Shown here piece after piece: positions 1 to 64,000 of a DNA stretch of 64,000 nucleotides. Each line of letters opens with the position of its first letter. The stretch's first letter is position 1. The notes under the pieces are model-generated. The model was not told the origin of the DNA. It saw nothing but the letters and a program-made list of their open reading frames with translations, and did not search any database. The position numbers and the translations under genes are program-made. Origin of the DNA: an uncultured Verrucomicrobiota bacterium (GTDB taxonomy: Bacteria > Verrucomicrobiota > Verrucomicrobiia > Opitutales > Opitutaceae); assembly GCA_913058185.1 (NCBI GenBank), contig CAJXQX010000012.1, forward strand, positions 1 to 64,000, written 5' to 3'.

Positions 1-330
1 GTGAAAGAGAGTCCCAACTCGGCGACTTCTACGGATTGCTTATTATTCATTTATATTAACGGATTTTGCGTGCTGCGGACATTGGAACCTCACCGCAACA
101 CGCAGCGGAGGGGGTCAAGTGGGGCCGGTTGAATTCGCCGAATTACGAATTGCGTCACCGTGAGGTGCCGGACCCGGAAAGGGTTTAAAAGGTTTAAGGA
201 GCGGTGGCCGCTCTCGCAAAATCTCAAATCTGGCTCGAGAGATTTCTGAGTGCCGCCCGATCAACAGTGGGTCCAGCAGCAGTCAGAAATGTCCCGATCG
301 AAGAAAAAGCGAGGGAGCGGAAAAGAACAA

Positions 331-358
331 CGGGCGACCCCGGTTAGAGGGTCGCCCG
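331..358 (-). terminator. Rho-independent-type terminator downstream of rpsO
   Basis: Perfect 10-bp stem CGGGCGACCC (331-340) / GGGTCGCCCG (349-358), 8-nt loop, followed on the minus strand by TTGTTCTTTT. Confidence 0.75.
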
Positions 359-368
359 TGAAAGAGGG

Positions 369-632
369 TTACTTGCGCAACTTGAGCTTCTCGAGAAGCT
401 CCCGATACTTGGCGAGGTCGTGACGCTTGACGTAGTCGAGCAATTTACGACGACGGGCAGCCATCTGTAGCAGGCCGCGGCGACTGTGGAAGTCCTTGCG
501 GTGGGTGCGAAGATGCTCGGTCAGGTGATTGATCCGAGCGGAAAGGATCGCGATTTGGACTTCGGAAGATCCGGTATCCGTATCGTGGGTTTTGAATGCT
601 GCGATGATTTCTGGTTTAGCGACTGTAGACAT
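369..632 (-). CDS. rpsO: 30S ribosomal protein S15
   Basis: 87 aa; S15 signature ([51 protein letters not shown]). Confidence 0.98.
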
Positions 633-983
633 TGGTTATATTTAAGGGTTCACGACTGTAAGGGGGCCGAAACCCCGTGTTTCCCGCTTTCATCTCAGCG
701 CTAACTGAGACGTAAGCCGAAACCACCGTTCCAATTCCGCAGAGTGCGAAACCAGTCATGGTAGTCCCCCGCAACCGGCGGAGTTCCACTAACGCAAGGG
801 AAGAACATCCCGAACCGTGTGCCCCGGTGCAAGCGCATTTTAAAGGGTATTTCTCTGCAGGGATTTACGGGGTTTGAGCGGGTAGGGCTGACCCTCTGAA
901 TCAGGAATCTGGAATTTCAGGCTAGTGAGGCGCCATTCCTCTTCCCGGGCGATGAAGTCGACCCACTGGAGAGGGAGTGGGCT

Positions 984-2153
984 CTATTTAGGCAGGGCGG
1001 TGTTCGGCATCACGGCGTCCTGAGGGTAAGGATTATGGGAACCAAATACGAGCATGGCCGGCTGGTCTTCCGCGGTGAAGAACGATTCGTCGATGTTACC
1101 GGAGGCGTCTTTCAGTGCGCTGAAGTCCAGACCAAGATGTTGGGCAAGAAATGGATACGCAGCTTGGCGTTTTGACGGACCGTAGTCATGGCCTTCGTTT
1201 TCGAAATGGGCATTCTCGACGCGGTCTTGGGCGCCGTAGAGCTCGTAGACTTTTTGAATATAGGGAAACCCGATCTCCGGAACCCGCTTGGTCCAGTCTT
1301 CGCCGTCGGAGATAATGAGTTGAGGGCGGGGAGCGGTGAGGGCGGCGATTTCCGCGTTGTTGGTTTTGTGGGTGGAGCTTTGATGGATAGGCATGCCGCT
1401 TTCGCAGGCGCAGCCGCCAAAGAAAAACGAGGACACCTGGCAGACGGGGATACTCACCGCGATGCGGTCATCGATGGCGGAGAGCACAAACGATTGGGTG
1501 CCTCCACCCGAACAGCCGGTGATGGCGATGCGTTGATCATCCACGCGAGGGAGGGATTGGAGGAAGTCGACGGCTCGAATGCTGTTCCATGTTTGGAGCC
1601 GGAGAACTGCGGGAGCCTGCTTGTGGGACCACCCGGCCACCTCAGAGTCACCATCGCCTACCATGTCGAATTGGAAGACGGCTGCGCCCGCACGGGCCAT
1701 GACGGCGCAGCGGGTCTGACGGCTGGCAATGAACCGTCCGCCATGCCCCTGGGGGCTGAGGACGCCGGCCAATTGGCCTTCATGGTCGGTTGGTAAATAG
1801 AGCGATCCGGTGACGTAAAATCCTGGAGAACTTTGAAACGCGACGCTTTGGACGGTGTAGCCATCGTAGGTGCGTTGGTTGGAGAACTGGGGACGTAACG
1901 GTGTTTTGGGCGGCAGTGGACTGAGGCCGGCTCCTTTTAGGATGCCCTCGCGAATACGTTAGCGGCGGTCTTCCCAACCAGCCAAGTCAGAGTAGGAGTT
2001 GCTGAGTTGATCGAGCTCGACCTTGGCTTCGGCGGGTGTGAGGGCGCGCCCGATGCGTAATATGGGGTCGGAGTTGCCGGCTTTGGCCACTGAAGTCAGT
2101 AATGCCGCAGTGATCGACAGACGGAGGAAGCGGCTCAGGAGAGGGTGGATCAT
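984..2153 (-). pseudogene. Secreted alpha/beta hydrolase (acetyl xylan esterase/dienelactone hydrolase-like), interrupted by one in-frame TAA
   Basis: ORFs 1959..2153 and 984..1772 are in the same frame (2153-1772=381). Only TAA at 1959-1961 separates signal peptide plus N-terminus (..AGWEDRR*) from [17 protein letters not shown]...; GCSGGG nucleophile elbow and C-terminal ..[12 protein letters not shown] present. Confidence 0.8.
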
Positions 2154-2235
2154 GGCTGTTCGGACTTAAGTGAACCGGCGTCTGAGAAGGGGCACCGAGC
2201 GAAAATGAGACGGACGTTTGGCGAGAGGAGAAGAG

Positions 2236-2982
2236 CTAGAGTTCCTTGATGAAAATATTGCGGAACTGAACCAGGCTGGAAGCAGGAGACCACGTGCCGT
2301 CGGCTTTTTTGCCTCCGTGATGTTGCAACCCGATGGGGCCCTTCTCTGGCACCCCGGGCATGAGGGCATTATCGATGACGAGGTGTCCGTTTAATTCCAC
2401 ACTCACCCGGTCGCCTTTTACGGTTACGACAAATGTGTTCCATTCTCCAATGGGGTTATCGGCGTTGAGGGAGGGGGTGAGGCCGGCCCGAATATTCTGA
2501 GGCTGTTTTTCGTTGTTACGGATCCCATACATTTCGCCCGAGCCAATGGGCCAGCACCAGATGTTGAGTTGATATTTCATATTACCCCGTAGGAGCACCC
2601 CGGAGTCAGCGTTGGGCATGGGGTGGGTGATTTTCTGGCCTTCTGCATCCTTTACGTAAGAGCCGTCGGGAAGAACGTAGGGAACGTTGAAGAAACCGGT
2701 GGTTTGTTTGATGCGCCAGTCGAGGTGGAGTTCGAAGTCCTGGTAGGCTTGGTCGGTCCAGAGGTGCTTGTCTTTCGCTTCCGATTGAGCGTCGTAGTCC
2801 ATGACACCGTTGAGGACTTTCCAGTGGCCGTTGTCTCCCTCAGGAATGGCCCAACCGGCGAGGGTTTTCCCATTGAACAAGGAAGCGAATCCAACGGGCG
2901 CCGGATCTGGTGCAGCGTGCAACGCCGCGGTGAAGGACAAGACCAAAGAAAAGAAGATAAGTTTGGTTTTCATAATGTTCAC
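2236..2982 (-). CDS. DUF1080 (3-keto-disaccharide hydrolase-like) secreted protein
   Basis: Signal peptide; FASLFNGKTLAGWAIPEGDNGHWKVLNGVMDYDA, DFELHLDWRI, NADSGVLLRG motifs typical of DUF1080. Confidence 0.9.
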   Translation of the reverse strand: MNIMKTKLIFFSLVLSFTAALHAAPDPAPVGFASLFNGKTLAGWAIPEGDNGHWKVLNGVMDYDAQSEAKDKHLWTDQAYQDFELHLDWRIKQTTGFFNVPYVLPDGSYVKDAEGQKITHPMPNADSGVLLRGNMKYQLNIWCWPIGSGEMYGIRNNEKQPQNIRAGLTPSLNADNPIGEWNTFVVTVKGDRVSVELNGHLVIDNALMPGVPEKGPIGLQHHGGKKADGTWSPASSLVQFRNIFIKEL

Positions 2983-3076
2983 TTTTGAGGGGAAGGTTGT
3001 GAAGGATTCAGGTAGATCGTTTTACGGCCCCCATGACGATGTGGCCCCGACTCTGGCATCGATGGGCGGGGAGTGA

Positions 3077-4486
3077 CTAATCAATGAATTGATCCCACGT
3101 AGGGAGCTGCACCAGCATCATCTCGTAGACCGCTTCCTCTTGTTCGTCGGGTGCTGCTTCCGATCGAGCTAGCTGGATTTGCTTAGCGTGAGTTGGATCG
3201 ATGGTCTCGACCCAGGCAACGGTGTAGAGGTGGTCGTCGGCACCGATCTCAATGCTTTCAGTGAAGTAGACCCGGCGACCATCGGCCGAGGTTAGTCGAC
3301 CATGATCGGTGTAACGGTCGTTATCGATTTCATAACTGACGAGGTGAATGGACGAGGGCACGTCCGGTCGGCCGGCGACGGGCACGTCGGGAGCATGTGC
3401 GAGATAAAGTATCGTATTTTTCGGACCCAGCATAAAGCCGAGTTGGGTGCGCAACGGATTGCGGCGGGTCCGGGTGTCGACGTTGGCGGCGCGGAGTTGC
3501 CGAACCGACCGGAGCATGCCGGTGGCGGGTTTAAATTCGAAGAGCTGGGTGCTGCCCCCTTGCAGTCCCCAGAAACTCTCCGTGTTGGGATTCCACAGAA
3601 TCGTGCGCCAGTTGTTCCAGAAGAAGTGGGCTTCGGCGGGGACCACGAAATCCGCCTCTTGCACGGGGGCAAGATGAGTGAGGTTCAGATTTTCGTAGTA
3701 GTTTACGGGGCGCTGTTGATCGGATTCGAAGCGCCAAATTTTACCGGTATCGGTGCCGCCAAATAGGTTGCCTTCGGGATCAATCGCGAGGCGCCGGCAA
3801 ATGAAATTCCATTCGTCAGGCAGACGTCCCCATTCACCGCGTTGTTGCACGGCTCCCCAGTTCTTGAGCATGCCTTCACTGAGGTTGTAGGAGATTAGGA
3901 GCCCCGTGGGCCAAGTGAGGCCGTAGAGGGTTTCGTTTTTCTGATCCACGGTCATCGTAATGATGCCCTCATTGGGGAGTTGGAGCTGGGCAAGATCTTC
4001 GAATTCTCCCGTGTCCAAATCGTAGCGCATGAAGTGCCCGCCGGAGTAAGGTTCTCGACCGACAGGTGGAGTCATGTTCGGCAAATTTCCCGTGTAGTAA
4101 GACGTGTGGGTGCCGAAGTAGAGGTGGCCATCGTGCTCAATGAGTGGAGTGTGGATTTTGCCGTGTGGGATGTGTTCCTGCGGTGACTCTCCGAGCACCT
4201 CGCTGAGGTTGGCGATCAGAGTGATCTGCTCGGATGTCGGATCAAAACGATAGATGTGGGTGGGAATCTGATCGTTGTGCGTCCCGAGGGTGAAATACAG
4301 GTTCCCATCCGATGCGCTCGTGAGGTTGTGGTAGTTACAATCTCCTTCGAGAAACCCGGGATCGAAAAGGCGCGTCGGAATCGTCAACTGAGATTCAGCC
4401 AGCGTAGTAAGCGCGCCCATGCCCGCGACGATCAGACTGATTACGAGACGTGCGCACGAGAGACGGATTAGAGTAATGGTGTCCAT
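3077..4486 (-). CDS. Secreted beta-propeller-like protein of unknown function
   Basis: 469 aa, signal peptide, repeated YxFDPxTxx / YDLDTGEFEDL / FEFKPATGML strand patterns. Confidence 0.6.
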   Translation of the reverse strand: MDTITLIRLSCARLVISLIVAGMGALTTLAESQLTIPTRLFDPGFLEGDCNYHNLTSASDGNLYFTLGTHNDQIPTHIYRFDPTSEQITLIANLSEVLGESPQEHIPHGKIHTPLIEHDGHLYFGTHTSYYTGNLPNMTPPVGREPYSGGHFMRYDLDTGEFEDLAQLQLPNEGIITMTVDQKNETLYGLTWPTGLLISYNLSEGMLKNWGAVQQRGEWGRLPDEWNFICRRLAIDPEGNLFGGTDTGKIWRFESDQQRPVNYYENLNLTHLAPVQEADFVVPAEAHFFWNNWRTILWNPNTESFWGLQGGSTQLFEFKPATGMLRSVRQLRAANVDTRTRRNPLRTQLGFMLGPKNTILYLAHAPDVPVAGRPDVPSSIHLVSYEIDNDRYTDHGRLTSADGRRVYFTESIEIGADDHLYTVAWVETIDPTHAKQIQLARSEAAPDEQEEAVYEMMLVQLPTWDQFID

Positions 4487-4520
4487 GTTGTTCAGTGGAA
4501 TTGAACTGAGTTTTTACGGG

Positions 4521-4546
4521 GTAGGACGGCGGGTATGCCCGTCGTC
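4521..4546 (+). repeat. Solitary GTAG-headed REP-like palindrome
   Basis: GTAG + GACGGCGGG-TATG-CCCGTCGTC (one mismatch). Confidence 0.55.
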
Positions 4547-5057
4547 AGTAAAGGTGCTATACGAGCGACAATTGATGCCAACGTTATACTCGATTGATCA
4601 GCTGGGCATGATCGCGCTTTCCAAGCGCGAGGTGAAGCGACAGGTTTGGAGTGGTTTCCTAAACCTCACTTTACCTTTATTCCCGCATGAACCAGTTTTC
4701 TGAATTTTTATACCGTTCCACATCGGGGACATACTTGAAGCTAAATGAGGCTGTCCAATAAATGAAATGAGACGCGCTCCACGCTTTCATCCAATAGTAT
4801 GAACCGAAATCGAAGGTGTTGGAGTTGAATCAAATTTCGGAATCCTGGGTTCACAGACTTACAGTTCTGACTTCGGTCGCGATCGGTATGTCATCGCTCT
4901 GTTTTGGACAGCGGGAGGATGTGGTGACGGTGACCCTGTGGCGGGCGGACAAATAATCACCTTGGATGCGCCCGCACTAGGAAGCGAAGTAGGCTGGGCA
5001 GCGACGCTGGTGCGGATGGACTAATTCGGCTCGGGAAATACGAGGCGGCCCTGACTT

Positions 5058-6593
5058 CTATTTCACAATACCTTCAGTGACTCCCGGCCAATCGTCGGTG
5101 CGGCATGGGGTGACGGGGAGGCCGGTGGCGTCCTGCAGATTCGCGATGGGATTATCGGCCCATGCATAACGGACCGCGACGGGGTTGAGCACGTCTGGGC
5201 TTGATACTTGGACTTGGTTTTTGCCGATGATTTTGGCGTCCGCCCAAACGAATTTTTTATCCTCTCCCGCGATGGCGAATCCGATTGGTTCTGTGACGTC
5301 GAATGAGTAGAGACCGCCGTCACTCACGTGATCAAACGTGAGCGTGATGGTGGCGCCCTCGGATGTCATGCTGGCGTAGCGAGGGCTTTGGGCGGCGAGA
5401 TCGAAGCCGTATTCGTTGCTTAGAGCGAGGCGAGCCAAACGGTTCGCCACGGTTGTTTTGTCGCGGGGATGAATATCTCGTCCTTCACCGGCGTCGATGA
5501 TGACAGCTTCGCCGGTGTGGGGGAGGGAAAGGGTCATGGTCTGGGCCTCGCGCAACTCGGCCCAATCACTAGCGGCGGGTTCAGGCAATTCAGCCCGGTA
5601 GTCGGCAAGTTGAACCCAGTAGAAAGGGAAGTCCCCTTGGTCCCAAAGATCGCGCCACGTGCTGATCATCAGAGGGAAAAGGTCGCGGTATTGGTAGGCA
5701 CGTTTCGCATTGGATTCACCTTGATACCAAATTACGCCGCGAATGCCGTAGCCGATGGTGGGATTGAGCACACCGTTAAAAAGATTGGCTGGGCGATTCT
5801 GACTGAGGCGGAGATCGCGGGGAGCGCGTTGGGTCGGGGCAGGCTTGCCGGCGGTTTGCCACGCTTTGAATTCCGCAAGGGCAGTGGCGTGAACCTCGTC
5901 GGTGTAGGCGGTAGTATTCTTGTCCCAAGACTCGAGGTTGGCGGCGTAATCGCCTTCGGCTTCGAGCACGTCGCGTGGCACCCAGGCATCGGCGGCAGAT
6001 CCGCCCCATGCGTTGTCGATGAGGCCGATGGGCACGCCAACGGCATTGTGAATGCGGCGACCGAACATGTAGCCGATGGCGGAAAAATTTGCGACAGTTT
6101 CAGGGGAGCACGCTTCCCACTTTCCTTCGAAGTCATCGAGCGGCGCTTGGCTGGCAACATTGGGGACCGAGATCAACCGGATCTCCGGGTAGTTGGCGGT
6201 CACCATTTCGACATCGGCGTTATAGATGCTGCTGAGCGATCGAACCATGTTTGATTGGCCGGAGCAGATCCAAACCTCGCCGCTGAGAATGTCTTCAAAG
6301 GTTAAGGTATTCTTGCCCTCGATACTGAGTTCGTAGGGACCGCCGGTAGGCAGGGGATTCAGCATGACCCGCCATCCGCCGTCATCGGCAGCGACGGTGG
6401 TGTGATACTGACCGTGGATCTTGACGGTGATCTTTTCGCCGGGGGCAGCGGTGCCCCAAACGGGGTTGGTCTGCAGCCGTTGCAGGACCATGTGGTCGCC
6501 GAAAATTGCGGGAAGAGAAACGTCGGCGCGAAGTGCCGAACAACAACTCATCAGGCAAACGACGAGAGAGGCGAAGAGGTTGAATGATTTCAT
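5058..6593 (-). CDS. Sialate O-acetylesterase
   Basis: SLPAIFGDHMVLQR, WICSGQSNM, GVIWYQGESNA, DAGEGRDIHPRDK motifs. Confidence 0.93.
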   Translation of the reverse strand: MKSFNLFASLVVCLMSCCSALRADVSLPAIFGDHMVLQRLQTNPVWGTAAPGEKITVKIHGQYHTTVAADDGGWRVMLNPLPTGGPYELSIEGKNTLTFEDILSGEVWICSGQSNMVRSLSSIYNADVEMVTANYPEIRLISVPNVASQAPLDDFEGKWEACSPETVANFSAIGYMFGRRIHNAVGVPIGLIDNAWGGSAADAWVPRDVLEAEGDYAANLESWDKNTTAYTDEVHATALAEFKAWQTAGKPAPTQRAPRDLRLSQNRPANLFNGVLNPTIGYGIRGVIWYQGESNAKRAYQYRDLFPLMISTWRDLWDQGDFPFYWVQLADYRAELPEPAASDWAELREAQTMTLSLPHTGEAVIIDAGEGRDIHPRDKTTVANRLARLALSNEYGFDLAAQSPRYASMTSEGATITLTFDHVSDGGLYSFDVTEPIGFAIAGEDKKFVWADAKIIGKNQVQVSSPDVLNPVAVRYAWADNPIANLQDATGLPVTPCRTDDWPGVTEGIVK

Positions 6594-6664
6594 GAAACGT
6601 TTATTTGAGGTAAATGGGCAATCAAGGTAGGCCGATACGGGAGAGGAGCTAAATCGGGCAACGT

Positions 6665-9094
6665 TTAGTCTGGTTTGAGGTATCGGACTTTCAGATCGCG
6701 GGGCAGAGGAGTGACGTGGTTTTGCTCAGCCCAATGATCCCAAACGTCGGAGAGTTGGTCTACTAGGAGCGGACGCTCGGAGGCGAGGTTGTTCATCTCG
6801 GTGCGGTCGGTGGTGAAATCGTAGAGTTCCCAAGGCTCATCATCGAGAGCGACCAGTTTCCAGGTGCCAACGCGCACGGCTCGATTGCCCTGATGTTCGA
6901 AGAAAAGGGAGCGTTCATTCCCGCCCTCATTGAGCTGAGCGATCAGGTCGGTGCCAGGTAAATCAAGCTCGCCATCATAGCGAGTGCCAGCGGCCGCGAC
7001 AGCGGTGGGGAGTAGGTCGATGATATGCGCCGGTTCGTGAATGACTGAACCGGCAGGGACATCGAGTCCCGCGGGCCAATGCACCACTCCGGGCGAGGCG
7101 ATGCCACCCTCGTGATTGAAGTGCTTGTAGAGTCGCCAGGGAGAGTTGGAGGCATTGGCCCAGGCCGAACCAACGCTGTGGAATGTGCCGGCCGAGCCCA
7201 TGTTCTCGATCATCTCATCTTCGTGCAGAATATTCTGGTTACTGGAGACGATATCGAAGCCGAACGGATCCCATTCAAAACAGGCACCGTTGTCGGACGT
7301 GAAAACGATCAGCGTATTCTCAAACTCCCCGGCGCGTTTGAGGTCGTCGATGACGCGGCCGATTTGTTGATCGAGTCGGTCAATCATGGCCGCGTAAATT
7401 GCCATGCGTCGGGCGAGGTCGAGGCGTCGATTTTTCGGCAAAGTATCCCACGCAGGATTCACTCCGGTTTCGGTTTCACCGTAGTTTCGCCATTGCGAGC
7501 GGGGGCTGAGTTGCGTGTATTCCGGCACGATGCCGAGTTGCTTCATGCGCGTGAGGCGTTCGGCCCGAATTTGATCCCAACCTCCGTGATAACGATCCGC
7601 GTATTTTGCGATGTCGGCCGGAGGCGCTTGCAGGGGGAAATGCGGGGCATTGTAAGCTAGGTAGAGAAACCAAGGTTGGGCGGGCGTTTCACACGCGAGC
7701 TCCAGGAAATCCAGAGCATGATCGGTGACCGCGTCAGTGGCGTAGAATTGGCCGGCGGGGTATTGGCGAGCAGTCCGATCGGCTGGTAGGCGAATGAGGT
7801 GTTCGGGATCGAAGAAACGTTTGGCACTCACGAGCGTGCCATAAAACTCCTCGAAGCCATGTTGCGTCGGATCGGGCGTTCCGAGATGCCATTTCCCGGA
7901 CATAAAAGATCGGTATCCGGCGGGGGATAATACCTGAGCGATGGTTTGGGCATCGGCGGAAACGACGCCTCGGTAACCGGGTTGGCCGAGATCGTTTCCG
8001 GTCATGTGGCCGAGACCAACGCGATGCGGATATTGGCCGGTGAGGAGGGCGGCGCGCGAGGGGCAGCAGCGCCCGGTGTTGTAGAGTTGAGTCAGGCGCA
8101 CTCCGCCGCGAGCGAGCGCGTCAAGATTGGGCGTTTCGATTTCACCGCCGAAGGAACCCAGATCACTAAAACCGAGATCATCGGCCAAGATGTAGAGAAT
8201 GTTGGGTCGATTGTCGGCTAGAGTAGCCGGTGGCTTTTTCCGCGTCGAGAGGTCGAAAATCGCACCCGATTTTAAATCGTGGTAGAAGGGTTCTTTGCCC
8301 TCCCAGCGTAACGGATCGAAAATCCTCACGATGCCGGTTCCCGAGACCCGTAGGTGATTTTTGATCACCGTAATCGCCGTGCCTTGATCGATGCCGATTC
8401 CCAGAAGTTGGCTGGTGTCCAAGTTCCGTTGCTGTAGCTGTGATTTTTTTGCCTCAAAAACTTGGAATAAATCGTTCTCCCGATTGCGTTCCTCGACATG
8501 CACGTCGAAGGCAGAATTGGTCACAAAGTCGAAACCCTGTTGATGTTTCTTGTCTCCTAGAATCTCCCGTTTCAGGTAGTCGCCGCGAGTCATGAAGGAG
8601 GATTGGACTTGGGCGCCCGCGGAGGAACCGCCGATGACACCGCCGCGTTCGAGCAGACGGTGCATGGCGGCAAGGGTTTCGGTGTCGAGAAATGTGTCGG
8701 TCAGATAAGATTGGTTGCCTCCGCTCATGAAGATGGCGTCGGCGCGATCGATTTCACCGTAGAAGGCCGACGAGTCGGCCTCGTCACGTGATAGGGTGTA
8801 GAACTCTGAGACGTCGGTCAGGCCGAAGCGGGTTAGGGCGGTCACCATGCGCCAGATTTCGCCCTTTTCGCGGGGAGCTTGGCGTCTGGGACCTTGTGGG
8901 GTTGTGATGACACGAATGACAGGTTGAGCCTTCTGGGTGTGCTCTTTCACCAAATCCACAAACTCGCCGGTATTGAAGCGGCCGCCACCGTGAATGTAGA
9001 GGGCGCCATTTTCTGGCCCGGTCGTTTGAGCCCAAAGTCCGGAGACGCAGATAAACATCAAGGTGGTAAACGTTATCGCTGATTTTGGTTTCAC
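6665..9094 (-). CDS. Fusion protein: N-terminal cyanophycinase-like (peptidase S51) domain + C-terminal type I sulfatase
   Basis: 809 aa single ORF. Residues ~30-285: FMSGGNQSYL, GGVIGGSSAGA, GIGIDQGTAITV (S51/cyanophycinase). Residues ~295-809: NRPNILYILADDLG, CCPSRAALLTG (CxPSR), GKWHLG, FTSDNGA (sulfatase). Confidence 0.92.
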   Translation of the reverse strand: MKPKSAITFTTLMFICVSGLWAQTTGPENGALYIHGGGRFNTGEFVDLVKEHTQKAQPVIRVITTPQGPRRQAPREKGEIWRMVTALTRFGLTDVSEFYTLSRDEADSSAFYGEIDRADAIFMSGGNQSYLTDTFLDTETLAAMHRLLERGGVIGGSSAGAQVQSSFMTRGDYLKREILGDKKHQQGFDFVTNSAFDVHVEERNRENDLFQVFEAKKSQLQQRNLDTSQLLGIGIDQGTAITVIKNHLRVSGTGIVRIFDPLRWEGKEPFYHDLKSGAIFDLSTRKKPPATLADNRPNILYILADDLGFSDLGSFGGEIETPNLDALARGGVRLTQLYNTGRCCPSRAALLTGQYPHRVGLGHMTGNDLGQPGYRGVVSADAQTIAQVLSPAGYRSFMSGKWHLGTPDPTQHGFEEFYGTLVSAKRFFDPEHLIRLPADRTARQYPAGQFYATDAVTDHALDFLELACETPAQPWFLYLAYNAPHFPLQAPPADIAKYADRYHGGWDQIRAERLTRMKQLGIVPEYTQLSPRSQWRNYGETETGVNPAWDTLPKNRRLDLARRMAIYAAMIDRLDQQIGRVIDDLKRAGEFENTLIVFTSDNGACFEWDPFGFDIVSSNQNILHEDEMIENMGSAGTFHSVGSAWANASNSPWRLYKHFNHEGGIASPGVVHWPAGLDVPAGSVIHEPAHIIDLLPTAVAAAGTRYDGELDLPGTDLIAQLNEGGNERSLFFEHQGNRAVRVGTWKLVALDDEPWELYDFTTDRTEMNNLASERPLLVDQLSDVWDHWAEQNHVTPLPRDLKVRYLKPD

Positions 9095-9209
9095 GTTGAA
9101 AACGTTATCTCTCGGGCGGGTGACGGCGATATCTGTTTTAATTGCTAGGTTTTAAGGAATTTTAGGCTCTCAATTTCATTGGACCACTGGATGATAAATC
9201 TAGGCCTCT

Positions 9210-10456
9210 ATGGTATTCAAAAATCATATTCAACAAACGATCCGCCCTCGGTGGGATGGGATTTTTTCAGGATTAGCGATATTTTTTGTCTCCTGTCTCG
9301 GATTGGTGGCGGTCTATCAGTTGGCTCATCGAGCTCAGATCGAAGCGGTGCGAGGTGAGTTGGCTTCATTGGCCAGATCCTTGGCCGTGCAGATTGATGG
9401 AGATCTACATCGCACCTTTACTTCACCCGAACAGACGGGAACGCCCGAACACTTCGAGGCACTCGCTCTGTTGGCTGATTTTCATCGGTCCAATCCGAGT
9501 TTGTTTTTTGTCTACACGGCGGTGCTACGGAGAGATACCGTGCACATTGTTTTGGACGGAGAGTTTCTGGTGCGAAATCGCGCTCTCTCGAACCGCCGGA
9601 TGATATCATGCAGCCCTACGAAGCTGATGATCCGGAGTTCGTAGAGGCTTTGAGGGCCGGAGTGGTGACCACCAACAGCGAACCCTTCGCGGATGACCAG
9701 GGCGTGTTCATGAGTGGGTTTGCGCCGTTTTTTGATTCTAAGGGCGAGTTGGCGGGTGGTCCGGTATCCGAGCCGGAGTTCAGGTTTACCATGACCGAGC
9801 AGCCAATATTTCCATTTCATTTGGCCAATGCGGGTGTCACCTCCGGGTCCGCTAGTTTTATGTTACTGGTAGATCGGGAAGGACAGTTGCAGGATTTCCT
9901 CCTAATCGAAGCGACTCATTTAAAGTTCGGTGAGGCGTTGGCTGCCGTGTTGCCAAGTTGGACGTTTCATCCGACCGAAATCAACGGGCGGTTTGTGAAC
10001 ACAACCAGTCGAATTGATGTCAATTCCCACTCCTCCGGATCGGTCGTTTCGTTCTCCGTTTCTGACGATTTGCAGAACCTTTTCTCTAATCGCAAACTGA
10101 TCCAACGGGGAAGCGAGAGTTATCAGGTCGCCGAGTTACGTGACCTGGATCGACTGCCGGATCCCGTTCACATCGTCGAACCGTTACCTCCTCATCCTGA
10201 GTTGGTCGGCCCTGAAGGCATCGATGTGGTTTTCAGTTTCTACATCGATACTGAAGGAACCGTGCGAATTCCGAGTCTCGAAGATACCGGAGACCAAGTG
10301 GTGGATGAACAGATTTTAGAGGCAGTCCAGAATGCTTTGATACAGTGGGAATTTAGACCTCCAACCATTGAAAGCCAGCCGGTCGTGTTCCGCGTTCTAC
10401 AACCTTTCCGCTTTTCCAAGGAAAGTGGAGATGTCCCGGATGATTCGGGAAATTAG
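9210..10456 (+). pseudogene. Frameshifted chimeric gene: sensor-like N-terminal domain joined to TonB C-terminal-like domain(s)
   Basis: ORFs 9210..9644 and 9608..10456 join if a frameshift near 9595-9607 is corrected (..NRALSNRP/DDIMQPYEADDPEFVEAL..). The sensor-like segment ends at KGELAG (~9758); after it come two tandem TonB-C-like segments (..LPSWTFHPTEINGRFV.., ..NALIQWEFRPPTIESQPVVFRV..). Confidence 0.65.
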
Positions 10457-10845
10457 CCGGCCCGGAAGTTCAGGCCCTTGATGTGAGTGCAGCCGGGAAC
10501 GGCTTTGATCTTACGCAGGAATAGACGGCGATTGTTGGTGAGCTCTTGTTTGGCCACCGCATTGGAGACCATCACCATCAACCAGTCGGATTTGGTGATT
10601 TCGACCACATGGGAGTAAGCGGCGAGAGTGGGGGTGACGAGTTCCGCCCAACGGTCCCTGATGGCTTGCTCGGGTGAAGCCTGGTCGCCGAGGTGGTATT
10701 TGTTAACCAACGCTTCGATTATATCTGACGCGGATTTGGTGGGGCGTTTGACCTGCCGGCGCGGTTCGATGGTCTCAATACCTCTCAAGTCGCCGATGAG
10801 CTCTTCGGCGAGTTTACTGAATTGCGGTGAGGAGGATTCCGGCAT
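10453..10845 (-). CDS. DUF721/DciA-like protein
   Basis: 130 aa; IIEALVNKYHLGD...IRDRWAELVTPTLAAYSHVVEI...LMVMVSNAVAKQELTNNRRLFLRKI resembles DUF721 C-terminus. Confidence 0.7.
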   Translation of the reverse strand: MPESSSPQFSKLAEELIGDLRGIETIEPRRQVKRPTKSASDIIEALVNKYHLGDQASPEQAIRDRWAELVTPTLAAYSHVVEITKSDWLMVMVSNAVAKQELTNNRRLFLRKIKAVPGCTHIKGLNFRAG

Positions 10846-11044
10846 GATTCAGGTTGGATTCTGTAATGTCCGATGGCTCGGATTGAACCCTAATCGGTTA
10901 AAATCTGAAGAATAGAGCGCCATGCGTGCTAAAAATGAAATTTCATTGCTTGGGATGGAACTGATATACGGCTAAAAATGGTTTTTTTTGTGCAATGGGT
11001 ATCGACAAATTGAGATACTTAGAATGAATATTCTCTGAATATTT

Positions 11045-11584
11045 ATGAAAAATACCCCATTCAAACGAATGATCATGGTAGGTTTGGCGGTCTTGGCATT
11101 AGGCGCCACGGCCTCGGCGAACCCCGAAATTGTAGGCGACTGGCAGCTCGATATGGATCGAAGTTCTGCCCTCGATGGCTGGCAGGACATGCGATTGGTC
11201 ATATCCACTCAGGATACCCGGGTGGATATCCGGCATGAGATGCGGTGGCGTGCCACCCGCTACCGGGCAACCAACACGGTGGACACCACCAAGTCGGTGG
11301 CTTCGGACAATTTTTTCCGCGTCGAGCAACGCCATATGGCGGTTTATCCGACCAAGGGTGGGGTGACTCACACCACTGCCGAGTGGATCGATAACAACCG
11401 CACGTTGCGCACGGAAACGCACACGCCGGTGGAAATTTCACAGGGAGATGTGATCATGCGAATCACGAGCGAATATCGCATTGGTGAAGGGGGCAAAACC
11501 CTCACCGTGATCGAACTGCACTCCAGTCGCAGTCGTCCGTTAGTCTATTTTTTCCGCAAGGTTGAAGAGGAGGTTTCATCATGA
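11045..11584 (+). CDS. Hypothetical secreted protein
   Basis: 179 aa with signal peptide; ATGA overlap with the next gene. Confidence 0.7.
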   Translation: MKNTPFKRMIMVGLAVLALGATASANPEIVGDWQLDMDRSSALDGWQDMRLVISTQDTRVDIRHEMRWRATRYRATNTVDTTKSVASDNFFRVEQRHMAVYPTKGGVTHTTAEWIDNNRTLRTETHTPVEISQGDVIMRITSEYRIGEGGKTLTVIELHSSRSRPLVYFFRKVEEEVSS

Positions 11585-13221
11585 ATCTATCGAAACAAAT
11601 AATCGCTCTCACTGCGATCTGCGTCATCACATTAGGATCTTCCGCGTTCGCCGCTAAGGGCCGCGATGCGTGGGTCATGAACTTCGACGGAGATTGGAAC
11701 GTTGCGGGCGGGCTCCCCGAGAAAGCGATGCTCGTCAGCCTGCAAGGCCTGACCAATCGCGACGCTCCGCAATTCTATATCGTCCATCCTCCTGATTTTC
11801 AATGGGAAATTACGGAACCGCTTTACGACTTCTATAAACGCAAGCACGACGTCAAATTCACGGAAGTGAAGACGGCAGACGAGGCCTTTTCGCTGTTTAA
11901 GAAACACGCCAAGGGTTACGTCGTTTGGGATAAGACGGTCGGAGCGTCCCTCAATGTCGCCTTCACCATTGCGGGGCTGCAGGACGCAGTCGTCGTATCG
12001 GAGGAGTTGATCCCGTTGGTTAAGAAATACGGGTTAAAGCAGATCGACGATTTACGCGGTCGATATACCGGTAAGACCGATGCGGAGATATATCAGGACT
12101 CCTACGATCGCTATTGGGATCAGTGCATCCGTGATGCGGTGATGGTCATGGGCGGCCATCGCGGTCGCACCATGCAGCCGGCCATGGCCGACTGGGGTAT
12201 TCAGCGAAAGATGTATTTTCACGACCTCTCGGCTAATCCAATCCACCCCGAGGAGCTCTCGCAGATTAAACGACTTTATGAGCAGATGGAACCCGGCTCG
12301 TTCGTATTTGGTTGGCACCCCTACGGCAAGGATACCGAAGAACAATCCACCACGTTGCTTTCCGCTTATGGCTTCAAGATGGAAGGCCTGCATAACCTAC
12401 CTAATTTGAGCTTCAATTCGCAGTTCTTTTTCACTGAAGGGTTCAAGTTTACCAACAACCACGGGGTTGATCGGCACGCGAAAATTGAAGCGGAAGAGAA
12501 AGTATATATATCCTTTGTTCAGTCTGATTCGATTGGAATCGGAGTCTGGACAAAACCCGGCCGGGGCAAGCTGCCATTTGGTTGGCAGGTCACGATGAAC
12601 TGGTCGAAATTCTCTCCCGCGGCGTTGGAATACTTCCACGAATCCGCCACACCCAACGATTACTTCATCGGTGGTCTTTCCGGGCCCGGCTACATGTATC
12701 CCAACCACATTCCGGCGGAACGATTCCCGCTGTTGATGGGGGAAGCCAAAGAAATGATGAGTCTGCTCGACGAGCACGTCATGGAGATCATGGATAACTC
12801 TGCTGCCGACGGGAACGTGGGCAACACGGATCTGACCAAGGAAACGGTGGATCGTTACTACGAGAATTTCCCTGATGTGATTGGGTTTATCAACGGCTAC
12901 GGTCCGGCTCGCACGCGTGACCTTCGCGATACGCGTCCGATGATCTCCTACGATTATTACATCGACCCGAAACGCCCTCGTGATGGCGTAACAGATGACC
13001 TCAACGAACTGATTTCCCTCAATGCCAAGCGACCGTATTTCCTTTTGGTGCACGTGCGTGAATCGAACGACGTGAACAGCTTGGTCGAGGTGACCAAGAA
13101 TCTGAATGGACCGGTCGAGATCGTGCCGGTGGACAAGTTTCTGAAGCTGGCGGCCAGCAACAAGACTTACACCACGCGCTATCAGGATCCGGACGAACCG
13201 AAACACTTCGAAGGTTACTAG
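11581..13221 (+). CDS. GxGYxYP domain secreted protein (putative glycoside hydrolase)
   Basis: 546 aa, signal peptide, literal GPGYMYP motif, WVMNFDGDWN.. N-terminus. Confidence 0.85.
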   Translation: MNLSKQIIALTAICVITLGSSAFAAKGRDAWVMNFDGDWNVAGGLPEKAMLVSLQGLTNRDAPQFYIVHPPDFQWEITEPLYDFYKRKHDVKFTEVKTADEAFSLFKKHAKGYVVWDKTVGASLNVAFTIAGLQDAVVVSEELIPLVKKYGLKQIDDLRGRYTGKTDAEIYQDSYDRYWDQCIRDAVMVMGGHRGRTMQPAMADWGIQRKMYFHDLSANPIHPEELSQIKRLYEQMEPGSFVFGWHPYGKDTEEQSTTLLSAYGFKMEGLHNLPNLSFNSQFFFTEGFKFTNNHGVDRHAKIEAEEKVYISFVQSDSIGIGVWTKPGRGKLPFGWQVTMNWSKFSPAALEYFHESATPNDYFIGGLSGPGYMYPNHIPAERFPLLMGEAKEMMSLLDEHVMEIMDNSAADGNVGNTDLTKETVDRYYENFPDVIGFINGYGPARTRDLRDTRPMISYDYYIDPKRPRDGVTDDLNELISLNAKRPYFLLVHVRESNDVNSLVEVTKNLNGPVEIVPVDKFLKLAASNKTYTTRYQDPDEPKHFEGY

Positions 13222-13229
13222 GAGAAAGC

Positions 13230-13258
13230 AGACTCAACCTGCTCAGCGGGTTGAGTCT
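13230..13258. other. Perfect 10-bp stem hairpin after GxGYxYP gene (no T-tract)
   Basis: AGACTCAACC / GGTTGAGTCT, 9-nt loop. Confidence 0.5.
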
Positions 13259-13323
13259 GAGACCGGTCCGTCGGATGAAGTGTGACCAGCCGGTTACGCC
13301 CCATTTGCGCGAGGACCAAGAAG

Positions 13324-13436
13324 GTAGGGACGGACCGCTGGGCCGTCCGTCCTGCCTCTCAGTCCGCGTTCGATGCGATCGGCACTCTACAAGCTGTCGC
13401 CATCACTCTGCGGACGGCCCGGCGGTCCGTACCTAC
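13324..13436. repeat. Inverted pair of GTAG-headed REP-like palindromes (BIME-like)
   Basis: GTAGGGACGGACCGCTGGGCCGTCC (+) and, on the minus strand, GTAGGTACGGACCGCCGGGCCGTCCG; ~60-bp spacer. Confidence 0.75.
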
Positions 13437-13437
13437 C

Positions 13438-14535
13438 TCAATCCCTTGGTAGATCTAGAAGATTAGGATCGAGTTCAACCATCCCAATTCCGGCAGCGGG
13501 CTGGGGCAAGGTGTCCTCGGGGTAGCGTTGCTGATGGTCATGCACCGTTGCGCGGCCATTATAGTAGAGTAGAACTTTGCCTTTCCACACCACCGGCGGG
13601 GCGGCAATATGCACCATGCCGCAGTCGAACCGCCCGCGCTCACCCAACGGGACCAACGGAGCGCGATCGAGCTCCCGTTGCCAAGTCCAGCCGTCGGCAC
13701 TGCTCATGAGCTGCACATCCATCGTTTGGTCGCCGGTGTGGTGGATATTCATCAGCCCATAGTAACCGGTTTGAGAGTGGAACGGCACAAACCAGTAAAA
13801 CTGCAGGTCGGGCGCATCGGCATCGTCGGGCACCATCACTTGAGTCGGCCCCACCCACTGAGTAGGAAATTCGTTAACGGTCCAGATGGAGATCACCCGT
13901 TGCATGAAATCGAGATTGTCCCGATCGACCGGCAGGTCGGGATCGTAGCGCCACGTTTGTTGATAGAGTAGAATCGAACTCTCCCGGGCGCCGGCGGCGG
14001 CACGTGGATTGGGGAGTCCAAATGATCCCGCATCGTTGGCGTTCATGATGACCGGCCGTTCGAGCACGGGTGCCCAGGCCAAACCATCGACACTGCCCGC
14101 GAAATGAAACCCGGGTGGGAGCGCGGGGTCGCGCCGTCCCCAAAATAGCAGCTTCCAACGCCAGGCTGGGTTGGGTTCCGTGGGATCGTAAGCGATCGAT
14201 TGGCAATGAAATGTCCCCCAGTTCATGGCGTTACCGGCCGATCGCATGACGATGTTGTCGCCGTCTCCCAGATCAGGTTTCTCCCAATTAATTCCGTCCT
14301 TCGAGTAGGCGACGCATAGAATGTTACGGGTGCCTTCGCCGCTAAAGCGAACCATGTAATACAGGCGTAATCGGTCTTCCTCAGGATCGGGAATCACGCC
14401 AATCACTGAGCTGCCCGAACCAGCGACTTCCCAGGGTTGATCCAAAACCATCAATGGAGCTTCGGTGCGGAATCTGATATGCCCTTCGGCTACCGCGATG
14501 ACAGGGAGGAGCAGAATGAGGAGTAGTCGATTCAT
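13438..14535 (-). CDS. Secreted hypothetical protein, possible five-bladed propeller glycosidase-like fold (GH32/43-like)
   Basis: 365 aa, signal peptide; SKDGINWEKPDLG, SVDGLAWAPVLERPVI, SSADGWTWQRELDRAPLVPLG-type repeats. Confidence 0.65.
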   Translation of the reverse strand: MNRLLLILLLPVIAVAEGHIRFRTEAPLMVLDQPWEVAGSGSSVIGVIPDPEEDRLRLYYMVRFSGEGTRNILCVAYSKDGINWEKPDLGDGDNIVMRSAGNAMNWGTFHCQSIAYDPTEPNPAWRWKLLFWGRRDPALPPGFHFAGSVDGLAWAPVLERPVIMNANDAGSFGLPNPRAAAGARESSILLYQQTWRYDPDLPVDRDNLDFMQRVISIWTVNEFPTQWVGPTQVMVPDDADAPDLQFYWFVPFHSQTGYYGLMNIHHTGDQTMDVQLMSSADGWTWQRELDRAPLVPLGERGRFDCGMVHIAAPPVVWKGKVLLYYNGRATVHDHQQRYPEDTLPQPAAGIGMVELDPNLLDLPRD

Positions 14536-14755
14536 CGTGCTGTCATCATCGAGTGAGGGAAGTCGGATTCCGAGGGTAATTGTTTTGGCCGAACCGTCGT
14601 CGATGGATGCTGATAGGGGACCTGCACCCCCTAAATGATTCGAATCCGGTATTGGCCAATTGAGTCGGTCCGGCTCACCTTTATTTTCTCGATCGCGACC
14701 ATTGATTCAAATTCGCCTCGGTCACCTTTTACTTGGCATCGCTTAACCCCGCCGA

Positions 14756-15865
14756 ATGTGCTCTACCGTAATCCCCATGCTTTCTTTTTTACCGCAAACT
14801 CTCTTTCGCAGAAACGTGTTCGTTTCGTCGATTTCAGTTTCCCCGTTCCGGTTAGTTGCCCTTTTATTGGGTTTTCCAGTTATGGCGCACGCTAACCCCT
14901 TAGTCTACTCCGCCGCTGAGCCGGCCAATGGCAAAAAACTGGTTCTGATTGCGAGTGATCACGAGTATCGCGCCGAAGAAACGATTCCTGCGCTGGCGCG
15001 GATCCTAGCGAAACATCACGGCTTCGAAACTACGGTTTTGTTCGGGCTCAACGCAGAGGGCGAAATTGAAGCCGGAGCCTCCAACGTTCCCGGTTTGGAG
15101 GCGTTGGCGGATGCGGATGGACTGGTGATTTTTACGCGGTTCCTCGCGTTGCCGCCGGAGCAGATGAAACACATCGATGCCTATCTCAATCGAGCCGGAC
15201 CGGTCGTGGGACTGCGCACATCGACTCACGGATTCAATTATCCAAAAGATCGAACAGACGACCCATTCTACAAGTATCACTTTCGTTATGAAGGCGAAGA
15301 CTACAGGGGTGGGTTTGGTCATCAAGTATTAGGCCAGTCGTGGGTCGGTCATTACGGCAAAAACCATCAGCAAAGCACGCGGATTACGCTGATACCCGCC
15401 AAGGCTAGTCATCCGATTCTACGGGGAGTTTCTCAGGTGCATGTCCACGCTGGAGGTTACAACGCGGAGCCCGCGGGTGATTGGAATATTCTGACCATGG
15501 CCCAGCCCCTCCTGACTATGCTACCCGACGGTTCTCCCGATCCGGAGAAACCGCCCATGGCGAGTGAGTGGACGAGAACCTACCAAGGCCAAGACGGCAA
15601 AACTGGTCGCGTCTTCGCTTCACTCTATGGCGCGTCCGAAGACATTTTGAATCCGGGTTATCGGCGGCTGATCCTCAACGGTATCTATTGGTCGATGGGG
15701 ATAGAGGATCAAATTCGATCCGATTCCGACATCGCGTTTATCGGACCCTATGAACCGAATACCTTTGGCCAACGTCGTGAAGCCAAAGGGGTGCTGCCCT
15801 CCGCTTACGAAGGGCTCGCGACCCCCATTCCGGCTAACCATAATACGGCGAAGCCGGAAAAGTAG
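14756..15865 (+). CDS. ThuA-like domain secreted protein
   Basis: KLVLIASDHEYRAEETIPALARILAKHHGFETTVLF..., HPILRGV motifs; start codon uncertain (14777 also possible). Confidence 0.8.
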   Translation: MCSTVIPMLSFLPQTLFRRNVFVSSISVSPFRLVALLLGFPVMAHANPLVYSAAEPANGKKLVLIASDHEYRAEETIPALARILAKHHGFETTVLFGLNAEGEIEAGASNVPGLEALADADGLVIFTRFLALPPEQMKHIDAYLNRAGPVVGLRTSTHGFNYPKDRTDDPFYKYHFRYEGEDYRGGFGHQVLGQSWVGHYGKNHQQSTRITLIPAKASHPILRGVSQVHVHAGGYNAEPAGDWNILTMAQPLLTMLPDGSPDPEKPPMASEWTRTYQGQDGKTGRVFASLYGASEDILNPGYRRLILNGIYWSMGIEDQIRSDSDIAFIGPYEPNTFGQRREAKGVLPSAYEGLATPIPANHNTAKPEK

Positions 15866-15880
15866 ATTTGCGGAAATGCT

Positions 15881-15903
15881 GTAGCCGGGCTCGCTGAGCC
15901 CGG
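15881..15903 (+). repeat. Solitary GTAG-headed REP-like palindrome
   Basis: GTAG + CCGGGCTC-GCT-GAGCCCGG (perfect 8-bp stem). Confidence 0.65.
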
Positions 15904-15939
15904 GAATGCGGTTAGATGGTGGACCTGCGTGAGCTTGGT

Positions 15940-17469
15940 CTAGCGCTTAACCGAGTAACCTTGGTCGCGATACTCTTGGAGGAGGGCCGCCATCGTTGCG
16001 ATCCGGTCCGGGTATTTATCGCTAAGATTTTTCCGCTGACCGAGATCGGCCTCCAAATCGAAGAGTAGCACGTCGGTGTCGAAGTCCTCGTAACCACGCA
16101 GGGCCTTGAACGAGTCGGGCATCTTGCTGTGCTCTCCATCGGGCTGATTGATGAAGAGCCACCTACCCTGACGCAGTCCCCAGGTGTCGGCGTTGGTATT
16201 GTGCACGGTGGCTTCGCGAAGAGGCGTGAGCAAAGAAGCACCTTCGGAGACGGCGAGAAAGTCGTAGCTGTCGGGAGCAGAATCTTGGGGGAGATCGGAT
16301 CCGGTGACCGCGGCAATCGTCGCCATGATGTCAACTTGGGAAATTACTTCGTTGGAGACCGAATGATCGGGCACCCGTCCGGGCCATTTGATGATAAATG
16401 GGACATGGTGACCACCTTCCCAAACGTCGCGCTTGAGCCCGCGAAGCTCGCCCATGCTGAAGTGCCCGTAATTTTCGGCGCGTTCGAACGCATACTTTTC
16501 CGGACCGTTGTCAGCGGTGAAGATAACGAGGGTGTTCTCCGCGAGTCCTTTATCTTCCAAAGCTTGTAGAACTTGGCCGGCAACCCAATCGGATTGATGG
16601 ACGAAATCACCATACGCTCCGGCACCGGATTTGCCGACGAACTCTTCATTTGGAATGATCGGCGCGTGCGGTGAAGGCAGAGGGAAGTAGAGGAAGAATG
16701 GTTGATCGGCCTCCTGTTGGTGAACCCACTCCACGGCCTTCTTGGTTAGGGTCGGTAGCACATCGTATGGATTCCAACCTTCGACCATCGGCCCCGGACG
16801 GAACTCCCAATTTCCCTCCAGCGTGTTGTAGGGCATGTCTTTGATATTTACTTCGCTGGTGGGGTTCTCAGTCAGTCGATCGTTCTCCACCCATGCGTAG
16901 GGAGGGAAATTGATCGTGCCGTCGCCGAAGTAGGTGTCGAAGCCGCGATCGAGTGGGCCGCCGGTTACGGGGACACTCCAATCGACGTCCTCCGGCAGAT
17001 AGTATTCGCGCACTTGGTTTCGTTGTTCGAAGCGGCCGGTGGGCTCATTTTTGAATGTCCAGTTCCAACCCAGATGCCACTTACCGATGGCGGCGGTGTG
17101 GTAGCCCGCATCCTTCAGCATTTGAGGTAGGGTGTAGTCGGTGTCGCGGAAGAACGATGGGGGGCCAAAGGACTGCACAATGCCGTGTTGCCGTCGCCAG
17201 TGATAGGTGCCGGTGAGTAGAGCGAAACGACTGGGCGAGCAGATACCGGATGAGCTGTGAGCATCGGTGAAGCGCATGCCTTCCCGGGCGAGTTGATCCA
17301 GGTGTGGGGTCGGGATTTTAGAGTCCGGATTCTGGATGTTCAGATCCCCGTAGCCCATATCGTCGGCGTAGATGATTACGATGTTGGGGCGATCGGCCGC
17401 GGCGGACCAAAGGCAGGTGGCACTCGCTAGGATGAATAGAGAGGTGAGAAGGCGAAGTGGGCGTTTCAT
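15940..17469 (-). CDS. Secreted type I sulfatase (arylsulfatase)
   Basis: [28 protein letters not shown] (CxPSR), GKWHLG, FTADNGP. Confidence 0.95.
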
Positions 17470-17504
17470 AGAGGTAAAATAGGGGCGCTGTCGGGCATTT
17501 CGCT

Positions 17505-17571
17505 GTCGGACATAAAGCCCGACCCACCCAGCAGTCCGCGGCTCAAAGTGGGTCGGGCTTTCTTGCCCGCC
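17505..17571. repeat. Inverted pair of GTGGGTCGGGCTTT-headed palindromes (second REP-like type)
   Basis: Minus copy GTGGGTCGGGCTTTATGTCCGAC (17527-17505); plus copy GTGGGTCGGGCTTTCTTGCCCGCC (17548-17571). Confidence 0.65.
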
Positions 17572-17635
17572 ATAGCTTCAGCGCAAGAGGGATACCCGAC
17601 ATGTTGCGGCTGATTGTCAGTTTTCCGGAGTCTAT

Positions 17636-18343
17636 CTAACGCGGAGTAATCTTGAGGTTTCTAGCGTGCGCGATGGTTGAACCCTCAAACCAGATGGCGA
17701 CGGATCCACTGGCGTCTTCGCCCGACTTGACGTCGTTCACTATCAAAGTGGGTTGCTCCCGATCGTCGATGAAGAGACGCGCTTTGGCGCCATCAACTTC
17801 AAGGCGCACGTGAATCCAGGTCGCTGGAGTGATATCCACGTAGGACTCGTAGCGGGACGGTGTTTCCGTGCGCAGTTTTCGCCAAGGGAAGTCGGGATGT
17901 GACATGTATTGGACCGTGTGATTACGACGTTCCTGATCCTCGGCGCGACCATTGGTGGGGCGCAGATAAAAACAGTCGTAGGTTTCGCGGTCTTCTTGCA
18001 CCCGGAATGCGACGCCAACGAATCCGCGGGCACCCCCGGTTGCTCCTGGGCTGGGTTGGCCGGCGAGATCCACCTCGATGGTGCCGTTAGTGAACTCCAA
18101 TCCTTCCACGAGGGCCAAATGGTCCAGTCTTTGTTGGTCCGAGGCGGGAGGGGTGGAGGAGGATATTTGAAGGGCGGAGTGTCCTTTGAACTTCACCGAC
18201 TCTCCGTCAGCGTTGTGGAGGATCAGACCGTCTGAGGACTTGAGATCGAGTGATTTGGCGTGGGCGGAGCCAAATGAAAGTAGAAGCACAGCGCAGGAGA
18301 GCGCTGCGCCGCCGTGGCGGAATAAGCGTGGCAGATGGGGCAT
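17636..18343 (-). CDS. Secreted concanavalin-like/DUF1080-related protein
   Basis: 235 aa, signal peptide; LEFTNGTIEVDLAGQPS...GFVGVAFRVQEDRETYDCFYLRPTNGRA...WIHVRLEVDGAKARLFIDD. Confidence 0.65.
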   Translation of the reverse strand: MPHLPRLFRHGGAALSCAVLLLSFGSAHAKSLDLKSSDGLILHNADGESVKFKGHSALQISSSTPPASDQQRLDHLALVEGLEFTNGTIEVDLAGQPSPGATGGARGFVGVAFRVQEDRETYDCFYLRPTNGRAEDQERRNHTVQYMSHPDFPWRKLRTETPSRYESYVDITPATWIHVRLEVDGAKARLFIDDREQPTLIVNDVKSGEDASGSVAIWFEGSTIAHARNLKITPR

Positions 18344-18378
18344 AGGGAGGAGGGGTATATGGGGTTGCGGGGTGTCCT

Positions 18379-20127
18379 TTACTCGAGACTCTGCGTCGAC
18401 TGGCGTTCGTAGAGAGTGCGGTAGAGAGGATTATCGGCCATGAGCTCGGTGTGGGTGCCCTGAGCGGCAATGCGACCCTTGTCGAAAACGAGGATCATCG
18501 AAGCATCGCGAATGGTGCTGAAACGATGGGCGATAATGAGCACGGTCTTGCCCACCACGAGCTTGCGCAGGGCCTTCTGAATGGCGGCTTCGCTTTCGCT
18601 GTCGAGGGCACTGGTGGCTTCATCGAGAATCAGAATCGGGGCGTCGCGGAGGAAGGCACGGGCGAGAGCAAGACGCTGGCGTTGACCGCCGGAAAGCGAG
18701 GCTCCGCGTTCGCCCACGACGGTCTCGTAACCTTCGGGGAGGGACTGAATGAATTCGTGGGCGTAGGCGGCTTCAGCGGCATGCTCAACTTCCTGCCGGG
18801 TAGCACCGGGCCGACTGACCAAGAGGTTGTTGAAGACGGTATCGTCGAAGAGCACTGATTCCTGGGACACGATACCGATCTGTTGGCGCAGGTCGGCGAG
18901 GGTTACGTCACGGATATCCACTTGATCGATTTTTACGCTGCCGGTGGCGGCTTCGTAGAAACGGGGCACGAGATTGGCGAAGGTCGACTTGCCCGCACCG
19001 CTGGGGCCGACCAGCGCACAGACGGTTCCAGCGGGTATGTGCACGTTGATGTCCTGCAAAACGGGCTCACCTTCACGGTATGCGAATGAAACTTTATCGA
19101 AAGTGAGGTTGCCTTCGACTTTTTCGAAGGGCTTGGGCTCGGCCGGATCGGTGATGGCGACAGGCTCGTTGAGCACCATCTCAATACGTTCCAGGGCGGC
19201 TTGCCCTTTCTTCATCTCGTTGTTGATGCCTCCGAGTTTTTTGATCGGTTCGTAGCTCAAGTAGAGCGCGGTGATGAGAGACAAGAAAGACTCCAACGGC
19301 ACCTGCACGCGGTAGGCGTAGATCAGGGTGATCGAGATACCGATGGCGGAGATGATCTCGATGGCCGGGTTGAGGGCCTGCTGGTATTTGACCACCTTCA
19401 TCTGAAAACGGACGAGGGATTGGCTGATGATCCCAAACTTCTTAACTTCGCGATCTTCCAGGCTGAACGCACGGACTTCGCGGGCAGTCGCGAGGTTTTC
19501 GCTGAAACGTCCGGTGATTGATCCGAGTTCAGCCTGCACTTCCTGGGCGCGGCGAACGATTTTTTTGCCCACAAATCGGATGGGCAAAACACAGAGTGGC
19601 ACCACAGCCAAACACACGAGGACGAGGGCGACACCCCGTTCGTTCATGGCGACCCAGACTAGGAAACCGAGGGCTCCCAATAACGTGGCGGGCTGCCGAA
19701 TGATCTCGTTGGCGGAGAATGTGAGCGTGAATTGAAGCTGGTTAGTATCGGCCAATCCGCGGGAGATCAGATCACCACTGGATTGGCGCTGGAGAAAAGA
19801 GAGGGGCAGGCGTTGCAGTTTGGCGAAGAAGTCGAGACGGATGCGTTCGAGCACCTTCACTCCGGCAAGTTGCACGAGATAGACGTTGCCATAGCCGGCG
19901 ACGCCGCGGACGAGGAAAATCAAGGGCAACCAAGCGGCAATGAGAGCGAGCTGCCAATTGGTGAGAACTTCAGCCTCGGCCGCGAAGATCTGTGGAAACA
20001 CCCACTTCATCATGAGGGGCAAGCCGGCACCATTGGCGGCGCCATAGACCAACCCACACAAGAGCGCTGCAATCAGCGTGCCCTTGACGGGTCTAAGGTA
20101 GCCGAAAAATGGACGAAAGCGGTTCAT
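18379..20127 (-). CDS. MsbA-type ABC transporter (fused permease/ATP-binding)
   Basis: 582 aa; Walker A GPSGAGKST, LSGGQRQRLALARAFL, ILDEATSALD, IAHRFSTI. Confidence 0.93.
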   Translation of the reverse strand: MNRFRPFFGYLRPVKGTLIAALLCGLVYGAANGAGLPLMMKWVFPQIFAAEAEVLTNWQLALIAAWLPLIFLVRGVAGYGNVYLVQLAGVKVLERIRLDFFAKLQRLPLSFLQRQSSGDLISRGLADTNQLQFTLTFSANEIIRQPATLLGALGFLVWVAMNERGVALVLVCLAVVPLCVLPIRFVGKKIVRRAQEVQAELGSITGRFSENLATAREVRAFSLEDREVKKFGIISQSLVRFQMKVVKYQQALNPAIEIISAIGISITLIYAYRVQVPLESFLSLITALYLSYEPIKKLGGINNEMKKGQAALERIEMVLNEPVAITDPAEPKPFEKVEGNLTFDKVSFAYREGEPVLQDINVHIPAGTVCALVGPSGAGKSTFANLVPRFYEAATGSVKIDQVDIRDVTLADLRQQIGIVSQESVLFDDTVFNNLLVSRPGATRQEVEHAAEAAYAHEFIQSLPEGYETVVGERGASLSGGQRQRLALARAFLRDAPILILDEATSALDSESEAAIQKALRKLVVGKTVLIIAHRFSTIRDASMILVFDKGRIAAQGTHTELMADNPLYRTLYERQSTQSLE

Positions 20128-20543
20128 CTTCGAGGATGGATCACCGCAATAGAGTGACGGCTATTCTTTCGATAGTGGAAGAAGTCTGAGTCGACCGTAA
20201 GAACTTTTGCATCAGGCATAAGTTCACTCATCCTTACCACACAGGCATCGGCAAGAGACATGGGCGTGTCGTGATATTTCTTTAACATTTTCGATACGGC
20301 ATTGAATTGAGACTTTAGATCGAAATCGAAGGTAACGATCTGATCTTCCACTAAGCCAGAGAGTTGGCCGAACCCGGGATCGATTTTTCTCAATAGGTAT
20401 GCGCATTCGGCAAAGACCGCCTCGTAAATGAAAAGGGGATCATGAATTTTAGCCAGCTCAGTGACCGCCCACGCATGATCTTGATCATGGCGATTGAGCA
20501 AGGCAACGAGAGGGCCGGTATCAGCGATTAAGGCTTTCGCCAT
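20124..20543 (-). CDS. PIN-domain ribonuclease toxin (VapC-like)
   Basis: Re-started at MAKALIADTGPLVALLNRHDQDH; acidic PIN residues (IADTGPLVAL.., FAECAYLLRK, SLADACVVRM, VLTVDSDF). Confidence 0.88.
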   Translation of the reverse strand: MAKALIADTGPLVALLNRHDQDHAWAVTELAKIHDPLFIYEAVFAECAYLLRKIDPGFGQLSGLVEDQIVTFDFDLKSQFNAVSKMLKKYHDTPMSLADACVVRMSELMPDAKVLTVDSDFFHYRKNSRHSIAVIHPRR

Positions 20544-20769
20544 AACCTTCCATATCCTTGGACAGAGCCGATAAGTTCTCCGGTCCTTCAAGCGAACCAA
20601 TGAGATGGGCTGCGCGCTCGGCGAGAGAAGGACGGGATGATGTTTCGGAGCTTTCCAATAGGTCGAAGGCCTCGCGCAGAACTGCCGATTGGGAGGTGTG
20701 GCGTCGTCGAGCGGACGCTTTCAACCGAGCGTGATCACCGGGCGACATTTTTATTGTTACCGTTGGCAT
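20521..20769 (-). CDS. Ribbon-helix-helix (CopG/VapB-like) antitoxin
   Basis: MPTVTIKMSPGDHARLKASARRRHTSQSAVLREAFDLLES; overlaps PIN start by 23 bp. Confidence 0.8.
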   Translation of the reverse strand: MPTVTIKMSPGDHARLKASARRRHTSQSAVLREAFDLLESSETSSRPSLAERAAHLIGSLEGPENLSALSKDMEGYGESLNR

Positions 20770-20848
20770 TCTTCGAGGTATTACCAAATTGGAGATTCGT
20801 CAATACCGTGATTTGCGGACCGCTGCGCACCCACCTAGATGAACGCGC

Positions 20849-21766
20849 TCAATCCTTCGACGATCGCACATCGAGAGCGTCGCGGAGGCCGTCGCCGAGG
20901 AAGTTGAGTGAGAAGAGAGTCAGGGAGAACACCACACCGGGGAACATGAGTAACCAGGGGTATTCTTCCATCTTCTCGGCTCCGTCCTTGATGAGCACAC
21001 CCCACGAACTGAGGGGAGGCTGCACGCCGAGTCCGAGGAAGCTTAAAAATGCTTCCAACAACATAACCGCCGGGATAGTGAGGGTGGTATAAACGATGAT
21101 CGGCCCGAGGATGTTGGGGATCATGTGGCGGAAAATAATCCGCCGTTTGCCGAGACCAATCGACCGCGCTGCTTCGATGAACTCCATCTTCTTCAGCGAC
21201 ATGATTTGTCCGCGCACGATCCGGGACATGGTCAGCCATTCGACCGCGCCGATGGCGAGGAAGAGCAACCAGATGTCACGACCGAAAAAGACCATCAACA
21301 GGATCACGAAAATCGTGAAAGGCAGGGCATACATGATGTCGACGATGCGCATCATGAGGGAATCGATCTTACCGCCGAAGAATCCCGCGACCGCACCGTA
21401 GACCACGCCGATAGTCAGCGCCACGAAAGTGGCACATAGACCCACGCCGATCGAAATACGACCGCCAACCAACAGACGCACGAGGAGGTCACGTCCGAGT
21501 TGATCGGTGCCCAACCAATGGGCGCCGCTCGGAGGCGAGAAGGTGTTATTGAGGTTATTGTCCTCGTAGCCGTAGGGACTGAGCCATGGGCCGACGATAC
21601 ACGCGATCGCGAGGACGATCAGCACCGTGCCGCCAAAGACGGCGAGCTTGTTCTTGGCGAGGCGATGCCACGCATCTTTCCAAAGGGAAGTGCCTTGTTC
21701 GAGATCTTCCGGAAGCGGAATACCGGACGGAAGTCGATCTGCGGAGGAGGAGAGTGAGACAGACAT
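20849..21766 (-). CDS. oppC: Oligopeptide/dipeptide ABC transporter permease, OppC-type
   Basis: 305 aa; GTDQLGRDLLVRLLVGGRISIGVG, ..RHMIPNILGPIIVYTTLTIPAVMLLEAFLSFLGLG. Confidence 0.9.
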   Translation of the reverse strand: MSVSLSSSADRLPSGIPLPEDLEQGTSLWKDAWHRLAKNKLAVFGGTVLIVLAIACIVGPWLSPYGYEDNNLNNTFSPPSGAHWLGTDQLGRDLLVRLLVGGRISIGVGLCATFVALTIGVVYGAVAGFFGGKIDSLMMRIVDIMYALPFTIFVILLMVFFGRDIWLLFLAIGAVEWLTMSRIVRGQIMSLKKMEFIEAARSIGLGKRRIIFRHMIPNILGPIIVYTTLTIPAVMLLEAFLSFLGLGVQPPLSSWGVLIKDGAEKMEEYPWLLMFPGVVFSLTLFSLNFLGDGLRDALDVRSSKD

Positions 21767-21772
21767 GGCGGC

Positions 21773-22690
21773 TTAATCGAATTTAAGTTTCGGGTTCAGC
21801 CACACCTGCACCACGTCAACGACGAGATTAAGGACAATGATGAGGCTCGCGTAGAGAATGACGGTGCCGAGCACCAACGTGTAGTCGCGGTTGAAGGCGC
21901 TATTAACGAATTCGCGCCCGAGACCGGGGATTTGGAAAATCGTCTCGATCACGAATGATCCGGTAAGAATACCAGCGATAGCCGGACCGAGGAATGAGAC
22001 GACGGGGAGCAGGCCACCTTTCAGGGCGTGGCGGAAAATCACGCGAAACTCACTCGCCCCTTTGGCGCGGGCCGTGCGGATGTAGTCTTGATTGAGGATC
22101 TCCAGCATGCCGCCCCGGGTGAGACGCGCGACGTAGGCCGAGTAAACCAGACCGAGGGTCGCAGCCGGGAGGACCCGGTCGTAGCTGGTATACCAGCCAG
22201 AGGCGTTGAACCAGCCGAGGTGGATGGCGAAGACGAGGACAAGTATCGGGCCGAGCACGAATGTCGGTATACAGATACCGGTCATCGCGATCGACGACGA
22301 GACGTAGTCCAACCACGTGTTTCGTTTTATGGCGGCGATGACGCCGAGCGTGATACCGAAGACCAAGGCCACGGCGAGCGAGGTTAGGCCCAGCTCGAGT
22401 GATACGGGCAGTTTGTCGGCGATAATTTCGTTTACCGTGCGATTCGGGTATTTGAATGACGGACCGAGGTCTCCCTTCATCAAACTACCGAGATAGTCGA
22501 AGTATTGCTGGTATAGCGGCTTATCCAGACCGTAATGCGCTTCGAGGTTGGCCTTAATCTCGGGGCTAACAGCCTTTTCCGAGGTGAAGGGGCCTCCGGG
22601 CACAAACCGGATCATGAAGAAAGTCGCCGTGATGATGATCAGCAGGACTGGAATGGTCTCTAGCAGTCGACGGGCGATGAATCGAAACAT
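21773..22690 (-). CDS. oppB: Oligopeptide/dipeptide ABC transporter permease, OppB-type
   Basis: Re-started at MFRFIARRLLETIPVLLIIITATFFMIRFVPGGPF; ..TARAKGASEFRVIFRHALKGGLLPVVSFLG. Confidence 0.92.
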   Translation of the reverse strand: MFRFIARRLLETIPVLLIIITATFFMIRFVPGGPFTSEKAVSPEIKANLEAHYGLDKPLYQQYFDYLGSLMKGDLGPSFKYPNRTVNEIIADKLPVSLELGLTSLAVALVFGITLGVIAAIKRNTWLDYVSSSIAMTGICIPTFVLGPILVLVFAIHLGWFNASGWYTSYDRVLPAATLGLVYSAYVARLTRGGMLEILNQDYIRTARAKGASEFRVIFRHALKGGLLPVVSFLGPAIAGILTGSFVIETIFQIPGLGREFVNSAFNRDYTLVLGTVILYASLIIVLNLVVDVVQVWLNPKLKFD

Positions 22691-22819
22691 AAGTGGAGGG
22701 GAAACGTGGGATGCCTGCTCGCAACAAGAACGAGAGACGGGGGGAGATCTTGCGCTCCTCGCGGGCTCACAAAAGCACAAAAACCGTCATTTCGGCACAA
22801 TCTATACGATTCTTTCGGA

Positions 22820-24230
22820 TCATCGACTGCCTCGGCCCAACAACGCCACCGGCACGGTCGCTAACATAATTTTCGCATCCAGCCAAAGGCTTCATTGGTC
22901 GATGTAAGTCAGATCCAGTCCCACCCAATCAGAGAAATCGGCGATATCGCTGCGGCCACTGATCTGCCAAAGCCCAGTCAGGCCGGGTTTTACACTCAAT
23001 CGGCGACGATCGGTGCCTTCCGCGATCGCCTTCACTTCACTCACGGGTAGGGGACGGGGCCCGACCAAACTCATTTCGCCTCGGAGCACGTTCCAGAGTT
23101 GAGGTAACTCATCCAGGCTGTGGTGACGCAAAAATCGTCCCAATCCCGTTACGCGAGGATCGTCCGTCATTTTGAAAACGGGCCCTTTCATTTCGTTTTG
23201 ATCCGCCAGCTGCTCCTGCTCCGCCTCGGCGCCTAACCGCATGGTGCGGAACTTCAATATGGTGAACTCGCGACCATTTTTACCGCCTCGAGGTTGGTGA
23301 AAAAATACGGGACCGCGGGAGGTTAATTTAATCGCAACCGCGATGATCAATAGGATGGGGCTCAGCCCGATCATGAGCACCGCCGACATTAAATAGTCCA
23401 AGGCCTGTTTGATCGAGAGCGCCATCGCCGATGCCGTTTGAGCTCGGACATACAGCACCGGTTCTCCGCCAAAGTCGTCGACGGCCAGGCGCCAACCTGA
23501 TTGCAACGGCACGCCCGGTCGCATCAATAGCTCCACGCCCTCGCGCTCGCCGATCGCTAGTAACGGTTGCATGGCTATCGTATCCACGCCACGCATACTT
23601 GCGATCACAGCGTCGATCGACTCGCGGTGCATCAGGTCTTCGAAATCTGACGGAGTGGTCGTAGCCGGATCACATTCACTCACGGTGATGATGGCCTCGC
23701 GCTCCATGGCGGAAAGAGCAGATTGGGCTACCGTATTTTCGCTGGATGTGCCTACTCATAATACCCGGCGCTGCCACCGCTCATCGCCGGCGCTCCAGGC
23801 GGAGAGCTCATGTCGCACATACACCAGAAATCCGCCAAATGCTCCGACTAGAATCACCACCGAACGGGCGACGTCAGCGCGCAACAAAAACGACATCATG
23901 ATCGTCGCCAAGACGGTGTAGAGTCCGGAGCGCACCACGATCATCATGGTGCCCAATTTGGACGTCAGTCGCGGTTGAGTATAGAAACCTTGGCTACCCA
24001 GTATCCATGGTCCGGCCAGTGCGACTCAAGGGAAGAGCCACAGATAAGTGGTGATGCCTCGCAACTCAGGTAGATCGAACACCACGGCATTGGCGCGCAG
24101 CCCGTAGGCCGCGGCGAGCAGCGAGCATTAACAGGCCGCCGTCGGCGACTTGGCCGAGTCGGGTGCGGGCTTTGCGGGGGTGAGACAGCATGAGAAGAGC
24201 GAAAAATGCGGAGCCGAAGCCACTAGTTCA
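22820..24230 (-). pseudogene. Polyprenyl-phosphate sugar transferase (exopolysaccharide glycosylphosphotransferase), multiply disrupted
   Basis: Catalytic part intact (SRGPVFFHQPRGGKNGREFTILKFRTM, RFLRHHSLDELPQLWNVLRGEMSLVGPRP, KPGLTGLWQISGRSD). In-frame TGA at 22892-22894, 23756-23758, 24026-24028 and a frameshift near 24118-24125; homologous-looking sequence resumes after each lesion (YIDQ*SLWLDAKIMLATVPVALLGRGSR; RRVL*VGTSS; YLWLFP*VALAGPWILGSQGFY). 5' end approximate. Confidence 0.85.
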
Positions 24231-24342
24231 GCGGTGGTTCACAGAGTCGCAAGTTCATAGCGTGTAGCGAAATATCCTAAAAAGCCCTCAATTACCGAAA
24301 AACTTGAAACTTTTAGCGGCGTTGTCGGGTGATAAAAGCAGC

Positions 24343-26760
24343 ATGCTTTCAGATCTTCGCTTCACCCTGCGCTCTTTGCGCAAGTCTCCAGGATTCACCT
24401 TTATCGCCATTTTACCCTCGCCCTGGGTCTGAGCGTAAACACCACGATGTTTAGCATCGTCAACGCGGTCCTCTTCAAGGACTTGCCTTACGAGGACCAA
24501 GATTCGTTGATTTCCGTCAATTTATCTAATCCGGAGCGCGGTTGGGATCAGGTCCCGCTTTCGATGGAGGAGTTTAACGATCTGGCAGAGGCCCAGACTT
24601 CGTTCAGCATGCTGAGCGCGCTGCAGTCGGGAACCTTCAACGTCAGTGGCAACGATCTCACGCCCGAGCGTTTTACGGGCTCTTGGATGACAGGTCCTGG
24701 ATTGCATTTAATCGGAGCAAAACCGAAAATGGGCCGCTGGTGGGAGGCCTCGGACAACGCCCCCGATGCGGCGCCAGTCGTGGTGATCAGCGAGAAACTT
24801 TGGCAAAATCGCTACGGGTCGGCCCTCGACATCATTGGCCGCACGATCAGGGCCAATGGCGAAATTGCCACGATCATCGGGGTGACGGACGGGGAATTTG
24901 ATTACCCCGATGAAAACGACCTTTGGATGCCGCGCCGATACACCCGCACCGACGAGGACCGGGAGACCCGTTATCTGCAAGTCGATGCCCGCTTGAAACC
25001 GGGTGTGCCCTTGTCCGTCGCTCAACAGGAGCTGGAAGTGATTTTCTCCCGGTGGCAGCAGACTTACCCGCAGGACTATGAAGGATTGGAGATCCGGGTA
25101 GCGTGGATGTGGGATAATTTCGTGGGCGATGACGTGAAGCAGATGCTCGGGATCATGACCGGGGCGGTCACGATGGTATTGCTCATTGCCGGCACCAATG
25201 TAGCGAACTTGTTATTAGTTCGAGGTGGCGTGCGTTCGAAAGAAATGGCCATTCGCACCGCCCTCGGTGGGTCGCGTTGGCGGACACTTCGACTCATGTT
25301 GATGGAGAGTTTGGTCTTGGCCGCAGGTGGGGCGATTTTGGGATTACCCCTCGCGCAAGGCCTCCTGAAGGCGTTCGATCGGGCCATCTCTGGCACCGAT
25401 GATGGGCCACCGGCTTGGCTGCAGTGGGAAATGGATGGTCTCGTCCTGCTCTACGTGCTGAGCGCGGTTTTGTTCACCTGTGTGGTGGCGGGATTGATGC
25501 CAGCGATACGTATGATGCGGTCCAATCTCACTTCGTTTCTCAACGACGCTTCGCGAGGTTCCACCGGAGCGTCATCCGGGAAACTTACGCGGGCACTGGT
25601 CATTGCTGAGGTCGCCTTCTCGTGCGTTCTCCTTGTCATGTCGGGACTGATGATTCGTTCCGTGGTCGAGGCGGCGAATGTTCCACTCGGCTACAACCCG
25701 ACGGGCATTATGACATCACGAGTGGGATTGCCGGAGGCGCAGTATGGCGAGGATCAGCAGATGATAGATTTTTTTCGCAACCTGAGGCAGAACATCGCAC
25801 GTCGTCCCGAGGTAACGGCCGTTGGTCTGTCATCACGGCTCCCGACATGGGATGGCGACGATCCGGTCGTGCTTGAAAATTCCCCGTTTTCGGGCGGGTC
25901 GCGGCAGCCCGAGGCGGAGAAGGTTTTGTCTCGCCCGGATGGATGGATGTGATGGGGGTTTCGATGTTGGAGGGCCGTGATTTTGATGATCGCGATACGC
26001 TCGACCGCGACCTCGTGGCCATCGTGAACGATAGGGCGGCTCAAGAATTTTGGCCGAATCAAAACGCGATAGGGTAACGCTTCAAATTGGGTGATGTCGA
26101 CGACGTCGTGGACGCATCCTGGGTCACCGTGGTGGGCGTGATCCCTTCGATTTATCAGGGTGAATTTGAAGAGGCGGTCGGCCCCCAGACTTATCGACCC
26201 GTAGCCCAGGAGACGCGCCGATTTTACTCTCTGTTCGTTCGCACGATGGATGGCGATATCACGGCCGCCGCCGCGTTAATGCGCGAGGAGGAGCGGCGGA
26301 TCGATCCAGATCTGCCGATCTATTGGGTGGTGCCGTTGCAGAGCCACCTCGATGATGCGCTTTTTTTAAGAAACTTTTAGCCTGGATATTTGGAGTCTTC
26401 GGCGGCGTAGCACTCGTGCTAGCGGGAGTGGGAATTTACGGCGTGATGGCCTATAGCGTGAGTCAGCGCACCCAAGAGATTGGGGTGCGGATGGCACTCG
26501 GGGCTTCACCGCGTGATGTGCTGCAGCTCATCCTCCGTCAAAGCGGGGTGCACCTCGTTATTGGTATGGTGCTAGGACTCGGGATGGCGTATTTCGCGGG
26601 GCAACTACTCGGCTCATTTCTATTCGGTGTAGAGCCGGGGGACCTGCCGACGTTCACCGCAACATTCGTGGTTCTGATGTCGGCAGGCACGATCGCCTGC
26701 CTCGTGCCAGCGCTTCGAGCCTTGCGGGTCAGTCCGATGGAAGCAATGCGTTACGAGTAG
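24343..26760 (+). pseudogene. FtsX/MacB-like ABC permease (ADOP-type), multiply disrupted
   Basis: MLSDLRFTLRSLRKSPGFTFIAI[fs]TLALGLSVNTTMFSIVNAVLFKDLPY...[fs ~25925]VSPGWMDVMGVSMLEGRDF...NQNAIG*RFKLG (TAA 26075-26077)...[fs ~26367]KLLAWIFGVFGGVALVLAGVGIYGVMAYSVSQRTQEIGVRMALGASPRDVL. Confidence 0.88.
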
Positions 26761-26767
26761 GTGAAGG

Positions 26768-26880
26768 GTAGGGACGGACCGCCGGGCCGTCCGCGTATGG
26801 CAAGGTGCCCTGGGTGGCTGGGGTGGTGTCTTATCAATCGGCCAAGCAGTGCTCGGCGCGCCCAGCGGTCACGCCCTGCC
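26768..26880. repeat. Inverted pair of GTAG/GCAG-headed REP-like palindromes
   Basis: GTAGGGACGGACCGCCGGGCCGTCC (+) and minus-strand GCAGGGCGTGACCGCTGGGCGCGCC. Confidence 0.7.
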
Positions 26881-26892
26881 TGGGCATTTTCC

Positions 26893-27882
26893 TCACTTTC
26901 CGCTATACCAAATACCCCGGCGCCAATTGTGGGCCTGGAGCTTGGTTAGCAGGTCTTTGGGCATGGCGGGCAGGTCACTCACGCCGCAGTTGGCTTCGGC
27001 CTGATAAACCGTGCGGATGCCGGGGATGACGAGAGAAACTGCGGGATGAGATAGCACGAATTTGAGTGCGGCTTGGGGCATCGTATAACCCGAATCTGCT
27101 ACATCGGCTTTGATCGCATCGACTTTTTTCACGACTCGGCCGATACGATCACCGGCAAAATAATCACTGCGGAAGTCGTCATCGGGAAACTTGGTTTCGT
27201 CGGTGAACTTTCCGGTGAGGGCGCCTTCATCGAATGCGACCCGCACAATCACACCGACGCCACATTCAGCGGCGACATCGAGTAGCTCGGCGGCGGGTTC
27301 TTGCTCGAGGATGTTGTAGATGACCTGAACGGAATCGATCCAACCGTCGCGCATCAGTTGGATCACGGAATTCTGATCTTGTTCCGGAGTCGAAACCCCG
27401 ATGAGGCCAATTTTTCCTTCAGCCTGCATCTCGCGCAGGATTTTGAACGGGGTTGGATTTCGGTTCCAGGCGCGCGTCCAGGTGTGGAGTTGCAACAGGT
27501 CGAGTTTGTCGGTGCCGAGACACGTCATGCGTGCGGCGACGTTTTTACGGAGGTAGGATTCTGAGTAACGCTCCTTGGTCTTGCAGTAAGGGGAGGGAGG
27601 CCACTCGCCGTCGGAAGGTGGGGTTTTGGTGGCGACGAAAATCGATTCCTCTTTTCCGGCGGCTCGGCGTTCCCGCAGGACTTGCCCGATCAGCTTCTCG
27701 CTCTTGCCGCCGCCATATCCCTCTGCCGTATCGATAAAGGTGCAGCCGAGGTCGAGGGCGCGATTGAGGGCGGCCAACGAATCGCCGTCGTCCTGATCGC
27801 CCCAAGAGCCACCGATGGCCCAGGCGCCGTAGCCGATTTCAGAAGTCGTGAGGTCGTGTTTGCCGAATTTGCGGTATTTCAT
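26893..27882 (-). CDS. Aldo/keto reductase
   Basis: 329 aa; GYGAWAIGGSWG, FIDTAEGYGGGKSEKLIG, LDLLQLHTW, GVSTPEQ, VIPGIRTVYQAEAN. Confidence 0.93.
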   Translation of the reverse strand: MKYRKFGKHDLTTSEIGYGAWAIGGSWGDQDDGDSLAALNRALDLGCTFIDTAEGYGGGKSEKLIGQVLRERRAAGKEESIFVATKTPPSDGEWPPSPYCKTKERYSESYLRKNVAARMTCLGTDKLDLLQLHTWTRAWNRNPTPFKILREMQAEGKIGLIGVSTPEQDQNSVIQLMRDGWIDSVQVIYNILEQEPAAELLDVAAECGVGVIVRVAFDEGALTGKFTDETKFPDDDFRSDYFAGDRIGRVVKKVDAIKADVADSGYTMPQAALKFVLSHPAVSLVIPGIRTVYQAEANCGVSDLPAMPKDLLTKLQAHNWRRGIWYSGK

Positions 27883-27906
27883 CGATGGAGAGGGAGTTAG
27901 CAGAGA

Positions 27907-29376
27907 TTAGTCGACGGGGACGAGGCGAATAATTTTGTCCGGTCTGTTAACTGCCAAGTAAATGTAGCCGTCGGGTCCCGTGCTCACATCGCGGCAGCGG
28001 CCGATGTCTTGGAGGATGATTTCTTGGCTTTTGAAGACTCCTTTATCGAGGACAACCCGACGCAGGTTTCGATCGGCCAAAGCGGTCACGAGTAGGTTGT
28101 CACTCCAGGCGGGGAATTGATGGGCGTCGTAGAAATCGATTCCACAGACGGCGATGGACGGGGTCCAATGATGGATGGGTTGTTCCAGTCCCGCCCGCGC
28201 GGTTTCGCCGGTGATGGGGGTGCCGTTGTAGTTCATGCCGTAGGTAATCAGAGGCCAACCGTAGTTGAGGGCGGGTCTAATTTGATTCAATTCATCGCCG
28301 CCCCTCGGGCCGTGTTCCGTGGCCCACAACGTGCCGTCACGGGGGTTGAGGTCTAGGCCCTGCGGATTGCGGTGTCCGATACTCCAGATCGACGGAACGG
28401 CTCCGGGTTGATTTACGAAGGGATTGTCGGGAGGCACCCGACCGTCGTCGAAAAGGCGATGGATTTTCCCATTGGGACGGAATGGGTCTTGCGCCTCTTC
28501 TTTGGCCCCACGATCGCCAATGGAGAAGAATAGGTAGCCTGCCTCATCGAATACGATGCGGCTACCGAAGTGATACCCGCCGGCCTTTGGGTAGTGTTCC
28601 TCCGCTCCTTCGTAGATGGTTTCTTGATCGATCCAGCTTTCGTCTTCGATCCGGCCTCGCACGATTTTGGTCAGACTCAAACGGCTGCCGGTAAGTTTGG
28701 TTTGGAGATCCGCGAACGAGAGATAGATCCAACCGTTGTTTTGATAGTCAGGGTGGGCGACGGCATCAAACAAACCCGCTTGACTGAGGGCATCCACATT
28801 GGGGGTGTCGTTGATCGGATCCGATAGTTTCCCGTCGCGCCAAAGACGTAGATCACCGGATTTCTCGGTGATAAGCAGCGTGCCATCGGGAAGCCAGTTG
28901 ACGCCCCAGGGACTATCCACCTCATCGGTTACAACTTCTACCCGAAATTGATGCTCGGCGGTGGTGACGATTTGGTTGGCATCGGGTTTGGGTGAGGCGG
29001 GGGGATTGAGCGCATGCTTGGATCGTTGCTCCCGAATGTAGACGACCAAGGCCCTGACTTGGGCATCGGAAAACACTTCGCCAAATGCAGGCATGCCAAC
29101 CGCGGGATCACCGGTTATGATTTGAGCCGTGATCGCGGCATCGGTGCCGCCGTGAGTCCACACCTCATCGAGCATACTCGGGGCGATGCCACCAGTCAGA
29201 TTCTCGCCGTGGCAACTCACGCAGAACTGCTGGTAGGTCTGCTCCGCGTTGCGGGTTTCGTCGCTACAGCCGGGAAACGAAGAAATCAGCAGAAGTCCAC
29301 TGCTGGCAGCGATGACGGAGAGATGGGCAAGGCGCATCGAACTACACTGGGCAGCAGGATCTCGGATGCAACTCAC
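27907..29376 (-). CDS. Soluble PQQ-dependent sugar dehydrogenase with N-terminal cytochrome c domain
   Basis: CVSCHGENLTGG heme motif and MPAFGEVFSDAQVRALVVYIREQ at N-terminus, then SPWGVNWLPDGTLLITEKSGDLRL...GHRNPQGLDLNPRDGTLWATEHGPRGGDELN. Confidence 0.9.
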   Translation of the reverse strand: MSCIRDPAAQCSSMRLAHLSVIAASSGLLLISSFPGCSDETRNAEQTYQQFCVSCHGENLTGGIAPSMLDEVWTHGGTDAAITAQIITGDPAVGMPAFGEVFSDAQVRALVVYIREQRSKHALNPPASPKPDANQIVTTAEHQFRVEVVTDEVDSPWGVNWLPDGTLLITEKSGDLRLWRDGKLSDPINDTPNVDALSQAGLFDAVAHPDYQNNGWIYLSFADLQTKLTGSRLSLTKIVRGRIEDESWIDQETIYEGAEEHYPKAGGYHFGSRIVFDEAGYLFFSIGDRGAKEEAQDPFRPNGKIHRLFDDGRVPPDNPFVNQPGAVPSIWSIGHRNPQGLDLNPRDGTLWATEHGPRGGDELNQIRPALNYGWPLITYGMNYNGTPITGETARAGLEQPIHHWTPSIAVCGIDFYDAHQFPAWSDNLLVTALADRNLRRVVLDKGVFKSQEIILQDIGRCRDVSTGPDGYIYLAVNRPDKIIRLVPVD

Positions 29377-29421
29377 CCGACAGGTTCCTGTTAGTAATCG
29401 GCGAACCCACTGGTCCCGGCG

Positions 29422-31188
29422 CTAGAACCCGGACGGAGCCGCGTCGGGATTCCGGGAGTCACTAACTCCGAGGAGCAGGCCGATTTCGGCTTCAAACATG
29501 ATGCTTTCGGCATCGCCGAAATAACGGGCAACGCGATTGCTCTCGTGGGAGTAAAGTCGACGCAGCGCGAATTCGTGTCCCATGTTACGTAGAGTCTCAA
29601 TGGTGTCGGGAGACGAAAACAATGGTTCGTGTTGGATTCGATCAGGTTGCCACTGATGATGAAATCGAGGGGTATCGACGGCGAGGGTCAAAGGCAACTC
29701 GTGATCGATCACATTGAGCATGATTTGGAGCACCGTGGTGATGATGGTGGGGCCACCGGGTGCTCCCACGGTCAGGAACGGGCGGCCGTCCTTGAGCACG
29801 ATGGTAGGAGTCATGGATGAGAGTGGTCGCTTGCCCGGAAGCACCGCATTTGCTTCGCTCTGGAGCAAGCCGTATTGGTTTTTTACCCCGACTTTGGCGG
29901 TGAAGTCATCCATCTCGTTGTTCATGAGAAAACCGGCCCCGGCGACGGTGACACTGTTCCCATAGTTACCATTCAGCGTGTAAGTAGATGAGGCCACATT
30001 TCCTTCACTATCGGCGGCGGCAAAGTGAGTGGTCTCCGTGGATTCGGTCGCGGCGGAAAGGCTCGATTCCAGCTCGTCGCTGGAGCTGGCACGCAGCGGA
30101 TCGAAGTCACGCATCATTCGACTGATATAGGATGGATGGGTCAGCTCGGCTTGGGGCACATCGTAAAAATCGGGATCTCCTAAATAAAGTGCGCGATCAT
30201 GAAACGCCCGTCGCATGGCCTCTACCACAAGGTGGCTATATTGAGCCGAGTGGAGTTGTAGTTTTGCTAGGTCGTAGGGTTCTAGCATACCCAAGATCTG
30301 CATCAAGGCGATGCCCCCGGAGCTGGGTGGCGGCATGGTGATGAACTCGTAACCACGGTATTTTCCCCGGATCGCCTCGCGCTCAATGGGACGGTATTGG
30401 GCGAGATCCTCGTGGGTGATGAGCCCACCACCATTTCTCTGGTCCTTTACGATCAGATCGGCAGTTTCGCCGTGGTAAAAATCCTTCGCGCCGTGTTGTT
30501 GAATTCGAGCGAGTGTCGCGGCGAGATCGGGTTGGCGAAATAACTCACCCGCGGCGTAGTGATTGCCGTCCCGCGAAAAGATACGGTGAGACTCGGGGTT
30601 GGATTCGAAGCGTTCGCGGTGCGCCACCAGGTGCTGAGCGAAGGTGGGCGACATGACGAAACCCTCGGCGGCGAGCCGACGAGCCGGTTCGACCACATCG
30701 GGCCAACTCACCTTGCCCGAGCCGTAGTGTTTCCACGCGTGTTCTAATCCCGCTACGGTCCCGGGGACGCCGTTGGCTAAATAGCCCTGACGCGAGCGCA
30801 TGGTTACTGGTGCTCCAGACTCGTCCAAATACATATCACGGTGCGCTGCGAGCGGAGCCACTTCGCGGAAATCGAGTGCAACGGATCTACCGTTGGCTCG
30901 ATGGATTATCATGAATCCGCCACCGCCGAGGTTTCCGGCCTTGGGTAGAGTCACGGCCAGGGCTAGACCGGTGGCGACCGCACCATCGATCGCATTGCCG
31001 CCTGCGCGCATGATCGAAGCGCCGGCCTCCGATGCCAGATGTTGGCCCGAAACCACCATGGCCTTTTGGCCTTCGACGGGCTCTCGCCCAAACAAGGCAG
31101 GCAGGACTAATACAGCCGCTATACCGACAGTGATGAATCGGCACCTGCGGGGGAGTGCTTGCAGCAGAGATAGGGTGAGGGAATTCAA
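29422..31188 (-). CDS. ggt: Gamma-glutamyltransferase
   Basis: 588 aa; GGNAIDGAVATGLALAVTLPKAGNLGGGGFMI, TTHFAAADSEGNVASSTYTLNGNYGN, KRPLSSMTPTIVLKDGRPFLTVGAPGG. Confidence 0.95.
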   Translation of the reverse strand: MNSLTLSLLQALPRRCRFITVGIAAVLVLPALFGREPVEGQKAMVVSGQHLASEAGASIMRAGGNAIDGAVATGLALAVTLPKAGNLGGGGFMIIHRANGRSVALDFREVAPLAAHRDMYLDESGAPVTMRSRQGYLANGVPGTVAGLEHAWKHYGSGKVSWPDVVEPARRLAAEGFVMSPTFAQHLVAHRERFESNPESHRIFSRDGNHYAAGELFRQPDLAATLARIQQHGAKDFYHGETADLIVKDQRNGGGLITHEDLAQYRPIEREAIRGKYRGYEFITMPPPSSGGIALMQILGMLEPYDLAKLQLHSAQYSHLVVEAMRRAFHDRALYLGDPDFYDVPQAELTHPSYISRMMRDFDPLRASSSDELESSLSAATESTETTHFAAADSEGNVASSTYTLNGNYGNSVTVAGAGFLMNNEMDDFTAKVGVKNQYGLLQSEANAVLPGKRPLSSMTPTIVLKDGRPFLTVGAPGGPTIITTVLQIMLNVIDHELPLTLAVDTPRFHHQWQPDRIQHEPLFSSPDTIETLRNMGHEFALRRLYSHESNRVARYFGDAESIMFEAEIGLLLGVSDSRNPDAAPSGF

Positions 31189-31201
31189 ATCGAAGTTTGA
31201 G

Positions 31202-31858
31202 TCAGGAGATCTCGGAGGCTGGCGCAGTCTTCAGCGCGTCGGAGAGCGCCTTGGCTTTTTGGGTGATTGTGGCGGCCGAGATTGGCGCCTTGTCCTCCGG
31301 GTCGCGCAGACAGCTGGAGACAAACATGGCGTCCGCTCCGGCTTCGCTGAAGTCGACGGCGTTAGCGGCGGTTACACCACCGACTGCGAACAGTTTGGCA
31401 TCCGGGAATTCGGCCCGCATTTCGCGAACGTGCGTAGGCCCGAAACGGTCTCCAGAGGGGTAGAGTTTTAAGGCGTCGGCTCCGACCAGCAGCGCGGCAT
31501 CCATCTCTTTCACCGAGTGCACGCCACAAATCACCGGGATTTGATACCGGCGGCAAAGCAAGATCACTTCGGGTCTCAGTGCAGGGGTGCTGATGAAGCG
31601 GGCTCCAGCGATGATACCCCGACGAGCGGTGTCGGTATCGATGACCGTGCTGAGGCCGAACTGAAAATCGGGATATTTTTGGGAGATTTGACCCAGCCAA
31701 TCAGGAATCGCGGGGCAACTCATCGGAAGCTCCCAATGGTTGATTCCGCCAGCAATCAATGCATCGGTGAGCAATGTCATCTGTTCGACATCTTGAGCGG
31801 CGAGTAAGGCGATCAACTGATCGTCACACAGGCGTTGGAGGACAGAAGCTTTGCTCAT
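31202..31858 (-). CDS. KDPG/KHG aldolase family protein
   Basis: 218 aa; DALIAGGINHWELP, ARFISTPALRPEVI, LKLYPSG, FAVGGVTAANAVDFSEAGADAMFVSS. Confidence 0.8.
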   Translation of the reverse strand: MSKASVLQRLCDDQLIALLAAQDVEQMTLLTDALIAGGINHWELPMSCPAIPDWLGQISQKYPDFQFGLSTVIDTDTARRGIIAGARFISTPALRPEVILLCRRYQIPVICGVHSVKEMDAALLVGADALKLYPSGDRFGPTHVREMRAEFPDAKLFAVGGVTAANAVDFSEAGADAMFVSSCLRDPEDKAPISAATITQKAKALSDALKTAPASEIS

Positions 31859-31946
31859 GAGAATTTAGGTTGGCTGGGCTCGAGGGATCGGGCAAGTCGG
31901 CTTTGAGGTTGGCGGTATAAGCGGTGGAGCGTAAATTTACCCCAAT

Positions 31947-32288
31947 ATGGCCAGATTCGAAATCGTCCACCTCCCCGATGTTGCGCCCGCGCCCTGTCCC
32001 TGCGGTCAAGCCCGCCGTGCATTCGTCGACTCCGACACGCCGGTAGCTTCGATCCATATCGTGGACAGCAAAAAAGACAGCGAAGCCCACTACCACAAAC
32101 ACCACACCGAAATTTATCTGATCTTAGAGGGCGAAGGGCACATCGAGCTGGATGGTGAGCTCTATCCGGTGAAGCCGATGACCACAGTCATGATCAAGCC
32201 GGGTTGTCGTCACCGTGCGGTCGGCGATCTCAAAATCGCCAACATTCCCATCCCAGCCTTCGACGAAACCGACGAGTGGTTCGATTGA
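31947..32288 (+). CDS. Cupin domain protein
   Basis: 113 aa; HYHKHHTEIYLILEGEGHIELDGELYPVKPMTTVMIKPGCRHRAVG. Confidence 0.88.
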   Translation: MARFEIVHLPDVAPAPCPCGQARRAFVDSDTPVASIHIVDSKKDSEAHYHKHHTEIYLILEGEGHIELDGELYPVKPMTTVMIKPGCRHRAVGDLKIANIPIPAFDETDEWFD

Positions 32289-32305
32289 TAGTGGATAGGG
32301 ACTTC

Positions 32306-32716
32306 TTAGCTCGGAATCACGATTACAACCACTGCATCACGGCGGCCGATAATTAGTTCGATTTTTGACCAAACTTCCGCGGCTTCCTCTGCGGTTGTGT
32401 TATTCCAAACAGAATCGATTGTTTCCGCCGATTCCCCGGAAAGATCATGCCCGATAAAGGGGTGTCCCGCTGGGTATCGTTTATGACTGATCGGCGTGTC
32501 CGGGGATTCTAATTTCCATGCCTCGATTTCGGCGTCTGCATTTGCCCAAGAAATGATTTCTCCATGGGTGATCTGGTAAAGAGAAGCTAGTTCGATCAAA
32601 GCGGTCGCTGGTTCGACCCCTTCGCGCAATATTAAATGCTCAAGTTCTACTGAAACGGTTAGGGCGCGTTTGGCCGTATCAACGGGATCGGTATCTACGA
32701 CGTTGCCATACCACAA
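32306..32716 (-). CDS. Hypothetical protein
   Basis: 136 aa ORF, no recognised domain. Confidence 0.4.
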   Translation of the reverse strand: MWYGNVVDTDPVDTAKRALTVSVELEHLILREGVEPATALIELASLYQITHGEIISWANADAEIEAWKLESPDTPISHKRYPAGHPFIGHDLSGESAETIDSVWNNTTAEEAAEVWSKIELIIGRRDAVVVIVIPS

Positions 32717-32818
32717 CCATCCTCGTCCGGATTGGTTTTTACCGGTTCCATGCCAACGGCCACTCCTGAGGACCTCCTGTTCCCTATTGATTCCCTTTAT
32801 TTCTTTTACCTATGTAAA

Positions 32819-32904
32819 TGGTGCCCAGAAAGAGACTCGAACTCTTACACCTTGCGGCACAGGCTTCTGAGACCTGCGTGTCTACCAATTCCACCACCTG
32901 GGCA
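32819..32904 (-). tRNA. tRNA-Leu (anticodon CAG), 3' CCA encoded
   Basis: RC: TGCCCAGGTGGTGGAATTGGTAGACACGCAGGTCTCAGAAGCCTGTGCCGCAAGGTGTAAGAGTTCGAGTCTCTTTCTGGGCACCA; acceptor, D, anticodon, long variable and T arms fold. Confidence 0.95.
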
Positions 32905-32971
32905 GTCGGGAAGGAAGGAGGACCAGACGGAGCGCGCCCTCGGTTGGCAAGCCCGGATTTGTGCGATGACC

Positions 32972-33253
32972 TTAAGTTTCTACGGCGATGTAGCCCACGA
33001 GGTCGGCTCTGGCCTCTGCCATGTCCGCTAGAATGCGATTGGCATGGTCGAGTAGCTTCAGTCCGGGAGTGGTCAGCTTGAGCTGGTGTCCACGTCGGTC
33101 GACTAGCCTGATTTCCAGCTCGTTTTCGAGGGACTTGATCGAATGGCTAACCGCGGATTGGGTGATGCCCATTTCTTGTGCGGCTCGAGTGAAACTCCCG
33201 GTTTGCGCCAGAGTTACGAAGGCGAGGAGCTTGCGGCTGTCTAGAATTGGCAT
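32972..33253 (-). CDS. Stand-alone LysR-type winged-helix DNA-binding protein (no effector domain)
   Basis: 93 aa; AFVTLAQTGSFTRAAQEMGITQSAVSHSIKSLENELEIRLVDRRGHQLKLTTPG; stops before the tRNA gene. Confidence 0.8.
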   Translation of the reverse strand: MPILDSRKLLAFVTLAQTGSFTRAAQEMGITQSAVSHSIKSLENELEIRLVDRRGHQLKLTTPGLKLLDHANRILADMAEARADLVGYIAVET

Positions 33254-33355
33254 GCTTCGTCCTGAGCAACTCTCGAGCCAGCGACCGGTAGGGAGCGAAT
33301 TTTGCCTCGATATCGATCATAAATATGCAAATACGAGCGATTCTTCGCCGTCCGT

Positions 33356-33997
33356 CTATGCGTAGCGCTCTTCTTTGAAGGGATCTGCGCTGTTGGAGTA
33401 TCCCCGGATCTCCCAGAACCCGAGTTTATCCTCGGTTAGAAAATGCATGGATTTGATGAATTTGGCCCCTTTCCACGCATAGAGTTTGGGAATTATCACC
33501 CGGGCGGGGCCACCGTGCTCTTGGGTTACGGGCTCTCCGTCAAAATGGGTGGCTATCAGCACGTCGTCGTCGAGACATTGGGCGAGAGGGACGTTGGTCG
33601 TATAACCGTCGTGGCTTGAGAAATAGACGTATTGAGCCACAGGGTTGGGGCGCACCCTTTCGTAGAGCTCGGTGAAGGCGACCCCACTCCAGTGGCAATC
33701 AAACTTGCTCCAGGTGGTCACACAGTGGAAATCGCTCACGTCTTCCACCTGGGGCAGGGCATTAAATTGGGTCCAATCTAGGGTCAGGGGAGTTTCCACC
33801 TCGCCGTCGATGGCAAGAGTCCATTCCGCCAACGGAATGTCTGGTTTGATGCCCAGGTCCAGCACGGGAAAGTTGGTGGTCAGCCTTTGTCCGGGCGGCA
33901 GTCGCTCGGCGGAGGCCTCCTCGAGAGGTTTCACTCCTTTGGCGACCTGCTTGCGGGCCCAGGCTTCTTTGGTAGAAATGTAACGTTCCTTGGACAT
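33356..33997 (-). CDS. Sulfite oxidase-like molybdopterin oxidoreductase
   Basis: 213 aa; VSDFHCVTTWSKFDCHWSGVAF, EHGGPARVIIPKLYAWKGAKFIKSMHF. Confidence 0.9.
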   Translation of the reverse strand: MSKERYISTKEAWARKQVAKGVKPLEEASAERLPPGQRLTTNFPVLDLGIKPDIPLAEWTLAIDGEVETPLTLDWTQFNALPQVEDVSDFHCVTTWSKFDCHWSGVAFTELYERVRPNPVAQYVYFSSHDGYTTNVPLAQCLDDDVLIATHFDGEPVTQEHGGPARVIIPKLYAWKGAKFIKSMHFLTEDKLGFWEIRGYSNSADPFKEERYA

Positions 33998-34042
33998 ACG
34001 GAGTAACGTAGATCGAGACGGGCTCGGCGCAAGTGAACGTGA

Positions 34043-34588
34043 TTAACGTCGGCCCGGGCCGAATACCACCGTTTCCACGGCGGGACGCGAGCGGTGGTAG
34101 AATCGTGCCATCATGCCTTGAAAGACGAAGGTCAACAGGGCGACGAGCGAGTAAACCAACGTCGACATGCTGCGGAAAACCGCCGGCATTTCGTCGAGGG
34201 GGAGGCCCGCCGCTTCGAATTTATCTTCCAGGTTCTCGCGGGCGAGCGGAGGCATGCTGTTGAGGAGCTCGACCGCGTCGAGGTGGGTCATCATCCATCC
34301 CGCATAGATGAATACCGTCATCATGAGGCCGAGCTGCGACCAAATCATCCAATCGATCCCGCGTGGGTCGCCGTTGCGCAATTTGTCGGCACCATGGATC
34401 TCGGCGAGTCCCCAACCAGCCGCGAGGACACCTGCCATCGTAGGAGGCAAGTTACGACTCATGGCAGCCATCAAGGCAAAGGTTCCGGCAATCGCGACGA
34501 GCAAACGCCCGTCGAAGCTGGCCACGCGAATAACCCGTTGAAAAACGTCAATTGGGAGCGGAGGAGGTTTAGCGATCTTGCCAGCCAT
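34043..34588 (-). CDS. Hypothetical membrane protein
   Basis: Re-started at MAGKIAKPPPLPIDVFQRV; several hydrophobic segments. Confidence 0.6.
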   Translation of the reverse strand: MAGKIAKPPPLPIDVFQRVIRVASFDGRLLVAIAGTFALMAAMSRNLPPTMAGVLAAGWGLAEIHGADKLRNGDPRGIDWMIWSQLGLMMTVFIYAGWMMTHLDAVELLNSMPPLARENLEDKFEAAGLPLDEMPAVFRSMSTLVYSLVALLTFVFQGMMARFYHRSRPAVETVVFGPGRR

Positions 34589-37500
34589 ATCGGGAGGAAG
34601 TTTCACTCTGGGTTTCCCTTTCGCCTTCGTGCCAGACCAAAAGCCATTTCCTTTCCGTTTGGAATTCCCGCCCGATCTACCGATCAGTGCGCGGGCGGGG
34701 GAAATCGTGGACGCCATCCAAGCGCACTCGGTTGTGGTGCTGGCTGGTGAAACGGGTTCAGGCAAAACCACTCAGATTCCCAAACTGTGTCTCGCCGCCG
34801 GCCGGGGCACGCTTGGCCGGATTGCCTGCACGCAGCCGCGTCGGGTCGCGGCGCTCTCAGTATCGCGCCGAGTAGCCGAGGAAATGGGCGTGGGTTGGGG
34901 CCGGGAGGTGGGTTGCAAGGTGCGCTTTGAGGACCGCACGTCGCGTGACACGGTGGTGAAGTTCATGACCGATGGCATGCTGCTCGCCGAGGTGCAGTCC
35001 GACCCGAAACTCCGGGAATACGATACGATCATCATCGACGAGGCTCACGAGCGCTCGCTCAACATCGACTTCCTTTTAGGCCACCTCCGCCAACTGCGGC
35101 ACGACCGACCGGATCTGCGGATCGTCATCACTTCTGCGACCATTGATACGGCAGCCTTCAGTAAAGCATTTGACGATGCGCCCGTGATTAAAGTTTCCGG
35201 CCGCACCTACGAGGTCGAAGTTATTTACAATCCGCTCGATGAATTTGGCGCCGAATCAGACGATTCGGGCGGCGAGAAAAAGCGTGAGTCGCTGCACTAC
35301 ATCGATGGGGCAATCGAAGCGACCCGGCGTATCCTCAGCACGACGAATTCCGGTGATGTGCTCGTCTTCATGCCGGCCGAGCGTGATATCCGGGAAACGA
35401 TTGACGGGCTGGGTGGCTCGGCTCGTGGGTGTGATTTGATTCCGCTTTTTGGCCGATTGTCCAACAGCGAGCAGCAACGCGTATTCGCCGCGACCGCGCG
35501 CCGTCGGGTGATCGTGGCAACCAACATTGCGGAGACCTCACTGACGCTGCCGGGCATTCGCTACGTCGTCGACACGGGGCTCGTGCGGGTGAGTCGGTAT
35601 TCGCCACAGTCTCGCACGCGACGTTTGCCGATCGAAGCGGTGGCTCAGTCCAGTGCCAATCAACGCAAGGGGCGCGCCGGTCGGGTCGCCGCCGGCGTAT
35701 GCATTCGATTGTATTCGGAGGAGGACTACGAGGAACGGCCTAAGTTTGCGCAACCGGAGATTCAGCGGGCAAATTTAGCGGATGTGATCTTGCGCATGAA
35801 GGCGTTTGGTCTCGGCGATATTGAGCGTTTCCCGTTTCTCAACATGCCCGCGAGCAAGTCGATTAAGGCGGGTTATGCGTTACTCGACGAATTGCATGCG
35901 ATCGAATCCGAAGGTTCGATTCGGCGGCTCACGGATATCGGCCAAGCATTGGCGCGCTTACCGGTGGATCCCTCGGTCGGCCGGATGATCTTGCAGGCGC
36001 GGCACGAGAAGGCGTTGCGCGAAGTGGTGATCATCGCCGCAGGCCTAAGTGTGCAAGACCCGCGGGAACGTCCACTCGAGAAGCAGGGAGCGGCCGACGC
36101 GGCCCATCGCCGATTCACCCACCGTGAATCCGATTTCCTCACCCTGCTTTCGATTTGGGAATCGCTCCACGATCAGTTTGAAAAACTCACTCAGTCCAAG
36201 ATGCGCCGATGGTGTCGGGATCATTTTATGAGTTATACGCGTCTGCGGGAGTGGCGGGATATTCATCACCAGTTGCACGACGTCTTACGGGAGCGGAAAG
36301 ACCTTGGGCACAGTTCGGTCTGGGACGGCACGACGTCGGACAAATCTATCGCCGAGGCGACCGATGACCTCGGTTTGGACGATCCGGCTTTTCGCGCCAT
36401 CCATCGATCCATCCTCGCTGGATTGCTCGGGAATATTGCGAATCGCGACGATGAAAAAGGAGGCTACAAAGCGACCCACGATCGCAAGCCCGTTATCTTT
36501 CCCGGTTCAGGACTTTTTGTGCGGGAAGAGAAAAAGAAGGGGAAGGGGACCAAAGCGGCGGCGACTCCGGCCGCAGGCAAAGCACGGTCGCCGCGTTGGT
36601 TGATGAGTGCCGAGTTTATGGAAACCTCCCGGCTTTATGCGCGAACCTGTGCGCGGCTCGATCCGCGCTGGGTGTTGGACCTCGGTGCGCATTTGCTCCA
36701 GCGGTCGTTTCGCGAGCCGTTTTGGGATGAAGAGAAGGGCCGGGTGATGGTGCGACAGCGCACGCGATTGTATGGTCTCGAGATCGAAGCGCGCGCCGTC
36801 AGTTATGGTAAGATCCAACCGGAGGAGGCGACGGACATATTTATCCGCGAAGCTTTGGTGAATGATACCATCAAATGGCCGTTTGATTTCCTTACTCACA
36901 ATCGTGAGGTGCGGACGCGCGTGGAAAACCAACTCACCCGCACTCGGGACCGTGGAGTGATGAATCTGGATCAAGCGGTGTGGCACTTCTACAGCACTCA
37001 TCTCACCGATGCGGGGCATGTGGTCTCAGCGGTGGGTGAGTTGATTGCATTGGTGAAAGAGCGGTGTCCGCATGAGCCGACATTTTTGCAGTTCGAGCCC
37101 GATGATTTGCGGCCAGTCGAAGACGCCGCCGTCGATGCGTCGGCGTTTCCCGAGTCGATCCCGTTGGCGACGATGGTATTGCCGCTTAACTATCTCTACA
37201 AACCGGGTGATGCGAATGATGGGGTCACGCTTGAGGTCGATGTTGCGCAAGCCGAGAAGCTGACGGCCGGGGAACTCGATTGGGCGGTTCCGGGTCATCT
37301 GGAAGCCAAAATCGAGCACTATCTTCGAGCGTTACCCAAAGAGTTGCGTCGTGCGGTGATGCCTTTGGCGGCCACGGCCCGGGGACTCGTGCCCGAGTTG
37401 CGAGCAATGGATCGTGCAGCAACCGAGCGCGTGGCAATCGCCGAGTCGTTGGCCTTGCGTTTGGGCGAGCGTTTTGGATTGCGAATCAGTCCCGCGATTT

Positions 37501-38654
37501 GGGACGAACGACCGGTATCGGAACACCTGCAAGTCAGAGTAAGAGTCACGGATGATGCCGATGAAGAGATCGTAGCTTCTCGATCGCTCACCGAGATTCA
37601 GGCAAAGGTGGCTGAGCACCAGCGTCATGCCAGTAAGACCATCGATCGGAATGCGCCGAAGCTTTGGCGTAAGGCCAAGGAGGAATGGGAAACCGAAGCG
37701 TTGGAGGATTGGCCTCAGCGAGATTTACCTACTGAAATTGTCATTGGGGAACACGGTGGCATGGCCATCAAAGCCTATCCCGGATTCGCCGCGACGCGGG
37801 AGGGCGTGGTCTTGCGACTGTATCGATCGTTTGAAGAAGTCACCACCACGGGTCTCCGCGGTTTGCGTGCGATGCTTGCGCATGGGATACGCCGCGACTT
37901 GGGGTGGATGGAAAAGGACCTGAAAGCCCTCAAATCAATTGGTCCATTGGCGAGTTCCTTTTATGGGATCGAAGATCTCAAGGTCGACGCGGTAAAGATG
38001 CTGACCACCTGGCTCACCAATCCGGTGCGCGTTCCGGAACGGGCGGGCGAACGGACCGAAATACAATTTCAAGCGGCGGTGAAGCAGGCTCAGGAAGAAT
38101 CGCGCAAAGCGGTCCCGGCGTTGGTGGATCGTCTGCAAGTGATCTTAGAGTTGCGGTTGAAGTTGGTGCTGCACCAGACCCCATATTCAGGGCTTAAGGA
38201 CGACGTGGATCGGATGGTTGGACCGCGCTTCTTGGCCGATACTCCCTTTGCTCAATTGGCCCATTTTGAACGTTATCTGCGGGCGAGATTGATCCGGGCG
38301 GATCGATGGAAACAGCAGCTCAAAAAGGAAGCCGAGCGGGAACGCACAATTGCGCCATTGATGACGGCTCTGAATACGGTGGAGGATGATCAGAAGCGTG
38401 AGCGCCTGCGTTGGTTGATCGAGGAATTGCGGGTGAGCTTGTGGGCCCAGACTCTCGGCACGGCCGAACCGGTATCTGTTAAAAAGTTACGTGAATTGAT
38501 CGGTGCAAATTCGGACACGATTGCGAATCCCAATCAGGCTTCGCCGGCTCCTAAGCCGCCGCCGTTGGCGGTGACGCTACTACCGGGGAAAACGAAAAAG
38601 AAACCACTCAAGAGTCTTAATGCATTGGGCGGGCTGTTCCGGCCTCCGGGGTAG
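34578..38654 (+). CDS. hrpA: ATP-dependent RNA helicase, HrpA-type
   Basis: 1358 aa; GETGSGKTTQIPKL, CTQPRRVAA, DEAHERSLNIDFLLG, TSATID, ATNIAETSLTLPGIRYVVDTG, QRKGRAGR, long HrpA C-terminus. Start codon uncertain. Confidence 0.93.
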   Translation: MPAISGGSFTLGFPFAFVPDQKPFPFRLEFPPDLPISARAGEIVDAIQAHSVVVLAGETGSGKTTQIPKLCLAAGRGTLGRIACTQPRRVAALSVSRRVAEEMGVGWGREVGCKVRFEDRTSRDTVVKFMTDGMLLAEVQSDPKLREYDTIIIDEAHERSLNIDFLLGHLRQLRHDRPDLRIVITSATIDTAAFSKAFDDAPVIKVSGRTYEVEVIYNPLDEFGAESDDSGGEKKRESLHYIDGAIEATRRILSTTNSGDVLVFMPAERDIRETIDGLGGSARGCDLIPLFGRLSNSEQQRVFAATARRRVIVATNIAETSLTLPGIRYVVDTGLVRVSRYSPQSRTRRLPIEAVAQSSANQRKGRAGRVAAGVCIRLYSEEDYEERPKFAQPEIQRANLADVILRMKAFGLGDIERFPFLNMPASKSIKAGYALLDELHAIESEGSIRRLTDIGQALARLPVDPSVGRMILQARHEKALREVVIIAAGLSVQDPRERPLEKQGAADAAHRRFTHRESDFLTLLSIWESLHDQFEKLTQSKMRRWCRDHFMSYTRLREWRDIHHQLHDVLRERKDLGHSSVWDGTTSDKSIAEATDDLGLDDPAFRAIHRSILAGLLGNIANRDDEKGGYKATHDRKPVIFPGSGLFVREEKKKGKGTKAAATPAAGKARSPRWLMSAEFMETSRLYARTCARLDPRWVLDLGAHLLQRSFREPFWDEEKGRVMVRQRTRLYGLEIEARAVSYGKIQPEEATDIFIREALVNDTIKWPFDFLTHNREVRTRVENQLTRTRDRGVMNLDQAVWHFYSTHLTDAGHVVSAVGELIALVKERCPHEPTFLQFEPDDLRPVEDAAVDASAFPESIPLATMVLPLNYLYKPGDANDGVTLEVDVAQAEKLTAGELDWAVPGHLEAKIEHYLRALPKELRRAVMPLAATARGLVPELRAMDRAATERVAIAESLALRLGERFGLRISPAIWDERPVSEHLQVRVRVTDDADEEIVASRSLTEIQAKVAEHQRHASKTIDRNAPKLWRKAKEEWETEALEDWPQRDLPTEIVIGEHGGMAIKAYPGFAATREGVVLRLYRSFEEVTTTGLRGLRAMLAHGIRRDLGWMEKDLKALKSIGPLASSFYGIEDLKVDAVKMLTTWLTNPVRVPERAGERTEIQFQAAVKQAQEESRKAVPALVDRLQVILELRLKLVLHQTPYSGLKDDVDRMVGPRFLADTPFAQLAHFERYLRARLIRADRWKQQLKKEAERERTIAPLMTALNTVEDDQKRERLRWLIEELRVSLWAQTLGTAEPVSVKKLRELIGANSDTIANPNQASPAPKPPPLAVTLLPGKTKKKPLKSLNALGGLFRPPG

Positions 38655-38730
38655 TGGAATTCTAACTAAAATTGATTCATGAAGGCCTCGAACCAGGGAA
38701 AGGGAGTTGGGGGCCTCTTAAGTCATGTCG

Positions 38731-40464
38731 CTATCCATCGGACCGGAGAGCGAGTCGATCCAGTAACGTATCCTGAAGTTGATAAAATTTATCAATGTCC
38801 TGCGGCGATCGACAGTTCTGCAGGCCAATATCGACGATCTCCAGGGCGCGGTCGAGTTGGCCCAACTCGGTGTGGAGCTGGGAGGCGCTCAAACTGATGC
38901 GAGCGACGGTGGGGAACAGGTCAATGCCTTCGCCCAATTCTTCCAAATCACTGGCGCTGGGCGTTGCGTCTGAAAGTAACCAGAGATTGCCCAGCAAAGT
39001 GTAGATGCGTGCCATCGGCGGCTGCAAACGACGAGCGAGATCGAGGATGGCGAGGATCTCACCGGTTTGATCGACTGAAAACTTGGTGCCGGGGGACAAT
39101 GCAGCATGGGCTGCCTGGTAACGACCGGCGGCTATCGCGTAGTAGACTGAAGCAGATCCGGGAATTCGGGCCGTGCCTTGTTCCAGCAGTGGCAACGCGG
39201 TCTCCAAGTTTTTGGCATTGAATTCCAAGAGACCGATCGAAAGTTGGACCCGAGCCGAATTTTCCGTTTCTTGTTGAGCCAATCGTCCGGTGTTCCGGGC
39301 GTTTTTGAGGTAGGCATCGCGTGTATCCGGAAAATGTTGATCGGCACAGATAAAGGCCAGGCGGGCCCACTCCAGCCGTCCAAACCAGATCTCTTCCGGG
39401 GTGGCGCGGCGCACTTGAAAACGAGGAGGCCGGGGCAATCGACGTGGGGCGATACGGTGGTCGTCATTTGTCGTGGTCGCCAGATAGTCGCTGAGGATGT
39501 CGCGACTGTCTGCGAAGCTGAAACCAAAGCATTCGCGGAAAAATGAATCGGAGGGTCCCCGCGCCACGGTGCCATCCACAAATTTCCAAAGTGCCTCCCG
39601 GTAGCGTCCGTCCTCGGCGAACATGGCCCAACGCACGAAAAGGGTGGATTGGCGGACCCAGGCCTCGCGGTTGGCGGCACTTTGATCGGTGGTGGGGGTT
39701 GAGATCTGACGCGACAAAGGCAACAACTGACGGGGACGATTGGGATTGCGGCGCAGGGCATCGGCTTCGCCTCCGGAGATCCAGAGCACTGGGCCGATCG
39801 TGACGTCGTCCTGGCTAAATTCACTGGGGTCATAGACGCCACTCAGGCCTTCGACGAACCAAAGCGGAAGGGCGGGCGTGCGACGCGAGAGCAGGAAACG
39901 AATTCGGTTCGTGAGGAAGGTGAATTCAATTCCCGGATTTCTGGAGAAGTTGCGCCGAACCATGGCATCAGGAGTTTGCTGTCGGGAGTAGGCGTAGACC
40001 ATGGAGGTCTCGCCGTCATCGAGGCGAATGTTGGGCATCAGCCGCATGCCAGTTTTGCATCCTGCATTCTTAACATTACCAAACAGCGCAGTCATCGTTG
40101 AGTCGCGGATGGCTGATCCGCCGGGGTCCGCGATCAATAGGTGGCGTTTGGGTTAGGCAGATCGCCAAAGAAAACGCTCCGGAATAAGCAGATTGACCAA
40201 TTGCTCCTGGCGAAGGTAAGTGGAAACAAAGTCTCGGGCCTGCTCAGAATCGACATCGGTGAGCAGTTCGAAGTCGGCCTCTGGCAGGGAGACGAAACGC
40301 CAGGTGCGCGCTCTTCTGTCATCATGATCCACGACAAACGGAGGGAGTGATACCACCGGTCCTTCGGTGGGCGGCGGAGGCTCGGGCTGGGCGAGAGCCG
40401 GACGTATGCCCACGGCTGTCAACAGGACAAGGATGGGCCAACGAAGATGGCGTGGTGGTCTCAT
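38731..40464 (-). pseudogene. Secreted TPR-like/peptidase-MA-like protein of unknown function, interrupted by one in-frame TAA
   Basis: ORFs 40153..40464 and 38731..40137 are in the same frame (difference 327). ..LWRSA*PKRHLLIADPGGSAIRDS..; TAA at 40153-40155; N-terminal part carries the signal peptide. Confidence 0.7.
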
Positions 40465-42945
40465 GGCACTTCTTCGGTTGGGCCGATTTCAACGGCGAAG
40501 TTATAGAGATTGGTGTAGAGAAAATCAGCCACTTCCAGCCAGATCTCAGGGCGTTGTTCGAGGGAGCGACCATACGCGGCGGCGGGGAGCTCAAAATATC
40601 GGGGGTCCCGCTTCTGCCGACGGAGTTGTCGACGCAGCGCGATCGCATCATCACTGCGCACCGACAAGCTGTCGGTTTCCTGGCAGATTAGGAGTGGCGC
40701 CGTCAGGTTTTCGATGTCCTTCAGCACGGACCCTGCTTTGCCCTGGATGTAGTCCGGGGGGGAATACCATGAAGCCAAACGACTAGGCAGGTTGACGGGA
40801 TTGGGCAGCGTATGGTCGTTCATCTTACGAAAGGCGGCGATCCGGGTGGATAACGACTCCGGGTTGTCGGTTCCGGTTGGGTCCTTATAGCCCTCGAAAT
40901 TCTTGGGGTCGGTGGGATCGTCAAATATCGTGGTTTCCTCGGTGGATCCGCCCCTCTTGCGGAGCTCTTGCAAGTCTCTGCCGATGCTGGCCTCGTAGGC
41001 CAACGCGTTTCGGGCCTGTTCAAGTCGCCGAGAACCGAGCTCGCGCGATTGGCGCTCTGGGGGTGACCGGGTGAGTGACTGAAGGCTGTTGATTCCATTG
41101 AGGGAAATCACGCAACGAAACAGATCGGGCCTCAGCTCGGCGGCGCGCAGAGCCAAACACCCTCCGTAGCCGGCGCCAACCACCGCGACGCGGCGGGGTG
41201 AAAAGGGGTGTTTGGTTTGCAACCACTCCAAGGTCGTTTCGACGGCGGAGAGAGCGGCCTCATCCAGAGCCTCACGGGCGGAGAACAGAAACTCGTTTCC
41301 TCGTCCCGACGTGCCGGGATAGTCGACCTGCAGAACCAAGCAACCCGTCTCCGCGAGCGTTTGCATCGCCGGTGAATAGCCAGACGGAGGGGATCGCCAG
41401 AGGGCATCCGGAAAATATACCACCAATGAGGGTGGGTCGATCAACGGCTGTTTGGGCACCGCGATTTGCCCGGTGATGGGCAGCCCGGAAGGTGTGCGGA
41501 GGGTGAAGCGTTCGGTCTGGTGCCGTTGGTCGCGGGCCGGTTGCGGTGAAGTTTGCATAAACTCCGTCCAGTTGCCGGTCAACTTCTCGAACACGAAGTA
41601 GCGCCCGGGGTCGCTGGCGGACGACAGATGCACGAGGAACCGTGATCGGGCATCGTCCCAATCAATGATTTGACGGTCGCGGTCGGGGAAAGCACGGGCG
41701 ATTTCGGCATCGACGAGGGTGAGACGCGGATCGATCCAGCGGGTTCGGGCGAACTCAAGCGGCGGGCGAATCCCGACCAATTGGCCGGAACGGCGATCAA
41801 AGATAAGCGGTGACGGAGCCTGGGCGGCTCGGAAATCGGTGTAGTGCATGGCTACATTGTAACTCCGGAGGTGCCTTTCCTGATCGCCGAGGGGGGGGCT
41901 GATGAGGGTGGTCGCGGGGTCAGCCAGATCAATTTTGCGATCAATTGTGGCGAGACCAGTGGGTTCGCCGGTGCTGAGGTTAACCCCAAAAATTCCGTAG
42001 GTGTTGCGCCCGACATTTGAGGCGTAAAAGAGAACGTTGGGATCAGCATCAAACGCCAGCGGGAAGCTTCGTTCGGTCCACAGGGTGTCCGCACCGGCAG
42101 AGAAGGGATCCGCTAAGTTGGGATGAAGAACACGGTCGAGCGATTGCCAACGCTTCTTGAACAGTTTGGATTTGGTGGTGCTCACCTGCCATCGAACAGG
42201 CAGTGTCTCCCGGTCTTCAATGAGACGGAATCGGCCTGTCCGATCGATCAGTGTGCGCATCGCGGTGCTGGAAACGCTGACCGCGTCGAGCATGTGCACA
42301 TGCGCCCGTTTCGAGATTAAGCTCGGCGGTCACCCATTGCGAATCACGAAAGTGGGCGCCGGCTACGCCTTCAATGATCACCTTGTCCCGGGAATGGTTG
42401 GCGAAACGAACCAATCGCGGCGGACGGTTGATCTTATAGGATACATTCCCGAGGCCATCCTCTTCAGCTCCGAAAGCCGCAAGGTTGACATCGAACGGGA
42501 TGATTTCGGTGGAAAAACGATTCGAGTCGAGCACCTCCCGGGCCAGTCCCTGTTCAATGTCGATCACATCGATAACCCATTGCTCGGTGGCGAGCACGAG
42601 TCGATCGGGAGAGACCCATTCGAGGGCAGTCAGTCGTGCTTCCGCCAAGTCACCCAGATGAATGCTATGGTTCGAATAGGGGTAGTCGGTGCCCACAATT
42701 TCTACCGTGGTGATACCGGCGGCGGTTCGGCTGTAAGCAAGATGGCTACCGTCGCGGGATAAGGTGGCTCGCGTGGTGAGGAGAGGACGCAGAAATGCGC
42801 GGAGGTGCTCCTGATCCACCTCGGGGCTGGGCGCAACTTTCGGAGGGCGCAGCCAAAATTGAGCGTAGACTGAATCGGCGCAAAACAGGAGGGCGGAAAG
42901 AATGAGCGCTAAGCGCAGGTAAACGGGACGGGACAAGGTCAACAT
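40461..42945 (-). pseudogene. Secreted prolyl oligopeptidase-family (S9) peptidase, frameshifted
   Basis: ORF 42217..42945 (signal peptide + N-term propeller) and 40461..42299 (rest; RVAVVGAGYGGCLALRAAELRPDLFRCVISLNG) are in different frames, joining near 42290-42305. Confidence 0.8.
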
Positions 42946-43241
42946 CGCGAATGATCGTTGGGGGCATTACCGTTCGGCGAAAAGTGGTTATGCGTAATGG
43001 GGTGGGGCGAGGAGTTTGGGGCCAAGGTGGTGTCCTCTAACAGATTCGTCTGGAAGACGAATAGGAAGTCATCAGACATCGCATTTTTGGTAGTGTTCCA
43101 CCCCGATTGCGACGAGCTTATCCTCGCCGAGGGGCAGGATGAGAAACAGTTCGTCCGAGAGGTTTGTTTCGACCACCCAATTTATGAACATCGATGGACG
43201 GGCGAGTTGACGAGGACGGTCGCGACGTCATGGTCCGCCGC

Positions 43242-44117
43242 ATGAGGCCAGCATGGCCATGCGCCGGACTACTCCTTCTTTCGCTAATCTTTCAAACCGG
43301 ATGCACTCTCTTGGATGCGGCCAAGACTTTCACGGCGCCAGTAACCTCGGCGGCCTCGATGATCGGAGCCGGGAGTAAGGCTGCGGCAAAATCTGTGGGT
43401 TCTGCGGTCGGCGCGATCGGATCTACTTCTGCTGCCGTCGACAAAACTACCGGTAGTGCTGCGATGGGCACAGGCCGGGTGGCGGTATCGGGAGTTCGCA
43501 CGGTATCTCGTGTTTCTGCCTCTTCGATGGGGGAGGGTGGTTCCGTTTCAAGCGGGGCTGTTAGCGGCACGGGCTCTCTGGCCGGAGGCACGATGCGGGC
43601 GACTGGATCCGTGGGAGGGGCAACGATCGGGACTTCGGGATCCGTCACCCGTAGTGCGGTCGGGGGAGGAGGCCGCGTGGCTCGATCGGTAGTGAGTGGC
43701 GGGACGCGCGTTCCGGTATCCTCGATCCGCATTTCGGGTTCAATTGTGGACAGTGCCATCCGCGGAGGCGGGACGGTGGCTCGATCCACCATCAGAAGCG
43801 GAACCCGAGTATCGGCGACAACGGTTCGTGCCACGGGAAACCTGACGGCTTCCACCATCAATAATTTGTCCCGTATGTCTCGGGCTGGTTTAATCACTTT
43901 TATCGATACGTCGGGCGGCAAGGTGGTGCGCGTGCCGTGGCGTGCGGGCCTCAATGTTTATGGCGGAAGTGCGTTGGCGAATTTGCAAACAGTTGAACGG
44001 GCTTTGGCGATTATCCGCGGCGGCCGATTGGTTTACCAAACAGTCCGCGCGCTGGCGGACGCCCGAGGTTTTCAATTGGAACCCGGTGATGTGCTGCGTT
44101 TGGCCAACCGCGGTTAG
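43242..44117 (+). CDS. Lipoprotein with 11-residue tandem repeats (unknown function)
   Basis: Re-started at MRPAWPCAGLLLLSLIFQTGC (lipobox FQTGC); ~13 consecutive 11-aa units followed by a unique C-terminal domain. Confidence 0.75.
   Translation: MRPAWPCAGLLLLSLIFQTGCTLLDAAKTFTAPVTSAASMIGAGSKAAAKSVGSAVGAIGSTSAAVDKTTGSAAMGTGRVAVSGVRTVSRVSASSMGEGGSVSSGAVSGTGSLAGGTMRATGSVGGATIGTSGSVTRSAVGGGGRVARSVVSGGTRVPVSSIRISGSIVDSAIRGGGTVARSTIRSGTRVSATTVRATGNLTASTINNLSRMSRAGLITFIDTSGGKVVRVPWRAGLNVYGGSALANLQTVERALAIIRGGRLVYQTVRALADARGFQLEPGDVLRLANRG
43473..43901 (+). repeat. 33-bp (11-codon) tandem repeat array within lipoprotein gene
   Basis: GRVAVSGVRTV/SRVSASSMGEG/GSVSSGAVSGT/GSLAGGTMRAT/GSVGGATIGTS/GSVTRSAVGGG/GRVARSVVSGG/TRVPVSSIRIS/GSIVDSAIRGG/GTVARSTIRSG/TRVSATTVRAT/GNLTASTINNL/SRMSRAGLITF. 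Confidence 0.85.
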
Positions 44118-44137
44118 TTGAATCGGACCGATTTACT

Positions 44138-44932
44138 CTAATTTCCGTCGGCTAACTTGAGTTTCCACCCGGTCCCGGTGCGACGTAAACGGACCGACCT
44201 CTCGAAGGCTTGGGAAAGCCGAGCGGACGTGAGCTCATCCTGCAACGAGCCCGCGGCCAAACGTTTCCCTCGGGAAAGCAGCAGCAGATTGGTGAACCCC
44301 GGAGTGATCTCTTCCACGTGATGGGTCACGAGAATGATGGTGGGCCCATTGGGGTCTTGTGTCAGTGCCTCCATCGCCACCAAAAAATCAGCCCGGGCTA
44401 CGGGATCAAGTCCGGCGCAGGGCTCATCTAGGATGAGGGCCTGGGGGGAGGCGGCGAGGGCACGCGCGATGAGCACGCGTTGGCGTTCGCCTTGCGAGAG
44501 GTAAGCCCACTCACGATTGATGATCTCTTTGGCGTTGAGTTGCGTGAGCAGTCGACGGGCCAGTCGCTGATCGGCGGGGGTGGCTTCACCCCAGAAATCG
44601 AGTTGATCGTAGATGCCACTGATCACGGTTTCGATGGCCGGCTCGCCTCCCGGGATGTGGGGTTGCAGGGAAGATGATACCATGGCGATGGCGCGGCGCA
44701 CCTCGCGCCAGTCGCATTCCCCGTAGGTTTGCCCCAATAATTTAATGTTGCCCGACGTGGGCGTGAGGAAGCCCGTGAGGCTGCGCAGGAGGGACGTTTT
44801 ACCGCAACCGTTGGGTCCCATGATCACCCAGTGTTCTCCGGCATGGACGATCCAATCGAGTTGATTGAGCAGAGTTTTTGGGCCGCGCCTCAGAGTGAGC
44901 GCATCAACATCGAGGAGCGTATCAGTCGGCAT
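44138..44932 (-). CDS. ABC transporter ATP-binding protein
   Basis: Walker A GPNGCGKTS, LSQGERQRVLIARAL, LILDEPCAGLD, VTHHVEEI; re-started at MPTDTLLDVDALTLRRG. Confidence 0.9.
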   Translation of the reverse strand: MPTDTLLDVDALTLRRGPKTLLNQLDWIVHAGEHWVIMGPNGCGKTSLLRSLTGFLTPTSGNIKLLGQTYGECDWREVRRAIAMVSSSLQPHIPGGEPAIETVISGIYDQLDFWGEATPADQRLARRLLTQLNAKEIINREWAYLSQGERQRVLIARALAASPQALILDEPCAGLDPVARADFLVAMEALTQDPNGPTIILVTHHVEEITPGFTNLLLLSRGKRLAAGSLQDELTSARLSQAFERSVRLRRTGTGWKLKLADGN

Positions 44933-46615
44933 CGTAAACTTCGATGAGGCCGACACCCATGCCATCGTTGATGCCGGAGAGTTGAACCGTGTAGGCACCG
45001 GGGGTGAGATTCACGAGCATACCGTGTCGAGGCTGCTGTTCGGTAGGTCAAATGCGCCCACGCGCTGGGCGGTGGCGAGGAGGGTGGCACTATCCCAATT
45101 GTCGTTGGTCTGGACTTGGGTTGAGGTGCCATCTACGGAGCGGAATAGGGTGAGTTGCGGATCGGCGATTGAGCCGTTTACCCCGAAGTTTCCGAGAGTC
45201 GGTCCGACGCCCCGAATGAGAAGGTTTTTGGTTCCAGTGCCGCCGATAACGAAACCCGCTACGAGCACTTCGGCTCCGGTGCCGACCTGCGAACGAGCCG
45301 AGATATTTGTGAGCCGCGGTCCCGTGGGAGTGGTTGGGAAAGCGGTGTCGTAGATTTCAGCCAGGGCAATTCCAGTCGCACCGTTGTTGCCGGTGACTTT
45401 AACGGTATAAGATGCGGATGTAAGCGTGGCGACCAGGGCGGCATCGAGACTGTTGTCGGGCAGCGCAAAGGCGCCGACCGTTTGAAAGATACTCGAGATT
45501 GAAGTGTCCCAATTGTCGTTAGATTGGGTCTCCGTCGTGCCGGAGAACAGGCCGAGGGTAGGATCGGAGATCGAGCCGTTGACCCCAAAATCACCAAGAG
45601 TAGGACCCACGCCGCGGATCAGCAGAGACTTGTCGCCTCCGCTGATGGCGAAACCGGCAATGAGAGTTTGCGCGTCACTGCCGGCGTTGTTGCGCACGGA
45701 GATGTTGGTCAGGTAAGCAAACTCGGTAGGAGTGGTCTCTTCAAATTCATACCCCAGATCCTTAAGGATACCGAGTTCGATTTGACTTAGTGTGCGCACT
45801 CCCGGTCCTGTATCGGAGGCCGAATTCATGAGTAATGCCAACGCATCGACGTAAGTTGGGTCGTCGGTATGGCTGGCGCTACTGCCGTCTTCCCAAGGGG
45901 TGGGTGAATAGATTACGACGGGTTGGCCATTGTTAGCCGCGAGAGCGTTAGTGCCGTTAAAAAAGAGACTGGAGCCACCAGCCAGAGCGCCCAGCTCGGC
46001 GGGGCGAAACTGAAATTGCTCATCGATCACGCGGGTGCCGGAATTATTTACGAGGAACTTATCGAAAGGGGCCCAAGCATCGGGAGTCCCCGAAGTCTCT
46101 TCGAAATAACCGGTGCCGTTGGAGGCAATCGCTCCGCTAAACCCGATAGCGTGCAAAATCTCGTGCATGGCCGTGCTGACGAAGTCGAAAGAATCGGGGC
46201 CGATATCATTGTCCAAATCCCAGTCATGGAATAAATTCCAGGTTATTTCACCATCGGCATCGTCCCCGTTTCCGTCGGTGCCATTGAGGACTTTCTTGTG
46301 AGCGATCGACGGGGTAAACCCATTGTCCAAGCTGACAATCCCACTCCCTGCGCTGGCCAACGTATCATTATCCGTCGTGTTGGAATTGACGTCGAAGGTG
46401 ATGGTCACGGCGCGACCGATCGGCAGCTGTTGCGAGAGGGATTGCCCGGCTGATTCCAATGCGCTGCGACGGGTAGCTCCTTGGGTCGGGTCGTTGAATC
46501 CGGCGCCGCTATCTTTGAAGTTGAACTGGAATGCGAGCTGAGCGTTTGCGGTCGAAAGCAGCCCGAGAGCTGAAACGGCCCCGATCAATATCAGGCGATT
46601 AAGGTGTTTTTTCAT
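44922..46615 (-). pseudogene. Secreted metzincin-like metalloprotease with two C-terminal modules, frameshifted near its 3' end
   Basis: HEILHAIGF (HExxHxxGF); two ~130-aa modules. Frame 1 ends ..NSSLDTVCS* at 45011, but another frame continues MLVNLTPGAYTVQLSGINDGMGVGLIEVYDAD* to 44922. Confidence 0.8.
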
Positions 46616-46758
46616 GAGAGGTTGAAGCGGATGGGATACCAAAAACCATAGGGAGTGGGAGCGGAGGGGGGCGAGCGGGAATCATGCGATCAAGCGAAGT
46701 AATGCCCAATTACGCTAATCGACTGGCTTCGTGGCGAATCTCACATGAATATTTAGCC

Positions 46759-48264
46759 ATGCTGGACCGCATATCTGTCCTCGGCGCATTGTTCGCCATT
46801 CTATCCCTACCGTTGTGGAGCGCGCGTCCCTTCACGGTCGCGGTCTACAATGTTGAGAACCTGCACGATGCCGATGGCGTGGCGGTTTACGACGATTACC
46901 AACCGGATGTTTATACTCCAGCGCACGTTGCCACTAAGGCCACCAATGCGGCCAAAATTCTCCAGAAGTTCCGCGGCGGGGAAGGTCCAGATATTATCCT
47001 ACTGCAAGAAATTGAAATTGATCAGACACCGGACTCTCGGGTGGATGATATCGATGCTTTTATGGCAAAGTGGCGCGGGTCAGATTTAAAAACCCTGCTC
47101 GGCCAATCGCCGTTACCGGCTGAGTTAGCGGGCGTGCCAGCGGAAGTTTGGTTGTTGAAGGCATTGGCGGATGTCGGGCTCACGGGTTATGAAATGGCGG
47201 TAGGATCGGATGCCCCTTCACCTCCGCCGACAAAATCAGGTCGGGCGATTAAATGCGTGACGTTATCGAAGTTCCCGATCGTCGCCACGCGCCAGCATTC
47301 CATCACATCGGCGCGCATGATTCTTGAGACCGAAATCGAGATCGATGGGGCGCGCGTTTATGTATTCAACAACCACTGGAAGTCCGGGGCGGGCACCACT
47401 TCAATGGAGCGGATCAGGGTTCAAAATGCGGAGGTTTTACGCGACCGGCTCGACGTCATTTTTGCAGAAGACCCTCTCGCTGATGTGATTATTGGAGGGG
47501 ATTTAAATTCACAGTATAACCAAAAACTACGTTATCCTAAAATGCCCCGCACCGGCGTGGATGATGTTTTACGGGTGGGATACAGTGAGTCGGAATTACG
47601 CCGTGGAGATATCGATCTCCACAACTTATGGTATGAGCTGGAGGAGCCTAATAGGGGGAGCGATGTCTATCGGGGAGAATGGGGCACGTTAATGCACCTC
47701 ATCGTTTCTCGTGGTCTACACAACTGGTCGGGCATTCAGTATCAGGATAACTCATTCAAGGTGGCTCGGGTGCCGGGTTTGAACGCCGATATTGCCGGTG
47801 CCCCGATTCGGTGGAGCAGTGGTGGTTCGAACGGCTCGGGGTTCTCTGACCACTTGCCAATTTACGCGCATTTTCGCTCCGTGGACCAGGGGTTGGCTGA
47901 TAAATGGATGCCAGTTGAAAACCCTGCGGATACACCGGCGAGCACGGAGGTTTGGCGGGTGGATTATGCGGCGGCTGATTTGAACGGGGCGTTGCGGTTG
48001 GATGCATTGCCCAAAGGCACGGATTTAAGGGACGGCAGCTGGACGGGGAAACTGTTCAGGGTGAACGGTGCGGCGATTGGGGCGCGAAACCCGAAGGTGC
48101 GATTTGGTGGCGCGGTCTACGGTGTATATGCTTCCCCGCCCGCGGCAAAGGATCTACTCGAAGCCCAAGCGGTCCGCAGTCGGGCGCTGAGCTTTTATGG
48201 CGAACTCGGCACCTATAAAGGTGATTGGCAGTTCGTGGTTCGCGATGTGAGTTGGGTGCAATGA
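46759..48264 (+). CDS. Secreted endonuclease/exonuclease/phosphatase family protein
   Basis: FTVAVYNVENLHDADG, ILLQEIE, VYVFNNHWKSGAG, DVIIGGDLNSQY, SDHLPIYAHF; start moved from 46684. Confidence 0.88.
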   Translation: MLDRISVLGALFAILSLPLWSARPFTVAVYNVENLHDADGVAVYDDYQPDVYTPAHVATKATNAAKILQKFRGGEGPDIILLQEIEIDQTPDSRVDDIDAFMAKWRGSDLKTLLGQSPLPAELAGVPAEVWLLKALADVGLTGYEMAVGSDAPSPPPTKSGRAIKCVTLSKFPIVATRQHSITSARMILETEIEIDGARVYVFNNHWKSGAGTTSMERIRVQNAEVLRDRLDVIFAEDPLADVIIGGDLNSQYNQKLRYPKMPRTGVDDVLRVGYSESELRRGDIDLHNLWYELEEPNRGSDVYRGEWGTLMHLIVSRGLHNWSGIQYQDNSFKVARVPGLNADIAGAPIRWSSGGSNGSGFSDHLPIYAHFRSVDQGLADKWMPVENPADTPASTEVWRVDYAAADLNGALRLDALPKGTDLRDGSWTGKLFRVNGAAIGARNPKVRFGGAVYGVYASPPAAKDLLEAQAVRSRALSFYGELGTYKGDWQFVVRDVSWVQ

Positions 48265-48620
48265 AACCACTCGTTGTTTACACTTATAAGAAATGTAGCA
48301 CTTGCCGCAAGGCGGTGAAATGGCTCGAAGCCGAGGGAATCGCGTTCCAAGAAAAACCGATCCGCGAAACGCCGCCAACCAAAGCTGAGCTGAAACGCAT
48401 GCTCGCGACACAGGAGGGCAACTTGAAGAAGCTCTTTAATACGTCCGGCGGCGACTACCGAGAAATGAAATTAGGTCCAAAACTGGATGCGACGCCAATC
48501 GCCGAGGTATTTGAACTGCTCAGCACTAACGGCAATCTGGTGAAGCGCCCGTTCGCGCTGGGCGCAGATACCGGACTGGTCGGGTTTAAGGAAGAGATTT
48601 GGGCGGCCGCACTAACCTGA
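48261..48620 (+). CDS. ArsC/Spx-family thioredoxin-fold protein
   Basis: MKPLVVYTYKKCSTCRKAVKWLEAEGIAF; ATGA overlap with previous gene. Confidence 0.88.
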   Translation: MKPLVVYTYKKCSTCRKAVKWLEAEGIAFQEKPIRETPPTKAELKRMLATQEGNLKKLFNTSGGDYREMKLGPKLDATPIAEVFELLSTNGNLVKRPFALGADTGLVGFKEEIWAAALT

Positions 48621-48637
48621 CCTGAACACGCGACAGG

Positions 48638-48743
48638 GTAGGGCGGTCTCGCCGAGACCGCCGGTTTCATCGTGATGGACGGGCTGGCGGTTCTGTCTGG
48701 GGAAGCCATTCCACTGCGGCGCGCTAGGCGATCACGCCCTCCC
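48638..48743. repeat. Inverted pair of GTAG/GGAG-headed REP-like palindromes
   Basis: GTAG + GGCGGTCTC-GCC-GAGACCGCC (perfect) and minus-strand GGAGGGCGTGATCGCCTAGCGCGCC. Confidence 0.7.
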
Positions 48744-48788
48744 TTCGGAGGTATTGCGTCGGTCTAGCGTGGTCCCGGTTCTGGTTGG

Positions 48789-49307
48789 CTACTTCTCGGC
48801 GGGCACAAATTTAAGCGCCACCCCATTCATGCAGTAGCGCAATCCGGTTGGCCGGGGGCCGTCGGTGAAGAGGTGGCCCAGATGACTTTTACAGCGCGCG
48901 CACACGTTTTCGGTGCGATTCCAGCCAAACTTGTTGTCCGGCACGTCGAGCACGTGGCCTCCTTTGATCGGTTGCCAAAAGCTGGGCCACCCGGTGCCGG
49001 ATTCGTATTTAGTTTTGGCATCAAAAAGAGGGAGTTCACAAGCGGCACAAACGAAGATGCCCGGACGCTTTTCCTTAAGTAATTTGCTCGTTCCCGAGCG
49101 TTCCGTGCCAGCCTCGCGCAATACGTGAAACTGTTCACGAGTGAGCTCTGCCTGCCATTCGGCGACGGATTTCTGCACGGGTTGGATGTCGGGGGCAGGC
49201 TCGGTGGTCGGTTGAACATTATCAGCCCGGGCGGAACAACCGGCGGCGGTTAGCAATCCAGTGATGAGGCAAAGTGAGGCTAAAATTCGCATAGGGTTGT
49301 GAGCCAA
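48789..49307 (-). CDS. msrB: Peptide-methionine (R)-S-oxide reductase
   Basis: GIFVCAACELPLFDAKTKYESGTGWPSFWQPI, RTENVCARCKSHLGHLFTDGPRPTGLRYCMNGVALKF. Confidence 0.95.
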   Translation of the reverse strand: MAHNPMRILASLCLITGLLTAAGCSARADNVQPTTEPAPDIQPVQKSVAEWQAELTREQFHVLREAGTERSGTSKLLKEKRPGIFVCAACELPLFDAKTKYESGTGWPSFWQPIKGGHVLDVPDNKFGWNRTENVCARCKSHLGHLFTDGPRPTGLRYCMNGVALKFVPAEK

Positions 49308-49408
49308 CTAAAGCCGAATTTATTCCAAGGTCAAATTGCCTCGATCACTGCGGGGCGATTGCTCTCGTTCGCTTGGACTAAGTCGGACTCACTAAAGCCA
49401 AGAAAATC

Positions 49409-50572
49409 ATGAGAAACTGCTTACTACCCCGTCCGAATCCGACCCTCGGATTGTTCCTTCTAGTTGCCCTAGGCATCTCGGTCGTTGCTCAGCCCCGACC
49501 AATACCCCCAATCCGAGCACCGGATGTTCCGGGCGCGCCACGGTTTCAGATCGCAGGGGCCAAACGCGGGAGCAACGAACTGCAGGGCAAAGCGGGTGTG
49601 AGCCTTCCGCGTCATGCGATGGGTGATTGGCTGGTTGGCCCGGAATATATCCCTGCACCCGAACTTGAAATGGTGGTCGGAGTTCCGCAGGGGAGAATCG
49701 TGCAGTTCGTGATGAATTCTGCTGACAGCGCGTTTTATAATGGAATCGCCCGGAAGGAGAAAGGGACGGTCGATCCGCACAATGCGCGGACATTGATCGT
49801 CAATACATTTTCGCAGCCTTATACCCGACTCGTCACGGTGTATGTGCCTAGTCAATACGTTGAGGGCACCGCGATTCCATTTATCGTGCATCATGATGGC
49901 CCCAAGAAGCCAGGAGGTGCCGAGACGCATATGTTACCCCGGGTTTTGAATAATCTGATCCACCAGCAGCGCGTGCCGCCGATGGTGGCGATCTTGATCG
50001 CGAATGGTGGCGGCGATGCTCAGGGCAGCCAACGCGGATTGGAGTATGATACGATGTCCGGCAAGTTTGCGGAGTTCATCCAGGCCGAAGTATTACCGCA
50101 GGTGGAACGGGAGGCCGGAGTTCGGTTGACGGATGATCCGGAAGGCCGAGCGACGATGGGTAACAGTTCTGGTGGTGCTGCGGCGTTCACTATGGCCTGG
50201 TATCATCCGGAGTGGTATCGGCGGGTGATCAGTTTTTCGGGCACCTACGTTAACCAGCAATGGCCCTTTGATTCGATCACCCCGGGTGGTGCGTGGGATT
50301 TTCATGAATCATTGATTCCGAACAGTCCTCGGAAGCCGATTCGGCTGTGGATGCACGTGAGTGATCGCGACAACTTCAATCCGAATACGATGCGCGATGA
50401 CATGCATGATTGGGTGGAAGAAAATCACCGGATGGCGGCTGCGTTGAAAGCCAAGAATTATCCTTACTTCTACGTTTTTTCGGTCGATTCACGTCACGGC
50501 GACAAGCGCGTGCGCGAACAGATGTTGCCCCATGCCCTCGAGTGGATTTGGCACGATTACCCGAAAGAGTAG
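49409..50572 (+). CDS. Secreted esterase (enterochelin esterase/D-family esterase-like)
   Basis: VTVYVPSQYVEGTAIPFIVHHDG, ATMGNSSGGAAAFTMAWYHPEWYRRVISFSG, DSRHGDK. Confidence 0.85.
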   Translation: MRNCLLPRPNPTLGLFLLVALGISVVAQPRPIPPIRAPDVPGAPRFQIAGAKRGSNELQGKAGVSLPRHAMGDWLVGPEYIPAPELEMVVGVPQGRIVQFVMNSADSAFYNGIARKEKGTVDPHNARTLIVNTFSQPYTRLVTVYVPSQYVEGTAIPFIVHHDGPKKPGGAETHMLPRVLNNLIHQQRVPPMVAILIANGGGDAQGSQRGLEYDTMSGKFAEFIQAEVLPQVEREAGVRLTDDPEGRATMGNSSGGAAAFTMAWYHPEWYRRVISFSGTYVNQQWPFDSITPGGAWDFHESLIPNSPRKPIRLWMHVSDRDNFNPNTMRDDMHDWVEENHRMAAALKAKNYPYFYVFSVDSRHGDKRVREQMLPHALEWIWHDYPKE

Positions 50573-50576
50573 CGGG

Positions 50577-51833
50577 CTAGTCGACGATTGCCTGCCACGC
50601 CGTATTGGCAAAATACGGCATCAGGGATGAGGCCATCGGGGTGTGTTGGGCGAAAATCATGGCGATGAATTCCTCCTCGGGGTCGATCCGATACCAGGTG
50701 GAATAAGCGCCGCCCCAACCGTAGCTACCAACACTGCTCATGTCCTTTTCGTAGAAGGTATCAGTTTTTACCGACCCTCCAAAACCGTAAGCCTCCGAAC
50801 GGTTGTTTGATTTCACCTTGTCACCCAGAAATCCGGTTTGGTTTCGCATCATCGATTGGACGGTCTTTTTGCCCAATATCGAACGACCTTCAAAAGTGCC
50901 TTGATCGAGTAACATTTGGGCGAATCGATAATAGTCTGAAGCGGTGGAATAGAGGCCTCCACCTCCTGCGGGAAATCCTCTTCTCATGTCGCCCTGTTTT
51001 ACCTGACCCTCGACGTAAGCCAGTTCTCCATTACGACGGGTAAACATCTGCACCAAGCGATCCCGTTTTTCGGCCGGGACTTCGAAAAACGTATCCTTCA
51101 TTCCGAGGGGTTTAAACAGATGGTGTTCCAGAAAGGTTTGGAGGTCAGTGCCGCTCACGCGTTCGATCAACGCGCCTAATACATCGATGGAGGGGCCATA
51201 AGTATAGGCCGTGCCGGGATCATCCTGCAGGGGTAATTTGGCCAGGTTTTTCACGAACTCCTTGAGGGAGTTCGCTTCGCGGTAGGCACTCTGGGTGTAG
51301 ATGCGATCAAGGGAAGATTGACCCCGGTTGCCCGCCCATCCCGCGGTGTGGGTGAGGAGGTGACGAATCAGGATGGGAGACTTGGCTGGGCGAGTCTGAA
51401 TTTCGTCGCCCGTGCCACTGAGATAAACCGGACGCTTCTCGAGTTCAGGGAGGAATCGGGAAATGGGATCCGACAATCTGACGTGACCTTGTTCGACCAA
51501 TACCATGGTCCCGGCTGAAACGATGGTTTTAGTCATCGAGGCGAGCGCGAAAATCGCATCCTTTTCCATGGGGATACCGGCGAGTTTGTCCTTATAACCG
51601 TAGGTCCGGAAATCCACGACCTTGCCGTGGCGAGCAATCAACGTGATGGCGCCAGTGAGCGGGTAGGACTTAACCGAATCCTCGACGAAGCGGTGCATGG
51701 TTTGCAGCCGTTCGGACGAGACCCCTACCTCTTCCGGTGTTGCGTGAGGTGATTCGCCGCTACTCACGCTGGGCACGAAACCAACCCAAGCTACCAATAT
51801 CGCTAGTGATAAACGTTTAAAGGAACACGTCAT
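50577..51833 (-). CDS. Serine hydrolase (class C beta-lactamase family)
   Basis: FALASMTKTIVSAGTMVLVEQG (SxxK), LLTHTAGW, YTYGPSIDVLGALIE. Confidence 0.92.
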   Translation of the reverse strand: MTCSFKRLSLAILVAWVGFVPSVSSGESPHATPEEVGVSSERLQTMHRFVEDSVKSYPLTGAITLIARHGKVVDFRTYGYKDKLAGIPMEKDAIFALASMTKTIVSAGTMVLVEQGHVRLSDPISRFLPELEKRPVYLSGTGDEIQTRPAKSPILIRHLLTHTAGWAGNRGQSSLDRIYTQSAYREANSLKEFVKNLAKLPLQDDPGTAYTYGPSIDVLGALIERVSGTDLQTFLEHHLFKPLGMKDTFFEVPAEKRDRLVQMFTRRNGELAYVEGQVKQGDMRRGFPAGGGGLYSTASDYYRFAQMLLDQGTFEGRSILGKKTVQSMMRNQTGFLGDKVKSNNRSEAYGFGGSVKTDTFYEKDMSSVGSYGWGGAYSTWYRIDPEEEFIAMIFAQHTPMASSLMPYFANTAWQAIVD

Positions 51834-51910
51834 GACGTAGTGAATTGCGCTGCTGAGATCGGAGCAACGAAAGATATAGCTCCCAAGGTTACGTTGCTGG
51901 ATGCAGGAAG

Positions 51911-52032
51911 GTAGGGCGTGATCGCCGGGCGCGCCTTCCGGTGGAGTGATTCTGCAAGGGAGGATGGAACCGGCGGTTTGCTACGCCATCTCCGTCCTTC
52001 ATAGAAGGACTCCGTCAGCGAAACGGCCCTAC
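51911..52032. repeat. Inverted pair of GTAG-headed REP-like palindromes
   Basis: GTAGGGCGTGATCGCCGGGCGCGCC (+) and minus-strand GTAGGGCCGTTTCGCTGACGGAGTCC. Confidence 0.65.
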
Positions 52033-52079
52033 CTCTAGCGGGATGGGCGCATGATGTTTTGAAGCTGCGATTAATCCCA

Positions 52080-54259
52080 CTAGTTGATGCGCTCGAGCCA
52101 GGCGGCGGCGTGGCGGGTGATGGTGGGGGTATCGATTTGTAGGGTGCCGCCCCGATGAGTGAGTTTATCCGCGTTGCTGGAGCGGCCAGCGGCTGGGTCC
52201 CACCATGTGAGTTGCCAATCACCCGCCTGGAAATCTTCCAGCTGAATGGTCGCCGTGGTGCCTTTGGACGGTTCGGTCATGGCCTGCATCGCATTGATGA
52301 TCAGGTTTTGGAAGACTTGGATAAGTTGGCCCCGATCGACTTCGAGCAACGGCGCTGACTCGTCGAGCTCCACCGTGACTTTGACCGGACTACCCGCTGC
52401 CGCGACGCGTTTGGCATCGTCGAGGATGTCGCCAGGTTTAACGACCGTGAAGGTGCCGCCGGGGTTTCCTTTGGCAAAGGCGAGGAGTTGGCGCGTAAGC
52501 GTCTTGGCGGCCATACAGGCAGTCTCGGAAGCGGTGAGTTTGCCGTATTCGCGATTGTCCTTAGCGAGGGAAATACCGCCGAGGATCGTCGATAGCAGGT
52601 TATTAAAATCGTGCGCAATGCCTCCGGCGAGATGACCAATCGAATCGAAACGGTTGGCTCGGATGAGCTCTTCCGGAGTTAAGCTCATTTCATTGGGGTC
52701 ACGGAATACGACGACGATTCCGGAGTCCTGCTGGTCCTCGTCCGAGAGCTGGCCGACGGACCACGTTACCGGTCGAGGGGGGGTATTCTCGCTGACTAGA
52801 GCGTGATCGGTGTAGAGTCGGTTTGAACCTTCTGCAGCCAGTGCGAGTTCCAACGCATCATCGGCTGGACGACCATCCTGGGCGATCACGAGACGGAAGG
52901 CCTCAGCCAGTGGTTTCTCGAGAGTCGATGCGGTATTGAGGCCGGTCAGTTTCTCAGCCTTTTCATTCATGAAATTCACGTTGCCGCGACCATCGGTGAT
53001 GATCAGAGGCCCTCGTTGAGCTGATTGAGGGCCGCCGTATCAAATGCGCTGGAGGTAAGCGGTGCAGCAGTATCGTTGCTTGGCATGTTGTCGGGCAAAG
53101 GCAGCGCAAAGCCGACTACCCGCAACAGCTCGCCTCGTCGGCTCACATGACGGTTGAGGCCGAGATATACGGGAATGTCTGTATGATCGGAACGTCGGAG
53201 CTCGGTTTGGCCCAAATTCCAAGGCTCTTCACTATTGCCAAAATTGGATAGAAATCCGGTTACGTCTCCGCCGCAGTCTTTGAGGTAGTTGGTAAACATG
53301 CCGAGGTCGGGATGTTCCATGGTGTCCCCCATCAGTTCACGCCAAGCACCGGATACCGAGGCATGACCGGAGAGGAAATCTAAATCAAAGAGGGCCAGTC
53401 CCCCGTCCTCGGACAGGATCTGCAGGCGATCTTCCGCTAGGATACTTTGTTCTTCGAGTTCCTTGCGCTCGGAAATATCGAGGTGGAAGCCGACGACGCG
53501 CTCGAGTTGGCCATCGCTAGCAAAATGTTGAACTCCCACGGATTGGATCCACACCCAATGCGCTCGACGGTGCTTCATCCGAAACTCGACCGAAAACGTG
53601 CGTTCAGGTGAACCGGTGTGACGTCCGATTTGATCAGGCGCGGCGGCGGAGTCGTCGGGGTGTATAAGTTTCAGCCAAGTATCGTAGGAGTTGGCGAGAT
53701 CGTCGTCCCCGTATCCGAGCAACCGTTTCCACGCGGTTGAGTAGTAAGTTTCGCCGTTATCGAAATTGAGGTCGAAAAAGCCGGCGGCATCGCCATGCGC
53801 AAGTTTAGCCCAGATATCGGGTTCAGTTTCCTGCGCATTGAGGGGAGTCGCGGGGGAGGTTTCACTGCCGCCTGACTTTGAGGCTCGAAGCACGCGGGCG
53901 AACCAAGCGGTTTCGCTCCCAGCGGCTGATTCGAGTTCGACGCGAACTTCTGTTTGGGGGCCGCCTTCGACCAGTTGGATGGCAAGCGGGATACGTTGCT
54001 CTACCGCACTGCTGCAGAGCACATCCCATTGGGCCTCAAGCATGTCCGGATCATCGGAGGTGACTTCGAAGGCGAAAAGGCTGACGAAGGGCTTACCGAC
54101 TAGCTCAGTTGATTCGGTTTGCCAAAAATTTCCTGCTCCTGCGTTGGCAGAGAGAATAGTCCCGCTTCGATCCAAAGTGAACACAGCTGTGGCTCCAGCT
54201 GAACGTGCGGTTCCGGGACTAGGGGTGGAATCGGATTGGGGTGAGATGTGCGAGCTCAC
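52080..54259 (-). pseudogene. PAS-domain sensor histidine kinase, frameshifted
   Basis: ORF 53003..54259 ends ..AALNQLNEGL*; other frame gives ..PLIITDGRGNVNFMNEKAEKLTG, then HLAGGIAHDFNNLLSTILGGI (H-box) and NLIINAMQAM (N-box); one-base frameshift near 53012. No recognisable G1/G2 ATP-lid boxes. Confidence 0.78.
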
Positions 54260-54378
54260 GGTGGGAAATTGATCGAAACCGAGTTGAGCGGGGAGTGGAA
54301 TCTCAGCTCGGTTGTTGGTTGTGTTCTATAGGCTTATGTAGCGAACGACTTACGACAACTCGAAAGGTGACCGATTGA

Positions 54379-55458
54379 TTACTTCATGAGTGTTTTGCTG
54401 GTTTCTGTGGCGTGAGTCGCGGTGGGAGTGGTTCCGTTTACCCATTGATTGACGCGTCCAGCGAGGAAATCGATGTAGGGTTTCTGATCGTTCAGACACG
54501 GCACGTGTTGGAATTTCTCCCCCCCGGCGCCAATGTAATCCTCTTTGGCTTCGCCCGCGATTTCTTCGAGAGTCTCGAGGCAGTCAGCAACGAACGCGGG
54601 AGTAAGCACCACGAGGTTCTTTTTGCCTTCTGCAACGAAGCGTAGGATTTCTTTGTCGGTGTAGGGCGTCAACCAAGGTTCACCAGCGAGTCGAGATTGG
54701 AACGCCACCGACCAACGATCATCGGCCAACCCCGCCCGCTTCACGAATGCGGCGGTGGTTTTCATGATCTGGGCGCGATAGCACATCGAGTGGGCCGCGC
54801 TGCAGGTATTGCAGCAGTCGGGCACTGTCAGGCAGTGGGCATTTGAAGCGTCCCCTTTGCGCAAATGGCGCTCGGGAATTCCATGGTAAGAGAAAAGGAT
54901 GTGAGCATCAGGATCTTCGAGATACGGGGCTGAAACTTCGTGCAGGGCCGCGATGTAGTCGGCGTCTTCATAGAAAGGCTGGATGCACGTGACCTTCATC
55001 TCGGGCGCGATGCGGGCGACCTCCTCGTAGACTTTGACGACCACGGTCTCCCACGAAGACATGGCGTAGTGGGGGTATTGCGGGAACAGTAGCACCTCGG
55101 TGATACCATCGGCTTTCATCTTCGTAATGGTATCGGCAATCGATGGATTGCGGTAACGCATGGCCAGATAGACGGGCGTGTCGTCTCCGAGGGTGTCGGC
55201 GAGTTTGTCGCGAACTGCCTTTGAGGTGACAACCAACGGTGAGCCGGCCTCGGTCCACACCTCTTCGTAAGCCTTGGCGGACTTAGGCGACCGGGTGGGG
55301 GTGATGATGCCATTGACCAGTAATTTGGCGACCCAGCGGGGTTTTAGATCGATCACGCGCTCGTCGCCTAGAAATTCGCGAAGGTAACGACGCACGTCAG
55401 GGACGGCAGTGGAATCGGGTGAACCGAGATTAACGAGAAGGACAGCACGGGAAGGCAT
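54379..55458 (-). CDS. hemH: Ferrochelatase
   Basis: LLVNLGSPDSTAVPDVRRYLREFLGDERVIDL, FSYHGIPERHLRKGD, FQSRLAGEPWLTPYTDK, PAFVADCLETLEEI. Confidence 0.96.
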   Translation of the reverse strand: MPSRAVLLVNLGSPDSTAVPDVRRYLREFLGDERVIDLKPRWVAKLLVNGIITPTRSPKSAKAYEEVWTEAGSPLVVTSKAVRDKLADTLGDDTPVYLAMRYRNPSIADTITKMKADGITEVLLFPQYPHYAMSSWETVVVKVYEEVARIAPEMKVTCIQPFYEDADYIAALHEVSAPYLEDPDAHILFSYHGIPERHLRKGDASNAHCLTVPDCCNTCSAAHSMCYRAQIMKTTAAFVKRAGLADDRWSVAFQSRLAGEPWLTPYTDKEILRFVAEGKKNLVVLTPAFVADCLETLEEIAGEAKEDYIGAGGEKFQHVPCLNDQKPYIDFLAGRVNQWVNGTTPTATHATETSKTLMK

Positions 55459-55553
55459 GGAGGGTTATTGATCGAGGCGGACGGGCAGTTGTCAAACGGA
55501 GGAAGTGATTGGGTTTTGACGCGGGCGGGGTCAATCGGCTCGCTGATCAGCAT

Positions 55554-57146
55554 ATGAGCAACGATACCGACTCTTCTCGTAAACCTGTCCTGTTGGTCAT
55601 TCGTGACGGCTGGGGCCAGAATCCCGACCCGACGCAAGACGCGACTAACGCGACCGCTATTGCTCAAACCCCTTGCGATGACCGCCTCCGGGCGACATGC
55701 CCCAGCACCCTGATTGCCGCGTCGGGACTCGATGTCGGTCTGCCGGACCGTGTGATGGGTAATAGCGAGGTAGGCCACGAAAACATCGGGGCGGGTCGCA
55801 TCGTCGATCAGGAGCTTGTGCGCTTGAATAAACTTTTCTCCGATGGTCGCTTGGCGACCAACGCGGTCTGGCACGGCGCCATCAATCAGGTGAAAGCCGG
55901 CGGTCGTTTGCACCTAATGGGCATCGTTTCCGATGCGGGAGTGCACGGAATGTTGGAGCACCTCTATGGCATCTTGCGGCAGGCCAAAGCTGATGGGATC
56001 TCCGAGGTCTTTATCCACGCATTCACGGATGGTAGGGACACGCCGCCGCAGAGTGGCTTGGAATACGTGCGCCAGGTGGATGCCAAATGTGCCGAAATCG
56101 GCGTCGGCACGATTGCCACCGTTTGCGGGCGCTTCTGGAGCATGGATCGAGACAACCGTTGGGCGCGCGTGCAGAAGGCCTACGATCTTCTGACCGGCAA
56201 AGCAGCGGTCGCCACGGCGAGCTCGGCGGAGCAAGCGGTGCAGCAGTATTACGATGCACCGTTGAGCGAAACTCAGAAGGGAGACGAATTTGTGGCACCC
56301 ACCGCAATTTTGGGACCGGACGGTTCACCCGTGGCGTCCTTCCAGAACGGGGATGTGGTCCTGTTTTATAATTACCGGGGTGATCGTCCGCGGGAGATCA
56401 CCAAAGCGTTCGTGTTCGACGAATTTGACGGCTTTGATCGCGGCGAGAAACTCGATCTCTACTACGCGACCATGACCGAATACGAGGCCGGGCTACCGGT
56501 GCACGTGGTTTCGCCGAAGCCGCCGAAGTTGAAAAACATCCTCGGTGAAGTTGTAGCCAATGCAGGTATCAAGCAGTTCCGCTGTGCGGAGACGGAGAAG
56601 AACCCGCACGTGACCTTCTTCTTCAATAATTACCGGAGTGAACCGTTCGAAGGCGAAGATCGGGCCTGCCCGCAGAGTCCGCCGGTTGCGACCTACGACA
56701 TGCAGCCCGAAATGGTGGCCGACGAAGTCACCGCGGCGGTGAAAGCCGCGATTCTCTCCGGTGAATACGGCATGATTATCGTCAATTTTGCCAATCCTGA
56801 CATGGTCGGTCACACCGGAAATCTCGAGGCGGTCAAAAAGGCCGTCGAAGCCACGGATGCCGGAGTGGCCGAGTTACTCGAAGCCCTGGAGTCAGTCGGC
56901 GGTCGCGCCCTCGTTACCGCCGATCACGGCAACTGCGAGCAGATGTGGAACCCCGAAACCGAGGGCCCCCACACCGCGCATACCTTGAATCTGGTTGAAC
57001 TCCTCGTCGTCGGTGAAGGTTTCACCAAAGCAGGCACGACGATGCGCACCGGCGGTCGTCTCGCCGACATCGCTCCGACCTTGCTCGATCTGATGGGCTT
57101 ACCGAAACCAGCCGAAATGACCGGTGAGAGCCTGATCGCGAACTGA
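55554..57146 (+). CDS. gpmI: 2,3-bisphosphoglycerate-independent phosphoglycerate mutase
   Basis: LVIRDGWGQNPD, MGNSEVGHENIGAGRIV, HAFTDGRDTPPQS, VTADHGNCEQMWN. Confidence 0.96.
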   Translation: MSNDTDSSRKPVLLVIRDGWGQNPDPTQDATNATAIAQTPCDDRLRATCPSTLIAASGLDVGLPDRVMGNSEVGHENIGAGRIVDQELVRLNKLFSDGRLATNAVWHGAINQVKAGGRLHLMGIVSDAGVHGMLEHLYGILRQAKADGISEVFIHAFTDGRDTPPQSGLEYVRQVDAKCAEIGVGTIATVCGRFWSMDRDNRWARVQKAYDLLTGKAAVATASSAEQAVQQYYDAPLSETQKGDEFVAPTAILGPDGSPVASFQNGDVVLFYNYRGDRPREITKAFVFDEFDGFDRGEKLDLYYATMTEYEAGLPVHVVSPKPPKLKNILGEVVANAGIKQFRCAETEKNPHVTFFFNNYRSEPFEGEDRACPQSPPVATYDMQPEMVADEVTAAVKAAILSGEYGMIIVNFANPDMVGHTGNLEAVKKAVEATDAGVAELLEALESVGGRALVTADHGNCEQMWNPETEGPHTAHTLNLVELLVVGEGFTKAGTTMRTGGRLADIAPTLLDLMGLPKPAEMTGESLIAN

Positions 57147-57213
57147 GGAGCAGTTTAACGATTTCACGATTATGCGGTTCCGTTTAATTCCCGGAACCGA
57201 TTAGTATGGTCAT

Positions 57214-58662
57214 ATGATTCGACTTTTACCCCTGTTTGTCGCGATAGCCGCGATCGCCTCTACCGGTTTGGCGAAAGCCCCCAACATCCTACTCATCCTC
57301 GTTGATGACATGGGCTACGGAGACGTCGGCGCATATAATGATGAGTCGAAGATCCCCACGCCCTATCTGGATAAATTGGCTCATGATGGCATGATGTTTA
57401 CCGATGCCCATGCGGCTGGATCGCTTTGCCATCCTTCACGCTACGGTCTGATCACGGGTGAGTTGCCCACGCGGGTTGATACCTCGGTATGGTCGGGAAA
57501 AGCGGTGATTGCCGAGGATCGCATGACTTTGGCTTCATTGCTCAAAGGGCAGGGGTATCGCACTGCCATGGTCGGGAAGTGGCATCTTGGTTTCAACGAG
57601 GATGGCTTCGACCAGCCGATGCCGGGTGGCCCGATCGATGTGGGTTTCGATACCTATTTCGGCATCCGGGCGTCGACCGATATCCCACCGTATTTTTACA
57701 TTGAAGGTGATCGGGCTCTCGTGCCGCCAATCGATCACATTGAAGCCCGGGGTAGCGGCGAACCTTGGACCCGAATTCAAGGTGAGTTTTCGCGCGAGGG
57801 CGGGGTGGCTCCGAATCTACAGCTCGAGCACGTGCTGTCTCGTTTCACCGATGAAGCGGTCGGCGTTATTCGTAACCACGCTCGGTTAGAAGCGGAGAGG
57901 CCGTTGTTCCTCTACTTGGCTTACCCGGCTCCGCACACCCCATGGTTACCCTCACCTGCCTTCCGGGGTGTCACCAACAACATGTATGGCGACTTCACTG
58001 CGATGGTAGATCACATGATCGGACGGGTGCTCACCGCGTTGGAACAATCAGGCATGCGCGAAGAGACCTTGGTGATCTTCAGCTCGGACAACGGACCGGT
58101 CTGGTATGATAAGGACACCAAACAATTTGGCCATGATGCCTTGGGCGGAATGCAGGGCATGAAAGGTGATGCCTACGAGGGTGGACATCGCATGCCGTTC
58201 ATCGTGCGCTGGCCCGGTGCGGTGGAGGCAAGTAGCGCCTCCGATCAGACGATTTGTTTCACCGACGTGATGGCCACCTTGGCGGGCGTGACCGGGGCGA
58301 ATTTACCGAAAGGGCAGGCTCCCGATAGTTTCTCATTTTTGCCTGCCCTGCAGGGTAACAGCGCGGCCAATACCGACGCCCGGGGTCCACTGGTGTTAGA
58401 GTCAGCGCGCGGCCACTACGCCTTGCGGCATGGCAAATGGAAATACATCAACGGCCTCGGATCAGGCGGTTTCTCTGACGGATTTTCTAGTGAATACCGG
58501 GCAAGAAAACCTGGACCCAATGATCCCACAGCTCAGCTCTTCGACATGGAGGCCGACCCCGGCGAAACGACCAACTTGTGGTCAAAGCATCCTGATCTCG
58601 TTAAAAAAATGTCCACCCAGCTGGAACGACTACGGACGGAATCCCACACGCGCCCTTACTGA
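57214..58662 (+). CDS. Secreted type I sulfatase (arylsulfatase)
   Basis: APNILLILVDDMGYGDVG, LCHPSRYGLITG (CxPSR), GKWHLGF, FSSDNGP. Confidence 0.95.
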   Translation: MIRLLPLFVAIAAIASTGLAKAPNILLILVDDMGYGDVGAYNDESKIPTPYLDKLAHDGMMFTDAHAAGSLCHPSRYGLITGELPTRVDTSVWSGKAVIAEDRMTLASLLKGQGYRTAMVGKWHLGFNEDGFDQPMPGGPIDVGFDTYFGIRASTDIPPYFYIEGDRALVPPIDHIEARGSGEPWTRIQGEFSREGGVAPNLQLEHVLSRFTDEAVGVIRNHARLEAERPLFLYLAYPAPHTPWLPSPAFRGVTNNMYGDFTAMVDHMIGRVLTALEQSGMREETLVIFSSDNGPVWYDKDTKQFGHDALGGMQGMKGDAYEGGHRMPFIVRWPGAVEASSASDQTICFTDVMATLAGVTGANLPKGQAPDSFSFLPALQGNSAANTDARGPLVLESARGHYALRHGKWKYINGLGSGGFSDGFSSEYRARKPGPNDPTAQLFDMEADPGETTNLWSKHPDLVKKMSTQLERLRTESHTRPY

Positions 58663-58763
58663 CGCGTCTCGGTCGCCCACTTCTTCCGGCCTCAGCTCCG
58701 GTCCGATTAAAGCATTGCGCCTCGACAGCGCGATAGGCTTAGGTCTTCCCCTTTGTCTTTACT

Positions 58764-60560
58764 ATGAAGCGCACCCATCACTGTGCCCAGATCACCTCTT
58801 CCGACATCGGCGCCTCCGCGACGTTGACGGGTTGGGTGGATACCATCCGCGACCAAGGCGGCATCATCTTCGTGGACTTGCGTGACCGCAAGGGCCTCAC
58901 GCAGATCAAACTGGAGCCGCATGATAATGCGAATCTAGCCGAGCAGCTGAAGCTGTTGAAGCCGGAGTCTGTGATCAGCATCACAGGCCAGGTGACCGCA
59001 CGGCCGGAGGGGACCGATAATAACGACCTGCCGACAGGTAAGGTCGAGGTCGTTGCGGATGAGCTCTTCATTCACAACATCTCCGAGACGCCGCCATTTC
59101 CCCTCGACGATGTGGGTGGTGACAAGGTTAACGACGATCTCCGTCTGACCTACCGTTACCTCGACCTCCGCCGTCCGCGGATGCGCCGCAATCTGCAGAT
59201 GCGTCACACCGTGACGAAGGCGATTCGCGACTACTTCGACAACGAAGAGTTCATCGAAGTCGAGACACCTTACCTCTTCAAGAGCACCCCCGAAGGTGCT
59301 CGTGAGTATTTGGTGCCATCCCGAATTCATCCGGGAGAGTTTTACGCGCTGTCGCAGTCCCCTCAGCAATATAAGCAGATTCTCATGGTCGCGGGAGTGG
59401 AGAAGTATTTCCAAATCGCCCGTTGTTTCCGCGACGAAGATTTACGTGCCGATCGCCAGATGGAGTTCACTCAGGTGGACGTCGAGGCCTCGTTCGTGGA
59501 TCGCGAAGACATCTACGCCCTGTTCGAGGGCATGTTGAAGAAGGTTTGGAAAGCGGCGCTGAACGTCGACATCACGACTCCGATTCAACGCATGTCCTAC
59601 CAGGACGCGATGAATCGCTTTGGGGTTGATAAGCCTGACCTACGTTTCGGTATCGAACTCGTCGATTTCTCCGAAACGTTCCGCGAATCCTCTTTCAAGG
59701 TATTCTCCGGCACGATCAAGAAGGGTGGCTCGGTTAAGGCGATTAACGCCAAGGGCCTCGCTGACATCACGCAAGGTGAGCTCAAGAGTCTCGAAGACGC
59801 CGCCAAGTCGATGGGCGCCCGTGGACTGGCCTTCATCAAGATTGAAGGTGGCGAGTGGAAATCTCCGATCGTGAAGTTCTTGTCTGAAGAGGAGAAAGCA
59901 GCCCTCACTGAAACTCTCGGTATCGAGGATGGAGACATCATCTTCTTCGCTGCGGCGGAGTGGGAGCAGGCCTGTGGCATTCTCGGTCGGGTTCGTCTCG
60001 ACAGTGCGGCTCTGCTGCAAAAGCGCGGCAAGATCGAGCTTCGCCCCGACGACTGGAAGTTCCTTTGGGTGATCGAGTTTCCTTTGATGATCTTCGACGA
60101 AGAACACGGTCGCTACGTCGCGACGCATCATCCGTTCACCTCACCCGTGCCGGAAGATATCGAATTGCTCGATTCCGATCCCAAGTCCGTTCGCGGCCAG
60201 CACTACGATCTCGTGCTCAATGGTATGGAGATGGGTGGCGGTTCGATTCGAATTCACCAACCCGAGCTTCAGAAGAAGGTATTCGAAGATGTGCTCAAAA
60301 TCCCCGCTGACGTGGTGGAGAGCCGTTTCGGCTATATGCTCAAGGCTTTCAAATTTGGCGCTCCTCCTCACGGTGGCATCGCCTTTGGTCTCGACCGCAT
60401 CGTGGCGCTGCTTTGTGGCACGACGAGTATTCGAGACGTGATTGCTTTTCCGAAGACCCAGAGAGGGCAGGACCTTATGGCCCAGAGCCCGACTCCCGTT
60501 ACGGCCAAGCAACTCAAGGAACTGCACATCCAAACTGATGTGCCGGAACTCGAAGAGTAG
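58764..60560 (+). CDS. aspS: Aspartyl-tRNA synthetase
   Basis: 598 aa; GWVDTIRDQGGIIFVDLRDRKGLTQI, YRYLDLRRPRMRRNL, FRDEDLRADRQMEFTQVD, GIAFGLDRIVALL. Confidence 0.97.
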   Translation: MKRTHHCAQITSSDIGASATLTGWVDTIRDQGGIIFVDLRDRKGLTQIKLEPHDNANLAEQLKLLKPESVISITGQVTARPEGTDNNDLPTGKVEVVADELFIHNISETPPFPLDDVGGDKVNDDLRLTYRYLDLRRPRMRRNLQMRHTVTKAIRDYFDNEEFIEVETPYLFKSTPEGAREYLVPSRIHPGEFYALSQSPQQYKQILMVAGVEKYFQIARCFRDEDLRADRQMEFTQVDVEASFVDREDIYALFEGMLKKVWKAALNVDITTPIQRMSYQDAMNRFGVDKPDLRFGIELVDFSETFRESSFKVFSGTIKKGGSVKAINAKGLADITQGELKSLEDAAKSMGARGLAFIKIEGGEWKSPIVKFLSEEEKAALTETLGIEDGDIIFFAAAEWEQACGILGRVRLDSAALLQKRGKIELRPDDWKFLWVIEFPLMIFDEEHGRYVATHHPFTSPVPEDIELLDSDPKSVRGQHYDLVLNGMEMGGGSIRIHQPELQKKVFEDVLKIPADVVESRFGYMLKAFKFGAPPHGGIAFGLDRIVALLCGTTSIRDVIAFPKTQRGQDLMAQSPTPVTAKQLKELHIQTDVPELEE

Positions 60561-60588
60561 TCGGCGATCCAATCGGCCTTATTTCCAA

Positions 60589-60618
60589 ACCGGAGTTCAT
60601 CGAGAACTCCGGTTTTTT
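60589..60618 (+). terminator. Rho-independent terminator downstream of aspS
   Basis: ACCGGAGTTC / GAACTCCGGT stem, 5-nt loop, T6 tract. Confidence 0.9.
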
Positions 60619-60678
60619 GGGCCCCTATCTAGGGCGCTGGGTAGCCGCATGAATTTTTTTCAGAAAGAGCAGCGAAGT

Positions 60679-60695
60679 TGGCACAGCCCGTGCTT
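60679..60695 (+). promoter_or_regulatory. Candidate sigma-54 (-24/-12) promoter of amtB-glnB
   Basis: TGGCACAGCCCGTGCTT; GG and GC dinucleotides at exact 12-nt register, 75 bp upstream of amtB ATG. Confidence 0.75.
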
Positions 60696-60769
60696 TTTAG
60701 CGTTCAGTCTTCGCCTGTTGGCGAGTCATCCAACGTCCTAAAACACTACTCGATATCCAAATCAATACT

Positions 60770-62128
60770 ATGAAGCTACGGTCCCAGTCCATGCCCAGTT
60801 GGCTCAAGATCCCGGTGATCTTTTTCCTGCTGGCCGCGATCTCACCACTCTTCGGTCAAGACGAGGCTCCTCCTTACGAGTCTTATGATGCCTTCGCCGA
60901 ATCCGGCGGATTCGCGCTCTTCACCGTTAACAATCTCTGGCTCCTTATCTCGGCCGCTCTCGTGTTTATCATGCACTTGGGCTTCTCGTGTGTGGAGACC
61001 GGACTCACCCAATCGAAGAACACGGTAAACATTCTCTTTAAGAATCTGTTCATCGTCTCGATCGGTATCGTGGGATACGCCTTCTACGGCTTCAACGCCA
61101 TGTATCCGGGGGACTTCAACGGTTTCTTCGCCACGGGTTCCTGGTTCGGGGTCGATAATGACGACGTGACCATGATGACGGACGCCTACGCTTCTTACAC
61201 GTGGTGGACGGACTTCATCTTCCAAGCCATGTTCGCCGCTACGGCCGCGACCATCGTTTCCGGTGCGGTTGCCGAACGCATCAAGCTCGGCAGCTTCATG
61301 GTCTACGCTACGTTGTTGGTGACCTTCATCTACCCGATCTCCGGTTCATGGCAGTGGGGTGGAGGCTGGCTCGCCGAAAAAGGCTTCTACGACTTTGCTG
61401 GTTCGTCTCTCGTCCACGCCTTTGGTGGTTTCGCTGCTCTCGCCGCTGTCATAGTTCTTGGACCTCGCAAAGGCAAATACCTCGCGAATGGCCGGGTGAA
61501 ACCGATCCTCGGTCACTCCATGCCGCTCGCGGCTATTGGTGTGTTCCTCCTCTGGTTGGGCTGGTATGGCTTTAATGGTGGCTCAGTGCTCAGCGCTGAT
61601 CCTCGTGCCGTCTCCTATGTATTCGTGACCACGACCCTCGCCGCAGCCATGGGTGCTCTCGCGGCTATGATCATCTCCTGGACCATGCTCAAGAAGCCTG
61701 ATCTCTCCATGGGCCTCAATGGTGTGCTCGCCGGTTTGGTCGGTATCACTGCTGGTGCTGACTCGGTTTCGATGAGCGGTGCCCTTTGGATCGGCCTCGT
61801 CGCTGGTGCTCTCGTGGTATTTGCCATCATCTTCTTCGACAAGATCAAGATCGACGATCCCGTCGGTGCCATCTCCGTCCACGGTATCTGTGGTATCTGG
61901 GGCACGGTCGCCGTCGCCATCTTCTCCGATGCGGCTCCGATTGGCATTCAGATTGTCGGTGCGCTCTCCGTATCAGCTCTCGCCTTCGTTTCCTCCTTCA
62001 TCCTCGCGATGGCCATCAAAGCCACCATGGGTATCCGGGTCAGTGCTGACGAAGAGGCTGAAGGTCTCGACATCAGTGAGCACGGTGCTGAAGCCTATCC
62101 AGACTTCACCCCAGCCCATAAGGGGTAA
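60770..62128 (+). CDS. amtB: Ammonium transporter
   Basis: 452 aa; FIMHLGFSCVETGLTQSKNTVNILFKNL, SSLVHAFGGFAALAAVIVLGPRKGK, GWYGFNGGS, HGICGIWG. Confidence 0.97.
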   Translation: MKLRSQSMPSWLKIPVIFFLLAAISPLFGQDEAPPYESYDAFAESGGFALFTVNNLWLLISAALVFIMHLGFSCVETGLTQSKNTVNILFKNLFIVSIGIVGYAFYGFNAMYPGDFNGFFATGSWFGVDNDDVTMMTDAYASYTWWTDFIFQAMFAATAATIVSGAVAERIKLGSFMVYATLLVTFIYPISGSWQWGGGWLAEKGFYDFAGSSLVHAFGGFAALAAVIVLGPRKGKYLANGRVKPILGHSMPLAAIGVFLLWLGWYGFNGGSVLSADPRAVSYVFVTTTLAAAMGALAAMIISWTMLKKPDLSMGLNGVLAGLVGITAGADSVSMSGALWIGLVAGALVVFAIIFFDKIKIDDPVGAISVHGICGIWGTVAVAIFSDAAPIGIQIVGALSVSALAFVSSFILAMAIKATMGIRVSADEEAEGLDISEHGAEAYPDFTPAHKG

Positions 62129-62131
62129 TGA

Positions 62132-62557
<426 letters not shown>

Positions 62558-62590
62558 TCACCGTCCCTCGGTTTTAATCCAATCTCCAAC

Positions 62591-62619
62591 GGCCACCCTT
62601 CGCGGGTGGCCGTTTTTTT
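62591..62619 (+). terminator. Rho-independent terminator downstream of glnB
   Basis: GGCCACCC / GGGTGGCC stem, 5-nt loop, T7 tract. Confidence 0.92.
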
Positions 62620-62624
62620 GTAAG

Positions 62625-62765
62625 AAGGGGTCAGGTCGCAAAAAAGTGAAATGTAGTCCCGCTTTATGGGGCAGAATTCAGTTTTTGCGACCTGACCCCT
62701 TCGGAGGGACACGTCCAAACCCCCATTCCTGAACGCGCAGGAATTCACTTTTGCGACCTGACCCC
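62625..62765. repeat. Three copies of GGGGTCAGGTCGCAAAAA(N)GTGAA-type repeat (one forward, two reverse)
   Basis: Forward 62625-62650 AAGGGGTCAGGTCGCAAAAAAGTGAA; reverse 62675-62701 AATTCAGTTTTTGCGACCTGACCCCTT; reverse 62741-62765 GAATTCACTTTTGCGACCTGACCCC; both reverse copies followed by (T/G)TCGGAGGGA. Confidence 0.85.
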
Positions 62766-62832
62766 GTCGGAGGGATGAGAGCGATGTGCCGCAATCGTAT
62801 CGGGTGAGTCGCCCGTCGCTGAGCGAAAATGC

Positions 62833-63990
62833 TCACTCTGCCACAAGATACACCTCGACCAGCACGATGCCGCTTTGATTGGCGGGCGCCGTGACTTGAG
62901 CGGTGTAGACCCCAGGGGGCAGACGAGTTAGCATAGCGGCGTCAGCGCTCCCGTTTAACAGCGGGAATGCACCGACGGTTTCCGCCGTCGCGCGGATCGC
63001 CTCGTTGCCGTTCCAATCGTCATTGGTATTTTCTGTGATTTGGCCACGCAACAGCGTGAGGCTGGGGTCCGCGAGCGTGCCGGAGACTCCAAAGTCGGCG
63101 AGACCCGGACCCACCGCACGGATCAGGAGGGAGCGGGAGGTCGTTCCTCCAATGACGAACCCCACGGTTACAGCTCCATTTGAGGCGACCTCGGTTCGCG
63201 CCGATAGGTTGATGAGACTGGCCGATAAATCGTCGATTTGGGCTTCGTAGATTTCCACCAGCGCTACGCCGGGATCAGTGTTGTTTGTCGCGGGGAGGAC
63301 TTGGGAGGTGTAGCCGCCAGCATCGAAGTTGCGGCGCACCACGCTATCGGCGCTATTGTCGGTGAGCGCAAATGCACCGAGTTCCCGGCCATCGCCGCTG
63401 CTGCTGGTCCATCCTCGATTGGTCGCGAGCGGGGTGATGGTGTCCTCGGTGGAAAAGACCTTGAGCTCGGTGGCGGCGATGCTGCTGGCCACGCCGAAGT
63501 CGCTGAGGGTGGGACCGATTCCGCGCACCACCAACTGTTTGGAACTGGATCCATCCAGCACGAATCCAGCGATCAGGGCGCCAGCTCCGTTTTCAGTGCG
63601 ATTACGGACCGACAAATTCACCAATCGTCCCGGATTGGATGCACCTTCGGGAATAACCTGACCAATCGACTCGATCGTCGCTCGTCCTAAATGACGGGGA
63701 CCATGGCGATATTGAGGCCAAGGATAGGTCTCGCTGGGGGGCGCCGGGCCGATGCCACCGAGGTCAAATGCGTATACCTTGCCATCACCGTTGCCGACGT
63801 AGACCCGGCCGTTGGCGAGGACAGGGGAACTGCGGAACCAGTTTCCGGCCGACCAAGCGCGAATTTGTTGCCCGTCCGACGAGAACCGGAAGAGTTTGTT
63901 CGCATAGCTCCCCACTACAATTGAGCCATCAGAAGCGATGGCGGCAGATGATGATCGCGCCTGCGCTTCGATCGAGGAGCGCCAAACCAT
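62833..63990 (-). CDS. PQQ-like beta-propeller secreted protein with two C-terminal modules (5' end outside window)
   Basis: SSDGQQIRAWSAGNWFRSSPVLANGRVYVGNGDGKVYAFD propeller repeat; two ~125-aa modules as in the 46 kb metalloprotease. Confidence 0.8.
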   Translation of the reverse strand: MVWRSSIEAQARSSSAAIASDGSIVVGSYANKLFRFSSDGQQIRAWSAGNWFRSSPVLANGRVYVGNGDGKVYAFDLGGIGPAPPSETYPWPQYRHGPRHLGRATIESIGQVIPEGASNPGRLVNLSVRNRTENGAGALIAGFVLDGSSSKQLVVRGIGPTLSDFGVASSIAATELKVFSTEDTITPLATNRGWTSSSGDGRELGAFALTDNSADSVVRRNFDAGGYTSQVLPATNNTDPGVALVEIYEAQIDDLSASLINLSARTEVASNGAVTVGFVIGGTTSRSLLIRAVGPGLADFGVSGTLADPSLTLLRGQITENTNDDWNGNEAIRATAETVGAFPLLNGSADAAMLTRLPPGVYTAQVTAPANQSGIVLVEVYLVAE

Positions 63991-64000
63991 GGCTCCGGAG

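Follow-up and report, generated by a model that had tools for sequence, protein, structure and literature searches.

GTAG-headed hairpins in an Opitutaceae genome as probable REP elements accompanied by a RAYT transposase

What are the GC-rich hairpins, most of them preceded by GTAG, that lie dispersed between the genes of an uncultured Opitutaceae bacterium? They were noticed in a stretch of 64,000 nucleotides (contig CAJXQX010000012.1, positions 1 to 64,000; here called the window), for which a sequence-only reading had listed seven hairpin loci under the range 13324-52032, a range that omits its own listed locus at 4521. The same reading had proposed that the genome harbors a RAYT-REP system with several co-existing subfamilies.

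The hairpins of the window are listed in Table 1. True repeat families account for six of the seven loci, as had been suggested. The repetition of locus 4521 was not supported, because a second copy was not found in the 938 kb searched. The two core subfamilies that had been given as a minimum were corrected to at least five, namely A, B, and C (GTAGGG…), D (GTAGCCGGG…), and the GTGG-headed family E, and several of them coexist in the genome. Two inverted hairpins were found at each of the five loci described in this way (13324, 17505, 26768, 48638, and 51911), and the head variants GCAG (26855..26879), GGAG (48718..48742), and GTGG (17505-17571) were also seen. Covariance model R1, for which 41 distinct copies from the same genome were used, matched four window loci, 13324, 26768, 48638, and 51911, as inverted GTAG pairs. 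When folded, the B(+)/B(-) pair at 13324-13436 formed one long hairpin (z -6.5). The long-loop variant of C, 62 nt in length with a second hairpin within its loop, occurred at 4 places in 938 kb. A lone long-loop terminator was ruled out as the identity of locus 17505, which is an inward-headed GTGG pair with 75 matches in the genome.

Table 1. Hairpins of the window and the RAYT locus of the same genome (the last four lines use the coordinates of locus L006)
Feature	Position	Strand	Sequence	Basis or remark
GTAG + 9-bp hairpin	4521..4546	+		folds; candidate only, repeat-family membership unsupported
REP subfamily B	13324..13348	+	GTAG GGACGGACC GCT GGGCCGTCC	R1 41.7 bits
REP subfamily B, inverted partner	13412..13436	-	GTAGGTACGGACCGCCGGGCCGTCC	R1 32.1 bits
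REP family D	15881..15903	+	GTAG CCGGGCTC GCT GAGCCCGG	19 strict genome copies, reversed control 0
REP family E, GTGG head	17505..17527	-		75 genome copies at ≤2 mismatches, control 0
REP family E, degenerate partner, heads inside	17548..17571	+	GTGGGTCGGGCTTTCTTGCCCGCC	sequence and genome-wide arrangement of E pairs
REP subfamily B	26768..26792	+		R1 41.8 bits
REP B-like, GCAG head	26855..26879	-	GCAGGGCGTGACCGCTGGGCGCGCC	R1 40.1 bits
REP subfamily C	48638..48662	+	GTAG GGCGGTCTC GCC GAGACCGCC	R1 45.7 bits
REP subfamily A, GGAG head, inverted partner	48718..48742	-		R1 25.6 bits
REP subfamily A	51911..51935	+	GTAGGGCGTGATCGCCGGGCGCGCC	R1 35.9 bits
REP subfamily C, long-loop variant, inverted partner	51971..52032	-		R1 16.1 bits over 51971-52034
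A hairpin, upstream of RAYT gene	1265	-		
C hairpin, upstream of RAYT gene	1297	+		
RAYT gene	1378-1839			
A hairpin, downstream of RAYT gene	1883	-		

The copy number in the whole genome (4.09 Mb) was high. The strict pattern GTAGGGNNNNNNCGCYNRGC gave 97 matches, compared with 0 for the reversed control, and the census with the covariance model of the genome itself, which scored 150 candidates and is therefore a lower bound, gave at least 150 A/B/C copies genome-wide. Family D, searched with the strict pattern GTAGCCGGGSTCGCYGASCCCGG, added 19 copies, and family E, searched with up to 2 mismatches, added 75. In the 538 kb around the matches together with the window, regions that were selected for detailed scanning by their GTAG matches, 137 A/B/C copies were found in 75 clusters, and the head was GTAG in 127 of these 137. 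The cleanest test of the head is subfamily C, because the GTAG-containing pattern used for fetching does not select C, and all 16 C cores carried GTAG. In family D, which was searched without the head, most copies began with GTAG, and GTAA and TTAG each occurred once; the heads of family E were GTGG in 13 of 16.

The stems were then compared among the copies. Standard pairs were present in 92.7% of the stem cells, while sliding the partner by 1-3 columns reduced this value to 36-42%. Compensatory change was evident, since 74 cells were altered on both sides in comparison with 24.7 in shuffles. The stem pairs are perfect in C and E, and wobbles or mismatches occur in the stems of A and B, which is a difference from RAYT/TnpAREP systems.

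A RAYT-type gene, as predicted, was found in this genome. It is one of six Y1_Tnp genes, encodes 153 aa (G000:C68:21252-21713), and is flanked by A and C hairpins (Table 1). The protein scored 27.9 bits with Pfam Y1_Tnp (cut-off 23) and 94.8 bits with NCBIfam NF047646, the REP-associated tyrosine transposase (cut-off 80), and remained under the cut-off of the IS200 model. Its sole PDB sequence match was 4ER8 TnpArep (E 6.6e-8), the E. coli enzyme (PMC6006769). The catalytic features H62-L63-H64, Y115, and N119-P120 (HUH and Y---NP signature) were present, and alignments to 4ER8 and 96 relatives identified W94, Q95, D100, H101, and R104 as the guide-recognition residues, the guide contacts of RAYT/TnpAREP being those named in PMC6006769 and PMC8266576. 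Residue numbers are those of a 138-residue query; for the guide residues, the 4ER8 alignment shows that they coincide with the E. coli numbering. The catalytic and guide residues were conserved in 96-100% of the 96 relatives, except for the middle residue of HUH, which was L in 85%. HUH, Y---NP, W94, Q95, and R104, and also the flanking of the gene by its cognate hairpins, are shared with RAYT/TnpAREP (REPtron), class 2 of the TnpAY1 family (PMC6006769; PMC8266576), and D at position 100 is as reported for TnpAREP subclasses 2.5 and 2.7.

Inverted ends of the GGGGTCAG type were found at three further Y1 genes (L001-L003). These genes are consistent with the TIRYT group, which has GGGGWSAS ends (PMC3733652) and is a family separate from the GTAG REPs. 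Ends of this type were looked for at the remaining two genes, L004 and L005, and were not found. Three GGGGTCAG-type ends lie in the window at 62624-62775. Only the A/C type of hairpin has a matching RAYT in this assembly.

The association of GTAG hairpins with RAYT genes was also investigated in other genomes. When 84,980 species genomes were scanned, 118 relatives of the C68 RAYT were obtained. The 80 loci retained from these carried, with few exceptions, the labels Verrucomicrobia, Kiritimatiellae, or Lentisphaerae. Of 96 RAYT loci, 77 had a GTAG hairpin within 350 bp of the gene. Among the 543 hairpins close to RAYT genes, GTAG was the head of 220 and the next most frequent head was found 13 times, so that GTAG is enriched over other tetranucleotides, as had been expected. 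The 220 GTAG hairpins near RAYT genes were found in 66 kb, whereas 540 kb far from these genes contained 54, which makes them about 33 times rarer per base far off. The distances between hairpins were correlated with those between RAYTs (Mantel r 0.476, 73 loci, uncorrected for shared descent), and none of 5000 permutations gave such a value, the highest being 0.159; shared descent of hairpin and RAYT is itself the prediction of co-inheritance. A and C hairpins were also found to flank the RAYT of genome G001 (L148).

Neighbouring A/B/C hairpins were inverted in 61 of 62 cases (p ~1e-17 against even odds), in agreement with the paired layout described for the window: 48 were convergent, 13 were divergent, and 1 was tandem. 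With each copy assigned to the subfamily of the nearest consensus, the pairing was type-specific. A was paired with C in 32 cases (21 heads-out and 11 heads-in) and B with B in 21, heads-out, and mixed pairs were few (5 for A-B). All 24 adjacent pairs of family E were in the -/+ arrangement with the heads inside. The features shared with REPIN/BIME elements (Bertels and Rainey, 2011, PMC3116915) are two inverted REPs with a linker and, for most pairs, heads outside; unlike those elements, the E pairs and the 11 A-C pairs have their heads inside, and the linkers of the B pairs are divergent and long, reaching 140 nt.

Six A-C pairs have a common 23-nt linker, and their flanks are also common, inside a repeat of about 290 bp with inverted ends. 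Therefore, not every pair moved by itself, and these six pairs spread with the repeat at least in part. It is this repeat, holding some A-C pairs between inverted ends, that would fit MITEs of an ordinary DDE transposase with the hairpins as terminal inverted repeats, but such an identity is hardly credible, given that most of the compared pairs lie outside the repeat, that the unit, one hairpin with its head, occurs alone as well, and that the associated gene encodes a Y1/HUH transposase. No transposition event was seen. In a comparison with G005, a genome of the same genus, the pairs at 13324 and 48638 were absent, but a clean empty site or target was not recognized there, as the intergenic sequence was too diverged. 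The G005 DNA was about 80% identical around 13324, and the block containing the 51911 pair and the preceding gene was missing. Because G005 retains GTAGGGAC at the 13324 site, a loss in G005 is as likely as an insertion here.

The position of the hairpins relative to genes was determined using gene calls from our own simple codon-score caller, not a standard annotation program. With these calls, all 137 A/B/C copies were located between genes (null mean 21.7, maximum 33, 200 trials), which agrees with the anticipated intergenic enrichment. Forty-four of 71 clusters lay between convergent genes and 0 between divergent genes, compared with 50 and 47 of all 338 gene pairs (Fisher p 2.5e-15 for the convergent excess). 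Family E was intergenic in 13 of 16. The always intergenic location of the A/B/C copies, in most cases close to the 3' end of a gene (median 57 bp), their preference for convergent genes, and the maintenance of their stems by compensatory changes might also be shown by hairpins that were never mobile, either Rho-independent terminators or 3' RNA hairpins retained by selection because they end transcription or stabilize the mRNA. However, 5 or more T among the 8 bases after the hairpin were found in 7 of 137 copies, which bears out the earlier remark that the hairpins have no T-tracts, and termination was rejected as the main explanation on account of this rarity. The conserved unpaired GTAG head, the near-identical copies at unrelated sites, and the inverted pairs together with a RAYT flanked by the same hairpins also make such an origin very unlikely. 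A secondary role of REPs as terminators is possible.

Because numerous copies, GTAG enrichment, and a flanked RAYT gene were found, the RAYT-REP reading is supported, and none of the three outcomes that had been named as speaking against it (few copies, no GTAG enrichment, no RAYT-type gene) was observed. The hairpins are thus, with high probability, REP elements, which are non-autonomous partners of a RAYT (TnpAREP) HUH/Y1 transposase and stand mostly in inverted pairs (BIME/REPIN). If it works as E. coli TnpAREP does, the RAYT would recognize the hairpin in folded, single-stranded DNA, using the GTAG guide on the 5' side of the stem together with the stem itself and the apex. It would cleave and rejoin nearby, and an inverted pair would be copied as one unit through a single-strand route. 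Copies would survive selection only downstream of genes. The C68 RAYT belongs to the A/C type and probably serves D too, which has the TCGCYGA apex in common with that type.

Families B (GTAG, CCGCYGG apex) and E (GTGG, TTTAY loop) would each have their own RAYT in relatives. B-type apexes accompany a separate RAYT group in other genera (e.g. L072/L149). E hairpins are present on both sides of the RAYT of G002 (L161) and beside a truncated RAYT of G005 (L167), both of the same genus. Residues 96-97 were SG or PG in three GTGG-associated RAYTs and RD in most others; as the determinant of GTAG versus GTGG they are a hint only, owing to exceptions in which DG or RG occurs with GTAG. A RAYT of B type or E type was not found in this assembly (159 contigs, completeness 99.18%), and possible reasons are that the RAYT was lost, that the A/C RAYT cross-mobilizes these families, or that the 159 contigs fail to include the gene.

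An alternative, which concerns this orphan status only and leaves the identification as REP/RAYT untouched, would deny that B and E are orphans: either the single A/C-type RAYT mobilizes all families, or the RAYT genes not found are located in sequence that was not assembled. The B copies show no greater decay than the A copies (mean differences from the mode 1.51 and 1.50), which is in line with this alternative, as are the 5 mixed A-B pairs and the division of the assembly into 159 contigs. However, RAYT sequence and REP apex co-vary elsewhere, where B-type apexes occur with a distinct RAYT group, TnpAREP groups have been reported as co-evolved with their REPs (PMC8266576), and the completeness is high, so that we consider the alternative a substantial possibility, though not the favored one. 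If B and E have instead lost their own RAYTs, they may persist in good condition because one RAYT serves differing apexes and heads or because host selection keeps the hairpins, with REPINs also carried passively in the ~290-bp repeat; this proposal is tentative and rather doubtful.

Opitutus terrae has GTAG REPs with coexisting families, dimers, RAYTs, and a 3'-side location (Di Nocera et al., 2013, PMC3733652), and is named there as highly enriched in GTAG REPs. The hairpins analyzed here share with that GTAG superfamily the GTAG/GTGG head, stems of 6-13 bp with loops mostly of 2-4 nt, compensatory subfamilies, coexisting families, head-head and tail-tail dimers, and the placement between convergent or co-directional genes (PMC3733652). 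The A-C pairs resemble the heterodimers and the B-B pairs the homodimers of Di Nocera et al. (PMC3733652), and families A-E can be likened to GTAG-17/19/20 (PMC3733652) by description, not by exact consensus. Intragenic copies are common in O. terrae (PMC3733652), but there were none among the A/B/C copies. The system is not new in kind, because GTAG REPs and RAYTs have been published, including those of the same bacterial family (PMC3733652). What is new is a well-populated REP/RAYT system in this member of the Opitutaceae, and the presence of B and E without a cognate RAYT in the assembly is mildly notable. Across 73 RAYT loci of Verrucomicrobiota and neighbouring phyla, the apex changes in step with the transposase sequence, and GTAG remains constant. 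With families that have a resident RAYT and families that do not, the genus can be used to ask what keeps REPs after the transposase is lost.

An A-C inverted REP pair was located within each copy of a repeat of about 290 bp, which has the inverted ends GTGATGCAGAACA... and ...GTTCTGCATCA and an outer TGTCGGGCATAAAG. This repeat looks like a MITE, with the REPIN nested in it. The long-loop variant of subfamily C, in which the loop holds an inserted second hairpin, resembles the long-loop forms published for other GTAG families.

Coordinates of the features (L, loci read)
Feature	Location	Strand	Remark
~290-bp repeat	L023 2733-3026		
~290-bp repeat	L223, L030 (x2), L040, L017, L010, L014		further copies
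Long-loop subfamily C variant	window 51971-52032	-	
Long-loop subfamily C variant	L017 3838, L048 4098, L223 4807		other copies
GGGGTCAGGTCGCAAAA	window 62624-62775		x3, mixed inverted/direct
CTGTCTCTTATACACATCTCCGAGCCCACGAG	L006 1899-1930		C68 contig end

The three GGGGTCAGGTCGCAAAA copies are termini of a family of TIRYT-type elements, marked by the GGGGWSAS motif and separate from the REPs; 22 GGGGTCAGG sites, some double-counted in overlapping loci, were found in the own-genome loci read. The sequence CTGTCTCTTATACACATCTCCGAGCCCACGAG, which we take to be a Nextera adapter, lies just past the downstream REP of the own-genome RAYT, where the contig end is probably assembly contamination.

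The residues WQRD occupied positions 94-97 in 86 of 96 RAYTs, mostly GTAG-flanked, whereas WQSG or WQPG was present in the GTGG-associated RAYTs of L156 (G003), L161 (G002), and L167 (G005). Because this split has exceptions, it gives only a hint that these residues might determine head specificity (GTGG versus GTAG). Two RAYT genes of the same genus, in L159 (G007:C36) and L238 (G001:C1:4356535), each contained two in-frame stops and are decayed RAYTs.
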